From: Paramyrothecium sp. XJ0827
Lineage: Eukaryota > Ascomycota > Sordariomycetes > Hypocreales > Stachybotryaceae
Direction of reading: 5' to 3'
DNA length: 64,000 nucleotides
Assembly: GCA_020881915.1 (NCBI GenBank)
Contig: JAJFPB010000009.1
Span: forward strand, 2,976,001 to 3,040,000
Shown: piece after piece, positions 1 to 64,000 of the stretch
Layout of the letters: the number at the start of each line of letters is the position of its first letter
Position numbering within the stretch: the stretch's first letter is position 1
Translations under genes and position numbers: made by a program
The notes under the pieces: generated by a model
The model's input: the letters and a program-made list of their open reading frames with translations, nothing else
What the model was told of the DNA's origin: nothing
Databases searched by the model: none

Positions 1-64
1 ATCTACACTCAGGTATGGTATGGTAACTGTGGGGTCTGCCGATGAAATGAATTGACGATGCCAG

Positions 65-686
65 TGCGAGAATTGGGATGTACGGAGACTTTTGGCTGGT
101 GCTCAGGCAATTACCCTCTACCTTCTACATTGGCTGAAAGGGGAAACCAGCCATCCCTCCTTTCCTGACGGCGAAATTGCGCTGCTCTTTACATTGGGCG
201 TAAGTATTGGGAGGCGAAAGCAAACTGTGGGCACATTAATAAAGCTGATCGGAACTAACGAATTGCGAGCAGAAGATTTTCAAGGTTCTCCAAGAATGTC
301 ATCTAATCACACTGTCCATGCCTTTTGGAGCAGATGACTGGCAAAGCTGGGTGCTTCACGAGTCGGTCATGCGCACCGCAATGGTTTATTTTCTACTTAC
401 ACTGGTTGTTTCTATGGACTTTGGGATCGCCTGTGATCGGCCGTCAGATTGGTATATTGATGACTTGCCCCTTCCTGCATCAAAAGCATCCTGGACGGCT
501 AAAGAGCAGGCCGTCTGGACTGTCAGCCGTGTGGAAGCAGCAATCCTACCTCGAGCCTTAACGTTTGGTGATCTCCGCCACAACAAAGACCTTCATCGTG
601 GTCAAATCGATAGATGGCAAGAGGGCTCTGATGAGATCGGACTGATTGTTGCCCTAGCAAGTCATCTCAAACTGAGTCCTGAATAA
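65..686 (+). CDS. Fungal transcription factor, C-terminal part (5' end outside window)
   Basis: Two joined exons can be read: about 65-199 and 285-686. They are separated by an intron (200-284) with a GTAAGT donor, a CTAAC branch site and an AAG acceptor; both sides are in phase 0. The product matches the C-terminal 'fungal-specific transcription factor' region: an LLHWLKGE helix, then DDWQSWVLHESVMRT and LPLPASKASWTAKEQAVW, which resemble the W..W...ES..R and LPLP...W.A blocks of C2H2/Zn2Cys6 regulators. No DNA-binding domain is present, because upstream exons would lie left of base 1. A stop at 53-55 in this frame means another intron must end near 64, or the copy is decayed. The tail after the conserved block is short. 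A pseudogene remnant is possible. Confidence 0.5.
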
Positions 687-1192
687 ATTTCCAATTCAAA
701 AGCCTGTGAACAGCATCCGGCAGGGTTATGCGCTCGGGCCCTTGTCGATATTCTTTCTTTAGGTGGCATCATCATGCTCCGCAAGCTTACAAATGATGAC
801 AGGTGCGATAACCGAAGGCTTGTCGAAGGCTGGGGACCCGTTTGAATGAATTGTAAGCCCGCTGCTTGCGAGCAAGGGGGACAGTAATGGAATCCGGGTG
901 GATGTAATGCCGCATTAGGAACGCTCGTGTAGCATGTACTACCAAAAAGGGATAGTGTTAAAGCTGACCAGAGAGGCGGAGCGGAATTTCATGTAATGCC
1001 CCATTGGGGTACCAGCCTAGAACTTTGTGCATATGTACTTCCTGATAAGAACACTTGAACTGTGTCCCAGGGACCATGCAAGCCAGAAATTGACGGCTAT
1101 TACGTATATATAAAGACGCGCTCTTCCTTCGAAGCAAGAAGTCTCTAGTCGTGAAACTTCATCCTTAGTCCTCACGACATCTGACCACCAAC
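687..1192. other. Intergenic, promoter of the dehydrogenase
   Basis: No gene is seen. The right end is the promoter of the short-chain dehydrogenase, with a TATATAAA box at about 1107-1114 and a CT-rich leader before the ATG at 1193. Confidence 0.6.
1107..1114 (+). promoter_or_regulatory. TATA box of the short-chain dehydrogenase gene
   Basis: TATATAAA lies about 80 bp upstream of the ATG at 1193, a usual position for a fungal TATA element. Confidence 0.5.
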
Positions 1193-2208
1193 ATGCCTCT
1201 CTTTGCGCCAAAACTCGACCAACTTCCGCCATTAGACTTTGGCGGTCAAACAGTCATTGTGACTGGCACAACCAACGGCATGGGCTTAGCAGTAAGCGAG
1301 GAACTCTTACGCCTACGGGTCAGCAGACTCATCATGGGTGTGCGTGATATGGGGAGAGGCGAAACACTAAAGACTCAGCTGTTGATCATCAACCCTGAAG
1401 CCAAGATAGACGTGGTCGAGCTCAACATGGAGGACTACAAGAGCGTCTTGTCATTCTCGGACACTGTCAGGAGGCTTGTGCAGAGAGTCGACGCTGTCAT
1501 CTTGAACGCTGGAACAGGAGGGCTGAAATGGGAGATTACAGCGAGCAAACACGAGAGGATGATCCAAGTCAACGTATTATCAAACGCACTGCTAGCCTTT
1601 GAGATGCTTCCATTGTTGGAAAGGGCAGCTATCATAAACGGCAAGCCTGCTCGGCTAACCTGGGTTGGGAGCTTTGTCCAAATGGACCATAGCCTGACGA
1701 AGATCCCCATTGCTCCCCAAGACACGGTCCTGGGACATATGGACGACGAGAAGAACTTTAGCAGCATGAGCCGATATAACGACTCGAAATTGTTGACAAC
1801 TCTGCTCGTCAAAGAGATGTCTCAACATATAGACAGGGGAAAGATTATCTTCAACGAAGTTTCACCCGGTCCCGTCAGCACGAACTTTGGCGCGAGCTAC
1901 CCGTTAGTCCTAAGGCTTGCCTTCACAGCACTTCTAGCCCTCAAAGCAAGGTCACCTACGGAAGGGGCTAGGATTTACTTGCACGCGGTTGCCGTTGCAG
2001 GAACTGAGTCACATGGAGAGTATCTAAGTGACAACAAGATTGCAAAGTAGGCGGTCATACACATTCCGAACATGTAGCGTTTTCTAACAAACTTCATAGA
2101 CGTGCGGCAATTGTAGAAACTTCAGAGGGGAAACTGATAGGAAGAAAGCTATGGGAAGAGGTGCTTGCAGAGTGCAAGGAGGTTGATCCTCGCATAACGT
2201 GGATTTGA
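1193..2208 (+). CDS. Short-chain dehydrogenase/reductase (SDR)
   Basis: Exons 1193-2046 and 2100-2208 (intron 53 bp, CTAAC branch, TAG acceptor) give 320 residues. It is a classical Rossmann-fold NAD(P)H oxidoreductase. Visible motifs are the cofactor loop TGTTNGMG (24-31), NAG (105-107), the catalytic Ser160 in VGSF, and YNDSK (Tyr195, Lys199), followed by the SPGPV loop after the active site. No signal peptide or membrane helix is seen, so it is probably cytosolic. The first ATG follows a CT-rich leader and a TATA box. Relatives are common in fungal secondary metabolism and xenobiotic reduction, but no pathway partner is adjacent, so the substrate is unknown. Without the intron the frame would stop at 2050 and lose a conserved-looking tail. 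Confidence 0.9.
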
Positions 2209-3405
2209 TGCATCTGGTGGACGGGGCAATCTGCTCCTGTAATACTGCGTCAATATTGTTAAGGGAGTAGTTCTATGATTGCAGCTGAGATTGTCTAGAT
2301 CATTATTACAAATACGAACGTATTGTTAAGTGTTGTTCTTAGGGGCTCAAGGGCAAGTGTGTCAGCAAATGAGGGGTGATTCAACCAAAATAGAAGTGCC
2401 ATGTTTTCAACATTGTAATTATATTAATAAGGGCCCGAAAGTTTCGAAATGTAGATTCGCTAATTACATAGCTATATTTTATTTCTTAAATAATTAAGAC
2501 TAAGGCTTGCACCTGCCGGGTAGGACCATTGGCTTGTGCATGATGGAGGCACCTTTTCGTTGGCGCCAGTCGACAGCAATAGTCATAATGTCTGTGGATT
2601 TGCCAACCAATGTTGTTCACAGGTTTATTTCAACCTTCGATATTCTCACTTTATAAGAACATCTTCCCCTCGCTCTTCCAGCTAGAACGGCTTGCCGCAC
2701 GGCTCAAAAAATAGTCGCGTGACCATGCACGACAGCTTCACGTCTTTAATCCAACCGGCCCCCATTCGGGCTTGGAGTGTGGACCTCAGGTTGCAGTAGC
2801 CCAGCTTGATATGACTTTTTCTGGTAAGTGTGAAACTCGTGCGGCAGTTGGTGCCCAGCCGTAGCCCCAATGTGGTCCAATAATAACGTTCAAAATTATC
2901 ACAGCAGGCCACCCTTGCAAAAAGCTGTAGAATCAGGACATTAGCAAGCCCGGTAAGTTTCCGAGCCTTGTGGGTAATTACCCAACGAGTTATATTAGGG
3001 CTGACTAGTGGAATTGCGATGAATCAAATTGTGAAGATACAGGCTGCCCAGTTTGTTGATCAGATGTATTCTCATACTGTAACATAAAGAAACAGGGGAA
3101 AGGAAAAGAGCACGGCTGGGCTCTATCCTTCCGTCGATGGTTCAGCTCCCTAGTTACAGGCTGACCAATGCTTAGAGTTTGTGGGACCGTGATAAGGCTG
3201 CGAAGATGGCTTGGGTCTTTGCAGGGCTAGTGCTGACAAGCTTGCCCGTTCGCTCTAGCGGCAAACGGCTATCCTGAAATATCAACAAGGGTCTGACATG
3301 GATACCCCTTTGTACAATAAATATGATCTTGTTTCCACGAGAAATCATCAACCCCCATCTCTCTCTTCCTGGCACCCATGAATTAAACTCGCCCTGCATC
3401 GCATC
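2209..3405. other. Intergenic, no gene seen
   Basis: About 1.2 kb with only short unsupported open frames on both strands. It is AT-rich around 2400-2500. The last 200 bp is presumably the promoter of the membrane protein gene. Confidence 0.5.
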
Positions 3406-4729
3406 ATGTTGAATACCCGGGACAATGACTTCGCCTGTCAGACGGCCGTTGCCTCTGATTATTATGGCCTCGGCGTTCGCCTCGGTGTCTACTTTGTCTG
3501 GTTGCAGGCAATTGTTGCCAACACACTACTACCGACTTCGATTGGCTCCGCCGCAGACACGAATACCATTTTCCTCCTGACACTCCTCATAGCCATGCTC
3601 AACGATTCTGTTTCAGGCTCACTAAGTCAAGTGGATGGGCTTGTGCTTATGCACCTGTGCAGTGGCACCGTCTTCGGTACCTTGTCACTCTGGGGCTACC
3701 GGACTCGACTTTACAAGGACCACGGCCCTGCTGCCGTTCGTCTGTTCGGTAGCTACGGCTCTCATATCCGTCTCATCATTTGTCTCGCCGTTAGCGTCTA
3801 TGGGTGCTGGTTCTGGGCTTGGGGAATTACTGGGAAGCTGGACCCAATGACTGCATTGGAGGGTATTGAGCCTGCCAACCCCTCGGAATGTGGAATCACG
3901 TACACCTTCTTCTTTGCCAAGTTGCAAGCGAGTGGAGGAATCCGTTACTATTATATCATTGTCTGTGCCTGCTGCATTGCCTGGTACGGAGCTATGGTTC
4001 TTGTTTCTGGTCTTGCAGCATGGTTCTCCGTATCCAGCTTTCTCAACACTTTCAGCCGACGATGGGCCGATTCTGCAAAAGCGTCAGCTTGGTCTCGTCC
4101 ACGCTATGTCACAGGACTTAAGACAAAAGAGTAAGTTGCGGCCTTTGGTTGTCTATAGCTAAAAAAAAAAAAAAACTAACTGCATCAGGCTACTGCTTCT
4201 TCACAAGGTCCTTCGCATCTTTAACGTCTTCTGGCTTATTTTCTCAGCCTTAACTGTTGAGTTCACTCTAAATTTCAACCACGTTGTTGGTGTTCTTGGT
4301 GGGCAGGGAAATGCACTGTCCAATCCCGGTCAACTTCTGCCATTCCTTGTTGGCCTTTTTGGTTTCGTTGCAACCATCTACGCCCTCGCAAAAGAGAGAT
4401 TATTTCCGAAGACTGAAGAAAACGTTTTCTCACCTGTCAATCTTACGTTCGACATTCCTCAGAACAATCCGAACTCCGATGGCAGAAGTGCTGCTCGTAA
4501 TAAGCGGCTTGATCAACAACAAGAGAAGCGATCCATCATTATACGTTACGTTGTAGCATGGCTGCCGTGGTTAGGGCTTTTGCAGAGTTTCGACGAGACC
4601 CTTGTAGAACAAGGCATCTCACGCGAAGGGACAGGCCTCGATAGCTTTATGCTTCCACCGAACAAGGCAATGTCAGGATTCTCCTATCAGGCGCCCTCGC
4701 CCAGCCAGCCGACAGGTCTGAATGACTAG
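3406..4729 (+). CDS. Multi-pass membrane protein of unknown function
   Basis: Exons 3406-4130 and 4189-4729 give 421 residues. The 58-bp intron has a GTAAGT donor, an A-run, an ACTAAC branch and a CAG acceptor. The first half carries an Ala/Leu/Ile-rich helix pair (about 30-65), a Cys/Trp-rich helix (about 125-145: VYGCWFWAWGI) and another (about 185-215: IIVCACCIAWYGAMVLV). The second exon adds two more helices (FWLIFSALTVEF; PFLVGLFGFVATIYAL) and a polar tail. This layout fits a fungus-specific hypothetical membrane protein family in which the first helices face a large cytosolic tail. No transporter or receptor motif is recognised, so no function is proposed. The ATG lies in TTGCATCGCATC context with no closer alternative. 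Confidence 0.8.
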
Positions 4730-6446
4730 TCTCAAAGTAGCGAGTAGTCATAGACCAATATGGCCATTGCAGATCATTACTGAAATTAGTTCTATCCTCC
4801 ATTCGAACCTTTCGAAAACAATATCAACCTGGCCGATGTATGTCTAAGAGCACCGTAAGACTCTTGCTCAGATCCGCAGGCTCTTGGCCGAGCTTGTGGT
4901 ACAAGAAGAAGCCGACATTGTGCATTGCCCTAGCGTATTAATCAAATGGGAGGAACAAGTCGAAACCTGGGAGGCAACACTGGTGGGCATTGTTGATGAT
5001 CATTATAAAGCTTAAGTCGAGCGATTTGGTTGATATACTCACCCGGATTCAAAGAAGCCGGTTTGAGTGACCACGAATTTGCAGATACGTTAGCTCAGAA
5101 ATGTTTCTGACAATGCGCAATCGGATTCACTCACAAAATTCCTGCTATGTATCACAATACCCTAATAATTCAAGCAGAATTGCATGACAACATAAGAAAT
5201 ATTGCCCTGCTAAAACAATCGCTCTGTGACTTGGTAGGTTTACTGCCGTATTCAAATGATGTTTCTTGGCGGCGGAAAGCCCATAAAACAAGAAGTAGCT
5301 ACAGAGACATAAGTGGCAGCAATTGCAAGGTCACGTTGGAGTAGAAGCACCCTTGCATTTTCATGCCTTCCAATACGTGCGAGGCATTCGTGAAAACCTT
5401 TTAGCCCTCAGACATTGATGACCGGGCTTTCTGACGTATACGTTCTTCAGGTAGAGCTAGATCTTGCTTGTACGATTTCTCTGCCTCTTCAACACGCCCT
5501 CACCCCAGTAATAGATTGCCGGGAGTATGACGCACGGGATGCATCTAATCAGGTAGGCAAGTCTATGGAAATTCGTCTCATACAACTCCCTGGCGAAGAC
5601 GAGTAAAGGCTTTATCGTAGTTCTTGCGAACACCAGCTCAACCATCGAAGTCTGCCAAAGAACTTAAAAGACCGTCTTTGCTCTACATGCTCTGCCGTAT
5701 TGACGGTAGCTTTGTACCGCTGGACGGGCCGCTTTAAAATTGGTCTTTGCAATTTCAGCCTCCTCCAGCCACTTAGGTGCCGGTAGGGCAAGGTTCCAGC
5801 ATATCGTATCTTCGCCGTTGTGATGCCCAGCAATTCTTGGTTTTTGGGCTAGTGATTTTGGGAATCTCTTCCCACCTGCCTGGAGCAATAATAAACAAGC
5901 AATCAACCCAACCTGGTTCGGCCCAATTAGTCATTGGAGAGGGCTTCAGTCCGTAGTAAGAGTATCGCCAGACGCATAGCAGCCATGATGGTATCTCCCT
6001 CAAGGCCAGTCATCATAACCGTGCACAAAATAACATGAGTATCCTCACTTCTATCCGATATTCAAAATTGTCATGATCATTGATATCGTGCTCAGTCGGA
6101 GTGGACAATGTACTGACCAAGCATTCGAGGTTGAATATAGCCTCGAAAAGCAATACCAGAAAACTAGGCTATTTATATTGACTCAGGAGTTAGAAACTCG
6201 CGGCCATTCTGGGGGCTTTTACTTGAACAGTGCTTGCATTCAGAAGATAACCAATAACTTAAGAATTTGAGACGAGGGGATCACTTCTCTAGGGTCTTGA
6301 TATCGTGAAAAAATTTACGAAAGCCGATGTGGTAAGCCATGTTACCGACTCCTATTTATACATATTTGACACCTCTCCTATACCACATATGATGTATTCT
6401 AGATCAATACGCATATTTAGATACATCGACTGACTGGATCTAACAC
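4730..6446. other. Gene-free stretch with decayed coding relics
   Basis: No intact gene is seen. A short plus-strand open frame (about 4862-5014) reads as an acidic, amphipathic, protein-like fragment with LLAELVVQEEAD and two Trp-containing turns before a stop. On the minus strand, broken frames between about 5450 and 6000 show Trp/Tyr-rich protein-like stretches but change frame repeatedly. These look like relics; I could not assign a family. Confidence 0.35.
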
Positions 6447-8162
6447 CTAGACCCCCAATGCCAGTGTTTCCCATTCCTTTGATGATTTCTGGGCATCGAA
6501 AACAAGCTCAACCATGATCATTTCGCCACTAGGCTCGCCCGTAAGAGTAGGCAACCTGGTGCGTGCTGCTACAATAACATCCCCGAAATGATGATAATGC
6601 TTATGAGAAGCTCCTACAGAGCCGTTCTCGTGCTCCTTCTGTAGCTGTTCCGTCATTCGTTTGAAAAAACCGGTACGAATATCCTTTGACTCTACTTTGG
6701 CTATTCGGCAGACCCAATCTCGTAAGGAATTAGTCGTAATGTCAAGCTCCAGTCCAAGGTACACTGCAAAGCCATGTGCAGCAGGACCAAAATCACTGTG
6801 TGCCCTAAAAAAAAGAAGTCCACCGGGAAAGCGTGATAGTGTCGGATTTGGAGGCGTGAAGAAGCTTATATCAGAGCGCAGTGCCTCAGCTGGATACGCC
6901 CCTTCAAGCTTGTAATCACCCATTCCTTGAGGCAATGTAATCATAAAGCCAGCGGCTTGGCCACCCTCAACTTCAAATCCTTTCATCGCAATATCCATCT
7001 CGGTGCCGTATGCCGAGTAGACTTTGGCAAAGTGAGAAATGAGGTAAGTTGATTGATTCTGCGGGCCAAGATCTTGAATCTCAGCGCAGAAATCGGGGAC
7101 TCCGTCATCAAGAGCTCTATTGATTAGACTGACAGGTGACCGTGCACGCATATACGTGTTGTCTTTGCCAAAGAGAGGAAGGCATATCTGCGATCGCTTC
7201 GTGCCTTTGGCCGTATCGAGTTCGACGCAGTTCAGGACAGCGAGGACCCAATAAGGAGAGAGTGTTTGGATTAATGGGGTTGTGATGGATAAGCCAGCAT
7301 TAGTGATTGAGAAAGGCGCGGTGATCTTTCGAGCAAGGTTCGCATGTATCTTGGTTCCACTTCTGAAAACAGCGGGATGATGCGCGAATATTGTCTCATT
7401 GGACAAGTTAGTGTCAAAAGCCAGGATGCTTTGATCATCCGAGATCTTGATGATTTCTTCTTGAAGCCTGCGGAACGCTTTACCTTCCCCTTCTCCATAC
7501 AGCAATGGCATAGCGATATTGAATAATCCCATGAGGCAATAAGCGATATCCTCCTCTCGCGAGGTTGAACGGTTCGCTGCCCAAGCCATACGTTGTGCAA
7601 TGCTGTATTCGTCCAACCGGCGCTTTCTCTGAAGACACATGAAGTCTATTCCCGTTATTGTAGCCAGTTGCATGGCCAAAGCGCTTTTCGTACCCAAGAC
7701 TTTCCATTCCTTTGAGTAGAACATGGCATTCGCTGGTGCAAGAAGTTCCTGCAATGTCCAACCACGAGTGAACCATCTGCTGTGACGAAGAGCGTTGAAG
7801 GAATCGCCCTCGCCCAGAGTATGGTGCTCGACATCACTCAAATACACATAGCAAATCTGCGCCCGATTGTACCAAGTGAACATGGAGTTGATGGCTTCCG
7901 ATAGCTCTGCAGAGCTCGCTTTGTCAATGCAGACAGTGTCGACCCAGACAAATGAAATGCCATCGTGGAGGGCTTGTTTGCATAAAGACGCGACTTTACG
8001 AAAACCAGGCCATCTCCACTTCAACAGACGGGTCCGCCGTCGCGTCCAGTCGCTAAAGGTTGCCTCTTTTTCATCCCATGTATGTGACAGGATTGCATAA
8101 GCTGGGACATTGGAGCCAGTGAATTCCTCAATTTCTAGGCTGCGGACGTTCACCAGACGCAT
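6447..8162 (-). CDS. HET-domain protein (heterokaryon incompatibility family)
   Basis: One exon, 571 residues, starting at the ATG on 8162, which gives the usual MRLVNV opening. The frame is open upstream to another ATG at 8333, but those 57 residues look unlike the family. The HET domain is clear: YAILSHTW near residue 22, a block equivalent to 'WvDTcCIDK' (FVWVDTVCIDKAS), an aromatic-rich CYVYLSDV, SRWFTRGWTLQELLAP, and the AWAANRSTSREEDIAYCLMGLF...PLLYGEG block. The roughly 300-residue tail is of the kind found in HET proteins without NACHT or WD repeats. Such proteins trigger cell death after fusion of unlike strains, and the family has expanded strongly in Pezizomycotina. No partner incompatibility gene is recognised next to it. 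Confidence 0.92.
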   Translation of the reverse strand: MRLVNVRSLEIEEFTGSNVPAYAILSHTWDEKEATFSDWTRRRTRLLKWRWPGFRKVASLCKQALHDGISFVWVDTVCIDKASSAELSEAINSMFTWYNRAQICYVYLSDVEHHTLGEGDSFNALRHSRWFTRGWTLQELLAPANAMFYSKEWKVLGTKSALAMQLATITGIDFMCLQRKRRLDEYSIAQRMAWAANRSTSREEDIAYCLMGLFNIAMPLLYGEGEGKAFRRLQEEIIKISDDQSILAFDTNLSNETIFAHHPAVFRSGTKIHANLARKITAPFSITNAGLSITTPLIQTLSPYWVLAVLNCVELDTAKGTKRSQICLPLFGKDNTYMRARSPVSLINRALDDGVPDFCAEIQDLGPQNQSTYLISHFAKVYSAYGTEMDIAMKGFEVEGGQAAGFMITLPQGMGDYKLEGAYPAEALRSDISFFTPPNPTLSRFPGGLLFFRAHSDFGPAAHGFAVYLGLELDITTNSLRDWVCRIAKVESKDIRTGFFKRMTEQLQKEHENGSVGASHKHYHHFGDVIVAARTRLPTLTGEPSGEMIMVELVFDAQKSSKEWETLALGV

Positions 8163-10031
8163 GGTGTGGGCGTCTTTTGAAACAATGACACCAAGGGAGG
8201 CAAGTGAAAGCCTTGCACCCCAGGCTATTGCATTGAGATGAGCTACGCAAATGTACTGAGTGTCACTCTGTCGCATACAAACCATACAAACGCGTTGCTC
8301 ATGGGGATTTTCGAAATTAAGGAGGCCACCCATGTCCCAGCCCCCCGCATTCTAGACCCGCTGGTTATGCGCGAGGCTGACACAGCAGGGTAACACTGGG
8401 ACCCCGATTCTTTATGAACGAAAATTCCTACCCGTGAGCCAGGAATGAAGGCCCTGTGTTACGGGCGACGGCAATTCGTTGCTTTGAAATTTGTTTTAGA
8501 AAATGAGTTTATACTTAAACATCATATCCTGGTTCAATTTGGTTTCTCCTGTAGCTCGCGGGAATAGTTGAATGGCACATGAGATTGTTTGCCTAACGCA
8601 CAGAACACAAGTACGTGATGGCTGGGCAATACTTTTGGATGAATGGTTCTGGGGTGATCGGGTCATTCTATAATAGCACTACTTACCTTGTTTCGTTCCT
8701 CAATATAATTGAGGTTTGCTTGCAAATCCAACCACTGCAGTCAAGCAGTCCATTGTTTGTCTCGTGGTCCTGACTGCTGTTGATTCGCACAACTGGTACG
8801 GTCAAATCGGGGCTGCCTAGACTTCCAGCCCACGGAAGGTAACATTCAATCGATTGTATAGCAGGTTTCGTAAGCTCGTAATTAAGGTGAAGATGACGTC
8901 CCCCATTTTTCCGAAACAAGCTTGACGACATCTTAGTCCTTCAAGACATTTTCGGCTCGATTGGGCGCGATCCAATCTCGATTTCCAAAATTTCAGCCGC
9001 CTCTATCATTATATCATTAATCAAACGAGTGTTAACAGGGAAGACGCAACATCGCAATTAATCAAACTACTTGATGTTGAATAGGTTGCTCGGGACAGTT
9101 GTAATATATTATCCTCCTATCAATGACGCCGAGTCCTGGGAGCAGACTTAAGAAAACCTTGATTTATGAGCCATCAATGAGTGCTACTTTGCTACGCTAC
9201 AGTAGGGTGTCGTCGGGCCTGATGCATTAATGGGGATAAGAGAAGCCTTGGGCACTTCTGAGAATAATATCCACATTTGCTACGGAGGACTATAATCCAC
9301 AGGGAAAGGCCTTGGAGTTTGTTCTCGAGAAGCCGATGCGGTTTGAAGTCAAAAGAGGAGGCACAGGTGCCGTCATAATTGGAGCATACAAGGAGCTCCT
9401 TAGAGCTGGTCACCGGGTCACGCGACAGGGATCCCCTTGGCCTGGTTCTTCAGCTATGTGACAATTGCCAAGCTTGATTGTTGATCGCGGCTTGTCCATA
9501 TCTACCCAATTTCTGGGCTGCCTTCCAACCGTCTGCAACCAAGCCATGCTGGCTGATACTTATTCATTGTACTTACAATGAATCATATCCCCAATGAATT
9601 CAATGAGTGTTTCGGGCCGATACAACTGAAGCGGCCCTTTCTTAATTCCACACAATGTACGGGATTACGGTACTGAAATGTTTTGATGCCCAGGATTCAA
9701 TCGCCCAAGAGGTATCAGCATGCCGAGACTTTGCAGGGGATTCTGTCCTGTTACGATTCGCGTTATTCTCGCACCGGTCTCCTATCAATTGGACTTGAAA
9801 CATAAAATGTAATGTTTTGACTTTTTATTCGCGACTACCTCAGATGTTGCCCCCGCCTTGGTCAGTTTTCTTGGATCATAAGATGAGTCACACCGAAACA
9901 TGAGCTCAAATCGGACACGGCTCATGACGCAATTTTTAAGTGGATCGTCTCACGACCTCAATGAGTTAGAAATCATCACCTTGAAAAACCTCAATTGCAA
10001 GTTCATGCGCAAGTGCATGCCCCGGAGCAAA
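8163..10031. other. Intergenic, no gene seen
   Basis: About 1.9 kb between the HET gene and the PhzF-like gene, which are divergent. Several short open frames exist on both strands without family resemblance. It presumably holds both promoters. Confidence 0.5.
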
Positions 10032-11177
10032 ATGGCAACTGTCCAAGTAAGTACTTACAAGGCGTTTGTCTCTTCTTCTGCATCAGGGAACCCGGCCGCG
10101 GTGATAGTTCTTCCGAAGTCAAACGCAGATTCCAGCCAGCCCCTGAGTCACGCAGGCAAAGATGACTTTCCTTACGCGCTTTCACCACCCGCATCGGTCC
10201 TTCAGGCCGTGGCAAAGCAAATCGATCTGCCCATGACCGCGTTCCTCATCCCTCTCGACAAGTCCAACAATGACTCTGAATCGGTCGACTACGCCCTGAG
10301 ATGGTTCAATCCTGCAAATGAGGCGCCTCTCTGCGGCCATGCCACTCTGGCCGCTTCTCACCACTTGTTCAGCAGCCTCCCTAATACGCCAAAGACATTG
10401 CGCTTTCAGACCAGGCTCCATGGTATCGTGACTGCCTCTTTGTATCAAAGCCCATTTGAGGATGAGAAGTTGGTCGGAATTCAGTTTCCGCAGTTGATAA
10501 ACCTTCCAGTCATCTCGAAGGAATCAGCGCGATGGAATGAACTCAGGAGAATTTTTGAAAGTGCGACATCTTCTACTTGGGAAAATGACGGAGAGCCTGT
10601 GGGGTTGTACGAAGGATTGTCGGAAATCCTTTTGGAATATAGCCCAGAATTCAACTTGAGGGCGCTTCAAGCTGATGTTGCTACATTAGTAAGTTTTCAT
10701 TGAAACTTCAGCTGCACCTTTCTCTTTGAGCTGAAGCATGATAAGGTCATGCCTTGTTACTGACTACTACGCAGGCGAAGAATGGAGTATCGCCCAAGGT
10801 CGTGTATTTGTTCCAAATCTCCACGCAGAAGCCAGAACACCTGCACACTAGGGTTCTGAATACCGGTGCACACTGCCACGAGGATATTGCAGTATGTCCG
10901 GCCAGGAAACAGACCTCGTTCATTCAGGTATATTGACAATTTCTAGACTGGCTCTGCGCACCGGGCTATTATCCCTCACGCCCTCTCCAACCCTCCGACC
11001 CGCGCTAGACTTGAGAAATATCACCCAGGCTTTGGGGGGAACACGCTCAGGGTTGTTCAACAATCTCCAGAAGGCGGTGAATTGACAGTCGAGTGGCTTC
11101 GCGACACGGACTCGGCACTCATCATGGGCAGGGTTTCTCTGGTTGACAAGAATACCATCAACTTTCCCCAGCAGTAG
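10032..11177 (+). CDS. PhzF-like (phenazine biosynthesis-like) isomerase family protein
   Basis: Exons 10032-10688, 10775-10891 and 10947-11177 give 334 residues, all joined in phase 0. The family is the PhzF/diaminopimelate-epimerase fold. Visible motifs are SGNPAAVIVL near the start, RWFNPANEAPLCGHATLAAS (about 90-109), and the second-lobe motif HEDIATGSAH (254-263), which is created exactly by splicing exon 2 to exon 3. The ATG at 10032 is chosen because family members begin a few residues before the first strand; an in-frame ATG at 9900 adds 44 unlike residues. In characterised PhzF the catalytic Glu sits in an SETxF motif. Here the aligned site reads LPMTAF, so Met68 replaces that Glu, and EDP reads EDI. 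Catalysis may be lost or altered. The substrate is unknown. Confidence 0.85.
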
Positions 11178-13262
11178 TTTTTAGGAAGCGCATTTTACTT
11201 TTGACTTGGTCAACGGGGAAAGCAATGTACAGCCTTGGCGAAGGGGACCATCTTGCCTAGGCACCAGAACCTCCATCCTTCGCATTGGTTTCCAATCGCT
11301 TCCGGCGTTACAGCTGTCAGATATCCCACTGTGCAGTATTCATTTCTTGTTGCCCTGTGCTGAATATGATGGGGCTTGGCCCATTCCCTCTAGGATTTGA
11401 GCATGATGCGTGTTCCTAAGAACTACATTACCGGTTTCTTTCCATGGTGGAGATTACAAGCTTGCTTATCCCGCTCTTAAATCGAACTTTTCCCTGTTTA
11501 CATTACAAACTTCTTCGGAAAGCCGATTTTTACATGGACAATATAAAAAACTTTTGTATTATAGCCTTAGTAACGCTATTAATTTTAAACAGGCTTCTAG
11601 ATAACTTACTGCGCTGGACTCACAAAAGGTTTATGTCTTCCAAGTATGGAAAATAGGAGAGTATTTTGATAGGCTACGGTTCATTGCATCAACTTTCAAT
11701 TGTCCAAAAGGTTTCGCCATTACCATAGGAGTGCTTAGCGAGTTTGTTTTTGCACTAAGGTTATAGGTACCATCAGCGGCATATGCTTTAAGCAGGCAGG
11801 TACATTTTCCCAGCCATGTTTTGGGGGGTGGATGTTAAGGCAGGCGATCACACCCTTGTTCTTAAGGTTCTACAGCAACCGTGTTAGTATATAATTCCTC
11901 TATAGAAGGGGGAATACTAAATTGTAGATGAGACCACAATGGCATTGTCAAGAGTTCAGAACATTCGGTACCATGAAACAGAAAATCACGACACGTCAAT
12001 CGAGTTGACTCAACTCCCAGGACGTGTGGATGGAATGGTCCAAGTCTTTTTCACCCGACTTATATATGGTAGTGAGGATATGAAAAGGCGGCTTGAAGGG
12101 TTTGCTATGGATTGGTGGTGGTTCAAGGTCGTTCGAAAAACAGATCTGACGAAAGGAATAGAAAGATCGGGTTTTCAAGAGGTTGATGAGGTGCAATGTA
12201 AAGATGTCAGCTTGCGTTCGAATACTCAAGTGCGTCTTAGATTTGGACCCAAGGCCTGCTAAACTAGAGCATATGCAATTCTTTCTGGCTAATTTCGACA
12301 GTTCAAACTCTGAGAGTACAGCAGAGGTGGTTTCAGAGATGTACACGACACTGCAAAAGTTGGTGACATTTTCGATGAGATCAAAGACAACCCTTTCTCA
12401 ACAGCAAAAAATCACGAAGAAACACAACCCAAAAGACTCGTTTTCAACTTAGGAGTAATTGGTATTACGTCTTTAGCAAGATCGATTCCTCGAAAAAGCC
12501 CGCGTTCCAGTAGAAGTGGCTCAGCTGCCCCGAATCGTCGCGGTGCCGCCTATCTGGACCAGCTGACTAGATTATACACATATAAACCTACTATCCACAT
12601 GATCTGAACATGTGACTAACTCAGCCTGCAAAGGGTGCCATACCACATTTCAGTGTTGGTCTTGCACTCAGGAAGCAGAGTAGTACGTACATGACAGATT
12701 CTCAAAACAGCAGGAGGGCAAGACCGGCCTAACGTGACACAAAACAACGCAACCGCTATTCCAGGAGACAATCTGGCTTTCATGCATCATAAACAGACGC
12801 AAGAGCAAGTTTTACCTCGCCTCAGGAAGTTGCACCAACTGACCGGCCATTTGACGTCTCCCTTGCCACCGTAATCAGCACTTCCCTGCTGTAGTAGTGG
12901 GCCGAGTAGTCATTCTACAGCGAGTGCGACCCAAACCGCAATCTCCTCTTTCTCTCTTCTGTGTTTTGTCATATTGGTCAGCCAGGAGGTATTTTATGTC
13001 TGGCCACTCAGACCAACTGCAACGTATAATCCCGGCTCACATCAAAGATGTCCAGGCGCCAAGTCTACAGGGCAAGTGGTGGCCGAGTCTGGTCAAAGTA
13101 CTACATTTACTAACCAGGTCCAGGCTATTGAAGAGCAATGACAACGAGTTTCCCCTTCTCCAGCGAGAGCTTGTGACTGGAAGATTGCATTCCCCATAAA
13201 CGATTGCCCTCTCCTACTTATGACTAGCTTTCATTCGCACCTATTCTGATCTACTCTTAACC
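11178..13262. other. Gene-poor stretch with weak open frames
   Basis: About 2.1 kb. An ATG-started frame of 107 codons at 11939-12262 and a partly overlapping one at 12183-12452 have protein-like composition but match no family I know. They may be remnants of one small gene. The segment 11400-11700 is AT-rich. I see nothing else. Confidence 0.4.
11939..12262 (+). CDS. Unidentified small open frame
   Basis: An ATG-started frame coding for 107 residues with a Trp-rich centre (DWWWFKVV) and mixed charged residues. No domain, signal peptide or splice partner is convincing. A second frame from about 12183 continues with acidic, Ser-rich sequence and could be another exon or a frameshifted remainder. 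Listed only because the interval is otherwise empty. Confidence 0.2.
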   Translation: MALSRVQNIRYHETENHDTSIELTQLPGRVDGMVQVFFTRLIYGSEDMKRRLEGFAMDWWWFKVVRKTDLTKGIERSGFQEVDEVQCKDVSLRSNTQVRLRFGPKAC

Positions 13263-14042
13263 CTATAGGTAAATTATAGTATCCCCATTGTTACTTCCCC
13301 TACACTCCTTCTTTGCCAGGATAGCCTGGGTGGATTGAAGATCCCAGACTAAGAATCCTAGCACTACCAGACAAAAGAAGCACAGGACAATTATCAAGCT
13401 GCGGCTCGCTCTTTCACCTACACACTGCGTCTTCAGATCAAACGCGTCGAACTCCGGGACGTACAGGGGACTCTCGCACGCCCAGGCTTCCAAGCTGAAA
13501 ATTCCGTTGTCGTACTTGGTGGTATTCATGACATATCCAGGGTCAAAGTGAGCGCTACGGCTATGCTGCACCAAAATGTAGATCGTAGAAATGGTGGCCA
13601 GAAGTGCATTTGCGCTTAGCACAATAATGAATGTGGTTCGTTGCCAAACCTCCAACTTAATGCAGAGATATGGTTTTGTTAGTGAGCTTTCCTTCCCGTA
13701 ATTTAGGTGTACAGATATGGAATGTACCTGGGGAACACGTTTTGTTCTAATCGACCAGGCTATCAGCCAGGTTTTTGCCAGCCCTATCACTAAACCAAAG
13801 CTGCCAGACAAAATGATGGGGGCGCGGAATATGGGCAAGAGATGTTTGGGATAGACATTAATGAATCCATGGGCCCCGTGGCTCATGCTTTTCACTGTCG
13901 TCTCGATGCTACCCCAGCCAGTCTGCTTCCCATACGAGTTATAGGCTGTCATCTTAAAGGCGAGACACAGAATCGAGCTCATTATGATGATGAGGCTGGC
14001 CACTAGGGCTAGGATGGCTAGTAGCTTCTGAGCTGTACTCAT
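13263..14042 (-). CDS. Four-helix membrane protein of unknown function
   Basis: Open as one exon of 259 residues from the ATG at 14042. Four hydrophobic helices are visible: about 5-30 (LLAILALVASLIIIMSSILCL), 70-93, 130-155 (IIVLSANALLATISTIYILV) and 215-240 (LIIVLCFFCLVVLGFLVW). The loop between helices 3 and 4 contains several Cys and aromatic residues. An internal 72-bp segment (13656-13727) has an intron-like GTAC start, a CTAAC branch and an AAG end, and is in phase. If it is spliced, the protein is 235 residues and loses an odd hydrophilic insert between helices 2 and 3. The four-helix layout recalls claudin/SUR7-like fungal proteins, but no signature motif is seen. Confidence 0.65.
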   Translation of the reverse strand: MSTAQKLLAILALVASLIIIMSSILCLAFKMTAYNSYGKQTGWGSIETTVKSMSHGAHGFINVYPKHLLPIFRAPIILSGSFGLVIGLAKTWLIAWSIRTKRVPQVHSISVHLNYGKESSLTKPYLCIKLEVWQRTTFIIVLSANALLATISTIYILVQHSRSAHFDPGYVMNTTKYDNGIFSLEAWACESPLYVPEFDAFDLKTQCVGERASRSLIIVLCFFCLVVLGFLVWDLQSTQAILAKKECRGSNNGDTIIYL

Positions 14043-14688
14043 TTCGTTGTGGCCGTACTACCCTGGTGTCAGTAGTCGTTAGTCAAATGCTTCCCTCCAA
14101 GAAAGCTAGCTAGGGAAGCTCGAGAACTTTGGAAATCGTGAGGTACATAGGAGAGGGAGAAACAGGACCTACATATTTTCGGGATAATTGAGAACACGTG
14201 TCTGCCTACGAGAACACGACGATGCAGGCGGTTGTTGGCTGTTAAACAGTCTGATAATTCGAAGCTTCACACCATGTCAGCCTCGTAAGCTGCCCCAGCT
14301 GCTAAATTTATGCGTTACAGTTTATTTGACGATAACGTCGTATCCCCCGTTGGTCAAGGGTGTGTAATGACGCACCACCATGTCTGCGGTGATACGATGA
14401 TGCAAGGGGTTGTTGGCTGTTAGTCGATGTGGTATGATCAAAGCCTCGCCCCATGGTGGCCGCCTAAGCCACCCCCAGCTGCCAATATTTATTTTTACTT
14501 TTCCATTCCCATTGGCCAAGTGTGTGTAGTCACGCGCTCACGCATTTTAGATGCGGAGGAGTGACTAGCTCTCAATGTCCTCCGCGTTTAGTTGTGCTAA
14601 GATGTGACCGACCATGACGCCTACGTTTCATGCTCATCTCTAATTCCCTTTAGTATCATCAGCATTTTGTCCACCTTGATCACTAACA
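14043..14688. other. Intergenic spacer between divergent genes, holding degenerate direct repeats
   Basis: This 646-bp spacer between the four-helix membrane protein gene (minus) and the F-box/ankyrin gene (plus) contains the repeat array listed separately. No ORF is supported. Confidence 0.5.
14200..14540. repeat. Degenerate direct repeat, about 120-bp unit
   Basis: Two similar copies lie at about 14200-14318 and 14378-14503. Both contain GGTTGTTGGCTGTTA, then a CC(A/C)CCAGCTGC-like block and an AT-rich end (ATTTAT). A shorter motif, GTGTGTA(A/G)T(G/C)ACGC, occurs next to the second copy (about 14370) and again at about 14521. The copies are roughly 70% alike by eye. This may be the remnant of a small transposon (MITE-like) or a local duplication; no transposase frame or clear terminal inverted repeat is seen. 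Confidence 0.5.
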
Positions 14689-16110
14689 ATGGATATTTTC
14701 TTTGTTATGCCCATTGAGATTGTCCGTCTCATAATGCTTGAAACTGTAAGGGTGCGCGGTGTCAAGCGCGCTGTTCGACTACGCCTTGTTAATCGGTCGT
14801 GGAACCACGTGGTTACGGAAGCTATTGTTGAGTCGGGCATGCTCGACTATCTCGAGAGGTGGGACAGATCCTTTTTTTGGCCCAAGTATCTCATGCACAA
14901 GTTGCGACAGAGCCAAAACCTGCTCTCACGGCCCCTCCGCATCCTCCATCGCGTTGCGCAGCGCGTCGTTGCTTTCCGCAGCGGCGAGCCGGATTCTGAT
15001 ACCGACAACGCCATACAAGAGTACCTCTGGGATATTTGCCAGCTCTCTGTTGAGTGCAACCGAACCCCGTTCTCGCATCCATTCTGGTTCATTGTGCCTG
15101 AAAATTTGGACCCTATTCACGATTCCGACGAGGATTTCACAAATACTTTACTTGCAGCAGCAGCTGCTACGAACGATCTAGCCCTTGTCGAGAAATTGCT
15201 CCCCTTAAAACAAGATTCTCTGCATTTGATCTTTCAGAATGGTTCGCCTCTTGATAGGTCAGTGCATCCAGACCATAATATAAGACTGTGTACATGATGT
15301 TAACTGAGTCTAGCACCATACTCGGCTATGCAGTGGAGATTGCGGCTTTCCAAGGCCACGTGGACATGCTTCATATGCTGTTGAGAACTATGCAAGATCC
15401 AGATCAACTGGAACATGCAGGCTTCGATGCCATGATCTTTGCTTGTGCGGGCAACCAGCTGGGAACTCTTGAGCTTTGTCTGGGAATCCATACATATAAA
15501 AGGCTCAAGCCCGACCCAGCCGATTTCCTTTCAGACACAACAAGCATCGCAGTATTCGCCCGCGTCTTTCAAAAGTTCAAGGACAACTTCATTGACGACA
15601 GACGTGCTCCCTGGGAGCCAAAGCGAGACAAGGTGCAATTGCAATTGCAATTTATTTCTAAACAATTTTATTCGGCCGCCCTTCGTGGCGACTTGGCCAT
15701 GATGAAATATCTTGTCCAGCTTGGAGCCCCGTCTAGACATATTGATCGAATTGATGACAACGAACGTCATTACTTGCAGCTCATCACCCGCACCGCTTCC
15801 AATGGGCACGCTGATGTTGTAGCATACTTACTCGAAAACGCGGCGCAAGTTGGTTCCAGGTCACTCGAGGCCGCCAGTCGGCATGGGAACATTAATGTTG
15901 TTAAAAGCCTTCTTGAGACTTACAGTAGGGATAGTTTCAAGCCAAGATAGTGCCCTACTCGAAGCTGTCAAACGGGAGAATGATGCAGTATTACGACTGT
16001 TGCTTGAGGCTTTCATGCCTATAAACGAAGATCTAAGGTACCAGGCGCTGGATATTGCGGAAAAGGAGGGCTTGCATTCGATGGCTCAAATCCTCGGGGA
16101 GTTAAGATAA
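14689..16110 (+). CDS. F-box-like / ankyrin-repeat protein with disturbed 3' end
   Basis: Exon 1 is 14689-15257 and exon 2 starts at 15314 (intron 56 bp, GTCAGT donor, TTAACTGA branch, TAG acceptor). The N-terminus resembles an F-box (MPIEIVRLIML...RLRLVNRSWNHVV). Ankyrin-type repeats follow: LGYAVEIAAFQGHVDMLHMLL, then SAALRGDLAMMKYLVQLGA, ASNGHADVVAYLLENAAQ and EAASRHGNINVVKSLLE. The frame then ends at 15950. The natural continuation (ALLEAVKRENDAVLRLLLEAF to GELR, stop 16108-16110) is in a different frame. Either there is a single-base frameshift between about 15925 and 15948, or a weak intron 15858-15949 (GTCACT...TAG) that would remove one good repeat. I favour a frameshift or degrading copy. 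The likely role would be substrate recruitment for ubiquitylation, but no partner is visible. Confidence 0.65.
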
Positions 16111-16429
16111 GATGACATATTTATTACTTGGAAAGTCATGATTTTGTGCATCACGCTTATACGCAGTTTAAGGCAAAGTCACCCTAGCTTAAAGCCGAGA
16201 AGTAAATCAAGCAATTGGTTGAGATGCTTGGTATGTACGGCAACGAGACAAAGTGAGAGCATGACATCGGGAGATAAGAGGTTACTAACACATAGAATGG
16301 CATACATACCATACAGCATTAAACTTTGATGATGCTCTTGCCTAGCCTTCTGCTCTGAATGCGCTTACTGGTCACGGTGTCATCTATTATTTTTCATTTC
16401 TCTCTGTATCATCTTTACTTCCTGTCCTT
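16111..16429. other. Convergent intergenic spacer, no gene seen
   Basis: About 320 bp between the 3' ends of the ankyrin gene (plus) and the duplicated-module gene (minus). No supported feature. Confidence 0.5.
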
Positions 16430-18037
16430 TCACGAACTTGGTGGCCAGTTATTATAGTCCAGTTCCACAGGGTGCTTCTCCGGCCTCCATGACTCGGGCG
16501 CCATGAGGAACAACTCCAGCTGATCCACTTCCGCCCGTGTCCCGTTGTACACTGCTCCCTGCTCGAAAAATTCCCCAAATACTAGGTCTGTTGCTGCAGA
16601 GTTCACGAGCCAATTATGTCTCCGCAAGTCCTTTACCGAGACCATCTTCCATTCTTCGCCTGCAAAATTCCACGTCGATCGATCCACCTTCAACTCCTCC
16701 ATGCGCGTTTTTAAAGTAGAGAGATAGTGCGGGTTACCACTCCTTTCCGCCTCGTCAAGGAGACAGGGGCTCGGTGTCATGCCGGGAAGACACAGTATCT
16801 CGTCAAAGACATCGACATAGCCGCCGTAAATGGCCGCTCGCGCGCATGCTTCCCTCATCTCGGGGACTTCGTGAGCTAGTGCCTTGTATGTTTCCCTCGA
16901 GGCTACTTCAGGATACCAAATCAGGTAGGGGAAAGTCTTCTTGTCATCTTTGTTTGCGAGTATACGCGAGAGATCATTGTTCATAATGTGCCGTGCTGTG
17001 ATTGCCTTTTGGATGTGGTCCCAGGCTCGCATGTGATAGGGTTCGCCCTCGGGGATGTTGTGCTGGCGCGACCACCAAAGAGCGAATAGGGAATTGTGGT
17101 AGATGCCCCGTATTACGCAGAAGAACTCATTCTTGTGCGCCTTGGGACGGCGAAGACGCGTGTAGCGATCAATGTTGCCGTAGAAGGCGGCCGTAAGGAC
17201 TAGCAGGTCCTTGTTTCCGGGCGGAAGATCTGTAGGCAGCGGTGAGGTGAGAAGATCTAGCATGAGATCTGTTGGAGGCGAGGATGAATCATCTTCAGGA
17301 ACGAACTCCTCTAAGCCTTGGTCTTCTGTGATGTTGTACAACATCTGGTCGAAGCCAGGATCCTCAAAAAGCTCTTCAAACAAGTCATCCGGATCTGATG
17401 GCTTTCTGAACCTCTGCTTTTGGCATTTGATCATGGACAAGACACATGTGTCGCCATTGATGTGAGCGACCCGAGGGTGCTCTAAGTTGATTGTTCGGTC
17501 ATAGTCGTCCATGACCTTGTACCGCACGGGCTGTGCCATAATGTTGGTGAAAATGGCATCATTGCCGGCAGCGCGGGCTTCTTCGGCGACGCTGACTTCA
17601 GGGAGGACATCCTCAAGTTCAAAGTACAAATTCGTATAGCCAGCGACAGCACATGCTCTGGCCACTTGATATCTCATCTGCGGATGCCTCCTTGCGAGCT
17701 GCCTGTAAGTATCTTCAGAGGCAACCTCGGGATACCAGATGCAATAAGGGAGTTCCCCTGGGCGCTCTGTAGGTTTCATGTCCGGAATCTGGTTGCTCAT
17801 GATTGCGCGGGCGTTCAGAGCTCTGGTGAACTCGGGGTACTCTTGGAGACCACGTAAAAGGGCAGCTTCACCTTCTGCGAACGAGGGCGAGTGAAGAATC
17901 CCGCGGATGGTGCATAGCTTGATGAGAGGGTAGCCAAGACGCTCCGGCAGTTTTTGTCCGCGGAGTGCATTGACGACGTCTTGGCGATCATACTGCTGGT
18001 TGCCGAGACGATCAGCGAGATCGGTTTGATTACCCAT
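16430..18037 (-). CDS. Internally duplicated fungal protein of unknown function
   Basis: Single exon, 535 residues, from the ATG at 18037, which has a purine at -3 and G at +4. The frame is open slightly upstream but without an ATG. Two modules of about 130 residues are clearly related. The first (about 45-175) contains IRGILHSPSF, an AIMSNQ helix, and IWYPEVASEDTYRQLA at about 100. The second (about 305-440) contains IRGIYHNSLF, HIMNND, and IWYPEVASRETYKALA at about 373. An acidic, Pro/Ser-rich linker separates them. Each module ends in an alpha-helical stretch (ARACAVAGY / ARAAIYGGY) that recalls ankyrin or TPR-like helices. No enzyme motif, signal peptide or membrane helix is seen. I do not recognise the family. 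Confidence 0.75.
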   Translation of the reverse strand: MGNQTDLADRLGNQQYDRQDVVNALRGQKLPERLGYPLIKLCTIRGILHSPSFAEGEAALLRGLQEYPEFTRALNARAIMSNQIPDMKPTERPGELPYCIWYPEVASEDTYRQLARRHPQMRYQVARACAVAGYTNLYFELEDVLPEVSVAEEARAAGNDAIFTNIMAQPVRYKVMDDYDRTINLEHPRVAHINGDTCVLSMIKCQKQRFRKPSDPDDLFEELFEDPGFDQMLYNITEDQGLEEFVPEDDSSSPPTDLMLDLLTSPLPTDLPPGNKDLLVLTAAFYGNIDRYTRLRRPKAHKNEFFCVIRGIYHNSLFALWWSRQHNIPEGEPYHMRAWDHIQKAITARHIMNNDLSRILANKDDKKTFPYLIWYPEVASRETYKALAHEVPEMREACARAAIYGGYVDVFDEILCLPGMTPSPCLLDEAERSGNPHYLSTLKTRMEELKVDRSTWNFAGEEWKMVSVKDLRRHNWLVNSAATDLVFGEFFEQGAVYNGTRAEVDQLELFLMAPESWRPEKHPVELDYNNWPPSS

Positions 18038-18747
18038 GATAGCAATCAACGGTGATGAAAACCTGAACAAGTAAAGGTGTACCTGCTACCGTGATTGAGC
18101 GGGTGGTCTTTGTGAAAAAAAAGGAAGGGAAACAAGAAAAGACAAGCAACAAGCGGAAATGCGTATCAAGGCATGAGCGTAGTGAACGAAATGGGCGATC
18201 AGCGTTTAAGTACTGGGAAGATGCCAAGGCAACATAAGGTACCTGAACTTGGACTGACGTTGGAGGCGAAGTGGGGCTTGCGCAGTTTATCTTACCTTCT
18301 GTAGCACCCTCTGGGGTGTGTCGTCGGGTTGTGCTTGTGCTTGTGCTCACCTTTCCTTGGCACGCGGTCATCGCTCCACCCGACACACCCCAAAACAGCA
18401 AAACGGAAACGGGTCTGCGGATCTTGCACCACAGCACTTCAGCATGGAATATGTAAGATTTGGACATCTCCAGGCTCCCTACGGTCTCAATTGAACACTG
18501 ACCACCCCGAATCCGGTAGCGTGAGCAGGAAGCGGATCTGTATCACTTTTCAGGTGGTCAATCTACGTCATACAATATCTGACATTCGGAATCTAGAGGT
18601 ACAGGTCTTTGCGCATCAAGAAGAAATGCCTTCTACTTTGCGTCCTACACGCCATGTGCAAGCCCGCCGCTCATAGACTACCGCGCATGGGCAGCAGTCG
18701 TTGCTTCCTAGGCCCCACAGTCGAGGGAAGCAGACCAGCCGCCTTTA
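18038..18747. other. Promoter region of the duplicated-module gene
   Basis: No supported gene. It contains a low-complexity GTGCTT/GTGTCG stretch near 18320-18350 and an A/G-rich run at about 18113-18150. It also holds the 3' side of the small secreted protein gene, which is on the same strand. Confidence 0.45.
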
Positions 18748-19551
18748 CTAACAGCCGTCTACACTGTCGAGTTTTCTCCTCAACGCCTTGAGGTTATCCA
18801 AGTGCCCAGCCTTGAAGTGGTTGTCCCAAACCCCTTTCACATTCCAGCCATTGTTTGCATCCCTTGTTCCCGGAATGTCGATCCATTCAAACTCTCTACC
18901 AAACACCTTCTCGTTCTTCTTGACAATATCCTTCCCACTAGCCTCGCTCGACTTCTCAAAGCTTGAGACGACGGCTTCCATTCGAGCAACATAAACTGCC
19001 TTCAGGCCATTTTTCATGCCGTCTTTCAACTCTGAAGGTAAAGTCTGGCTGAAAGACTTTTTCTCGACAAAGCCCGCCATCTTGCTGAGAAGGTCATCCC
19101 AGCCAGAAATTGTACCCTGGAACACTCGCCCGGGCTGCACGGGGCCGGCTAGACCTTTGTCGAAGACGTCTTTGGCCAAGTTCTCCAGGTCGGGCACGTT
19201 TGGGGGTCCTTTATCATAAACGTCAAACCTCGGAGTGGGCTTATCTGTTTGGGGCTTTGCAAAAAGACGTGGTCAGCCGGCAGGCACCAATTTAATTTAC
19301 CATGGGATGTATAGGGGCCGAGAACTTACCTGGTAGATGTATTCCAGCAGTTGATTGAAAGTGCAGGTCTTGGTTCCCATGGACTTGCCGCAGTTGGGGG
19401 CTATGGTCTTTGGATTGTTGTCCGTATCTATACAATCGGCGACGTAGGCGTAGTAGAAGAGAACTCTCTCGTAGGCGCCTGGCCTGGCGAAGCCATGCAC
19501 CACACCCACGACGGCCGCCCAAAAAGCGAGAATAGAAGAAAAGAAACGCAT
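18748..19551 (-). CDS. Secreted protein of unknown function
   Basis: Exons 19551-19330 and 19254-18748 give 242 residues. The 75-bp intron has a GTAAGT donor, a GCTGAC branch and a CAAAG acceptor, in phase 0. The start is the first ATG, giving a typical signal peptide (MRFFSSILAFWAAVVGVVHG, about 1-20). The mature N-terminal part has four Cys in a compact block (ADCIDTDN, PNCGKS, TKTCTF), followed by a Pro-rich hinge and a long helical C-terminal part ending in Cys. No catalytic motif is recognised. It is transcribed in the same direction as the LysM/WSC gene about 1 kb upstream, and the killer-toxin-like chitinase lies just beyond. This suggests it belongs to the same secreted, cell-wall-related group, possibly as an effector or antifungal component; that is inference only. 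Confidence 0.75.
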
Positions 19552-20568
19552 TGCTACCGTATTATGGTGCACATTGGCAGTCGCCTTGTGTGTAGGGAAA
19601 GATCAAGGGGACTACGGTATGTGACTCCTTTATGTGTAAGAACGGGTATGGGAATCAAACCACGCAAGGACTTACATGCTTGCTCGGTATTTGAGCTCCC
19701 CTACCTACTCATCACACAGGCAACAGAAAAACCTGTCCTCCACTCCTTGGTAAACAAGACTGGGAGCGCCGGTCTTTGCCACTTCGGGGTTCTGGCCCTC
19801 GTCAATGTGATAAGCCCAAGTCCTCAAAGGCCCATCCTTTGCCCCGTTAATTTCTCCAACAGTCCATAGCTCATCGATTTGGCTTTCATCAAGGGTTCCA
19901 GATCCATGGTCCTTTTGTCGAGTGTGGATTGCCGCGCAGGCAGGGACGGACCCATCCGCCCCACCCCCGTCTCGCGCGCATCGAAAAGCCATTGGGAATA
20001 AAGGTCCAGGCTCTTGGCCGTGAAGCTTGCCGGATTTAGACGCAGGGGCAGGCGTGTGCACTGTGGTGTACGATTAAAAGTAAAGGACTTTGCAGTGCAG
20101 GGGTCGGCCTGACCTGGTGGCAAGAAGGGTCAGCATCAGCACGCCTGCATGCCTGTACACATTTCCTCCTCTCGTCCGAGCTTCCGGATGAGAGAACTCG
20201 CATCTCGATCAATACATTAGCAGAATTTTGGCCGAGTGGTGACGAAGTTTGATCGGGGGTTCCCGTGCTGGACCCTTGAGGTACGAGCCAGTGACTTAAC
20301 TCACAATGATATGCGAGCATAGCGATCCGAGTCGAGAACCATGACAGAAATCGAATGCCATTGTGTGAGTGCGACCTGTAACATCATATCAATTACAGTG
20401 ACTCTAATTTACTAGCAAATAACAATTTTTGCACTCAGGAGATTTAGACGTAGTTCTCAACGTCGCATTCAATTCAGTTCTAGCTCCTCTACACGTGTGA
20501 TTCCTAACTCTTCAAACCCCTTTTCAGAAATTCCTGTACCACTAGTGGAAACGACTACGTAAAATAGA
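19552..20568. other. Intergenic, with one uncertain minus-strand coding stretch
   Basis: Most of it shows nothing certain. On the minus strand, 20061-19705 is open for 118 codons and its 3' half reads like real protein (ELWTVGEINGAKDG, LRTWAYHIDEG, ending FFCCLCDE). No ATG starts the frame and no splice partner is convincing, so it may be a lost or unrecognised exon of a third small secreted gene. Confidence 0.3.
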
Positions 20569-21306
20569 CTATCTGGTAGTAGAACGGGCTGTGGCGGTTG
20601 TAGTCGACGTTGCGCCAGGCCTGGTTGTACTCGCCAAGTTCCCGTCGTTTTCGAGGGCCCCGAAGACGTTGACACGGCCAATACCACCACATGTTTCGGC
20701 CTTGTTGCCAGCGCAAGGAGCGTTGCACTCCGTCGCATTCAGCGTCTTCTCGCCGGCCACGTAGTCTCCGCAGTGGCATTGGTTGCCCAGTTTCACGCCG
20801 GCAAACTTGAAGAATGACTTGTAGCAGGAGTCCTTGCACTTGGCGATGGTGAGAGCAGTGTCACCGCCTTGCTTGCTCAACTGCTTTTGCAGGAGGGGGA
20901 CATTGGCGTTTTCGTCTACATAGCAGCCTCGAACAGCCCAGCTTGTGGGGGAAGGGCCTAGTGTTCTCGTAGAAGTGGTGGTCGAAGTGGTGCTCGTGGT
21001 CGAAGCCTTGGTGCTGGTGGATGAGAGCTCAGGAACTCTCTCTAGCGGGACGACGCAGTAGGAAGCAGGAATCCATGGCTTGCAGTCAAGACCGACAGAA
21101 GGGTTCCATCGCGAGAACTCCTCCGGAGTGATGCCCCAGTAGCGTCTGACTTCTTCACAGACGAGATTCCGGGCGTTGTTCTCCCATTCAACGCATGGCG
21201 AGATGGTTTCGGGGTCGTGTTGGAGAGTCGGATACCCGGTTGCCATGCAGAGAAGAGGCAGGCTGGCAAGCGCCACGAGGCACGCTACCGAAGTAAGAGT
21301 CTTCAT
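20569..21306 (-). CDS. Secreted LysM + WSC domain protein
   Basis: Single exon, 245 residues, ATG at 21306. The order is a signal peptide (about 1-22, LVALASLPLLCMATG); a fungal LysM domain (about 38-88: CVEWENNARNLVCEEVRRYWGI, FSRWNPSVG.DCKPWIPASYCV); a Ser/Thr-rich linker that is probably O-glycosylated; a WSC domain (about 118-215: RGCYVDENANVPLL, CKDSCYKSFFKFAGV, GNQCHCGDY, CNAPCAGNKAETCGG); and a Thr-rich tail. LysM binds chitin oligomers and WSC binds glycans. The gene is divergent from the chitinase across a 1.7-kb spacer, a pairing known for subgroup C chitinases, where LysM proteins may shield the fungus's own wall. The Thr-rich tail might anchor it in the wall, but no GPI signal is visible in this frame. 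Confidence 0.9.
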   Translation of the reverse strand: MKTLTSVACLVALASLPLLCMATGYPTLQHDPETISPCVEWENNARNLVCEEVRRYWGITPEEFSRWNPSVGLDCKPWIPASYCVVPLERVPELSSTSTKASTTSTTSTTTSTRTLGPSPTSWAVRGCYVDENANVPLLQKQLSKQGGDTALTIAKCKDSCYKSFFKFAGVKLGNQCHCGDYVAGEKTLNATECNAPCAGNKAETCGGIGRVNVFGALENDGNLASTTRPGATSTTTATARSTTR

Positions 21307-22985
21307 GGTGAATCGTTAAACTGGGAGTCTCCGGAGCTTGCAAAGGAGAACGATGGTCTTAGATAATTGAACGGCTAAGGGGCGGTGGCCGTAAGTAAGG
21401 GTGGCATATAGGGCTGTAGGACTGTAAGGTTTGAGGAGGTATGTATCCGTGATGTAGACCTAGCGAGTCAGCACAGCTGGGATACAAACTTGCAAGCAAT
21501 AGCGGCGATGGCCGATGAATTGCAGGAGTTTTCTCTCCAGCAGGCACGCTACAGAGCATCATGGAGCCTCGTTGCCACCTCTTGTTTGTCGAGCTCAAGA
21601 CCCGAGTCTAGGCCCGGGCGACGCCTACGTCCGTGACACCCATCTCAAGTAAGTCAAGGCTCCCTGCGTTGAACGTCAGACTGCTGATCCGAAACTGGGA
21701 TAGGCCTAGAAGCATGCTGATGGTAGGCTACCATGTCTCCAACCCCTGTCGTACCATCCCTCAGTAGGGTTCACGCTACCGAAAGCGGTTCAATCGCGCG
21801 CATACTCTGAGTGAACGACGGCTTTACTCTTCCGCGTGCAGCATCTCAGCCAGCGTCGACCCGAGGCCACGGAGCGCAGGGTCTCGCCCTGCGGCATCTC
21901 CGCTCTGTCAGCATTCTCTGTCCACCTCCTTACACGCTGCTGACGGCATCATCTGCCGATCGTTAAGGGGCCAATCTCCCTTTGTGCTACGAGCAAATGC
22001 AGGTCCAGCGCGTCTAACTTCCCAACTTGGTAACGCAAGCTTCTAGGCTTCCAGACGCACGCACTATACACTTACAGGACGGTTCTCATTGGCCGAGTCA
22101 TGCCATCCCCGACAGGAGCGGCGTCATCCACCACGTCAGACGACGAGAAGCATCATGTACACAGCCCGAATCTCAACCATTCGGATCAAAAATGCGACAC
22201 TCCGACCACTAGACCACAATTCGAACCAGGATCCTTTGGAAGTTGATCACCATGAAGAATTTTTGTGCTGCGCTCACGTCCTCTGCTGGAGATGAAAACG
22301 TCATTTTGCCGCACTGCATAAACTATCGATGTTTTCGAGATCGAATGCGGAGGCGTAGAAAGGGAGAATAATGACCTTGTGCGCGTTTGAACCTTTCAAG
22401 CAGAAAGGGGGCAGATCATCGATAACAAAGCCCCTCGGAGTACCAGCAGTAAGGTTGGGCTTGTAAGTTGCCCAGCTCATGTAGACTTGGCGATATGGAT
22501 TCGAGCCCGTTCCAGGCCCTCGGCTCGCGCATTGTGGCGATACCGGGCCCCCTTTCTCGTCTTTGCTTCACGCCCACAGTGGCATTATCATCATGAACCG
22601 ATGAAACGGTCTTTGGCCGGGACTTTAGTCACAGAAAAGCCTTTCCCTGCGCTTTCTAGACCTATTGTGGAAATCGTCGGCAAGTCTTTTTGCTTAAACC
22701 GCCGCTGCGGGAGACTGAAGGTACATTACATACCCTGTTATTCCTTTCATTCATATATCTGGCTGGTTTTGCAACTGTCTCCTATGTTTTCATATTTCGG
22801 TACGCCACAAATTGGGCTTTGATCTGAGCTCTTCTCTTCACACGGCCACCTTTCTCACACCTCTGTTATCCCATTCCCCCTTTCATTGGCATTCCGAATT
22901 CAGTCTGTCTTGCCTCTAGAGAGGGTGGTTCTCTCTACCTCGCATCCACCATTATCCTCTTGCCTCTTTCAACCCATTGGTTGCC
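21307..22985. other. Divergent promoter region between LysM/WSC and chitinase genes
   Basis: About 1.7 kb without a supported protein gene. It holds both promoters and a degenerate tRNA-like segment (about 22150-22226). A CT-rich leader precedes the chitinase ATG. Confidence 0.5.
22150..22226 (-). other. tRNA-like relic (A-box present, B-box degenerate)
   Basis: On the minus strand TGGTCTAGTGGTC (22216-22204) matches the A-box/D-arm of Glu/Pro/His tRNAs. GGTTGAGATTCGG follows about 38 bp later where a B-box GGTTCGANTCC is expected. A GGTTCGAAT sequence sits just upstream of the A-box instead. The stems do not pair well, so this is probably a decayed tRNA or tRNA-derived repeat rather than a working gene. 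Confidence 0.25.
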
Positions 22986-25900
22986 ATGGCTTCCAAGCAA
23001 AGACTGTGGGCCCTCTTCGGAGCTCTTCTCATCATTAGAGCCTCCGCTTCTCAAATTTCGACACTTGACAAAATCCTTCCTCGAGATGAGGTTTCGACGA
23101 CTGTCGACACTTCTCAGGATCCGGAGCTTCAAGAATGGCTAGCCGCACTTCAAAGAGCACCCGCTCTGACTACTTGCCCTCTTTCATGCACCGATCTCGC
23201 CACGTCTAGGGATGGATGGGCCTTGTTTCCCGATCCTGCCAGTCTCTCCGCGTGCAACGAGACTATGCTTCTCGATGTTGCAATCCAGAATGATATTGAT
23301 AATGGTCAATATACCAAGCTCGCAATCAAGGCCTGTGCTGCCGACTATTCTTCCGATAGCAAGGTGTTCGAAGCTGATGAGGAGACCGCTGCTCTCTGCT
23401 CTACTCCAAACCATGTCATGCTCAATACCTCAGTCACTTTATCCACATCACATCCCGCTGCTCGCTCCGGTGATGGCTTCTCATCTCAGCATTTGATCGC
23501 TGCAGGACGTCAAGTCGTCGCCCACCTCGGCACCGAGAAGCCTTCGTGTACGCGCAACACTCTGAGCTTCTCATATTCCCAATCTGCCCTAATTGGTGTA
23601 TTTGGCGGTGCAGAAGTCCACCAGCACGGTCTTACTACCGAGATCTTAAATCGATTCCTTGAATACGTTGAACGGAGATCTTTATCCAGGACGGCTATTG
23701 TGCAGCTTTGCGAGGGCGATGGCCGTGGAGCGGATTACGGTGTTGGCATCGTTGCCGGCAGCTCCAAGAACTTTGCCCTTGTTCAGGAGACTGTCCGAAC
23801 ATGGGCAGACGGGAAATGCGTCCCCGACGTCGATGGTGATGCTAACTGGATGACGGTGACTATTCGCGTTCCTAAGGCTGAACCCCAAGCTGCCAACTCA
23901 ACCGAGATTGTCACCTCAGAGAAAGCGACTTCTCCCGCTCATATTTGGTCACGGTCTAGACCATCCCTTGCCGACTTGGCTCCCCGTGCTGAGTGCCGCC
24001 ATATCAAGGTCCAATCTGGCGACGGCTGCTGGGCTTTGGCCGACAGGTGCAAGATTAGCCAGACCGACCTAGTCAAGTTCAATACTCGGGCGAATTTCTG
24101 CAACACGCTTGTTATTGGCGAGCCCGTCTGCTGCAGCACAGGTACTCTGCCCGAGACAATCCCTGGTGGTAATTCTGATGGCACTTGCAAAACAAGAAGC
24201 GTCGTCAGCGGAGATTCTTGTGGCTCCCTAGCCTCCAAGTGTGGCATTTCCGAAAATGACTTTCTCAAAGTCAATACTAAGCAGAATCTCTGCTCTACTT
24301 TGGCTGTTGGCCAGCCGGTGTGTTGCACACGAGGCAACTTACCCGATGTTCGTCCTAAGCCCAAGCCTAATGGAAACTGTTTCGATTATACTATCAAGGG
24401 TGGTGATGACTGTTCAACTCTTGCGGCTAGGAATGGCCTGACTGCTGCCAACATCGAGTCATTCAACAAGAACACTTGGGGCTGGAATGGCTGTAAGGTG
24501 CTGTATCCCGATACTAAAATATGCTTAAGTACTGGGACACCTCCAATGCCTGCACCCGTATCGGTAAGTCAGCATGCATTTACCTGGTCTATGCCTCTCT
24601 CCGCAGTAAACTAAATCCATCTTCTAGAATGCCGTCTGTGGTCCCACGGTTCCGGGTACAGTCCAGCCTCCATCCGGCACCAACATTTCCTCCCTTAATC
24701 CTTGCCCATTGAATGCTTGCTGCAACATCTGGGGTCACTGTGGGTTGACTGCTGATTTCTGCACCATCTCAAAATCAGAAACTGGCGCTCCTGGAACTTC
24801 TGCGCCAGGCAAGAACGGATGTGAGCACAAGTCTACCTCCTGCAACTCAGTGTGTGTGTAACGTCCACTAATAATTCCGTGAAGGTATTTTCAATTGCGG
24901 CATGGACATCATCAAGGGCCCCGCCCCTGCAAGCAAGATCAATGTCGCTTACTTCGAGGCCTGGAACGGCAACCGGGATTGTTTGCACATGGACGTGGAC
25001 CAGATTGACAAAACTCGCTATACCCATATCCATTTTGCATTCGTCGACATCACTCCCGATTTCAAGATCGATACAAGGAGCGTTCAACAGCAATTCGATA
25101 TCTTCAAAAGGCTAACCGGGATTAAGAAAATTGTATCCTTCGGTGGCTGGGACTTCAGTAATATGCCCGGGACTTTCAGGATTCTTCGTGAGGCCACTAA
25201 GCCTGCGAATAGAGCAACATTTGTCAGGAACCTTCTCGAATTCGTCAGGACTCACAACTTGGATGGCATTGATTTGGATTGGGAATACCCCGGTGTAAGT
25301 ATCTCCTGCATCTTCTGTACCCGTGGCACCACTCCATACCATGTCGAGCATGAACCTTGGCTTGTCAGAGACTCCGAGTCAGGTGTTGGGCACGCTGTCA
25401 GCTACACATGGGTAGACGGCAGGACAATCAACGATAAATTAATCTCGTGGCCACGATAACCTTCTCAACCAGATGCTAATATTTCAAATTCAGGCTCCTG
25501 ATATTCCTGATATACCTCCTGGCAACCCTGAGGAGGGCAACAATTATTATCAGACCCTTGTGGACATAAAATCACAGATTGGCAGCGGTAAAACCGTCTC
25601 CTTCGCAGCCCCTGCCTCCTATCACTATCTCAAGTCTTTCCCTATGAAGAAAATGGGCGAATCTCTTGACTATGTGATTTACATGACCTATGATCTCCAT
25701 GGCCAGTGGGATTATGGTAATCAGTGGACTTCACCTGGATGCCCTACTGGTAACTGCCTCCGGTCACATATTAATGAGACCGAGACTAAGGACGCTCTCG
25801 CCATGGTTACTAAGGCCGGTGTTCCCTCAAATAAGGTGGTGGTTGGTGTCTCTTCCTACGGACGATCCTTTAAGATGGCTGCAGCAGGCTGTGATGGGCC

Positions 25901-27482
25901 CAACTGTAAATTTACAGGCACCAACCGTGTTTCTAATGCTGCCAAGGGTCGCTGTACTGGTACAGCGGGATACATCTCGAATGCTGAAATTGCGGAGATT
26001 ATTGAATCTGGTAGAGTAACGAAGCAGTGGAAGGCCGCTGGGTCTAATATCCTCGTCTATGAAAATACGGAATGGGTGGCTTACATGGATGAGGATCTAA
26101 AAAGCACACGGGCTGCTTTCTATAACTCTTATAACTTTGCAGGTACCACGGACTGGGCCGTCGATTTGCAAAAGTTCTGGGGTGGAAATGGTGGCGGCGG
26201 CGATGGCGATGGCGGCGACGGTGACGGTGATGGTGACGGCAGTGATGGTGGCACCAACGGCGACTATGTTGACACTGAGTACAAACCCTGCACCGGCACT
26301 TACGACTCTTTCAAACAGATCGAGGATTCAAAGGAAGTCATCCCTAGGCACTGTCTCAACAAATACATCCTCAATGTCGAGATTGCGGTCATGGATGGCG
26401 CGTTAAGGAAGTACAAGGAGCTCGTCGACGGTGATTATGACGAGAAATTCGCTACTTACGCCCGCTATGTCGAGGAACAGGTTCCGGACCAGATCAATCA
26501 ATTCGTGGGAGACAATGGAGACAAATACTTTCAGTGCAGAGAAACGAAAGAACGGCAGTGCTGCGACGACTGCACGTACATCTTCTGCCACCAGGACTGC
26601 AGCGAAGACCCTAGTTGCGCGGATGGCCTCACGACCGAAGATATCGATTGCCCAACGAACCTCAGAGACAATGATGTCGGCTGGGGAGCCACAATTCCCA
26701 AGGCCACATACATTATGGAGGACGAGAATGGGTTTTTCAAGGACATTTATGAAGAGTACGGTATCGAAAAGGACTGGATCAAGTTTGGCAGGAGGAGAAT
26801 CTCCACACCCAACGGCTGCCAGCACGTCGAAGAAGAAATCAATGAGTGCATCGAGGAGAGAAGCACTTACTGGTACGACTACCCGAACAAAGGCGACGTG
26901 GAAGTGTTCGATCCCAAAGACCTGATTGGCGACAGCTATGATGAATCGAAGGATCTTCTAAACCGTCTCAGGAAATTCCAAGAAGAGGACCTTGAAGAGG
27001 ACGACATGATGTTCGAAGCACTGACCTGGTACGATATGGTCGACGCTGCTGCGATGCCGGCCTTCACGATGGAACAGGCTGTCGCGAGCATGGATAAGGT
27101 CATCGAAACGGCGGAGGAGATTGAGAAGAGGGAGCGAGAAGCCTTCATCCTCAACTTCATCGGTGGCCTGCTCTTTTTCATTCCCTTTATTGGAGGAGCG
27201 ATCGGAGGAGCAGCCATGGCGCCGCTGCGTGCCATCCTGACCTTGATCGGAACGGTGGGCGAAGCTGGTCTGCTGGTGTACGGTATCGTCGAGGACCCTG
27301 ACAGCGCCTTTATGAGCATCTTTGCTGCTTTGGCCGGCGCTGCTCTGGGCCGAGGTGGGTTCAAGGATGCGGCCGTCGCCAGACGAGATATGTCGGACGC
27401 GGAGCTGAGAGACCTGGGTCCCATCAAGGAGAAGTTGATCAAGATTGACGATCTCCGCGGATCGTTCTGCTCCATTAGGTAA
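22986..27482 (+). CDS. Killer-toxin-like GH18 chitinase (subgroup C) with LysM and CBM18
   Basis: Exons 22986-24563, 24628-24820, 24885-25294 and 25494-27482 give 1389 residues. The order is a signal peptide (about 1-22); an N-terminal Cys-containing region (about 50-320); LysM modules at about 337-390, 400-450 and 460-515; a CBM18 hevein-like domain (about 545-590, [15 protein letters not shown]); and a GH18 barrel (about 605-950). The barrel has the SFGGWDFS strand and an intact DGIDLDWE motif with catalytic Glu724. A Gly/Asp repeat linker (about 957-985) follows, then a C-terminal region of about 400 residues with paired Cys, acidic helices and two hydrophobic segments (about 1290-1355). 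Exon joins restore the family motifs NGC..NCG and DWEYPGAPDIP. Members resemble the alpha/beta subunit of yeast chitinase-type killer toxins and are thought to permeabilise or attack competitors' walls. The secreted product acts on extracellular chitin. Confidence 0.95.
26181..26270 (+). repeat. GGYGAY-type repeat coding a Gly/Asp linker
   Basis: An in-frame run of GGCGAT/GGTGAC-like hexamers encodes an alternating Gly-Asp linker between the GH18 barrel and the C-terminal region of the chitinase. Such runs change length easily. Confidence 0.7.
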
Positions 27483-27702
27483 AGGGAACGAGTGGTGGGT
27501 CAGACTTTCAAGATGAAAAGTGAAAAGAAAATGGGGTAGGTCGTCGGCCACGGCAGATTGAGTAGAGAATCTGACAAATAGAAATTTACTGCCTTTTCTT
27601 CAAGCATCTTCAAGTGCGGCCCCTTTCTGTACTCCTTTGTGGTACCAATTGCTGAAGCACGGGAGGCAGAAGTGTATGAAGTTGTGAAATATGGATCTTG
27701 GT

Positions 27703-27978
27703 TTAACGCACACGGATGGTTCCCTCACCGAAAGAGGATTGCGTCGGGTTGTCAAGATCTGTCTTGTGGAGCAAAAGACCAACATGCTTAAGCGAAAATC
27801 CATTGTTAATGCGCCAGAACCACGGCAAATGGGCGTCTTTTGCCCATGCTGCTAATTCTCTCAGTCCCTCGACAACCTGATAGATGTGCAGCATGACCCT
27901 CGTGCTACCAAATGGCAGCCCCATCCAAAGAATTGTCTTGTTTTTCTTGTCGTGTCGCCAGCACAATTGTCCTCTCAT
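27703..27978 (-). CDS. Unidentified small open frame
   Basis: ATG-started frame coding for 91 residues, basic at the N-terminus, with a helical centre (VVEGLRELAAWAKDAH). No signal peptide, domain or convincing intron partner. It might be an exon of a small gene antisense to the chitinase 3' side; support is weak. Confidence 0.2.
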   Translation of the reverse strand: MRGQLCWRHDKKNKTILWMGLPFGSTRVMLHIYQVVEGLRELAAWAKDAHLPWFWRINNGFSLKHVGLLLHKTDLDNPTQSSFGEGTIRVR

Positions 27979-28602
27979 GACCTCGACTACCTTATAATAC
28001 TAGGGATGAAGCCGAGTCGCGACAGTGCTTTGTTTGCCTGTTCCTTTTCTCTCAGATGACTGTAGCATCTTGCCTGCCGCATCGTTTTGCTCATCGCCAT
28101 CGCTCTTTGTGAACAGTCTACCTTCCGCCGGGAGGGTCAAGTGCACTTCATCTCAAGTGAGGTCACGACCCCATTGGTTACTTCCTCAGCAACCTAGGAA
28201 TTTGGGGCGGTAATGCAGGTTTATTTCGCCATTGGCATCAGGCAATTCTCATTTCGCGGTCGACTGCTTCCGGCAAACGTGGGAACTCCGATTTAGTCCA
28301 TTCCAACTTGTCCAAATCGTTACGTTGCCGTGCACATTGTCAAAGTGAGGCATTTGCGCACCCTGTTGAATTACGCGGAATGCAATTGTTATTACTGGTC
28401 ATATCCGTCAAAATAGCAAAGATAATGCTGATGGTCTAATAGACCTGTCGGTCCTCATTGCGTCCTTCTGCCCGGAACATTTAGATCTTGGTTCCAAAGT
28501 ACCCATCTGCAAGTAACTGCCAATGGGCGGACGCGCACGTGTGCAGGGGTGTCATCCCATGCATGTTGGTTTGGTTGGTCGGGTGGCTGTGCACCAATGG
28601 GG

Positions 28603-28612
28603 TATATATAAG
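28603..28612 (+). promoter_or_regulatory. TATA box of the DUF7730 gene
   Basis: TATATATAAG lies about 100 bp upstream of the ATG at 28709, with a CCAAT-like site about 10 bp before it. Confidence 0.5.
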
Positions 28613-28708
28613 CTGAGCATGTCCCCATTCTAGCCCTTGAGGCCTCAAGCAGTGCTCTTACCGGCACATCATCGTTAGCGAAAGCGTCATACTGGAGTAA
28701 CTTGGAGC

Positions 28709-30109
28709 ATGACACTTAGACCCCCCTCAACTTTGGATGCTAGCCGCTCCCCTTCGCCATCGCCGCCTCAAGACCCAACTGAGCTCAATCGTCTATCACC
28801 GCCCGCAAGCCCCGTAACACCGCAGGAACCAGAAGTGCCGTCGCCAACATCGCCGCATTACAGTGCATCATCGCCTTCATATTCAATTGTTTCTCGGAGC
28901 CGAGAAGGATCAGAAGAACCTGAGATCGTACCGCCACCGTCTTTTTCTGTGACTCCCCGACCGCGACCTCTCACACCGCCGGGATTTCGGCTCGACAACT
29001 CGAATGATACCCCTTACGCCTTGTTCCAAGAGTCATGTCCATTCTTCTGGCTCCCACCAAATATCAGGCGAGATATTCTTCGGCTGGCTTTCGGCGACAA
29101 GGGTCTTCACATGAACCTCTCCTACAATTATCCCAATGCATCCATCCAGGTGGTCCCTGAAAATCACTGCGGCATTGCCAATCACCACAAAAGTTGGGAC
29201 CAAAAACAACGAGAATTTGACAAAAAACAGCCCCTGTCTTGGCGTTGGTGGAGCTCCATTTGCCATCGTCTTGCGCCTGATGCATCTGATCCCGTGACAA
29301 GAATGAATCTGTGGGCCAAGCATCCTAGCGAGAGGCTATGGGCCGATAATTGCCGTAACGGTCAAGCGAACAATTGCTTCGCTTGGAGGAGTCCGAATAA
29401 GCCGTCTGCTTGCTACATTGGAATAATGGGCTGGCTTCTGTCCTGTCGACAAACGTGAGTACTTCAGATGCCAATGTGAGAAGTTTGCCAACAAGTGCAC
29501 AGCTATGCCGAGGGTATCGAGGTGCTATACTCAACCAACACCTTTATAATCATGGATGAACCCTTGATGTTGAACATCTCGCGATTCCTTCTACCGCAAC
29601 GACTTGACATGATACATTATCTGGAAAGTACTTGGAAACTGCGCAGGTGTCATGGCCTTGATGAGGCCATACTTGATGAAGCACATTTAGATGGTTTCCT
29701 ACATGCTCTATTATCACACTTTCCGTCTTTGCGTCGTCTTCATATCTACTTTGATGACACTGCGAACTTCCCATTCACCGAACCCATGGAACCACTTCAA
29801 AGGTGTCTCGACAAATTCGTTCAACGCAAGTCCGATCTAGACACCTGCATATTCTCAGTCCCAAGCAGATGGTTCTGGAATTTTCGTATGAACAAGCTAC
29901 ATATCGTCGATGATGGATACAAACAAGCTCGTTCCCAAATTTGGCGGAATACTAATGGTACAAATGATAATTCCCGGCTACCCTTTGTTGATGGGTATCC
30001 AGGTCCTCCCCGCCACCTGGACGATACTACGGCTCGTATCAGCGGTTATTGGATTTTAGATGCAAGAGATAGCTGCCGAATGATGTTTTGTATGGGCGAT
30101 AGCTACTGA
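28709..30109 (+). CDS. DUF7730-type (F-box-like) protein
   Basis: Exons 28709-29454 and 29503-30109 give 450 residues. The GTGAGT donor joins a CACAG acceptor so that CRQT-YAEGIEVLYSTNTF is formed, matching the family's 'CRQ.Y.EAi.vLYstNtF' motif; the nearer AAG acceptor breaks the frame. The N-terminal 90 residues are Pro/Ser-rich and disordered. From about 105 the sequence follows the fungal F-box-like pattern FFWLPPNIRRDILRLAF, then the LLSCRQ block, then LLPQRLDMIHYLESTW. Such proteins are very numerous in Pezizomycotina, and their role (possibly ubiquitin-ligase adaptors) is unproven. No link to neighbouring genes is evident. Confidence 0.85.
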
Positions 30110-30720
30110 TCAGTTACACTTTGATGTTCATATATGGGCGAGGTCTTAATGCAACTTGTGTCTTCCGACAGCACCAGCGTTGGCGCCAACGGCGTCTATA
30201 CCGACATCGGGCACAGGGTTAACAAAGTAGATCAAAATAATTTTCTAGATTTCACTTTAAATTATATAATCAGGACGTTTTTTTATTAATCATTGAGTAA
30301 GGATTCATGAATTGTTAAATACCCTTGGAGTCCTCAGCTACCCTACACCTCATAATATCAGGCTACCCCCAATTATTATAGTAACTCGTCACAGAAGGGG
30401 CATTTCTAGCTATATACCATAAGTCTATATTATAATCCTTTCTAGCCTTAATGATAGAGTTGCTACCGAGGCAAAGTCTACCCACTAAGGATAGGCCTAA
30501 TATGTAATTTAGGTCTTCTTACTTTATTTCGTCACCAAGCCAGTACTTTCGGAGTGATGACGTAGTGCCCTGACTTGCCACATTTATGTTTCGCAAGAAA
30601 CGAACGAAGAAATATATTCTTAGGAAAAGCACTAAATATTCTCATATTTTCAGATAGCTATTACATAAGCTATATACAGAGCCCCAGCTTATAGTACATC
30701 TTATCATCAAGATTTTTACC
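30110..30720. other. AT-rich intergenic block
   Basis: No gene. The sequence is rich in TA and short A/T runs (for example 30228-30300 and 30420-30520), in contrast to the flanking coding DNA. This is consistent with old repeats mutated by RIP, but no repeat family can be recognised. Confidence 0.45.
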
Positions 30721-31575
30721 CTAAACCTTCTCATGGTGCGATTCCATAGGCTTATCATCAGCCACCTGATGTTGGAGGACAACATCAAAGGCATTAACCT
30801 GAGCTGTCTTGAACTTCCTTGCCGGCGTGCCCCGCTCGAAAACAATATCCATTTCAGCGAATGTTCGTCCGGAAGGCTCAGGCAGACGGAAAAAGTGGTA
30901 GATGATCATGCAGAAGCAAGTGCCAGCCCAGAAGAAACCCGCGAAATTGCCCCAGTTCCAAGCAGTAGGGTTGATCATATAGGGAGTCAGCACGTTGACA
31001 ACGATAGCAGCAATGTTGTAAGCGATTCGTGACAGGGCGACTGTCTTGACCTGAAGGCGACGGGTTGACATCTCTGCGACCAGCGAAAAGGCAACGGTGC
31101 CGACGGAGAACTGGTAGAAAGCGGCCCAGACAAGCATGAGGGAGCCGGTTGCGAGCGATGCGGCCCTGCTCTGAGACTCGGGGACAAGGCCAACGAAGCC
31201 GAGGACAAGCAGGGTGGTGAACAGGCCGCAGAGACCGCACAAGAACAGAGTTCGACGACCGATACCCCAAGCCATGAATGTCCAGGTCACAAAAGCTCCA
31301 ATGGTGTTGAGGCCATACTGTCCGAGGGCAAAGCTGTAGGGCATTTCGCCAGTCAAGCCTGCTTGTGCGAAGAAGTAGGTTGAATAGTTGGAAAAAGTGT
31401 TGCCAGCCAGGTTCTGGGAGACGAAAAGCATGCAGACAATTTCGGTCCGACGCAGGTTGACGCCCTTGAAGCAGTCCCTTGAGTCGAGAGGTAAGTGGAT
31501 GCGGCCCAGGCCAAAATAATTTAGACCACTGATCGGAGAACAGGAAGAGGAGGTATGATATCGACGTTTATGCAA
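30721..31575 (-). pseudogene. 5'-truncated MFS sugar (alpha-glucoside type) permease
   Basis: The open minus-strand frame matches the C-terminal half of fungal maltose/alpha-glucoside H+ symporters. Homology begins near 31497 with DCFKGVNLRRTEIVCMLF, the start of helix 7. It then runs through helices 7-12 with TYFFAQAGL, GRRTLFLCG, and the PEPSGRTFAEMDIVFERG motif of the C-terminal tail. About 259 residues remain of an expected 530-550. Only 108 bp lie between the frame and the stop of the upstream dehydrogenase, so the N-terminal six helices cannot be encoded there. The first ATG is at 31431, inside helix 7. It is therefore a broken gene. The body is otherwise intact, with no internal stop, which suggests recent truncation by rearrangement. 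Confidence 0.8.
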
Positions 31576-31683
31576 CTATTTCCCCCCCCCAGTTTCGAGT
31601 GTAATAAAATGCTACCCAGGCTATGCATGTCCAAGAGAACTCTGTGTGTCCTGTTGTAATAACAATCCCACCATCTTCTTTGC

Positions 31684-33007
31684 TCATTTGCCATTGACCT
31701 TGCCAGCGTCAAGAATTGGGCGGCCGTCATCATCAAAATAGACGGGGACGCCGTTACGGAACGAGTACTGCAGAGCGGCGGTGATCTTGCCGGCCTCGTA
31801 GGCGTCCTCTGGGGTGCAGCTCAGGGGCTTATTGTCGAGGACAGCATCGGCAAATTCGGCGATGTCGTTGAGAAAGGTCCTGTCATAAAGAGTAAACGCG
31901 TCTGGGGTGGTGGCGGTGCGGACGCCGTATTGGTCGCGGATCTCGACGCGGTTTATGGTCGAGTTTCCGCAGATGACCGAGTGGCCCTTTGTGCCGCAAA
32001 CACGTGTCTGGCCCTCAAAGCCGTTGGTCAGGGTGCGGCCCAGGTGAGTGGTGAGGATCTTGCCGTTGGCGAACTCAACCATGCCCCAGCCGTTATCGCA
32101 GTCACCGTACTTGGCCAGGTCGCCGTAGACGGCCTGCTGGCCCATGGCGACAGCCCTGTTAACCTGCTTCTTAGGATTGGTCAGGCCCGACTTGACATTA
32201 AGAAAATATCGACCAACGTCAATCTATTGTCATGGTCAGCAGCCGAGCTTAATAAGCTAAGAGAGAGAGTACCGACATCGTGGACACCCATATCGACAAA
32301 GATGCCTCCGGACTGTGCGGAAAAGGTGACAAAGAAGCCTGGCCAGCTTAGTGAGCAGAACTGGATACTACAGTGCATGTATGGCTGGTTGGCATACCCG
32401 TGGGGTCCTGCTGGTCAATGCAAGACGTCTCGACAGCATGAATCTCGCCTAGCGAGCCGTTGTCGACCAGCTCCTTGGCCGCACGGTACGAATCGTCATC
32501 TGTCACAGGTCAGCCTACTGCTCATTAACAGCAGTTCGGGGATTCTCACATCGTCGCGAGAAGGGCAGCAGGAACTTCAGATGAGGCTTGGCGGCAACCT
32601 TGGCGAGGACCTCCTCAGAGGTGGCGACGTCGACCGAGATGGGTTTCTCGCACATGACATGCTGGCAGGGTTGTCAGCTTTCCAACTTTGGCATATCCAC
32701 TCGCTAGCCAAGTTAGTCTTACCAAGCCCAGGTCGAGAGCCTGGCAGATGAGCGGCGCGTGGGTGGCTGTGGCTGTGGAGATTTGGACGGCCACGGCGCC
32801 GCTGTTCTTCATGCAGTCGAGAGGGTCGGCGAAGAACTTGACCGAGGGTGGGAGGTTGGCCGCCGCCCATTCGTCGCAGCCGGGCTTAGTGTCGCAGACG
32901 GCAACGAGCTCGATGCGAGGCTGCTGGAATGCGAGGATGCGGGCGCGAATGACGCCGAGGCGGCCGAGGCCAATCAGAGCGAGCTTGAGGCGAGGCTGAA
33001 TCGTCAT
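31684..33007 (-). CDS. Gfo/Idh/MocA oxidoreductase, inositol 2-dehydrogenase-like
   Basis: Five exons (33007-32723, 32661-32550, 32499-32398, 32338-32277, 32223-31684) give 366 residues. Splicing restores the family landmarks in order: GLGRLG in the N-terminal Rossmann fold (about 13-18), MCEKPIS with the catalytic-type Lys of the EKP motif (about 97-103), FSRRYDDSYR, DPTG-FF, SGGIFVDMGVHD-IDVGRYF with the D..H pair of the active site, and NPKKQVNRA. It should oxidise a cyclic polyol or sugar (myo-inositol or similar) with NAD(P)+ in the cytosol. The truncated permease follows directly on the same strand, so the two may once have formed a sugar uptake/oxidation pair. A TATA-like sequence lies near 33158, and a group of GTCCGAT motifs lies 250-420 bp upstream. 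Confidence 0.9.
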
Positions 33008-36000
33008 CCTGCCCCTTTGGTATGTGTGAGAAACTCGGAGAAAGACAGGTGATGGGTGAGAGAGGAGTCGTCAGCAGGTCGGACTACGATGGGGAATGGT
33101 GGTGAAGTAGTTTGAGGTTGAGCATGTGTTGAAGGAATGAATGTTCCTCTAGGCCCTTCTATATACTTGCCTTTAAACCCTTCTTTTTTACCCCTTCTCT
33201 TTTTCTTCTTTCCCTTCCTAGCGAACTACAACCTCTAGCCATTCCCTGATGCCCCGGTCCGATGTAGTGCATGTGGCCCGAAAGCTGCTATATCCGATAT
33301 GTAGGTCGTGGACCGGCCGAGACTCGTCCGATGCAGCCCCACCCCACCCGGAGTTTTTGTGTTGGTTTGTGGCTCCAGGGTGTCCGGACATATTTCTCGA
33401 TCGTGTTTTTCCCATGTCCGATCCGACTTTGTTGCTCCTCGCTCCCATCCTCCCCATCTTGATTATGGGAGAGGTGGGTTGGGCCCCTTCAGGGCCCGTA
33501 TGTCAACCTCTGTTTTAACGCCATTCCCAGCATAAACAGCTTATCCCGGCAGTTAATTGGTGCACAAATGTGGAGGAGCCTTGGCCTAATTCCTGAGTCA
33601 GTCCAATTCATCCTCGGGCAATGCTACTTAGACATATAACCCGCCCGGTCCCCTGCTGAATGATGACCAGACCATGTCCTCTCAGGTCTACTAGCTAAGA
33701 AATCCGGTACATAGAAGCATGGAGATATGCCCACGTAATATTATAAATTTTCTTGCAAGGAGCATTCCCCGTCCTTGGAAGATACAGATATTACCAAGTA
33801 TTATAACTCGCACCGATATCATAACAAAGCCTACAATGTTTGCAACATATTACCCCAGGCCAAATGCTAGCATAGTTATCAGTGTGTGGGGAGATTTTTA
33901 GTAGTGCGAATCGCCGTCTCTTCGCAAAGTCAGTGAGCGCACAATCATAGCTAGGGAGAAATTAGAGCGTGACCCTGAGCATCTGATTATCATCATCCGA
34001 CGGCCCAAAAGTAATTAATGGTTAGTACTATGAGGAAGCCGCAACATTATCACCCCACTGTCTTTGCTAACATTTCAGGGCTAGCCTTGTGGTGTAAGTA
34101 ATCTTGCCGGACGGGAACGATGAGATAGCCTATTACATCCTAGTCTCGGTAATTTCGCCATAATAAACGACGTTGCATTAGAGAATAGCGGTGAGATTGT
34201 AGAATTACGACGCTGACATGAAAACACGATGGCGTGTCAACTCACTGTTAATCAACCAATCATACCGTATTACACATCACCATCTTCTCCTCCCGTCTCA
34301 CCCGCCCGTGCATTCACTTGGTCCGAAACCTACGTAAACCCTTATTCGAATCAATACCTGCCAATATGTACAAGGATGCGATAACCATGCGTTGCATCTG
34401 CTGGGCACGGGCCGGTTTTAGAAAGCATCCTCCCCTGTCTTATCGGTCTCGATCGATCTCAGAAAAATGCCCAACCATTTCAGACTTTGTTTCTGGAAGA
34501 GGTAATGGCATCATCCAACGTGAAAAACTGCAATGTCGTTCAAGTCTCTCGAAATGAGATCGAGGTAGTTGGACAATATTTCATATTGGGATCAATTTGC
34601 CTGAATAATTTAATGCTTTGAATATTCCTCGCATTACAAGGCTGAGCTTACCAATCACAATTAGGGCTTGTGCAAGCATTATTGATCCAGAATACGTTAT
34701 CTGGACTCGATGTGGTTTTCCTTTTGTGTGGCAGTCATTGGAGGTACGAGCCTCCTCCATCTACCCACAGCCATTATCATTATATGCAAGCGTGCATTAT
34801 TAGCCCTTGCCGCTCAGCCCTTTTCCCTTAAGACCTTTAAACCTTTAAACCTTTAATTAATTCCTGCATTATTTACCAAAATGGCTTCGTATTGCGTATA
34901 TAATATGTAGTACGCCACTGTATCTCTAACAGGTTATATGTGTGGGCGTGTGATTAAGAAGATTTATAATGTTATGTCAGACCTAGAGTTCCACACCCTT
35001 TGACTGCTGGTGCTATGATAAGTTCCATAGCCAAGTTGCTTATCTTTATCAGTCCTCACTTATCGAAGTGGACGGGACCACAAACCCCATACCCAAGGAC
35101 TTGATGAACAGACTCGCCGAACTGAAGAATATCCAGTCGCCAACCAGAGAGTTTGGATTGCGCTCAAAACTTACAATAATAACTTTCCATGCCCATCTCA
35201 AATGGGGAAGACAATTTCTCGACTTCTTTTGCAACCTCATGCTGAATCCCTATGAACGCGATGTCAACGCCAGAGATGCCTGTCCCAAGTTCGAGCTCGC
35301 TGCCTGCGCAATGAGTGACACTGCGATGCCGCGATTGCTCGAAAACATGGGCCAAACTGGTAGCAACGAACTTGTAAAACTGTGCTTGGTCCTTATCGCT
35401 CAGGAAGGCGAATCACGGCATTGATATAGAGAAAGGTAACGGCGTGGTACTTGATGCTAGCTGCTACTTTGCTCAAAACGAGCTGGAGTTCTGTAGTTTG
35501 GGGAATTGGGCCATACGAAACTCCTCACCTAGTATTCCAGATACAATTGAATTACTTAAAAGTACCACCTATCAACAAAAAATTGCTCTAACCCTTCACT
35601 GAAGAACCTTCATAGCGCACTACCTCAGGCATACACCGTGCGCAGCGCATGTCAATAAAGAGTTCAATAATAGGGACTAACTCTATAGCATAAAGATCGC
35701 CATGAATTATTGAGAACCCTTATCCAAGTCTGTCTCCTCAAAAACTAATATTAATATTCAAGAATTTTTCAACATACCACAAGGTTCAAAACAGTCAAAA
35801 CTTTGCGACCTTGATCTATCTGTGCGTCACGTCAAGATAATTTACAAGCCCACACAATATTATTCTTCTATTACAACTTGCCACACACGGTTGTGACCAC
35901 AGAGTTACACCTGTGATCAGAGGAACAAGGTTAATTAATTAAAAGAGAAACGAGCCATTGCTATTCGAGAGATTTACATGATCCTTCCACTTTAGCAGGG

Positions 36001-36906
36001 TTTAGAGTACTGGCCGGACTTAATCGTCTTACCCTATATCCTCCAATAGCACCCTGTGGTTTAGAATCTTTATCTCATGTTCCAGATCTAATGGAATCCG
36101 CGGTTATCATGCAGGATTGAATGATTGAAATGCCGCCAGACCCAACAGGTGCTTGTGCCACCCAGGTGCATGCAGCGCGTGGAGTCAACTCGGCATGCAC
36201 ATGTCAGCCATGGGGCCCTGATTGGAGACGAGGGAATATCCCAAGCTGCTGTGCGATAGCTACTTTGCCAAGGCTGCTGTGCCACGGCCGCAATGTGAGG
36301 ATTTCAACCAATACGACATGCAGTTTGGACTTTGTGGCTTCCGCCACTTTGTTGTCTAAGGAAAGGGCACGATGGTAGAGGTCAGCATGCCTTCGCTAGA
36401 TATGTTAGATACATGGAGAGGTATTGCATACACTGTCACCGAGTTTTATTTGAGGGTATACCGCTATTACTATTAGCTTGATGGAGAATTCTTTGACATA
36501 TTGAAAACCTATTTGTTAGGTATAATAACACTTCTGTCTCCCGGGCATTGTGTTTTTGATGCAGGAAAAACTGAAGTACCACCGAACAGGCTACTGCGTT
36601 AATTAATAGTCTAAGCATTGTGTGGAGCCCATACGTCTGTTGTAGCGGTCCAATAGCTTGAGAGATACCGGTACCAGGTTGATAAGGTGAGGCTCAGCGG
36701 ACACGGCTGGGGACTAATGCAGGCTGACTTGGTGCATTACCCCCTGGAGGAACCGGTGGGCATAAAAAGGGGTCCTTCGCTTAGTGTCCGAAGGGTTCTT
36801 CCCGCATCTCCACTGGTCCAGCTACCTTATATTTCTGCCGAGCTGCATACGTTTATAGCCCGAAGAACGGGTGTCGCTTTATGTGCGGGCTTTCGTTTCC
36901 GACATC
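33008..36906. other. Long gene-free region, partly AT-rich
   Basis: About 3.9 kb without a supported gene. 33020-33540 is GC-balanced promoter DNA of the dehydrogenase with repeated TCCGAT motifs. From about 33700 to 36600 the sequence is AT-rich with many short stops. A short tandem CCTTTAAA motif (three copies) lies at about 34833-34857. An open frame at 35068-35424 lacks an ATG and reads protein-like in its middle, but I cannot place it. The last 250 bp is the promoter of the Zn2Cys6 gene. Confidence 0.5.
33257..33426. promoter_or_regulatory. Cluster of GTCCGAT / TCCGAT motifs upstream of the dehydrogenase
   Basis: GTCCGATG at 33257-33264 and 33326-33333, TCCGAT at 33293-33298, the palindrome GTCCGGAC at 33382-33389, and GTCCGATCCGA at 33416-33426. 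Five CGG-type half-sites in 170 bp look like a binding region for a Zn2Cys6 activator controlling the divergent dehydrogenase. The factor is unknown. Confidence 0.4.
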
Positions 36907-39495
36907 ATGACCGGCTCTACGCCCCGGTCACTGCGACGTGAGAGCGGGTCTCAACAACCAAACAATCCCGATCCGGATAGCGACTCGGCCTCTGCCACGA
37001 GGGTGACGGCAGGGAGGAGACGGAAACGCACCCGCTCCAACAATGACGAGCCGCCTGCCGCTGCTGCTGCCGCCGCCGCCGCCGCCGCCGCTGCTGCTGC
37101 CTGTGATCAGTGCCGGTTACGGAAAGTTCGCTGTGACCGGCGGCAGCCCGACTGTTCGAATTGCCGCAAGTCGGGTGTGGTGTGTTCGAGTTCGTACACG
37201 CTCAAGCGCGTGAATCACACAAAGCAATTGTATGCATCGAATCAGTCACCACTGGCTGAGGCGTGCCCGGTTAACGTTGATTAGACGTGGCGACATCTCT
37301 GTCGTTCTCGAGAGACTGGACCACATCGATACGACACTTGCCGCCTTGACGAAACCCCTTCATCAGGCAGCAGCCCAGCCGTGGTGTGACCCTCAAGCCG
37401 AAGCACCATCTTCCAATGATCCGGCACCACTTCTACTTCCCGAATTCGACTTCGATCAACTGTCCGACGCTCCCGCCGCCGCCGATCACCCCGCCTCCGT
37501 TGACGCTGCGTTTGAGATAGTCGAGTTAGACGAAGGCGGGAAGCGTATCTACGGATACCCAGCGCCTTTTGTCCTGCTCAAAGCCTTGCAGCGCCAGGCA
37601 GCTGGTGCTCTTGTCGAGTCCGACGAACAGAGCGAGCACCATGGCAATGGCGGAGGAACGAGCAACATGACTCGTGCCCTACAGATCCCTCACGTCAGGG
37701 CCGCACTGGAGGCAAAGCTGGAGGATTTTCCATTCAAGTCACCACGACCGGAGCCTGCCATGGCTGGGGATACAAACCCTATAACCACTCCTTCACGCCT
37801 CTTGTGTAACCTGTTTGTAGAAGGGTACTTGAAACACATCAATTCGCGCACACCTATCTTCGGCGACGCGGAATTGCGTTCTGCCATAGAGGCACACTAC
37901 AATGAGGAGGAATCCAAGGAGAACAGTGCGTGGGCTCTGATCATCAACAACGTCGTCCTCCTTGAGTTCGGTTTAGAGATACGAGCAGCCCGCGCTTCTC
38001 AACCCAACTCTCGCGGCATGAATGATGATATCCTCCCTTCGTTTTTGAGAAATTGTGACAAGGCCATCGAAAATCTCCATACCTTTACAACACCCAGCTT
38101 GGTCAACATTCAGGCCCTGATGACCCTGGTATGTTTCCTTACTGCTTAAAGCCCTCAGGAAACTCTGATCCGCTCACCCCGTTGCATTCCTACTGACTCG
38201 CCTAGACTCTTGTTGCTCGGGACTTCTACAGTCTCGTGGTGACCCAGAAAGTATGCCACGCGGCTTGTGAAGCAGGGCGCACATATGGCCTCCACCGCTC
38301 CACGGCTCAGTTTTCAAGAGAAGGGAGCACCTCCGATGACTCGGATGCCGTTCGAAAGCGAGTCTTTCAAGTTCTTTATACCATGGATAAACAGCGTGTC
38401 TTCATGACCGGTCTTCCGTGTGACCTGCATATGTTTGACTCGGATTATCTCCCATTCAGCGATGCCTTTGGCAGGTTAGCAAACCTCTGGGAAGATATTT
38501 ACTTGAGTTTGTATACTTCGAGAGCAGCCAGATCAAGTGAAGAGGCGCGTGCTTCACAAGTGGTGCGACTCAGCAACTCCTTAGACAGATACTGCTTGAA
38601 GTACATCAAGTCATTGCCTACAAGTCCAGATAACTCAGAAGAAAGCTATCCTGTCAAGATGGAACTGGTTTATGGGTTTCACGTATCCCAGGTCCTCGTT
38701 CTTCGCTGCGAACGACGCAACATAAAGAGCCAAGAAAAGATGCGCGAGCTTGGGCGAACAAGCTTAAAGCTGATCCTTGCTGTGTGTAAGCCACCACTCA
38801 CGGCGCCTCAGCTGGCACTACTGGCAAGTATAATCGGCAACTACCCGATGGTTGCATTCTTCGAGCTTGTGTCCTATCACATGGCTGGTCTGCTCAGAAC
38901 AGGGGAAGTCGAAGAAGAAATGCAGGCCGACATCTCACTGCTCCGGGATGTTTGCAAGCACCTACAAATACCGGAGCATGAGAAGCTCACACACATATTC
39001 TATGCCCGCCTGAAGCTAGGGCTGAGGTGGGCACTGGGCATCCTGGAGGTCTTGACAGACGCTCTCGCAAGCGTGGCACTGAATCAAGACGGAGAAAGTC
39101 AACACTCGCGAGCATCGTTTGCAAGCAGCTCCAAAAACTCTTCGAACCTCGTAACGCCAGAACTCTTCCATGTTTGTCCTATCCGTTTGCCCACTGTGGA
39201 CGAACGCAATTCAAAACTCTCATCATCCCGTTCCGGCGACACGACAGAGTTTAGCTCCATCGAGCTTGCAGAGCGGACAGATTTTGGTTTCTTCTCCTTA
39301 ATGGGTACAGATTTAACTAATCTGGACTCAGTGCGTGCGTCATCGGCGTGTGACTTTCCCCGCCCGTCATCGTCCGTAATGGCCTCATCTCAATCGGAGC
39401 TGGCCCCAGTCATCGCAACGGGCAGTGCTGACTGGGACAGCAGCAACATGGAATACTTTCAGGGAGCATTCGAGAATGGGTCGAGTTGGTCGTGA
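36907..39495 (+). CDS. Zn2Cys6 (fungal binuclear cluster) transcription factor
   Basis: Exons 36907-37229, 37285-38128 and 38206-39495 give 818 residues. The binuclear zinc cluster is perfect: C66-x2-C69-x6-C76-x6-C83-x2-C86-x6-C93. It is preceded by a basic region (RRRKRTRS) and a run of 15 Ala (51-65) coded by GCC/GCT repeats. The fungal-specific regulatory domain occupies roughly residues 290-560 (NLFVEGYLKHINSRTPIFG; later VARDFYSLVVTQKVCHAACEAGRTYGLHRS; RVFQVLYTMDKQRVFMTGLPCDLHMFDSD). The ATG at 36907 is preferred to upstream non-ATG codons. Its place at the left border of the FAS/dioxygenase/decarboxylase genes suggests it is the pathway-specific activator. It is convergent with the DHA1 exporter gene. 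Confidence 0.92.
37054..37101 (+). repeat. GCC/GCT trinucleotide run coding poly-alanine
   Basis: Fifteen consecutive Ala codons immediately upstream of the zinc cluster, mostly GCC in the centre. This is a length-variable tract by nature. Confidence 0.8.
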
Positions 39496-39843
39496 CCAGT
39501 TTGACTGGATGCTCACTTTGCTACGCGAGCACCATCTTTTCTCAGCGTATGATGGAAGGTGATGCGACCGTTCGTCAAGGGAAACAGAATATACATGGTC
39601 AAGTAAGAGTGGATTATCGTCGGCAAACCCATTCATTTATTACTGATAGGTTCTATCAACTGGTAGCAGCCTCATTTCATCGCAATACTGTGTATAGTAT
39701 TGGGCATTAAACTGAACCCCTTGACACTCGTTATTCAAGGCATGGATTAGTCACTGTCTAAGCCGAGTGCGTCCATATACTGAGTCTCAGTATAAGTGTG
39801 AGGCCTGCGCAAATAGTTCAGTAAGGCTCAAAGACCATATCCT
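39496..39843. other. Convergent intergenic spacer
   Basis: About 350 bp between the 3' ends of the regulator and the DHA1 transporter. Nothing further is seen. Confidence 0.5.
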
Positions 39844-41801
39844 CTAACCCTCCAGGATAACATCGCCAGCAGCGTATGGGCTCATAGCCCGGAGAGTGGC
39901 GCCCTTCCAGCGCAAGACCGTGGGGGCGAAGGTGCCCATAGCCGCCGCGATAGCAGCCAGTATGGTGCTAGACCAGCCGTAGCCCCAGTAGCCGATCATA
40001 GATGGGGCCATAACCGGCATGGCGAAGGCGGCAAGAGACCGAGTCACGGTCAGAGCCCCCTGTGCTGACGCTGCGTAAACCGGGTAAGCGTCCATCATGT
40101 AGGCCTGCATGCACATGAAAGACATTACGATGCCTACAGAGGCGATCGCCATGCCTATATTGGGAACGATCCAGTGTGCCCGTGCCATGGCGGCCCAGCC
40201 GAACAAGAGGAGTCCGCCAGGGATGAGGATAGCTGAGGGGAACATTAGCCACACCCTGTGCTCTGGGAGGCCAATGTTATCGTTGCGCCTCTTCAAAACA
40301 CGGTATATCTAGGCAATAAGAATGAGGATCAATTCGTATGAGTTATGGAGTGTACTAGTTCAACACTTACAAAATCGCCCAACGGGCCAGTCACTTCGCA
40401 ACCGAGCACGAGACCGATGGTAATCGACAGATAGTTGGCGCTGGCCCGGAGCGGGTCCATGTTGTACAAGTCCCTCCATAACGAGTCTAGGAGTTTCAAG
40501 ATGTGTTAGCTAAGGCTCCTGAGATAGTGGTCTTGATGGGGACCAAGAGGGCGTACGATATGTGGCGATAGACAGCTGGTATAGACCAAAGTAGAAACCA
40601 AACTGCAGTGCCAAGACTTGTATAATAGGCTGAGTGCCAAGCAGGATGAAAGGCCGGGCAAGTCCCTTTTTAATAAGCTCTTTCGTAGTATTTGACTTCA
40701 AGCTGCTACCAGAGTAAGTTACGGTCGTGGAAGTGTCGTTGAACTTTGTTAGCTTCGCGGCTCTCCTTCGACGCAGAATAACCGGGCCGAAGGTTTCGGG
40801 AAGGAGTAGAAGACCGGGTAAGAGGACTGCAGCAGACACGAATGAGAGGACATAGAAGATATACGGCCAATTGTAGTGTTTTAAGATATACCCAGCAAGC
40901 AATGGCCCTGCGGTCGGTCCCAGGAGTGGCATGATTGTGTAAATTGCCAGTGCAAAACCCCTGCGGTCGCTCTCCCAGAGGTCGCTGAGAACACCCGTCC
41001 CGAGCTAGTCTCGACGGCATCAGCTAAATTCGGAGATACTAAGACGGAAAAGAGTATAGCTAATGCATGAGAGTACAGGAAGCAATGTACTAACCGCTGT
41101 TGGCCCGCTGCCACAGAGCCCACTCGCAAGTCGTAGGAACAGGAAAACGCGATGGTCTCTAACAAGTGCACAGAGTAGGTTGAAGATGATAAAACCCAGG
41201 TTCCCAATATGAAGAATCGGCGCACGACCAAAAACTTCTGATAGCTGAGTGAAAAAGCAAGTAAGCATTACCTCCACTATACGTTGAACACAGGGCGACA
41301 ACATACCGGTCCCATGACCAAAGGTCCTGACGTCCTAGAACAATACTTAAGCTAAGTAACTGATTCATCTCATTTGGGGACTGTAATGAGTCATCCTTCT
41401 TGGGAGAATATACATACCAGCCAAGCACAAAAAGTGACATAGTTAGTTGCAGGACTGCTTGAGAGGTGATGTGCAAGTCACGAGCCAGCGAAGGCATTGC
41501 GGGGACTACCATGGCCGCGGCAGTTGGCGAGACAAGGCAGTAAAATGACACAATCATGGCACAAGTCCATTTTCGTGATGACTTCCAATTCTTAGGATTT
41601 CCTGGGTCAGACTGTGATGTCCATTGCAACTATTGGAGGGAATGAAATTAATGTTGGTGATTGCAAAAGTACAATCGATTCTTTACGAACCATTTGCCCT
41701 CCGGTTTGTACGAATCTAGTAGCTGTTTGATCGTCCCCAGCAGATCCTAGTTCTGGCCTCAGAAGTGCCGTCGCCTCATTCGGTTCGTTTTCATTGGTCA
41801 T
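39844..41801 (-). CDS. MFS transporter, DHA1 family
   Basis: Seven exons (41801-about 41691, 41629-41418, 41334-41307, 41244-41095, 41004-40557, 40486-40371, 40308-39844) give about 509 residues. The first intron donor is weak: GTTCGT at 41690 or GTACTT at 41672. The third exon is only 28 bp but is required to form TSGPLVMGPLSEVFGRAP, the motif A of drug:H+ antiporters. The N-terminus has SDPGNPKNW before helix 1, typical of fungal DHA1 members; PLLGPTAGPLLAGY is the antiporter motif C region. Twelve helices are expected in the plasma membrane, with a short tail. Lying between the regulator and the dioxygenase, it is the likely exporter of the cluster product. Confidence 0.88.
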
Positions 41802-42182
41802 GATGTTTGAAAGTGAAGAAAAACTCGATTGGATCAATGGAAGAGGCACTGCAGGAGCGAGTACTCCTGGGGTCGAGCCAGGTTCCTACTTAATGCGCCT
41901 GGAAGTTGAGGGGCGCTTTGTAAAACACGAACAAGCAAGTACTGACACTTGCTGAATGTCACAGAAAGGTCTTTCACACGTCACTTTATTCACGATTTGA
42001 TGGTTGTGATTAGGAAACGACTGTTGTGTAGCTGTCTCGGCAGAGGCTCATCAGCCGCCTGGCCGCCCCAGCTCAGAGCCCGGCTCGGACTCCGGGGCCC
42101 GAGCACCGAGGGGCTACAAGCCGAGTAGGAATACCGCAATTGCAATTCCGTGTTAATTGAATGATGGGAGAGCACACGAGCC
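41802..42182. other. Spacer between DHA1 transporter promoter and dioxygenase 3' end
   Basis: About 380 bp. Promoter of the transporter (minus strand), GC-rich around 42050-42120. No gene. Confidence 0.5.
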
Positions 42183-43482
42183 CTAGTGTCGGTTCTCCAA
42201 CTTGTAGGGCCAACCCCCGGTCGCCTCAATGCGAGATTTGCTCTTTGGATCTAAGAAGGGCTCTTCTCCCATCGTCATGCAACGCCAACCCAAACGGGGA
42301 CCCACGCCAAAATGGTCGCTTGTTGCCGCGTGGAAAGTGCAGCGGTTATCCCAGATGGCTTCATAATTCTCGTCAGTGAGTCGCTCGAAGATGGAGAGGA
42401 AAAGCGGCCTGATCGCGGGTTGACGGATGGTTAAAACTTACCTAGGTCGCCCGTGTTTTCCCAGCGGAAACGAACCTGCACATCCTGGTTGTCCAAGACC
42501 AGACGCGTAATCTTCTCATGAATCTGCTTGGACTCGTCATCAGTCACATCGTCGATGCTGAGGCAGTTCGCGCCCCAGCCGAAGATGCTCTTCCAGCCGG
42601 TCAGAGGGTGGGTGCGGACGAGAGGGTGGTGGCTCTTGAACTCAAGCCCCACGTTGCTGGCGGCGCCGCGCGGGCCCGTGAACATTTTGTCCGGGTTGGC
42701 TTTGCCGTACTGGTAGAGACCATCGTTGTAGTGCGTTGCTGTCAGCGACTCGAAGAACTTCTTGTACGGGGTGGTAAGCCGATCGTAGATTTCATATCCC
42801 GAGGCCCAAAGAGTGTCTGTTACGCGTCTACGTTAGCTGTCGATTTTGTCTATTGTAGTGAATTGCCTTGAAAAAAAAAAATAAACATACCACCCCCGGT
42901 CTCTGGTAACACCGTCATGCGAAGCACGGTGTAAGTGGGTGGCGCCGGTTCGAAGCTCGAATCGGTATGCCACTCCTTGATATGTGTCTGTCTAGGCATC
43001 CCCTTGGTGTCGGCAAGATGCATCTTCTTCAGACGGTCAGGATCAACTTTGCCCATTTCGGGGTCGCTGCCATGCATGGCCAGCAGCGAATGTCGGTAGA
43101 ACCCATTCTCCTTAGGAGCCCCGGAGAGTTCATTGACGCGCCGGCAGAACTCCTTCTGTGTGTTATCGTCAACATTGTGCTGATTACGAAAAAACACGAC
43201 GCCACGCTGACCAACTATAACAGCAGGAAACACAAGTCAGCCAAAAAAAACAAATCCATTCCCAAATTGATGGGTTTCGTTATGAAGAAGGGGAGGTGTA
43301 CTCAATAAGGCCAGATCCCGCAAAATATCATCCGAGTTCGGGGCTTGCAGCCACTCGGTGATGTCGACATCCTTGAATTCAGTACCAATGATTGGAGTCA
43401 CTGGCACGCTCTTGAATTCTCGAAGAGAGCCAGTATCCGGGAAAGGGGGGTAAGACGACTCAGGAGCCTTGAAGGAGCCCAT
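42183..43482 (-). CDS. TauD-family 2-oxoglutarate/Fe(II) dioxygenase (copy 1)
   Basis: Four exons (43482-43302, 43214-42891, 42816-42442, 42358-42183) give 351 residues, and all introns are in phase 1. The jelly-roll dioxygenase has its iron ligands in place: HTD (H143, D145) and the distal His303 in TFHAATSD, with Arg at about 315-319 to hold 2-oxoglutarate. Also visible are RGVVFFRNQ, SGAPKENGF and HPLVRTHPLTGWKSIFGW, the hallmark of the fungal TauD/sulfonate-dioxygenase branch. It should hydroxylate or desaturate a small carboxylate using O2 and 2-oxoglutarate in the cytosol. It shares a 617-bp divergent promoter with the SMP-30-like gene. It is a paralogue of the dioxygenase at 54866-56188, so the two may act successively on the same alkyl diacid. 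Confidence 0.93.
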
Positions 43483-44099
43483 TTTGACACGATGAGGTGG
43501 TTTTTAGTAAGCTAAAGTATCATTAAGGCACAGGTGACAAAGAAGCAGGAATCAAATGAACAATAATTTCGAGCAAAGTTGGGCTAATTATAGGCTCGTT
43601 GCTGTAAATGCTGCAAATCAACCTTCCGACGTAATCTGCTATACGCAATGATCATTTGATCAATTCCCACAACCATATGCGTGATCGGCTTTTCGGGCGA
43701 CTGATCATGTCTCAGTGAATAGTGTTCTCTTGAGTCCGAGTACCCGGCAGTGGTGGAAGATGGTCAAGCAGGGCGAGCCGATATGCCGGTTGCAAGATGG
43801 CTCGGCAGCGCATGCCGAAACCCGAGCCATTGAATCTACTATCCTCGCACTTCGCATATGCCGGTCATGCCCCGGCCGAGTATCCTTGTCTTTTTCAGCC
43901 TCTACTTCTGAACTTGGCAATCAGCTGTTCTCCAGCAGTTTGCCGAGCTTTTGTGGTTGTGCTGTATTATTTTGTGTCACTTCTGACCTGCGGCCCTCAC
44001 CTATGCCTGTTGTACTTGCAATGCTTTGGATGCTTTCTTTGGGGAAAAAACACTACTCCTGAAAGATCAAGAAAGAGACGAAGCAGTTGTGTCGTCACT
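43483..44099. other. Divergent promoter: dioxygenase copy 1 / SMP-30-like gene
   Basis: About 620 bp with CGG/CCG half-sites (for example ATGCCGG and GAGCCGATATGCCGG around 43780, and CCCCGGCCGAG near 43875), as expected for a Zn2Cys6 regulator. An in-frame ATG of the SMP-30-like gene lies at 43797, so part of this may be transcribed. Confidence 0.45.
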
Positions 44100-45388
44100 A
44101 TGCAAGCGGTTCTTACTAGTTTGGACGTCGCAGCAAGCCAGAGCGTTACTGCGTCGTCTGTCGTCCAACCCTGCGAAGCCCATTACACAAATCAATTTCC
44201 ATCAATTCTTTGCATTCAGAGGTATGGCTCAGTTCTCCCGGAGGATTTTGAAAGGACTATCGCATCTACACCGGGCCATGTGGACACCTACGGCTCGACC
44301 AACGTTCCTAACGATCCAGCATTTGGACTCATTTCCAAGGCCGATTTCCTTATCTGGGATACAGACCATGCTGTTGATATCTTGGGGCCAAGTCCGTCCG
44401 TGGAAATTGTTTTTGAGGTCGGCAACATCCCTCACGAGGGAGTCGTCTACGAACCTGATCTCAATATCATTCTCTTCTCGCCTTTGAGGCCTCCTCCCAC
44501 ACTCCTAAAGATCGATCTCAATCAGGAACCCCCAATCTTGAGCAACATAACTACACAACCTCCGCTATTTGGTATCGGAGCCGTATATTATAAAGATCTG
44601 ATATACTATTGCGGATCTGCCACGCAGAGTGGTAATTATGTGGGCGGTCTATACGCTCTCAACGCCACGAGCAATAATGTCTGGCCGATTGCGAATAACT
44701 ACTTTGGATACAACTTTGGCACTTGTGACGACTTGGCTGTGGCCCCTAATGGCGATATCTGGTTCACAGATAACTGTAAGCATTTCGTTCTTGGTAACTT
44801 GGCTCTACGCCGGAGGGCTGTAAACTAAGGCTATTGTCCACCACAATAGGGTATACCTATTCCTTGCCCGAGCTGCACCATAACAACACGCTGCACCTGG
44901 AGCCTGCCGTGTACCGGTTCGTGCCGTCAACAGGTTTGCTGCAGGTGGTGACAGACGAGCTCTCGCAACCTAATGGTATCGCTTTTGCGCCCGACGGCAA
45001 GACAGTGTATATGACGGACAGCGGGGCAGACGTCATAACGGATGCGAACAGGAAGCTTCGCTACGTGTCTCATATGCGGCGCACCATCTACGCCGCCGAC
45101 GTGCTTCCCAGTGGCACTGGCATTGCAAACCGCCGCGCCATCTTCCTGGCCCAGGACCGCGTGCCCGATGGCATCAAGGTTTCGCGTAGTGGCTACCTTG
45201 TCGTCGCCACGGGTTCAGGCGTCGACGTCCTGAACCCCGCGGGTGTGCCCGTGCTCCGGGTTCAAACTGACTTTACTGTGTTGAATATCGTGTGGGCTGG
45301 AAAGGAAAACACGGATTTGTGGATGGTAGGGTATGAAAAGGTTGCGCGACTGAAATGGGCGCTCGAGGGTAATGTTCTTGCCAGGTAA
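44100..45388 (+). CDS. SMP-30/gluconolactonase-like beta-propeller protein
   Basis: Exons 44100-44775 and 44850-45388 give 404 residues from the chosen ATG. The same frame is open back to an ATG at 43797, but the added 101 residues are unlike the family and the true first exon is uncertain. Six-bladed-propeller landmarks are CDDLAVAPNGDIWFTDN (split by the intron), LSQPNGIAFAPDGKTVYMTDSGAD, YAADVLPSGTG, RVPDGIKVSRSGYLVVATGSGVDVLNPAG and WMVGYEKVARLKW. The Asn/Asp metal ligands of SMP-30 lactonases fall in the PNG and PDG motifs. A mature N-terminus resembling PCEAHYTNQFPSILCIQRY suggests a secreted or vesicular form. In this context it could form or open a gamma-lactone. Confidence 0.85.
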
Positions 45389-45817
45389 AGAAATTGGTAT
45401 TATTTTGATCATCTAGGCGATTATAGTTTTGCATTGCAATTACTAGGCCTTATGCTAGTTCCAATGTCCTCGGTGCTCTCCTGGTTCATCACTACTGTTG
45501 TCTCTACTGTACCAGTTTGAAGAAAGGAAAGGAGAAAGAAAAAAAGAAAAAGAAATTATGGCTACAAAGACAACACACCAAGATATAAGCAGATATACAA
45601 ATCCAACAAAGACAACTCCAGTTCAAATAATGACCGATGTTAGGCTAGTGATGACCCATGCCCGTTAATACCAATGGTAGAATTCTATTCCTTTATTTTA
45701 GGATTGATGATCTATGAGCCTCGAATATCTTTAGAACTAGCGCATAAGACTAGTCTGGTTTTTTTACAGGGACTGTCAAACAACCATATCCCTTTCCTTT
45801 GAGCCAGCCGCTAGCTG
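45389..45817. other. Convergent intergenic spacer
   Basis: About 430 bp between the 3' ends of the SMP-30-like gene and the DHA2 transporter. It contains an A/G-rich run (about 45520-45560). No gene. Confidence 0.5.
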
Positions 45818-47645
45818 CTAAGAGCTCTCCTCGCTCTTCTCGCGCTTGGTAAGAACCGGAGTGGTGTTAGTACTATCAGACGCAGTATTGACAACCAAGG
45901 GTTCCCTAGTAACCGAGCCAGCCGTCTCCTCTGACTTATTTTCCTCATCCACTCCAGGAGCCGTCCTCTTGACGCTCTTCCACTCCATACCGGCAGCGGC
46001 AAGGAAAGTTAGAGCCGACATGGCCAGGCCGGCGATGAAGACAGTCCTTAGCGCATCATTGTACGCCGACTTTACAGCGTCCTGTGTCGGCTGGGGTATG
46101 TTGGTGATAGATGTGGCTCCTTGATCCAGGATTTTGTTAACATCGACTCCTGGTACGCCTTGTAGGTACCTGAGGAAGTAGTTGTTGAACAAATTCTGTC
46201 CGATACTGACGAATATGGACCCGCCCAGAAGCTGAGTGAAGAACATGAGTGAAGTGCCGATGGGGACGTCAGCAGCCTTCAGCACGGTTTGCGCCGCGAG
46301 CAGCGGTGCCTGCATTGTGATTCCCAGCCCTGTTCCGAATGGAATTTGGTAGCCAATCCATCTCCCCGTCGATGTATCAGGCTGAAGCGTAATGAGAAGA
46401 CCAGATCCCACAGTCATGAAAGCGATGCTCAGGAGCATGACTGGTGTGTAATATCCGAACTTCTGGATAACCACGCCGCCTACAAGCGACCCTCCAGCCT
46501 GCCCAATGACAAGCGGGAGAAGGCTGAGTCCGGATTGGACGGCGCTGGCCCCTTGAACAGCTTGGAACCAGATGGGGAGGTAGTAGAAGGTAGTCATCAT
46601 GGCGGCGCCGGTGAAGAACATGGATAAGGAGGCTGTGAAGATGCTACGCTGGGTGAATATACGGGGTGCTACTGTGGCGTTCAATGGCCACAGGACCTGA
46701 AAGATGGTAAAACAAATCAGCAGGATAATAGCAACCGCAAGAAGCGCGATGATGCGGGCGTTGCTCCAGGCGTAAGCTGTGCCTCCCCATTCTAGTGCAA
46801 GCAATAGGCTGATGATGCCACCGAGTAGGGCAATGACGCCTGGTCCATCTAGCTTGATAAGCTTCTGTTGGAGAGGCAGGTCCACCATCTGCTGGCCTTT
46901 GATGTGCAGCAAAAAGTAGATGCAAACCACCGAGACGGCTCCAAGTGGTAAATTGATGTAGACTATATAAGTCGTGTTAGCCCGCCGGTCTTGTTATGTG
47001 ATATAATGGTTGGGGAGGGGAGACGCACAGCACCATCTCCAGGTAGCGGCACTGTCAGTGAAAGCGCCGCCTATCAAGGGGGATGTTGCATTCGCCAGGC
47101 CAAAGACGACTCCAAAGAGGCCCTGGTAGAATGGCCGACGATGCAGTGGCACTGAGTAGACCATGATGGATATGGAGCCTGAAAAGATTCCTGCACTTCC
47201 CACGCCGGCGATGGCACGTCCCACGATGAAGGCGATGGAGTTGGGTGCAGCGCCACAGAGAGTCGAGCCGACCTCGAAAAGCAGTATACTAGCAAGAAAG
47301 ACATTCTTGATGCTGTAGAGGGAGTAAAGCTTCCCCAGAAAGAGTTGGAAGGCGCAGTTGGTCAGTAGGTATGCGGAGCCATACCACCCTACGTTTGTGA
47401 CAGACTTGAAGTCGTCTGTGATGGCAGGAATGGCCGTCGTCACAATGAGTCGGTCCTAGAATTGGAAAGGCGCGGCACATCAGGTATCCGAAAACTACGT
47501 GGTGAATGGTGGGAAGAGATCGTCTTACCAAAGCCACCAAGAACATGCTCAGGTATGATGAGCCCATAATCAGGACCAGCTTGAATCCGCGAGGGTAGGC
47601 AGGGCCATCCCCCTGTCCGGCGTCGGTGCGTCTCTCAGCCGCCAT
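45818..47645 (-). CDS. MFS transporter, DHA2 family (14 helices)
   Basis: Exons 47645-47529, 47455-47029 and 46962-45818 give 562 residues. The start is the first in-frame ATG after a stop. Exon joins form [23 protein letters not shown] and [14 protein letters not shown], both DHA2 signatures, with [25 protein letters not shown] and PLIGGAFTD in between. Fourteen membrane helices are expected, with a polar, charged C-tail. This family exports toxins, antibiotics and organic acids from fungi. Together with the DHA1 member it gives the cluster two exporters. It is divergent from the Dabb gene across 1.3 kb. Confidence 0.92.
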
Positions 47646-48941
47646 CTTGTTCTCGTTTTGCTGCGGTTCGTTCTCAGCTGCTTTGGTAATGGAAGACGGG
47701 TTGGAATGGCTTGAGTTCAAGGCCAGGGGGTGGCGCTAGGGGCGTGCGGGAGTGAGTAGATTATGAATGCAGCCTGGGCTTAAGGGTGAATTGCGTCGGC
47801 CTTGACTGCTTGATATTCCTCCGTTCGGTCCAAAGGGCTGAGCATCCATGGGGGCCGTTGGTTTTAATGGCTGGGGGTGTGCAAGAGGTGGGTCCCGGCC
47901 TCGGCGAGCGACCTCCGATGGTGTTGATCTGACGGACACGCATGAGTCCCGGACATTCCGAAGGACTGGGCACTACAATGCCAATTAGAAATCACGTCCG
48001 GCCGCCTAACATTTTTTCCCTCATGGGCTTGAATCTTGTTCATAAATTCTTCTTGGCTGAGGGTGAGCTTCACCGTCACACCCCTCCCCAACCCTTTACG
48101 CTCAGCCCCCTCCTTGATTCAAAGCAAAGTACTTCCGTAAACAGGGTATTTGACTCTTTGAGAACAGAGGATCAGGTTTGAAAATACCCACCAAATCCAT
48201 TACCTTAAATGTAGCTGTGGATGTTTCCATAAGAAGTAAATAGAGAAATATGGCCAATAAACACACTGAAATGATTTAATGATTATTTTATTATTCCCTT
48301 GCTGACTGGTGTTTGAACACATGTCGAGGAATCTTCCTCCTCTCTTTACAATGGTAGACAGCAAGCCAAAGCACATATGAACATTTATTTTTACTAAAAT
48401 GAGCAGGATGGTTGCTCGCAGCTGTTGAACCTTACCTAAATTGTGTCATAATGCGTAGATGGTTTGCCATGTGGCAAGGTGAGCACCTGCGCCGCAGCTG
48501 AGTCCGGGTCCACGGCCCCAGATGCATGGAAGCAAAGGCGCCCACCCCTGAATCCGGGCGCATGACATGGATCGTCCAACCAGTCGGGTTTACCATGGAT
48601 GGGAATCCTAGCCCAATCTCCAGCCAGGGTAACAGGTAGGGGTCCTCCTTGGATTTTACGAGCTGGGTTGCATCATGACCGCTGAGTAGGGCGGATAGGT
48701 TATTTTGAGGCTGGACGAAACAAGCCCGATCAAATAAAATTGGGAAGCCTAAGACATTCGATTACCTGTTCCTCGACAGTATTAAAGAGGTGCCATCCCC
48801 AACGTCCTTTTCCTCCTTCTCACCAGCATCACTCGTTCACTTTCATTGACCTACCGTCTTCACGTACATCTTCGCCTGTCGTTTACTTTAGACCAGTTCG
48901 ATTTTATACGTACACCACTCTTATATTCCCCATTCTCAATC
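47646..48941. other. Divergent promoter region: DHA2 transporter / Dabb gene
   Basis: About 1.3 kb. GC-rich with CGG-type half-sites near 47890-48005 (GGACATTCCGAAGG, CGTCCGGCCGCC), then an AT-rich centre (about 48180-48300) and a pyrimidine-rich leader before 48942. No gene. Confidence 0.5.
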
Positions 48942-49541
48942 ATGCATTTCACACAGCTTCTCCTCGCCGCTGTCGGCTCCCTCGTGGCATCAACAGTCAC
49001 CGCTTCACCTTTTGCTGCTCCTGCGCCAAGAGCCTTGCACGGAGGCGAAATTACGCACTTTGTCGCCTTCAACTTCCTTGCTAACCAGACTCAAGCCGAC
49101 GTCGATGAGGTAAGACTTCATCACTAGAACACACGGCTCTCCAAGATACGTTTGCTGACCGAAGAATTCATGAACAGGTCACCAGACGTTTCCTCGCGCT
49201 CAAGGATAACTGCAAGAAAAACAACCAAACTTACATCCTGAGTGTGGCTGGTGGAACCAACAACAGTCCTACTGGACGCAACGTAAGCCATTATTTATTT
49301 GTTAATCGGGACCTAATAATTTTCACTGACACTGCATTCGCCCTTGTAGTTTGCTATGACACATGCTTGGATCAACACCTTTGCCAGCAAGGAAGACCGA
49401 GACTACTACCAGTTCCAAGATCCTTTCCATTTGGCTTTCGAAAAAGAAATGGCCTCCCGCCTTGCGAATGCTTTTGCCTTCGACTACTACCCATCTACCT
49501 ACCAGACTCTCGCCGAGTTGGAGAGACTCGGGCTCGACTGA
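48942..49541 (+). CDS. Secreted Dabb (stress-responsive alpha/beta-barrel) protein
   Basis: Exons 48942-49109, 49178-49282 and 49350-49541 give 154 residues, with all joins in phase 0. The signal peptide (about 1-21, LLLAAVGSLVASTVTA) is followed by a short Pro/Ala propeptide-like stretch. A Dabb fold comes next: EITHFVAFNF (first strand, with the conserved His), a helix with FLALKDNCKK, SVAGGTNNSPTGRN, then WINTFASKEDRDYYQFQDPFHLAFEKEM and a last strand AFDYYPSTYQ. Dabb proteins form dimers. In plants and some fungi a few act as cyclases or lyases on reactive intermediates, while others have unknown stress roles. It is small, secreted and inside the candidate cluster, so an accessory catalytic role is possible but not shown. 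Confidence 0.82.
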
Positions 49542-51117
49542 TTGTGTATCCAGACTTGGGGCTGGGCGAGCTGACTGTACTCATGGAGATTTTAAGATTC
49601 CTATATTTACAAGACTTCGCAGTCTAACTCTCTGTTTTCACTTCCCTAGCAAGAGCTCTTCTATGTTGGTGTTTTTGTTTTGTTTTGTTTTCTTTTTTTT
49701 ACTAGAGTATCTTGTATCGAGTCCTTATAGATCTCCTTAGATGTATTGCAATACCTACACTACAAAGCAGTTGGGCCTTGTGAATACAGTGAAATGCCTA
49801 TCATTCTTTGTGCATATTCTGAGTTTTGCTCTCATCACCTAGCAGATGTGGCAAACACGAAACGGCGAACATACCTTTCTGGTTGGCGTTTGCCAAAACT
49901 TGCAAGTTTTTGATAATGCAACTTGTTCCTGTAGAAACGCATCAAGACCCAAGTTCGACTTGAGCCTTAAGGAGAGATCGTTGACTTCCTGCGCTGAAGA
50001 AATTAACAAACAACCCAATGGCAGAGACCGAGATAAGAAAGCAATGTTCTGGAACAGTTCTGCAGTAAGAAAGTTTCCCTATCCGGATATACACTATTTG
50101 AGAAGATCTGGGTCTGGTCCCTGCATGTGAAATCATGCAGGTACATGCAAGATGGGGGAGATCGGAAGTCACGGCATAATCCTGTTAATAAACTCAAGTC
50201 CTGACACAAGCACTCGTGGGCTTAGGAGGCCCTTTGGTCCCTAGCTGCATTGCCTTTTGGCCACGTGCCGTTTCACAGATTGATTAGGTCTCTTGTAACT
50301 TTGGGATTGTTTATTAGAGAGCTACTGAATTCTCACCCAGCTTTTACGAGACAAAATGACACTGAGAACTGAGAGAGTGGGGAGCAACAATTGATCATGT
50401 CACTGATGGTTACTCTACGGCTTTGGTTGCCACTGGTCTGTATCTCGTATCTGCATCTTCAAGCCCTTGGGAACCTTCCACTCAGCTGCCAATTTTTGGT
50501 TTGGGTGAGCAGGAGCCTTCATCACAGTTATGAGCCGTCATCATCATGGCCTCGCGTCAATCGCCAGCGAGTGGCCGTGCCGCCAGCACGATAGGTATCT
50601 CCAACTCATTGTTGATCTCTCACCAATTCTCTTGGTCTATGGAACCTACCTTCAAATTCTCCGTTTTGTCAACAAGGTGTGTTATTTCCTAAGGTCATGG
50701 ACCTGAACTTGCCCTTGGTACTCTGTAGTGCTTCTTCTAAAAGCATGACTAACCCTCATTGATGACACTCGGGCGTCGGCGCCCGAGACAAGCATAATCC
50801 ACAAGGCGGGGCATAGTTGCACCGGCGGGCTCGGCATTGTTCTGCAGTGACCAGGATTATCAGCCAAGGGCCCCCTCCTCAGTTCCCACACTTGGACACC
50901 CTCTCCCTCTCCCACGCCCCTCCGCCTCGAGGAGCGGGCGGTCTTATGATCCCGCCCCTGCATCAATAATCTGTCAATGAGGTAGTTGGACCATTTATCA
51001 TCATGTCACGGACAAAAAACACCTTGTACTAAATCTTCTTGTTCCCCCTTCACGGCAATTACGCATGCAGTCTTTTCCCTCAAGTCAACACGCAGAGCCC
51101 GAGTCGCAGTTGCAAAC
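49542..51117. other. Intergenic
   Basis: About 1.6 kb. T-rich just after the Dabb gene (about 49670-49710). Otherwise only short unsupported frames. A GC-rich stretch (about 50760-50960) and a CT-rich leader precede the reductase ATG. Confidence 0.5.
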
Positions 51118-52128
51118 ATGAAAGCCTGGACATTTACCCACGGGGGGTACCCACGAGCCCTGCAAGAATCTGATCTTCCTATTGACAACACACCCCTCGG
51201 ACCGACCGAGGTTCTGGTTCGCACCAAGGCCGCCTCCCTAAACCCTATCGATTCCCAGCTCATGGGTTTCCCCCTCTTGGGCTCCCTACCCAACTCAATC
51301 TTGCCTGCGAACAAGGGCGTGGGTGAGGATTTCTCCGGCGTTGTCGAAGAGGCCGGCGCCCAGTCAGGCTTCAGTCCCGGCGATGATGTCTTCGGGATCG
51401 TCTACTTCTTCCCCACGGGTAGTCTCGCCGAGACCATCCGAGTCGACACGAACGCACCGGGCCGCGCCATCGTGCTTCCCAAGCCTGTCGACTGGACCTT
51501 TGAGGAGGCGGCCGCAATCCCTCTCGTTTGGCTGACGGCTTCGACGACCGTCGCCTACGTCGAGTCCTACATGCGCGAGTCAAAGAAACTCGTGGTGCTC
51601 GGTGGCAGCTCCAGCTGTGGCATGTATGTGAGCTATATCGCCAAGCAGCGCGGGTGGACGGTGCTGGCGACTTGCTCGGGTAAGAAAGCCGACTTTGCTC
51701 GCAGCATGGGTGCCGACGACATTGTCGACTACACCACGACAAGCGTGCCCGAAAAAGTCAAGGCCTTTCGCCCCGACGCTATCATCGACTGCGTCGGGGG
51801 CCCTGAATGCGTGGGGTTGGCGAGGCGATACGTGACCGTCGTCGGCGACAAGACTTCCACTGACAGACTCGGCATGGGTGGGAGATACACGTACATGTTC
51901 AACCCACAAATGATATGGCGCGCTATCCTCGGGAGGCTAAGACTCGGACCCTCATACACCTGTATCAATCTTGAGTACAAAAGTTCGTGGCTGAAAGAGG
52001 CCCTAAGTTTGCCCAAGGACAAGATTCATATCGATAGCACCTTCAACTTCAATGATGTCAGAGAAGCGTTTGAGAGACTGAACACCGGACGCGTTCAGGG
52101 CAAGGTCATTGTTCGTGTTGCTCCGTAG
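51118..52128 (+). CDS. Medium-chain dehydrogenase/reductase (quinone oxidoreductase-like)
   Basis: Single exon, 336 residues. The ATG at 51118 gives MKAWTF; the frame is open upstream but without an ATG. The fold is the zinc-independent MDR type: a GroES-like N-terminal half (EVLVRTKAASLNPIDSQL, GVGEDFSGVVEEAG, FSPGDDVFG), the AAIPLVWLTASTTV helix, then a Rossmann half with VVLGGSSSCGMYVSYIAK, ADDIVDYT and IIDCVGG. The C-terminus ends NTGRVQGKVIVRV, as in the family. No structural zinc loop (four Cys) is seen. NADPH-dependent reduction of an enone or enoyl thioester is expected, and similar proteins serve as trans-acting enoyl reductases in fungal clusters. Here it could reduce an unsaturated lactone or acid intermediate. 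Confidence 0.92.
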   Translation: MKAWTFTHGGYPRALQESDLPIDNTPLGPTEVLVRTKAASLNPIDSQLMGFPLLGSLPNSILPANKGVGEDFSGVVEEAGAQSGFSPGDDVFGIVYFFPTGSLAETIRVDTNAPGRAIVLPKPVDWTFEEAAAIPLVWLTASTTVAYVESYMRESKKLVVLGGSSSCGMYVSYIAKQRGWTVLATCSGKKADFARSMGADDIVDYTTTSVPEKVKAFRPDAIIDCVGGPECVGLARRYVTVVGDKTSTDRLGMGGRYTYMFNPQMIWRAILGRLRLGPSYTCINLEYKSSWLKEALSLPKDKIHIDSTFNFNDVREAFERLNTGRVQGKVIVRVAP

Positions 52129-52650
52129 GGTGGGATAAATAGGATTCATGAATGAAGGGCAATGGAAACAACCGATCAGAAAGAAGCCGACTGTTTGAGC
52201 AGGGCATTGTTTTGGATATTCTTCGTGACTTAATTTCAAATACTCATATAATAGAGCTTGTGGTACCGCATAAAGGCTTTGCTCGTTCTGTAAACTTCTA
52301 AGTAATCGAAAGATTCAGTACTGACTGGTTAATTGTTTGTCAGCTAGCAGGCATCTCGACGTGACATCCCCTTCAAAAAGGTGCAGGAAATGTAGCAGAC
52401 CCGAAATTGGCCAATTCAAATGGGGAAAATTTGGGTTTCCACGACTTCTATTTACTGGTATTGCTAGCTCAGAAGTCACTTGATATATGCACCGACGTGT
52501 TCCTCAAGCTGTTGGTTGAACACATGTTTATAAATGTCGCCTGAGGCGTCATGTCCTTGACAGAGGCAGGGCACCAACTACACAGAAAAAGTGGATCTGA
52601 CCCAAAGAAGGAAAAAGAAGAAAAAACGCAGAAAAGCGAGTCAAATTCCT
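52129..52650. other. Convergent intergenic spacer
   Basis: About 520 bp between the 3' ends of the reductase and the decarboxylase-like gene. A-rich near 52600. No gene. Confidence 0.5.
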
Positions 52651-54242
52651 TCAAAGTACACTTTTAGTCGGTATCGCAAGAAGCTCAAATAGCGCTGACA
52701 TGTCTTCGACATTTTCCAATCCTAAAATTAGCTTTTCGATTTTGTCAAGGCGCTGCTCGTCGTCAATGGCGGAAGAAGCCAGCTTCCGATACTTCTCCTG
52801 GATCTCTACATCCGTGATTGGAGGGTTATACCCTCGTGGCTGGTCTAAGACGGCTTCAACTTTGAAGCCGTCGTCGAACTCGACAGTGATTCGAGCACCA
52901 CAGGCAAAGTGAGGCTGATCAAAGCGCGCGTCGTGGTAGCAGCTCGTTTTGTAGACCAAGTCCCACACCTCATCTCGGTCCAAGTTCTTATCAGCGAACT
53001 GCTCCAGTAGCACCTGACGATCAATAAGCTGCACAGCGCCGATGTAAGCGGCGTTCATCTGCGCACCGGTTGTCGCTAGTGGTCTCTCGTGGGGCTCCCA
53101 GCCATCATGTGCGAAGATAGGACCTGACAAGCCAACCTTGATGCGCGTAATGTGCCCAAGATTATCCCTCTTAAACCTCTCAGGGTGTACCTGCTGTAGT
53201 TGTGCCAACGCCTCAATCTGGCCGTGACACCCCCCCACGCAAGCGTGCAGCTTGACACGGATGTTGAAAATTTCCCACGTCCTGCCTAGGTCCTTGACCA
53301 CCTTGCGGACGTCATATGGAGGCTCAGTGCCGTTTCCCTTGCTGAACATGCTGAGGAAGCCGCCGTAGCGGCGCTCGAACACCTTGCGAATGCCGACATA
53401 GCCATTGCGGGCGAGCAGCGCTCCGAAAAGCCCGTTGCGAGCCGCAAAGGCGTGCTGCACGCGCTTGATCATGCCCTCATACGTCGCTGACATGAGACCA
53501 CCGGCTTGGGTGCAGGCGATGCCGACGGCCGACTCGGTCTTGTCCGCTGAGAGGCCCATGAGCCGGGCGCTGGCCACTGCCGCCGCCGGGCACCCGAAGA
53601 TCGCCCCGGAATGCCACCCCCGGACGAGAAGTTCGCCGCCACCGAGTGCGGATCCCACTCTAGGGCCCGTCTCAAACCCAACAACGGCGGCGAGAGCGAA
53701 ATCAAGCCCCGAAACTTTCTGCTTCGTCTTTCCCCTGCCGTTGCCGGTGGAAAGGAACTGTGCTGCAGCCAGCAGGGCTGGTACCACCACCGAAGCAGAA
53801 TGCAGCGGAGCGGCACTGTGGTAATCATCTAGTTCGGCTGCCTGAATAAAGGCGCCGTTTAAAATAGCTGCTGCCAGTGGGCTCAGTTTCTTAGGACGTG
53901 GTAGCTTCAATCAGCCAGAGGACGGATAAAGTGTCTGGGACCATTCACGTCGCTTACCTCGTTATAGCCAATGACACTGCAGTATCCGGGCGGCTCATAG
54001 TCCAGAATAGCATCGGCACATTGTTCTGACCACGGGACATGTCCACCGACGATGCCACATGCAATTCCATCTAGTATTAGATGCTTGACTCGTTCAAGAA
54101 CTGCTTCTGGGATGTCCGAGTACTTCAATCCGATCGCCCAATCGCAGAATTTGGCAGTAGTGTCACAGTTCTCATCCAGCGCGGGATTTACGTCCGCTTT
54201 GGAATGCATGTTGCTCAGATCCGCATACTTGGCTGCCCCCAT
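52651..54242 (-). CDS. MmgE/PrpD-family enzyme, cis-aconitate decarboxylase-like
   Basis: Exons 54242-53958 and 53904-52651 give 512 residues. The GTAAGC donor and AAG acceptor join in phase 0. The sequence follows fungal cis-aconitate decarboxylase (CadA) more closely than methylcitrate dehydratase: LERVKHLILDGIACG.VGGHVPWSE, EPPGYCSVIGYNE, AFIQAAELDDYHSAAPLHSASVVVPA, RGWHSGAIFG, GLMSATYEGMIKRVQHAFAARNG, FSKGNGTEPPY, and a C-terminus ending ELLAIPTKSVL. Residues described as active-site in IRG1/CadA (Asp and His of the DDYH...H block, the His of GWH, the Lys of MIKR and of KGNG) are all present. It would convert an aconitate-type tricarboxylate to an itaconate. With FAS in the cluster, an alkylaconitate is the likely substrate. 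It shares a 623-bp divergent promoter with dioxygenase copy 2. Confidence 0.92.
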
Positions 54243-54865
54243 GGTGAACTGAGGTCAATCAATAAGACGGGATAGTAACTTGGAAGAAAGTCAACCAATT
54301 CGAGACCGCTCGGGGTTCCTGCGCTGTCGAATAGAAGAGTGGCATCACTAAATTATTATTCTAGATGAACCGAGAAGGACGCATGCAACAAGAGTTATCA
54401 ATGAATGAGTTTGCTGATGTGACGGCTGCATATCTGTACGTGCCGTGCTGGCTCGATGTTTACCTCGCGGTGTTGGTTTCGTGTCCGGTCCAATCGGCTT
54501 TGGGTGCCGAAGCCCGAGCTGGCTACATGTAGCTGCACGAACTGTTGGCGATTCATGGAAGAAGCTCGGGCACATTGGAATCCGATGTCTCTTTCCATTC
54601 GGAATGTGAGCATCAGATGTCGGAGGTCGGTGCAGTAGAAGTGTGCCGCAAGTGTTTCGCTCCGCACTGTTTTGTCATGCAGAGGCTCCAGTATCGGGGT
54701 CTACATGCTTCAAAATTGGCTTAAATCAGACCTCGAAGATGGCACCTAGGAATAATCGTAAGTGCTGTTAGAAATTTCCTCGATAGTCCAGTCCAATAAG
54801 ACACAAAACCAATTATCCACAATAAACTCACTTCATCTGACCAACCACACCCAAAATCTCCAAAT
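54243..54865. other. Divergent promoter: decarboxylase-like gene / dioxygenase copy 2
   Basis: About 620 bp with CGG-type half-sites near 54478-54515 (TGTCCGGTCCAATCGGC, TGCCGAAGCCCGAGC) and 54617-54633 (TGTCGGAGGTCGG). These are candidate sites for the cluster regulator. No gene. Confidence 0.45.
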
Positions 54866-56188
54866 ATGACGGTCAACGGAAACGGAGTCCAACACGCAAG
54901 AGCTAACGAAGAAGCCGTCAGGATAGACCATCGTGAGCCCCTCAAGCCGACGGGAAAATTGGACGGATTAAAGACCGTTGACCTCACTCCTTCCCTTGGT
55001 ACTGAGTTCACGACTGCGAAGTTGATTGAGTGGCTGGAAGCGCCTGACTCGGATGAGTTGTTTCGCGAGCTGGCCATTACTAGTTGGTGTCCCATCCCCT
55101 AGTACACATCATTGAACTCCTCCACCTCAACTTTGTAAACAGTCTCACGTCGCGGAGTTGTGGTGTTCCGTGCTCAGGACGGCTTGACTACTGAACACCA
55201 AAAGGCCATCGCTCGCAAGCTCGGGCAGCTATCCGGGGGACCAAAAGACCACGATCTCCACCATCACCCAATCAACAACTCTAACCAGAACCCCGGCGTA
55301 GATGATCACATCTCCATGGTAGGTTCCAGACAGGTCAAGAACTATGCCGGGATCACACCAGCCCTTACTAGCAATGCCAATGGCAAACGTCAATGTTCCC
55401 GACGTGAGTGGCATTCCGATATCCAGTGGGAACGCGCCCCGAGCGACTACTCGATCCTACGCATGGAGGTAATCCCTCCCAGCGGCGGAGGTAAGTAGTT
55501 CAAGCTCGAGAAGCAAAGTCAGTTTCTGAACAAAATTGCCTGACAGATACCATGTTTGCCTCTGGCTACGAAATTTACGATCGCATCTCCACTCCTTACC
55601 AGAAGTTCTTTGAAACTCTGTCCATAACCTGTTCGCAGTCCTCCTACCAGCTCGTGGCTGAGAAACTTGGGTTTAAAATGTTTGAAGGACCCCGTGGCTC
55701 TCCCGATAATGTTGGATCAGATTTGCTCGCTGTCCACCCGCTCGTCCGCACCAACCCAGTGACTGGATGGAAATCTCTATTCGGCATCGGCATACAGATT
55801 ACCAAGATCAACGGACTATCACCCGAAGAGAACGAAAACCTGAGGGATGTCTTTTACCGGCTCATCACCGATAACCATGATCTCCAATTCAGGTGCCGAT
55901 GGGAGAACCCGAACGACGTTGGTATGTTGCCTGTCCATATCTAATGAGCTCTGTCCAAATTAGGCCATGTTCCATACTTCCCTGTTAGCAACGCCTCGAC
56001 TAATGGTTTTATCTCATGTTGTAGCTCTCTGGGATAACCGCAGTGTTTTCCACGCCGCCACTGTTGATTACAGCGGTGAGCGAGTTGGCTATAGCTGCCG
56101 CAGCATTGGTGAACGCCCATACTTTGACCCGAACAGCATCTCACGCCGTGAGGGATTGGCCTTGGAAGCGCAGCAGCAGGCGTATTAG
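54866..56188 (+). CDS. TauD-family 2-oxoglutarate/Fe(II) dioxygenase (copy 2)
   Basis: Exons 54866-55082, 55143-55490, 55547-55921 and 56025-56188 give 367 residues. All introns are in phase 1 and at the same places as in copy 1; exon 3 is 375 bp in both. Iron ligands are HSD (H163, D165) and His323 in VFHAATVD, with Arg in YSCRSIGERP. RGVVVFRAQD, FEGPRGSPDNVG and HPLVRTNPVTGWKSLFG mark the same TauD branch. Compared with copy 1 it has a longer insert (about residues 118-155) before the HxD motif, including GVDDHISMVG and NYAGITP, so its substrate pocket probably differs. It likely acts on a different step of the same pathway. Confidence 0.93.
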
Positions 56189-56961
56189 GTAACAATCTAA
56201 GAGATAGCGATACCGCTGCCTGCAGTATCCACCCAAGGACAATGTCTTCTTATTAATAGTGTTTCTGATCGAAGAGATGTTTGCATCCTCTTGTTTATCT
56301 GCCTGTCTTGTGGTCATGTATGGAAGGGATCTTTAGCTGGGTTGGCGTTTCTGCAGCTGAGTTGACCTCGGAGGAAGCGAAAGAAAGCAGAGAACTTGCT
56401 ACATATCCAAGATTAGCTGTCAATTCCAGATATCTCCCTGCAACATAGTCAAAGTCCCCTTCCATGTGATGGCTTTCTATACAATCTACTCACCGGTGCG
56501 TTTGGTGCCAAATTGCTGCAACTTCTGACTCCACAGGAACGATACCAAGAAGGGCAACGCTTGCAAGCAGGACTTACCACGACTTGCGAGCCAACCACAT
56601 CTCTCTGGCTTAACTTGGCACAGAATGTAGCCCTTTGTAGTGAGCCATGGCTTCATATGGCTCTTAGAAAATCCTTCAAGGTCTTTCCGACAATTAATAC
56701 ATGCCAAAAGTCTACACGAACGCGCAAATTGAGCAAAATGCTACTCCAGAAACAAGAATGGCATATGATGACCTCAATCTTATGTTCAACTAAACATCAT
56801 GTGAGACGGGCACTTGAAGTTGAAGGAGGAAATGAACATGTAGCGCAAGTTCATTGTCTTCCAACGATCCGTCGAAATGAGCCTGCTCACTTTGAAAAAT
56901 ATATAGTAACTAATAACTCATCCGATCATGTTGCTTATGATGACAGAAATCGTGCCTCTCA
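56189..56961. other. Convergent intergenic spacer
   Basis: About 770 bp between the 3' ends of dioxygenase copy 2 and the FAS beta gene. A plus-strand open frame crosses into the FAS 3' end but has no family features. Nothing else is seen. Confidence 0.5.
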
Positions 56962-59900
56962 TCACGCGAGCCTTTGCAGAGCTGAACTATGTGTGATCTC
57001 GGCAACTTCTTTCACGAAAGAGCTACTCAAGGAAAATGGTTTCCCAATCACGTTGGGTATGAACTTGCCCACAAGCAACTCTGGACGTATCGCTTCTGGC
57101 TTGATGCGACTACGTAAGAACTCTCTCCATGCAGGAACGCCAGGCTTTAATAGGCTCGAATGAAATGGCACATCGATGCCAACTAGAGGAATAGTTGCCC
57201 TGCCCCTTCGGATCTCAGTACCGAGTGGCAGGCTCTTCGACCGCGCAATAGTTTTGATAATGGTATCGCCGAGATAGGTTGTCTTTGGCTGTGGCGAATC
57301 GAGAAACTCCTGAACAGACCCCGCTTCAAGTTTGCGCGCTCCTACGGCATCAAGTACTTCCTTGAGACAGTATATATTGCGTACCTGTTTCCATGATGGG
57401 TTAGATTGATTATAGACATAGGGATGGACATCTGGGTCGCTTAGATAAAACGTACGTGGCCTGCACAAACATATTGGTCGCCTTCGACGTTAAAGTTGAC
57501 GATTTCCAGGAGCTCTCCACTCTCTTGATTGATGTGGTGGACTACATGTCTCAGTGCCTTGTCGTTGAAGTCTGTGCCGAAATATGATACATTAGCCAAG
57601 AACGACTTCAAGCAGATTGATCGCATTTGGGAATGACATACGCTTTCCAACTCTACTTGGGTTTGCTGCAACCATGGAGTAGCCAGTGTGGCCATCTAGA
57701 TTGCGCGGAATGGCCAACTGCATTGTCAAACCTCGGTAAATGGCGATGCTGAGCATATCTTTGATGCTGACAAAATCAGTCATGGACGAGAGCGCCCCGT
57801 ATTCGCCCAGGGAGTGGCCGGCAAAGACAGCGCCTTGTTGGATGAGGCCATTTTCCTGCATATGTGCGAAAGTCGCTCTTTCTACCAAGATGATGGCAGG
57901 CTGGGTAAAGAGCGTCGACTGGAGCAGCCCACGAGAGTCGGCAAAAGTATGCGACGTCGAGTGGCTGCTCAGTCCCGGTATAATGGGCATAAAGAGACGT
58001 GTCCCATCGTCCGTCACCACCTCAGACTTCATGTTGAGATAGTTCTGGAGGATTCTTTGGCCTTTTTTACCCCGGAAGTGTACTGTCAGTTCCTTTGGGT
58101 TATCCTTGATGACCTGGAGGACTGACCAGCCTGAGAGGTTCAATTAGCTTTCTTTCGATTTGTTGTCAAGGATTCTAGACAAGTTGAAGATATGCTGACT
58201 TACCATACGTATCTTGCATATAGCTATCTACCTCGTCATACATGGCTTTGGCTGCAGAACTCGTCTCGTACAGGGCCATTCCCATCCCTGCGGACTGACT
58301 GCCCTGGCCTGTGAAAAGATAGGCAGTTGAGGGCTGGTCGATTTCTGCCTCGCCGTGAAGCACTTCGTCCCCGGACTCCTCCTGGCGAGCGATAACCTCG
58401 AGGACCATACGACCGTTGTTCATCGCTGTGTGCGAAATTCCCACAACTAGAGAGTCACCAGGCTTGACGATGCCGACAAAAGAAGCATCGAAACGCCGCA
58501 GGCGGTGTGACTCTCCGGGAACCACGAGATCTTCTACTACCTTCCGGCACACGGCAGCCGTGTACATGCCGTGCATAATTGGACCAGGCAGCTCTGCCAG
58601 TTCAGCGAAGACAGGAGACGCATGGATGGGGTTGCAGTCGCCTGAAACCTCCGCGTAAAGCTGGGTATGCGAAGGCATCAATACGGCCACCTCCGATTCT
58701 GCAACCCATCCGGGGTTCTTGAGTGGTACAATATTATCAATTGCCTTGCCTTTCCGCTCGAGGAAGTCCAAGACCGGGTTTCCTTGGCAGGCAGCAGCGT
58801 CAAAGCATACAGACCCTAAGCCAATCTTGCTTCCGTTCCAGAGCAGATTCTCAACAGTACCTAGAACCTTGAGGTCGGGGGCGTTCTTCTGGCTACTAGT
58901 CCATTGACTATCAGTCTGTAGCCGGAAGATTAGCGTCTTTCCGACCAACGGGACAGACGAGTCATCCAGCTGCAGCCAAGAAAGGTCTCTGAGGACGGCT
59001 TCGTCTATCTTGGAATTCACTTGGAGCGCTATGATGGGCTCCTCCTTATGATGAAATGTGTTTTGGTAGTCGCTGAACTTGCCCTTGATAAGAAACTCCG
59101 AGGTCACAGTGGCAATGTGGCAATCGTTTCTCATCAACCTGGCTTCGACCTTCACTGATTTGCCTGTTGGTTGGATGGTTATAGCACGGATTGAGGACAC
59201 TGTGGTAATCATTTCGCCTACGCGCATTGGAGCCGCACCTGTAACGTATTTGGTACGGATAGATTGGTGGACGAGGCGCAGGATATCACCTCCAAGATCG
59301 CACCTCAGCAAGGGGCTCACCAAAGCCTCCCATGCGGCGATGACGGCAGCCTCCAGAGGCAATACCTCTGTGTGGTTGACATTGGCCATGTCGGATAGAG
59401 CGTGAGAAACTGCCGAACACAGTGCGCGGTGTAGGTCTTCTGTCAGTTTGAACTGATTGCTAGTGAACTTGTCGGTCAACCTGTCTGGTCTGGGCCGGCT
59501 CTGGCCAAGCCATAAGTGGGAATAGAACTCCTGAATCCGGTCATTGCGGTTGACGGTAGAGTCGATCAGCTGCAAAGTGTGTTTGCTAAATTCCCATTGC
59601 AGGATCAGAGTCGCGGGTCCCGCTGGGACCGAGTCGGTATGGATGAACTCTAGATGCAGCTTCTCCAAAGTCTTGTCCGCTGTGACACAGACAATCGTCT
59701 CGTTGGTGGTATCATCGCGGAGGGAGACCCTATCCAATCCCCGGCCAACTACCAAAGAGTACCCATGGCGGGCCCCGAGAATGCGTCGGAACGGGTTGGA
59801 CCGGGTGCGCCTCGACGCAGCCTCAAACACAGTCTCCTCTTCAATAAGGGCGAGGATGGCTAGGCTCGTGTAGGGTTTCAAACACTCGATCCATTCTTGC

Positions 59901-62900
59901 TCGCTAGGGAGAGCTTGGTCGGCCACCGGTCGAAATATAATGTAGTCTTCCGTCGCATCCATGACTATGCCATCTGATGATGGGCTTTCTGGTACAGTGA
60001 AGTTTGCCGAAGCTGATGCCTCATCGGTTCTGGGTCCCTCGATACCGCGCAATAAGTCTACTAGATCGTGGTGAATCTCATCCAGTATCTCTTTCGACGA
60101 TTGATCATCCCTGGTTAGGTACCGTACCGATACAGGGCTCTGCAATATACACACACGCTCTGGATCTTGCTCAAGGACGGCATCCAGATCCTCGGACTGC
60201 CAAAGGGAGTCCTTCTTGAACCAGTGTTCAAAATCGTCGTCAAAGGCCACGACGAAGTTGACTGGTTTACGACCTCGCTTCTTACAAGACTGAGTAAAGA
60301 AAAGGACGTCCTCAGGATGTAAGAGCTGTTCTGCGATATCAGGACAATCTCTGATCAATTCAGAGACCAAGCTCACTGGTTCGTCCAACAGTGATATATC
60401 AAAGGCGGATGAACCCTGCCTTTCGAGAGACCGTGTAGCGAATTCCCCCACGAGCTCGCGGTAGGACGGGTCAATCCATCGCTTCTGGTGGGTGATATAC
60501 ATGAGCTTGATGAGTCGATACAGCACTTCGGAATAAGTCATGTCTTCGAGATCCACCACCTCGCCCTCGATGTTTTCACCAAACCAAGGCTTAGCAAAAT
60601 CTGCGTTAAGCCGCTGTATGATATAGTCCTTGCGCTTCAACAGAGCAGCCTTGCGCTCTAGCTTAGGAAGGCTAAATATAGTATCATCCATTTCCCTCCA
60701 CAGCGCAACACCGCGTGTTGCAATCTTGTGGATGGGTTGCCCCATCTCTGAAGTTACAGTCAATACTCCCCCTGCAGCCTCGGCGCCTAGGTACGACTTC
60801 TCCCAGTCCAAGTCATCAACGCCCGGGGCCTTGACAAGGAGGCGCTTTATTCCTTGAGAAGTGTGTGCGTCAGTGGCAACCATCATCCTGCTCCCGAGTA
60901 ACAAGCCGTCGCATGGCATGGCCGGCCTCGCAAATGGGAGGGACCACGCCCCAGTCAAATATGGAAACATGCCCGCGCCGTCTCCGAATCCGCTCCCTAC
61001 AACGAGGTAGAGATTCGGACAACGCCTAATCTCACTGTACGTCTCCAGAAGCGGTTGGTGGAAATCTTCACAGGAATGATGACCCCCACCGCGGCCGCCT
61101 GTCCACTGTAGGATGACAGGGAAAGTAGGGTGTGTATTGGCAATCTTGATGACATCAAGTATAGCTCCTATTGACCCTGGTTTGAACGAAATATGCTCAA
61201 TCCCCAGAGTCTGAATGTATTGCGAAGCAATTTCCAAGGACGGAATTCCAGCGCCTATCGTGAGGCCTCGGATCGGAAGACCATTGCTGATCAGTTGGCG
61301 AATAAGCGGGATTTGATATCGGATTCCCTTTGGGTCGGCGTATATCAGGTTGCAGGTAATGCCCCGTCCTGCAGGTATACTAGCGGCCAAACGCTCGATG
61401 GCGGTCGTCATCGCCATCGGACTGTGGTAACCGCCGCCGGCTAGTTCAATGTGGTATCCGGCTTGCATAACGGATGAGGCAAAGTCCCAGGGCACGGTAG
61501 TCGGGGTCATACCAGCCACGATGATGGGAGGTGCTTTGAGTATATGGCTTAGTCGAGTCTCGATCCTGTAGTGACCGTCGTCCGAAGATGGGACAAGCCG
61601 GGGTCTAAAACGTTCTTCCCAAGTCTTTACGCAGACACATGATTCAGCACTGAAGATATCTGCTCTGCTCCCCACCGTTGTGTTCCCTGCACCGTCGAGG
61701 CTGGAAGCATCGGTAACGCGAACTCCCCGGCCATCCACATTCTGGTAAACCATACCGGCGAAGCGGCCGATGCCCAAAGTGACTATGTGCGAAAATTTAA
61801 TCCGGCCGTCAACTTGAAGAGCTTTTGGCCAATCTACTTGTTTGGTCGTGATGGCTTGGATCAACAAGCGAGTGGCATTTGCTTCCGGTTTGTACGCTGC
61901 ACGCAAGTCCAATCCAGTCTCAGTGTCGAGGACAGGAATCCGTAGACTACTGATCTTGGCAGCCTCAGGCCAGGATTGGGAGATCCTCGCGGCTACGCGA
62001 TCCACTACTCCTTGCAAGTGTGGAGTATGAAATGGCGCGTTGACAGGCAGGAAAAGGGAGGCGATGACTGGTTTCCTCCTGCTGTAGGGGATGCGGCTCT
62101 GGTCTAGACCATCCCTTGCACGAAGCTCACGCAGTCGTAGTGTCAAGCCCCTAAGGCTCCTTGGGGGTCCACCAATAACGTGATCTGTCGGGCTGTTGAT
62201 CAGGGATAGGTAGACTCGTTCTTCCTCAGCAAGATATTTGTTCCCAGAGGCAATCACGTTGCTTAGATCATCCTTGGACATACCACGCACCAACAACATA
62301 TGTGAGGGAGCACCCTCTCCGGCCTGCACATTGTCGTTGACCATGGCAGGGCTCATGAACGATTTCGGTGCTGCCATCTGACTTTCGTATCCGATCCAGA
62401 AGAGGAGCTCGACCGCCCATCTGGCTTCAACGAAAAAGGACTCCCAGTCGTGGCATCTTGCTACAGCAGCGGCAAGTACTAACCCCTGAGAGTGGCCAGT
62501 GATGCCTTCAAGGCTTTGAGCGAGCTCTCCCGGCATCATACCGAGTAGTCGACATAGGATATAGTAATGAAGTAGCCCGCTGATACCGATGATGGGGAAG
62601 CTGACCGCTGCGGCGGCGAGGAAATTCCTACTCGGTCTCTTTGCCCCGTCCTCGATCCATGCTTTCAGATCAATCTCACGGCCCAGGTAGAAAGCTTTGG
62701 TGTCCAGATGGCAAGTCAGTCCGTGAAGTACGTGACTGAGAGAGGTGACAAGAGGTTCGAGAATTGGCTGATGCAACAAGTACAACTCGGCCACCTCCTC
62801 CACGCAATTGGCATTGGCCGAGCTCTGGCCTCCGAATGCGAGTAAAATCTGGCTTTTGTTCTTTTGTGCCGCTGTTAGAAGCGCATTCGGAGCCGGAGGT

Positions 62901-63364
62901 AGGGGGATGGATAGTTTGGTGACGAGGGCCACGTAGGTGCGTAGAATTGATTTCCGTGCAATAGCGCTTTCACTTAACTCGGCCAAAAAGCAGTGTATCT
63001 CCTTTTCCTTCATAACATCGGTGCGAACAGCGTAGAACAAACGCGACAGTATTCCTGGAGAGGCACGACTCTTTTGAACATATTCTAAGAAGCTGAAGGC
63101 TAACGAAGCGCCAGAAGTCGGCACTATGCCTTCGCTGTGGTCTTTCGTCTCATTCAAAGAATCGAGGAAATTTGTTCGATAGTCGCTGAGCTGCGATGCG
63201 TCCCACAGAGACAGAGCGAATTCAATGTGGAGGGTTTGGTAGCAGACGGAGAAGGCCGTCAAGCCGTCGGGAGTTCCGGGAATGAAGCAATCAGGTGTAT
63301 CGAACATGACCGGGGCCCGGACTCCTTCGTCAGATGATACAGTAATTGCCTCTGAACTAGACAT
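56962..63364 (-). CDS. Fatty acid synthase beta subunit (cluster-type)
   Basis: Exons 63364-58204, 58130-57642, 57571-57456 and 57384-56962 give 2062 residues, the normal size of fungal FAS beta. The domains in order are acetyltransferase (GHSQG, Ser292), then the FMN enoyl reductase (about 605-870: PPIIVAGMTPTT, AGGGYHS, QWTGGRGGGHHS, GSGFGDG). A structural and dehydratase region follows, with a MaoC hot-dog dehydratase (about 1555-1670: SGDCNPIHASP, GPIMHGMYT). The malonyl/palmitoyl transferase comes last (FTGQGSQSAGMG near 1681; GHSLGEYGAL with Ser about 1827). Splicing restores TYG-WSVLQV and QYVCAGH-VRN. All visible catalytic motifs are intact. The subunit needs a FAS alpha partner carrying ACP, KS, KR and PPTase, which is not in the window. 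Its setting beside dioxygenases and a decarboxylase argues for a dedicated secondary-metabolism FAS (like HexB or StcK), not the housekeeping enzyme. Confidence 0.96.
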
Positions 63365-64000
63365 TATGAAGTAGCGTACTATCTAGCTGCAACTCTGACG
63401 TATATCTCGTATGTTCAAGACCTTAAAGCTCAGTGTGTCTTGCCTCGTGCTTTGGATTCAAACATGAGTTGGGATGAGGAGTGTGAGTGATACGTGTGAA
63501 AACGAATCCCAAGATGACTTGGTTTCCCACAGGAAGGAAGACAGATAATGTAGAGTGGTTCGACTTCTGGTTTCACTGAAGCATAACCTTATTGATTTGG
63601 TTTGCAAAAAAAGCTCTTGCTACACGGCATTGTGCCACCGCCACTCGCACCGGTACGCTGGGTTATGATTATAATCACTGGGCTTGATTGGGGATGCGTA
63701 TAATCTATACGGGGATCGCTCTATTGGACGACAACGGGATACAGTAATCAAAGAAACCGGCTCAAGTGGATTGCCACGCCGTGAATGAGACCCTTCGCCG
63801 AAATTCTCTCGATTTGCGAAATGCGGGCTGAGCCGGCAAGCAAGTGCCTGGGTCGGACGCCGAACACCGACTTAGTCGGACTTACATGCCGACGACCGAA
63901 TTGGCCATTGTTCGACTAGACAACGTTCTAAATAGTAACGAAAAATAAGCCTCTGCAGGTAGCAATTGATTCTAGATGCACATTTGTGAATAGCGATAGG
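63365..64000. other. Promoter region of FAS beta, right window edge
   Basis: No gene starts here. A CGG-rich block lies at about 63850-63900. If a divergent gene such as FAS alpha lies to the right, this is a shared promoter. Confidence 0.5.
63852..63899. promoter_or_regulatory. Candidate Zn2Cys6 operator: CCG/CGG block with palindrome
   Basis: Within 48 bp there are GTCGGAC twice (63853-63859 and 63875-63881), the near-perfect palindrome CCGACTTAGTCGG (63867-63879) and further GCCGAC and ACCGAA half-sites. Inverted CCG/CGG pairs are the usual target of binuclear-cluster regulators such as the one coded at 36907-39495. It lies about 490 bp upstream of the FAS beta ATG. Confidence 0.45.

Follow-up and report, generated by a model that had tools for sequence, protein, structure and literature searches.

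Genes of the locus and their common promoter element

The window, i.e., the whole stretch of 64,000 nucleotides that was analyzed, harbors ten of the 13 genes of a cluster of approximately 36 kb, which extends in window-equivalent coordinates from 36907 to 73295 (Table 1) and continues outside the window as C15:3040008-3049295 of the 51.8 Mb fungal assembly. The 13 genes were scanned with Pfam (11 as full models, the fatty acid synthase (FAS) beta gene by its first exon and the DHA1 gene as a partial model), along with ten flanking ORFs. Spliced models and Pfam domains bear out the gene set named in an earlier, sequence-only reading of the window, which comprised FAS beta, an MmgE/PrpD enzyme, two TauD dioxygenases, an SMP-30-like protein, an MDR reductase, DHA1 and DHA2 transporters and a Zn2Cys6 factor. 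With the exception of DHA1, the computed models of these genes fall in 36907-63307 and contain no internal stops, and zero internal stops were found in the 12 resolved models of the cluster. The same reading had foreseen FAS alpha, a citrate synthase paralog and a second PrpD gene to the right of 64000; all three are located there, so that a reading of 64 kb anticipated genes beyond its own edge.

Table 1. Genes and promoter elements of the cluster (window-equivalent coordinates).
Feature	Position	Strand	Model and evidence
Zn2Cys6 transcription factor, candidate pathway regulator	36907..39495	+	818 aa, 3 exons; Zn_clus 1e-10, Fungal_trans 4.4e-8 (Pfam)
DHA1-type MFS transporter	39844..41801	-	MFS_1 2e-21 on partial model; N-terminal exon read by eye; approximate exon structure
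CGGNNNTCGGNNNCCG element, upstream of DHA1	42093..42108	-	motif count
TauD1, 2-oxoglutarate/Fe(II) dioxygenase	42183..43482	-	351 aa, 4 exons; TauD 5.1e-51 (Pfam)
SMP-30/gluconolactonase-like propeller	44100..45388	+	410 aa, start codon uncertain; SGL 2.2e-19 (Pfam)
MFS transporter, putative DHA2-type (label from the sequence-only reading)	45818..47645	-	562 aa, 3 exons; MFS_1 3.1e-39
Dabb (stress-responsive A/B barrel) protein, hydrophobic N-terminus	48942..49541	+	154 aa; Dabb 6.8e-13
CGGNNNTCGGNNNCCG element, upstream of MDR gene	50770..50785	+	motif count
MDR zinc-binding-dehydrogenase-like reductase	51118..52128	+	336 aa, single exon; ADH_zinc_N_2 6.6e-13, ADH_zinc_N 5.8e-9, ADH_N 1.3e-8
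CAD/SpoK-type aconitate decarboxylase (predicted)	52651..54242	-	512 aa, 2 exons; MmgE_PrpD_N 2.8e-64, MmgE_PrpD_C 7.1e-28
TauD2, 2-oxoglutarate/Fe(II) dioxygenase	54866..56188	+	367 aa, 4 exons; TauD 4.5e-44
FAS beta subunit	56962..63307	-	2043 aa, 4 exons; FAS beta domains in first exon (1701/2043 aa scanned)
Divergent FAS beta/PrpD promoter, left part	63308..64000 (whole runs to 64007)	.	contains CGGNNNTCGGNNNCCG element
CGGNNNTCGGNNNCCG element, FAS beta/PrpD divergent promoter	63854-63869	-	motif count
PrpD, 2-methylcitrate-dehydratase type, predicted gene beyond window	64008-65543	+	profile search, Pfam
Citrate synthase (ACS), predicted gene beyond window	65955-67505	-	profile search, Pfam
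Promoter element, outside window	67697	-	motif count
FAS alpha, predicted gene beyond window	68195-73295	+	gene model, Pfam

The element CGG-N3-TCGG-N3-CCG occurs four times in the cluster promoters and 102 times in the 51.8 Mb genome, and the backward control pattern 204 times genome-wide. The four occurrences stand against an expectation of 0.06 in 31.3 kb, for an element discovered by inspecting these same promoters. Among 48 spacings of the CGG motif that were tried, the best by count reached 13 matches versus at most 7 in 300 shuffles (0/300 reach it); by number of promoters with a match (6/8), it was equalled by the best shuffle. With at most one mismatch allowed, the wider pattern CGGNNNNCGGNNNCCG matches the window 20 times versus 9.85 expected (1/100 shuffles reach this number), some of them inside coding sequence, and no exact 8-10-mers common to the cluster promoters exceeded the shuffles.

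Enzyme homology and paralogs in the genome

Identity of the alkyl citrate synthase (ACS) amounts to 82% with a Pestalotiopsis fici protein, 81-82% with four proteins of Apiospora and 78% with a protein of the sporothriolide producer Hypomontagnella monticulosa, whereas the nearest Aspergillus synthases among the named matches listed, which do not include A. oryzae, reach 63-70%. In a tree built from 45 chosen rows, ACS belongs to a starred set of 11, along with P. fici, Apiospora and rows of Xylaria type; Hypomontagnella and Bombardia join at the next fork, which has a support of 85 and is drawn open. ACS thus groups with alkyl citrate synthases and is distinct from the other synthases of the genome, whose eight compared loci show 34-45% identity to it over the longest stretches or no match at 1e-5.

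The best solved relatives of PrpD are 2-methylcitrate dehydratases (PDB 5mvi/1szq, 1.2e-128), and those of CAD are cis-aconitate decarboxylases (2.6e-23), the two cluster proteins being 25% identical to each other over 262 residues. CAD shares 85% identity with PFICI_09702 of P. fici, 70% with a Hypomontagnella protein and 67% with a Seiridium protein named SpoK; by homology it is predicted to be an aconitate-type decarboxylase. In H. monticulosa, the relatives of ACS and CAD are on contigs of equal size (1246516). The route to alkylitaconate proposed in the sequence-only reading is well supported by this homology of synthase and decarboxylase to alkyl citrate pathway proteins. An MmgE/PrpD profile search of the genome gave at least five exon-level matches, corresponding to at least three genes, of which two belong to the cluster and a further PrpD copy is located on contig C9.

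That reading had also considered that FAS beta might be the only, housekeeping copy of the genome; this did not hold, as further FAS beta copies are present on contigs C11 and C8, plus a fragment on C12. Since C11 carries a second FAS pair, we regard the pair of the cluster as a dedicated one, and a housekeeping FAS/PrpD neighborhood was rejected in view of this pair and of the separate PrpD on C9. Pfam detected no phosphopantetheinyl transferase domain in FAS alpha, which would therefore need another enzyme for this function. A DDE transposon starts about 64 bp past the FAS alpha stop; truncation of the gene by the transposon was rejected, because the stop codon precedes the inverted repeat by about 64 bp. 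As a separate observation, contig C8 carries a second locus combining FAS and citrate synthase.

TauD1 and TauD2 are 43% identical and belong to two starred clades, and a recent tandem duplication of the pair was rejected on this ground; long branches meet between the clades, so that their mutual position in the tree is unsure. An HxD...H motif and one downstream Arg are common to both proteins in the alignment. TauD1 shares 88% identity with PFICI_09699, and TauD2 83% with a protein of Apiospora marii and 80% with PFICI_09701. Among the named rows of the best 120 TauD matches listed, there was no Apiospora protein in the TauD1 clade and no Hypomontagnella TauD at all. Aspergillus avenaceus, reported to produce avenaciolide (PMC6208954), has a TauD2-lineage protein and a CAD on contigs of equal size, and A. 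lentulus carries both lineages; the extrolite list given for the latter in a review names no such lactone (PMC4703822). The SMP-30-like protein matches gluconolactonase chains in PDB (3e5z, 5.9e-12; 3dr2, 3.9e-10), above which WD-40 repeat chains rank via one short repeated stretch. Pfam revealed no second gene of this type among the 13 cluster genes and the ten flanking ORFs.

Relation to known alkyl citrate clusters

The sporothriolide (spo) cluster of Hypomontagnella was reportedly described by Tian et al. in 2020. Like the present cluster, it is described with a dedicated FAS, ACS (78%), dehydratase, decarboxylase (70%), dioxygenase and lactonase (PMC8403587, PMC10565555); the present cluster differs from this description in its two TauD of separate lineages. 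The descriptions of spo and of the putative oryzine (ory) cluster of Aspergillus oryzae speak of lactonases in the plural (PMC8403587, PMC6162547), in contrast to the single SMP-30 gene found here. The ory cluster shares FAS alpha/beta, citrate synthase, 2-methylcitrate dehydratase (2MCD), aconitate decarboxylase, TauD (oryG), gluconolactonase-type proteins, transporters and a transcription factor, but is listed with one TauD, two lactonases, an acyl-CoA ligase and a truncated P450 (PMC6162547), whereas the present cluster has two TauD, one SMP-30, MDR and Dabb genes. In the A. niger akc/hadA system, FAS alpha/beta, citrate synthase, 2-methylcitrate dehydratase, a regulator and an aconitate-type decarboxylase are likewise described; however, the decarboxylase gene is not linked to the others, and no TauD is listed for the cluster (PMC7338620), while the present cluster includes the decarboxylase and two TauD. 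The cinatrin (ctr) cluster of Hypoxylaceae has in common a FAS pair, ACS, a 2-oxoglutarate dioxygenase, a transporter and a regulator (PMC13178491).

In P. fici, the relatives of TauD1 (PFICI_09699, 88%), TauD2 (PFICI_09701, 80%), CAD (PFICI_09702, 85%) and ACS (PFICI_09705, 82%) fall within seven consecutive tags, a linkage read from the locus tags. The TauD2/CAD order is reversed there and one tag separates the two TauD relatives, which leaves no room for the full set of SMP-30, DHA2, Dabb and MDR genes between the TauD1 and CAD relatives, the arrangement found here. In Apiospora kogelbergensis, three tags lie between 009078 (ACS) and 009082 (CAD), as in the present cluster. Judged by sequence comparison, the kind of cluster is already known, and two TauD of separate lineages together with one SMP-30 gene distinguish the present locus from the published gene lists that were compared; the sequence-only reading had suggested that the Dabb and MDR members may mark a variant. 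The new details are the separate lineages of the TauD pair and, by locus tags, the presence of both members beside synthase and decarboxylase in P. fici.

Predicted pathway and alternative readings

The identities of ACS and CAD and the SpoK relative in Seiridium led us to assign the locus to a known kind of cluster, and we consider it probable (roughly 0.7) that it is a FAS-dependent alkyl citrate cluster of the sporothriolide/oryzine type. Its product would be a gamma-lactone, with a bis-gamma-lactone (furofurandione) as the most likely form. The sequence basis of this reading is the gene set, the presence of further copies of the FAS pair and the synthase, the enzyme homology and the common promoter element. 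In the series of reactions that we infer, the dedicated FAS alpha/beta would provide an acyl-CoA, presumably of medium chain length, which ACS would condense with oxaloacetate to alkyl citrate; the PrpD-type dehydratase would remove water to give alkylaconitate, and the CAD/SpoK-type enzyme would decarboxylate it to alkylitaconate. TauD2 and TauD1, perhaps in this order, might then hydroxylate alkylitaconate, and the SMP-30-like protein might help or control lactone closure. The two MFS proteins would export the product, the Zn2Cys6 factor might control the gene set, and any role of the Dabb and MDR proteins would be conjectural, as is the division of labor between the TauD enzymes. A corresponding order (decanoyl-CoA, ACS, dehydration, decarboxylation, hydroxylation, lactonization) is described for sporothriolide (PMC10565555), and the role of the decarboxylase is backed by overexpression in A. 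niger (PMC7338620). Against this reading stand the single SMP-30 gene where several lactonases are described elsewhere, the phosphopantetheinyl transferase domain missing from FAS alpha, and the outcome for the reviews on A. lentulus and on Pestalotiopsis metabolites; a bis-lactone in particular is not compelled, in view of the features annotated for Apiospora arundinis.

The same pathway could stop at an open-chain product, a hydroxylated alkylitaconic (or alkylaconitic) acid of the kind seen in A. niger/Apiospora, with the SMP-30-like protein opening lactones or protecting the producer. Indeed, MS features of Apiospora arundinis, whose similar cluster also contains the decarboxylase, were assigned to hexylitaconic acids C and G by annotation (PMC10999098), A. 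niger is described to yield hydroxylated hexylitaconic acids with listed cluster genes that lack TauD (PMC7338620), and Apiospora proteins are near ACS, CAD and TauD2. We regard this outcome as rather unlikely, given that the TauD1 clade is without Apiospora among the named rows of the best 120 matches listed and that SMP-30/gluconolactonase-type genes are also found in the putative oryzine cluster, for which lactonized products were proposed (PMC6162547).

A pathway of the maleidride (dimeric anhydride) or cinatrin/squalestatin type is very improbable. PEBP-like proteins also belong to maleidride clusters, and neither these nor hrPKS or dimerizing isomerase-like proteins were detected by Pfam in the 13 cluster genes or the ten flanking ORFs. 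Maleidride clusters have citrate synthase and dehydratase in common with the present one, but are described with an hrPKS and a ketosteroid-isomerase-like dimerizing protein (PMC8403587). The ctr cluster also couples FAS with ACS and a 2-oxoglutarate dioxygenase; its gene list, however, gives a FAD monooxygenase and no dehydratase or decarboxylase (PMC13178491), the reverse of the present cluster, among whose genes Pfam showed no FAD monooxygenase. Both identities were rejected, since their defining features do not fit the Pfam results. That genes of primary metabolism lie together here by chance, or that the cluster is silent or decayed, is hardly credible: the transposon next to FAS alpha and the approximate exon structure of the DHA1 gene might speak for it, but the transposon lies outside FAS alpha, the 12 resolved models are without internal stop, a separate FAS pair (C11) and PrpD (C9) exist, and the linkage is kept in P. 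fici by locus tags.

Within the sporothriolide/oryzine-type reading, we tentatively propose a two-dioxygenase alkylitaconate branch common to P. fici and, less surely, A. lentulus, in which the hydroxylation that forms the lactone might fall to TauD2, in line with the part its lineage would play in pathways of the avenaciolide type, and a second regiospecific oxidation to TauD1, possibly leading to an undescribed oxidized furofurandione or other bis-lactone. Sporothriolide, avenaciolide and canadensolide (furofurandiones and related lactones) are antifungal. The structural difference between sporothriolides and oryzines was ascribed to the dioxygenase and lactonases (PMC8403587), and the two TauD lineages, which are well separated and of which one also occurs in an Aspergillus species reported to produce avenaciolide, offer an enzyme-by-enzyme test of this idea. 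In the literature searched, no mention of the four P. fici locus tags was found, nor of alkyl citrate for Pestalotiopsis/Sporocadaceae among the matches listed. A review of Pestalotiopsis metabolites contains none of the terms itacon-, alkylcitr-, furofuran-, butyrolactone and hexyl-, and mentions gamma-lactone three times (the spiro-lactones foedanolides; photinides).

Gene content, borders and promoter elements

The host genome comprises 51.77 Mb on 15 contigs; the window corresponds to C15:2976001-3040000, and 48 kb of sequence past its edge was added as right flank. The sequence-only reading had named an alkylitaconate-type gene set in the window and had pointed to the right flank for a second PrpD gene, a citrate synthase (ACS) and FAS alpha. 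The window set was borne out in full, and all three further genes were found past 64000. Models are predictions of a codon-statistics splicing script with intron borders then adjusted by eye, that of the MFS transporter DHA1 being partial (exon level). Pfam recognizes ACP, helical, KR/short-chain and KS domains in FAS alpha, and no phosphopantetheinyl transferase domain.

Features of the cluster and its right border (positions beyond 64000 are window-equivalent)
Feature	Position	Strand	Basis or content
Window gene set	36907-63307		Predicted models and Pfam: Zn2Cys6 factor, two MFS, two TauD, SMP-30-like propeller, Dabb, MDR reductase, CAD-like MmgE/PrpD, FAS beta
TauD1	42183-43482	-	2-oxoglutarate/Fe(II) dioxygenase
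CAD	52651-54242	-	CAD/SpoK-type aconitate decarboxylase
TauD2	54866-56188	+	2-oxoglutarate/Fe(II) dioxygenase
PrpD	64008-65543	+	Predicted model, right flank
ACS	65955-67505	-	Predicted model, right flank
FAS alpha	68195-73295	+	Predicted model, right flank
DDE_1 transposon	73360-75224 (L007:1360-3224)		Pfam domain and inverted repeats; about 1.86 kb

On the left, sugar transporter and GFO/IDH/MocA oxidoreductase pieces occupy 30.7-33.1 kb, and no ORF of at least 150 aa (stop to stop) was found at 33.1-36.9 kb. On the right, the DDE_1 transposon, presumably pogo/Fot1-like, starts about 64 bp past the FAS alpha stop and ends in 53-nt inverted repeats (98% complementary) with TA flanks; beyond it lie HET, MFS, ABC transporter, P450, carboxypeptidase and ZIP pieces.

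Paired CGG triplets are enriched in eight cluster promoter regions (6883 bp), the best of 48 spacings tried being counted 13 times, a count that never exceeded 7 in 300 dinucleotide shuffles; when the promoters hit are counted instead (6/8), the best shuffle equals it. All four exact copies of the composite CGGNNNTCGGNNNCCG within the 112 kb sit in promoters of the cluster, namely those of DHA1, MDR, FAS beta/PrpD and ACS/FAS alpha. One-mismatch copies of the wider pattern CGGNNNNCGGNNNCCG occur in the TauD1/SMP-30, DHA2/Dabb and CAD/TauD2 gaps and also in coding sequence. Genome-wide, 102 copies of CGGNNNTCGGNNNCCG give an expectation of 0.06 in the 31.3 kb span, which is not a clean probability because the motif was discovered in these same promoters. 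Since the four copies straddle the window edge, they argue for one putative regulon; none lies in the 1 kb preceding the Zn2Cys6 regulator gene.

Core enzymes and their paralogues

Among the best 120 of 3771 proteins, the relatives of ACS include those of Pestalotiopsis fici (82%), Apiospora (81-82%), Hypomontagnella monticulosa (78%) and an Aspergillus group (63-70%). A tree was built from 45 selected rows, with seven more distant synthases as outgroup. ACS sits there in a starred group of 11, together with P. fici, Apiospora and Xylaria-type rows, and Hypomontagnella and Bombardia join at the next fork out (support 85, drawn open).

Against solved structures, CAD matched cis-aconitate decarboxylases (best 2.6e-23), and the printed alignment places H, H and K at the positions of ACOD1 H103, H159 and K207, which we take to be important residues. 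PrpD matched 2-methylcitrate dehydratases at 1.2e-128, and its matches to cis-aconitate decarboxylases reached just 3e-9; the cluster thus has one dehydratase-type and one decarboxylase-type protein. Among the best 120 of 712 relatives of CAD, PFICI_09702 is 85% identical, Apiospora proteins reach 73-81%, those of Seiridium and Cercophora 78% and that of Hypomontagnella 70%; one Seiridium protein, at 67%, carries the name SpoK. Two CAD-type proteins of Seiridium unicorne are among the matches listed (P0123, P0138): the SpoK-named one (67%) is on a contig of the same size as that of its ACS (65529), the closer one (78%) on a contig of another size (501038).

The cluster FAS is dedicated, not housekeeping. 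That FAS beta might be the sole copy in the genome, and hence a housekeeping gene, is ruled out by relatives on contigs C11 (41% identity, one long frame) and C8 (37-50%, depending on the piece), with a further fragment on C12. The FAS alpha helical domain was likewise found at three loci, C11 (strongest), the cluster and C8; the C11 matches, spaced 5-10 kb apart, are presumably the primary FAS. The genome search also gave at least three MmgE/PrpD genes, namely CAD, PrpD and one on C9 (43% identity to PrpD). Eight citrate synthase loci were compared, including the cluster's own; four others match ACS at 34-45% over their longest stretches, and for the remaining three no match to it was obtained at 1e-5.

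At C8:5920272-5939883 (L027-L028), an MFS transporter, a citrate synthase (about 37% to ACS), FAS beta and FAS alpha follow consecutively as a second FAS and citrate synthase locus. Neither a dehydratase nor a decarboxylase stood out in the proteins predicted from the 40 kb modelled, and the locus is possibly another alkyl citrate pathway. The 560-aa open frame at C12:4325575-4326936 (L023, L030) aligns, at 34%, with only the N-terminal portion of the FAS beta query, and is either a piece of a FAS or the transacylase domain of a different enzyme. Further citrate synthase loci at C12:470092-471196 and C8:5029992-5030994 (39-56% by stretch of at least 60 residues to the A. lentulus and Whalleya synthases, which are outgroup in the ACS tree) may mark other pathways.

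Predicted route and tailoring enzymes

The sporothriolide pathway is stated, in the part of the source drawn on here, as characterised: it runs from decanoyl-CoA by way of alkyl citrate through dehydration, decarboxylation and hydroxylation to lactonisation (PMC10565555). By homology, we predict with high confidence that the studied cluster follows this route as far as alkylitaconate, which would arise from alkyl citrate by dehydration and decarboxylation. According to excerpts of the respective reports, more decarboxylase in A. niger shifts hexylaconitic to hexylitaconic acids (PMC7338620), and Apiospora arundinis, whose cluster includes a decarboxylase, yields features annotated as hexylitaconic acids (PMC10999098).

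With moderate confidence, the two TauD enzymes would then hydroxylate the alkylitaconate before a lactone ring closes. TauD1 and TauD2 share 43% identity, and in the alignment both retain the HxD...H iron site together with a downstream Arg, residues whose roles we assume from E. coli TauD. A tree of 35 rows, 33 of them picked from the best 120 of 3111, places the two in separate clades of seven rows apiece. The other rows of the TauD1 clade are P. fici 09699, Seiridium cardinale, Cytospora, A. lentulus, A. ellipticus and A. tanneri; those of the TauD2 clade are Apiospora marii, P. fici 09701, S. cardinale, Cercophora, A. avenaceus and A. lentulus. At exon level, the whole genome has at least 32 TauD matches. 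The SMP-30-like protein, by its SGL-domain homology, could as a lactonase open or close the ring. A firm product call is weakened because such a lactone is absent from the A. lentulus list in the portion of a review covered here (PMC4703822), and the corresponding portion of a Pestalotiopsis review has spiro- and other gamma-lactones only, without itaconate or furofuran words (PMC9695833).

Judged by the tested features, the cluster is one of the FAS-type alkyl citrate clusters and would work as they do, the sporothriolide cluster (spo) and the putative oryzine cluster (ory) of Aspergillus oryzae being nearest. The supportable difference lies in tailoring: the cluster has two TauD from separate lineages and a single SMP-30 gene, whereas partial descriptions list one TauD and two lactonases of the SMP-30/SGL kind for ory (PMC6162547), and a dioxygenase and lactonases for spo, known by description only. 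Since the alkyl citrate kind is already known and the tailoring set differs, the cluster is counted as a variant, not a new kind.

Linkage in other fungi

Linkage was judged in 15 species by a rough proxy, a shared length of the longest contig, among the matches listed (best 120, proteins clustered at 90%). By this proxy, ACS, CAD, TauD1 and TauD2 are together in P. fici and A. lentulus, ACS, CAD and TauD1 in A. tanneri, CAD and TauD2 in A. avenaceus and Cercophora, CAD and TauD1 in A. ellipticus, and ACS and TauD2 in Apiospora marii (CAD apart) and S. cardinale (TauD1 apart). Hypomontagnella, Bombardia, A. ibericus, S. unicorne and two Apiospora species have ACS and CAD without TauD among the matches listed, and Cytospora has TauD1 alone; a missing gene is a weak sign in any of these species, because only the best 120 are listed, unnamed rows included, with proteins clustered at 90%. 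The tags of one A. lentulus strain (ACS 008616, TauD2 008614, CAD 000592) leave a single locus including CAD unsupported. The P. fici tags (PFICI_09699 TauD1, 09701 TauD2, 09702 CAD, 09705 ACS) indicate the same cluster, partly rearranged. In Apiospora kogelbergensis, ACS (009078) and CAD (009082) leave space for three intervening genes, matching the studied cluster.
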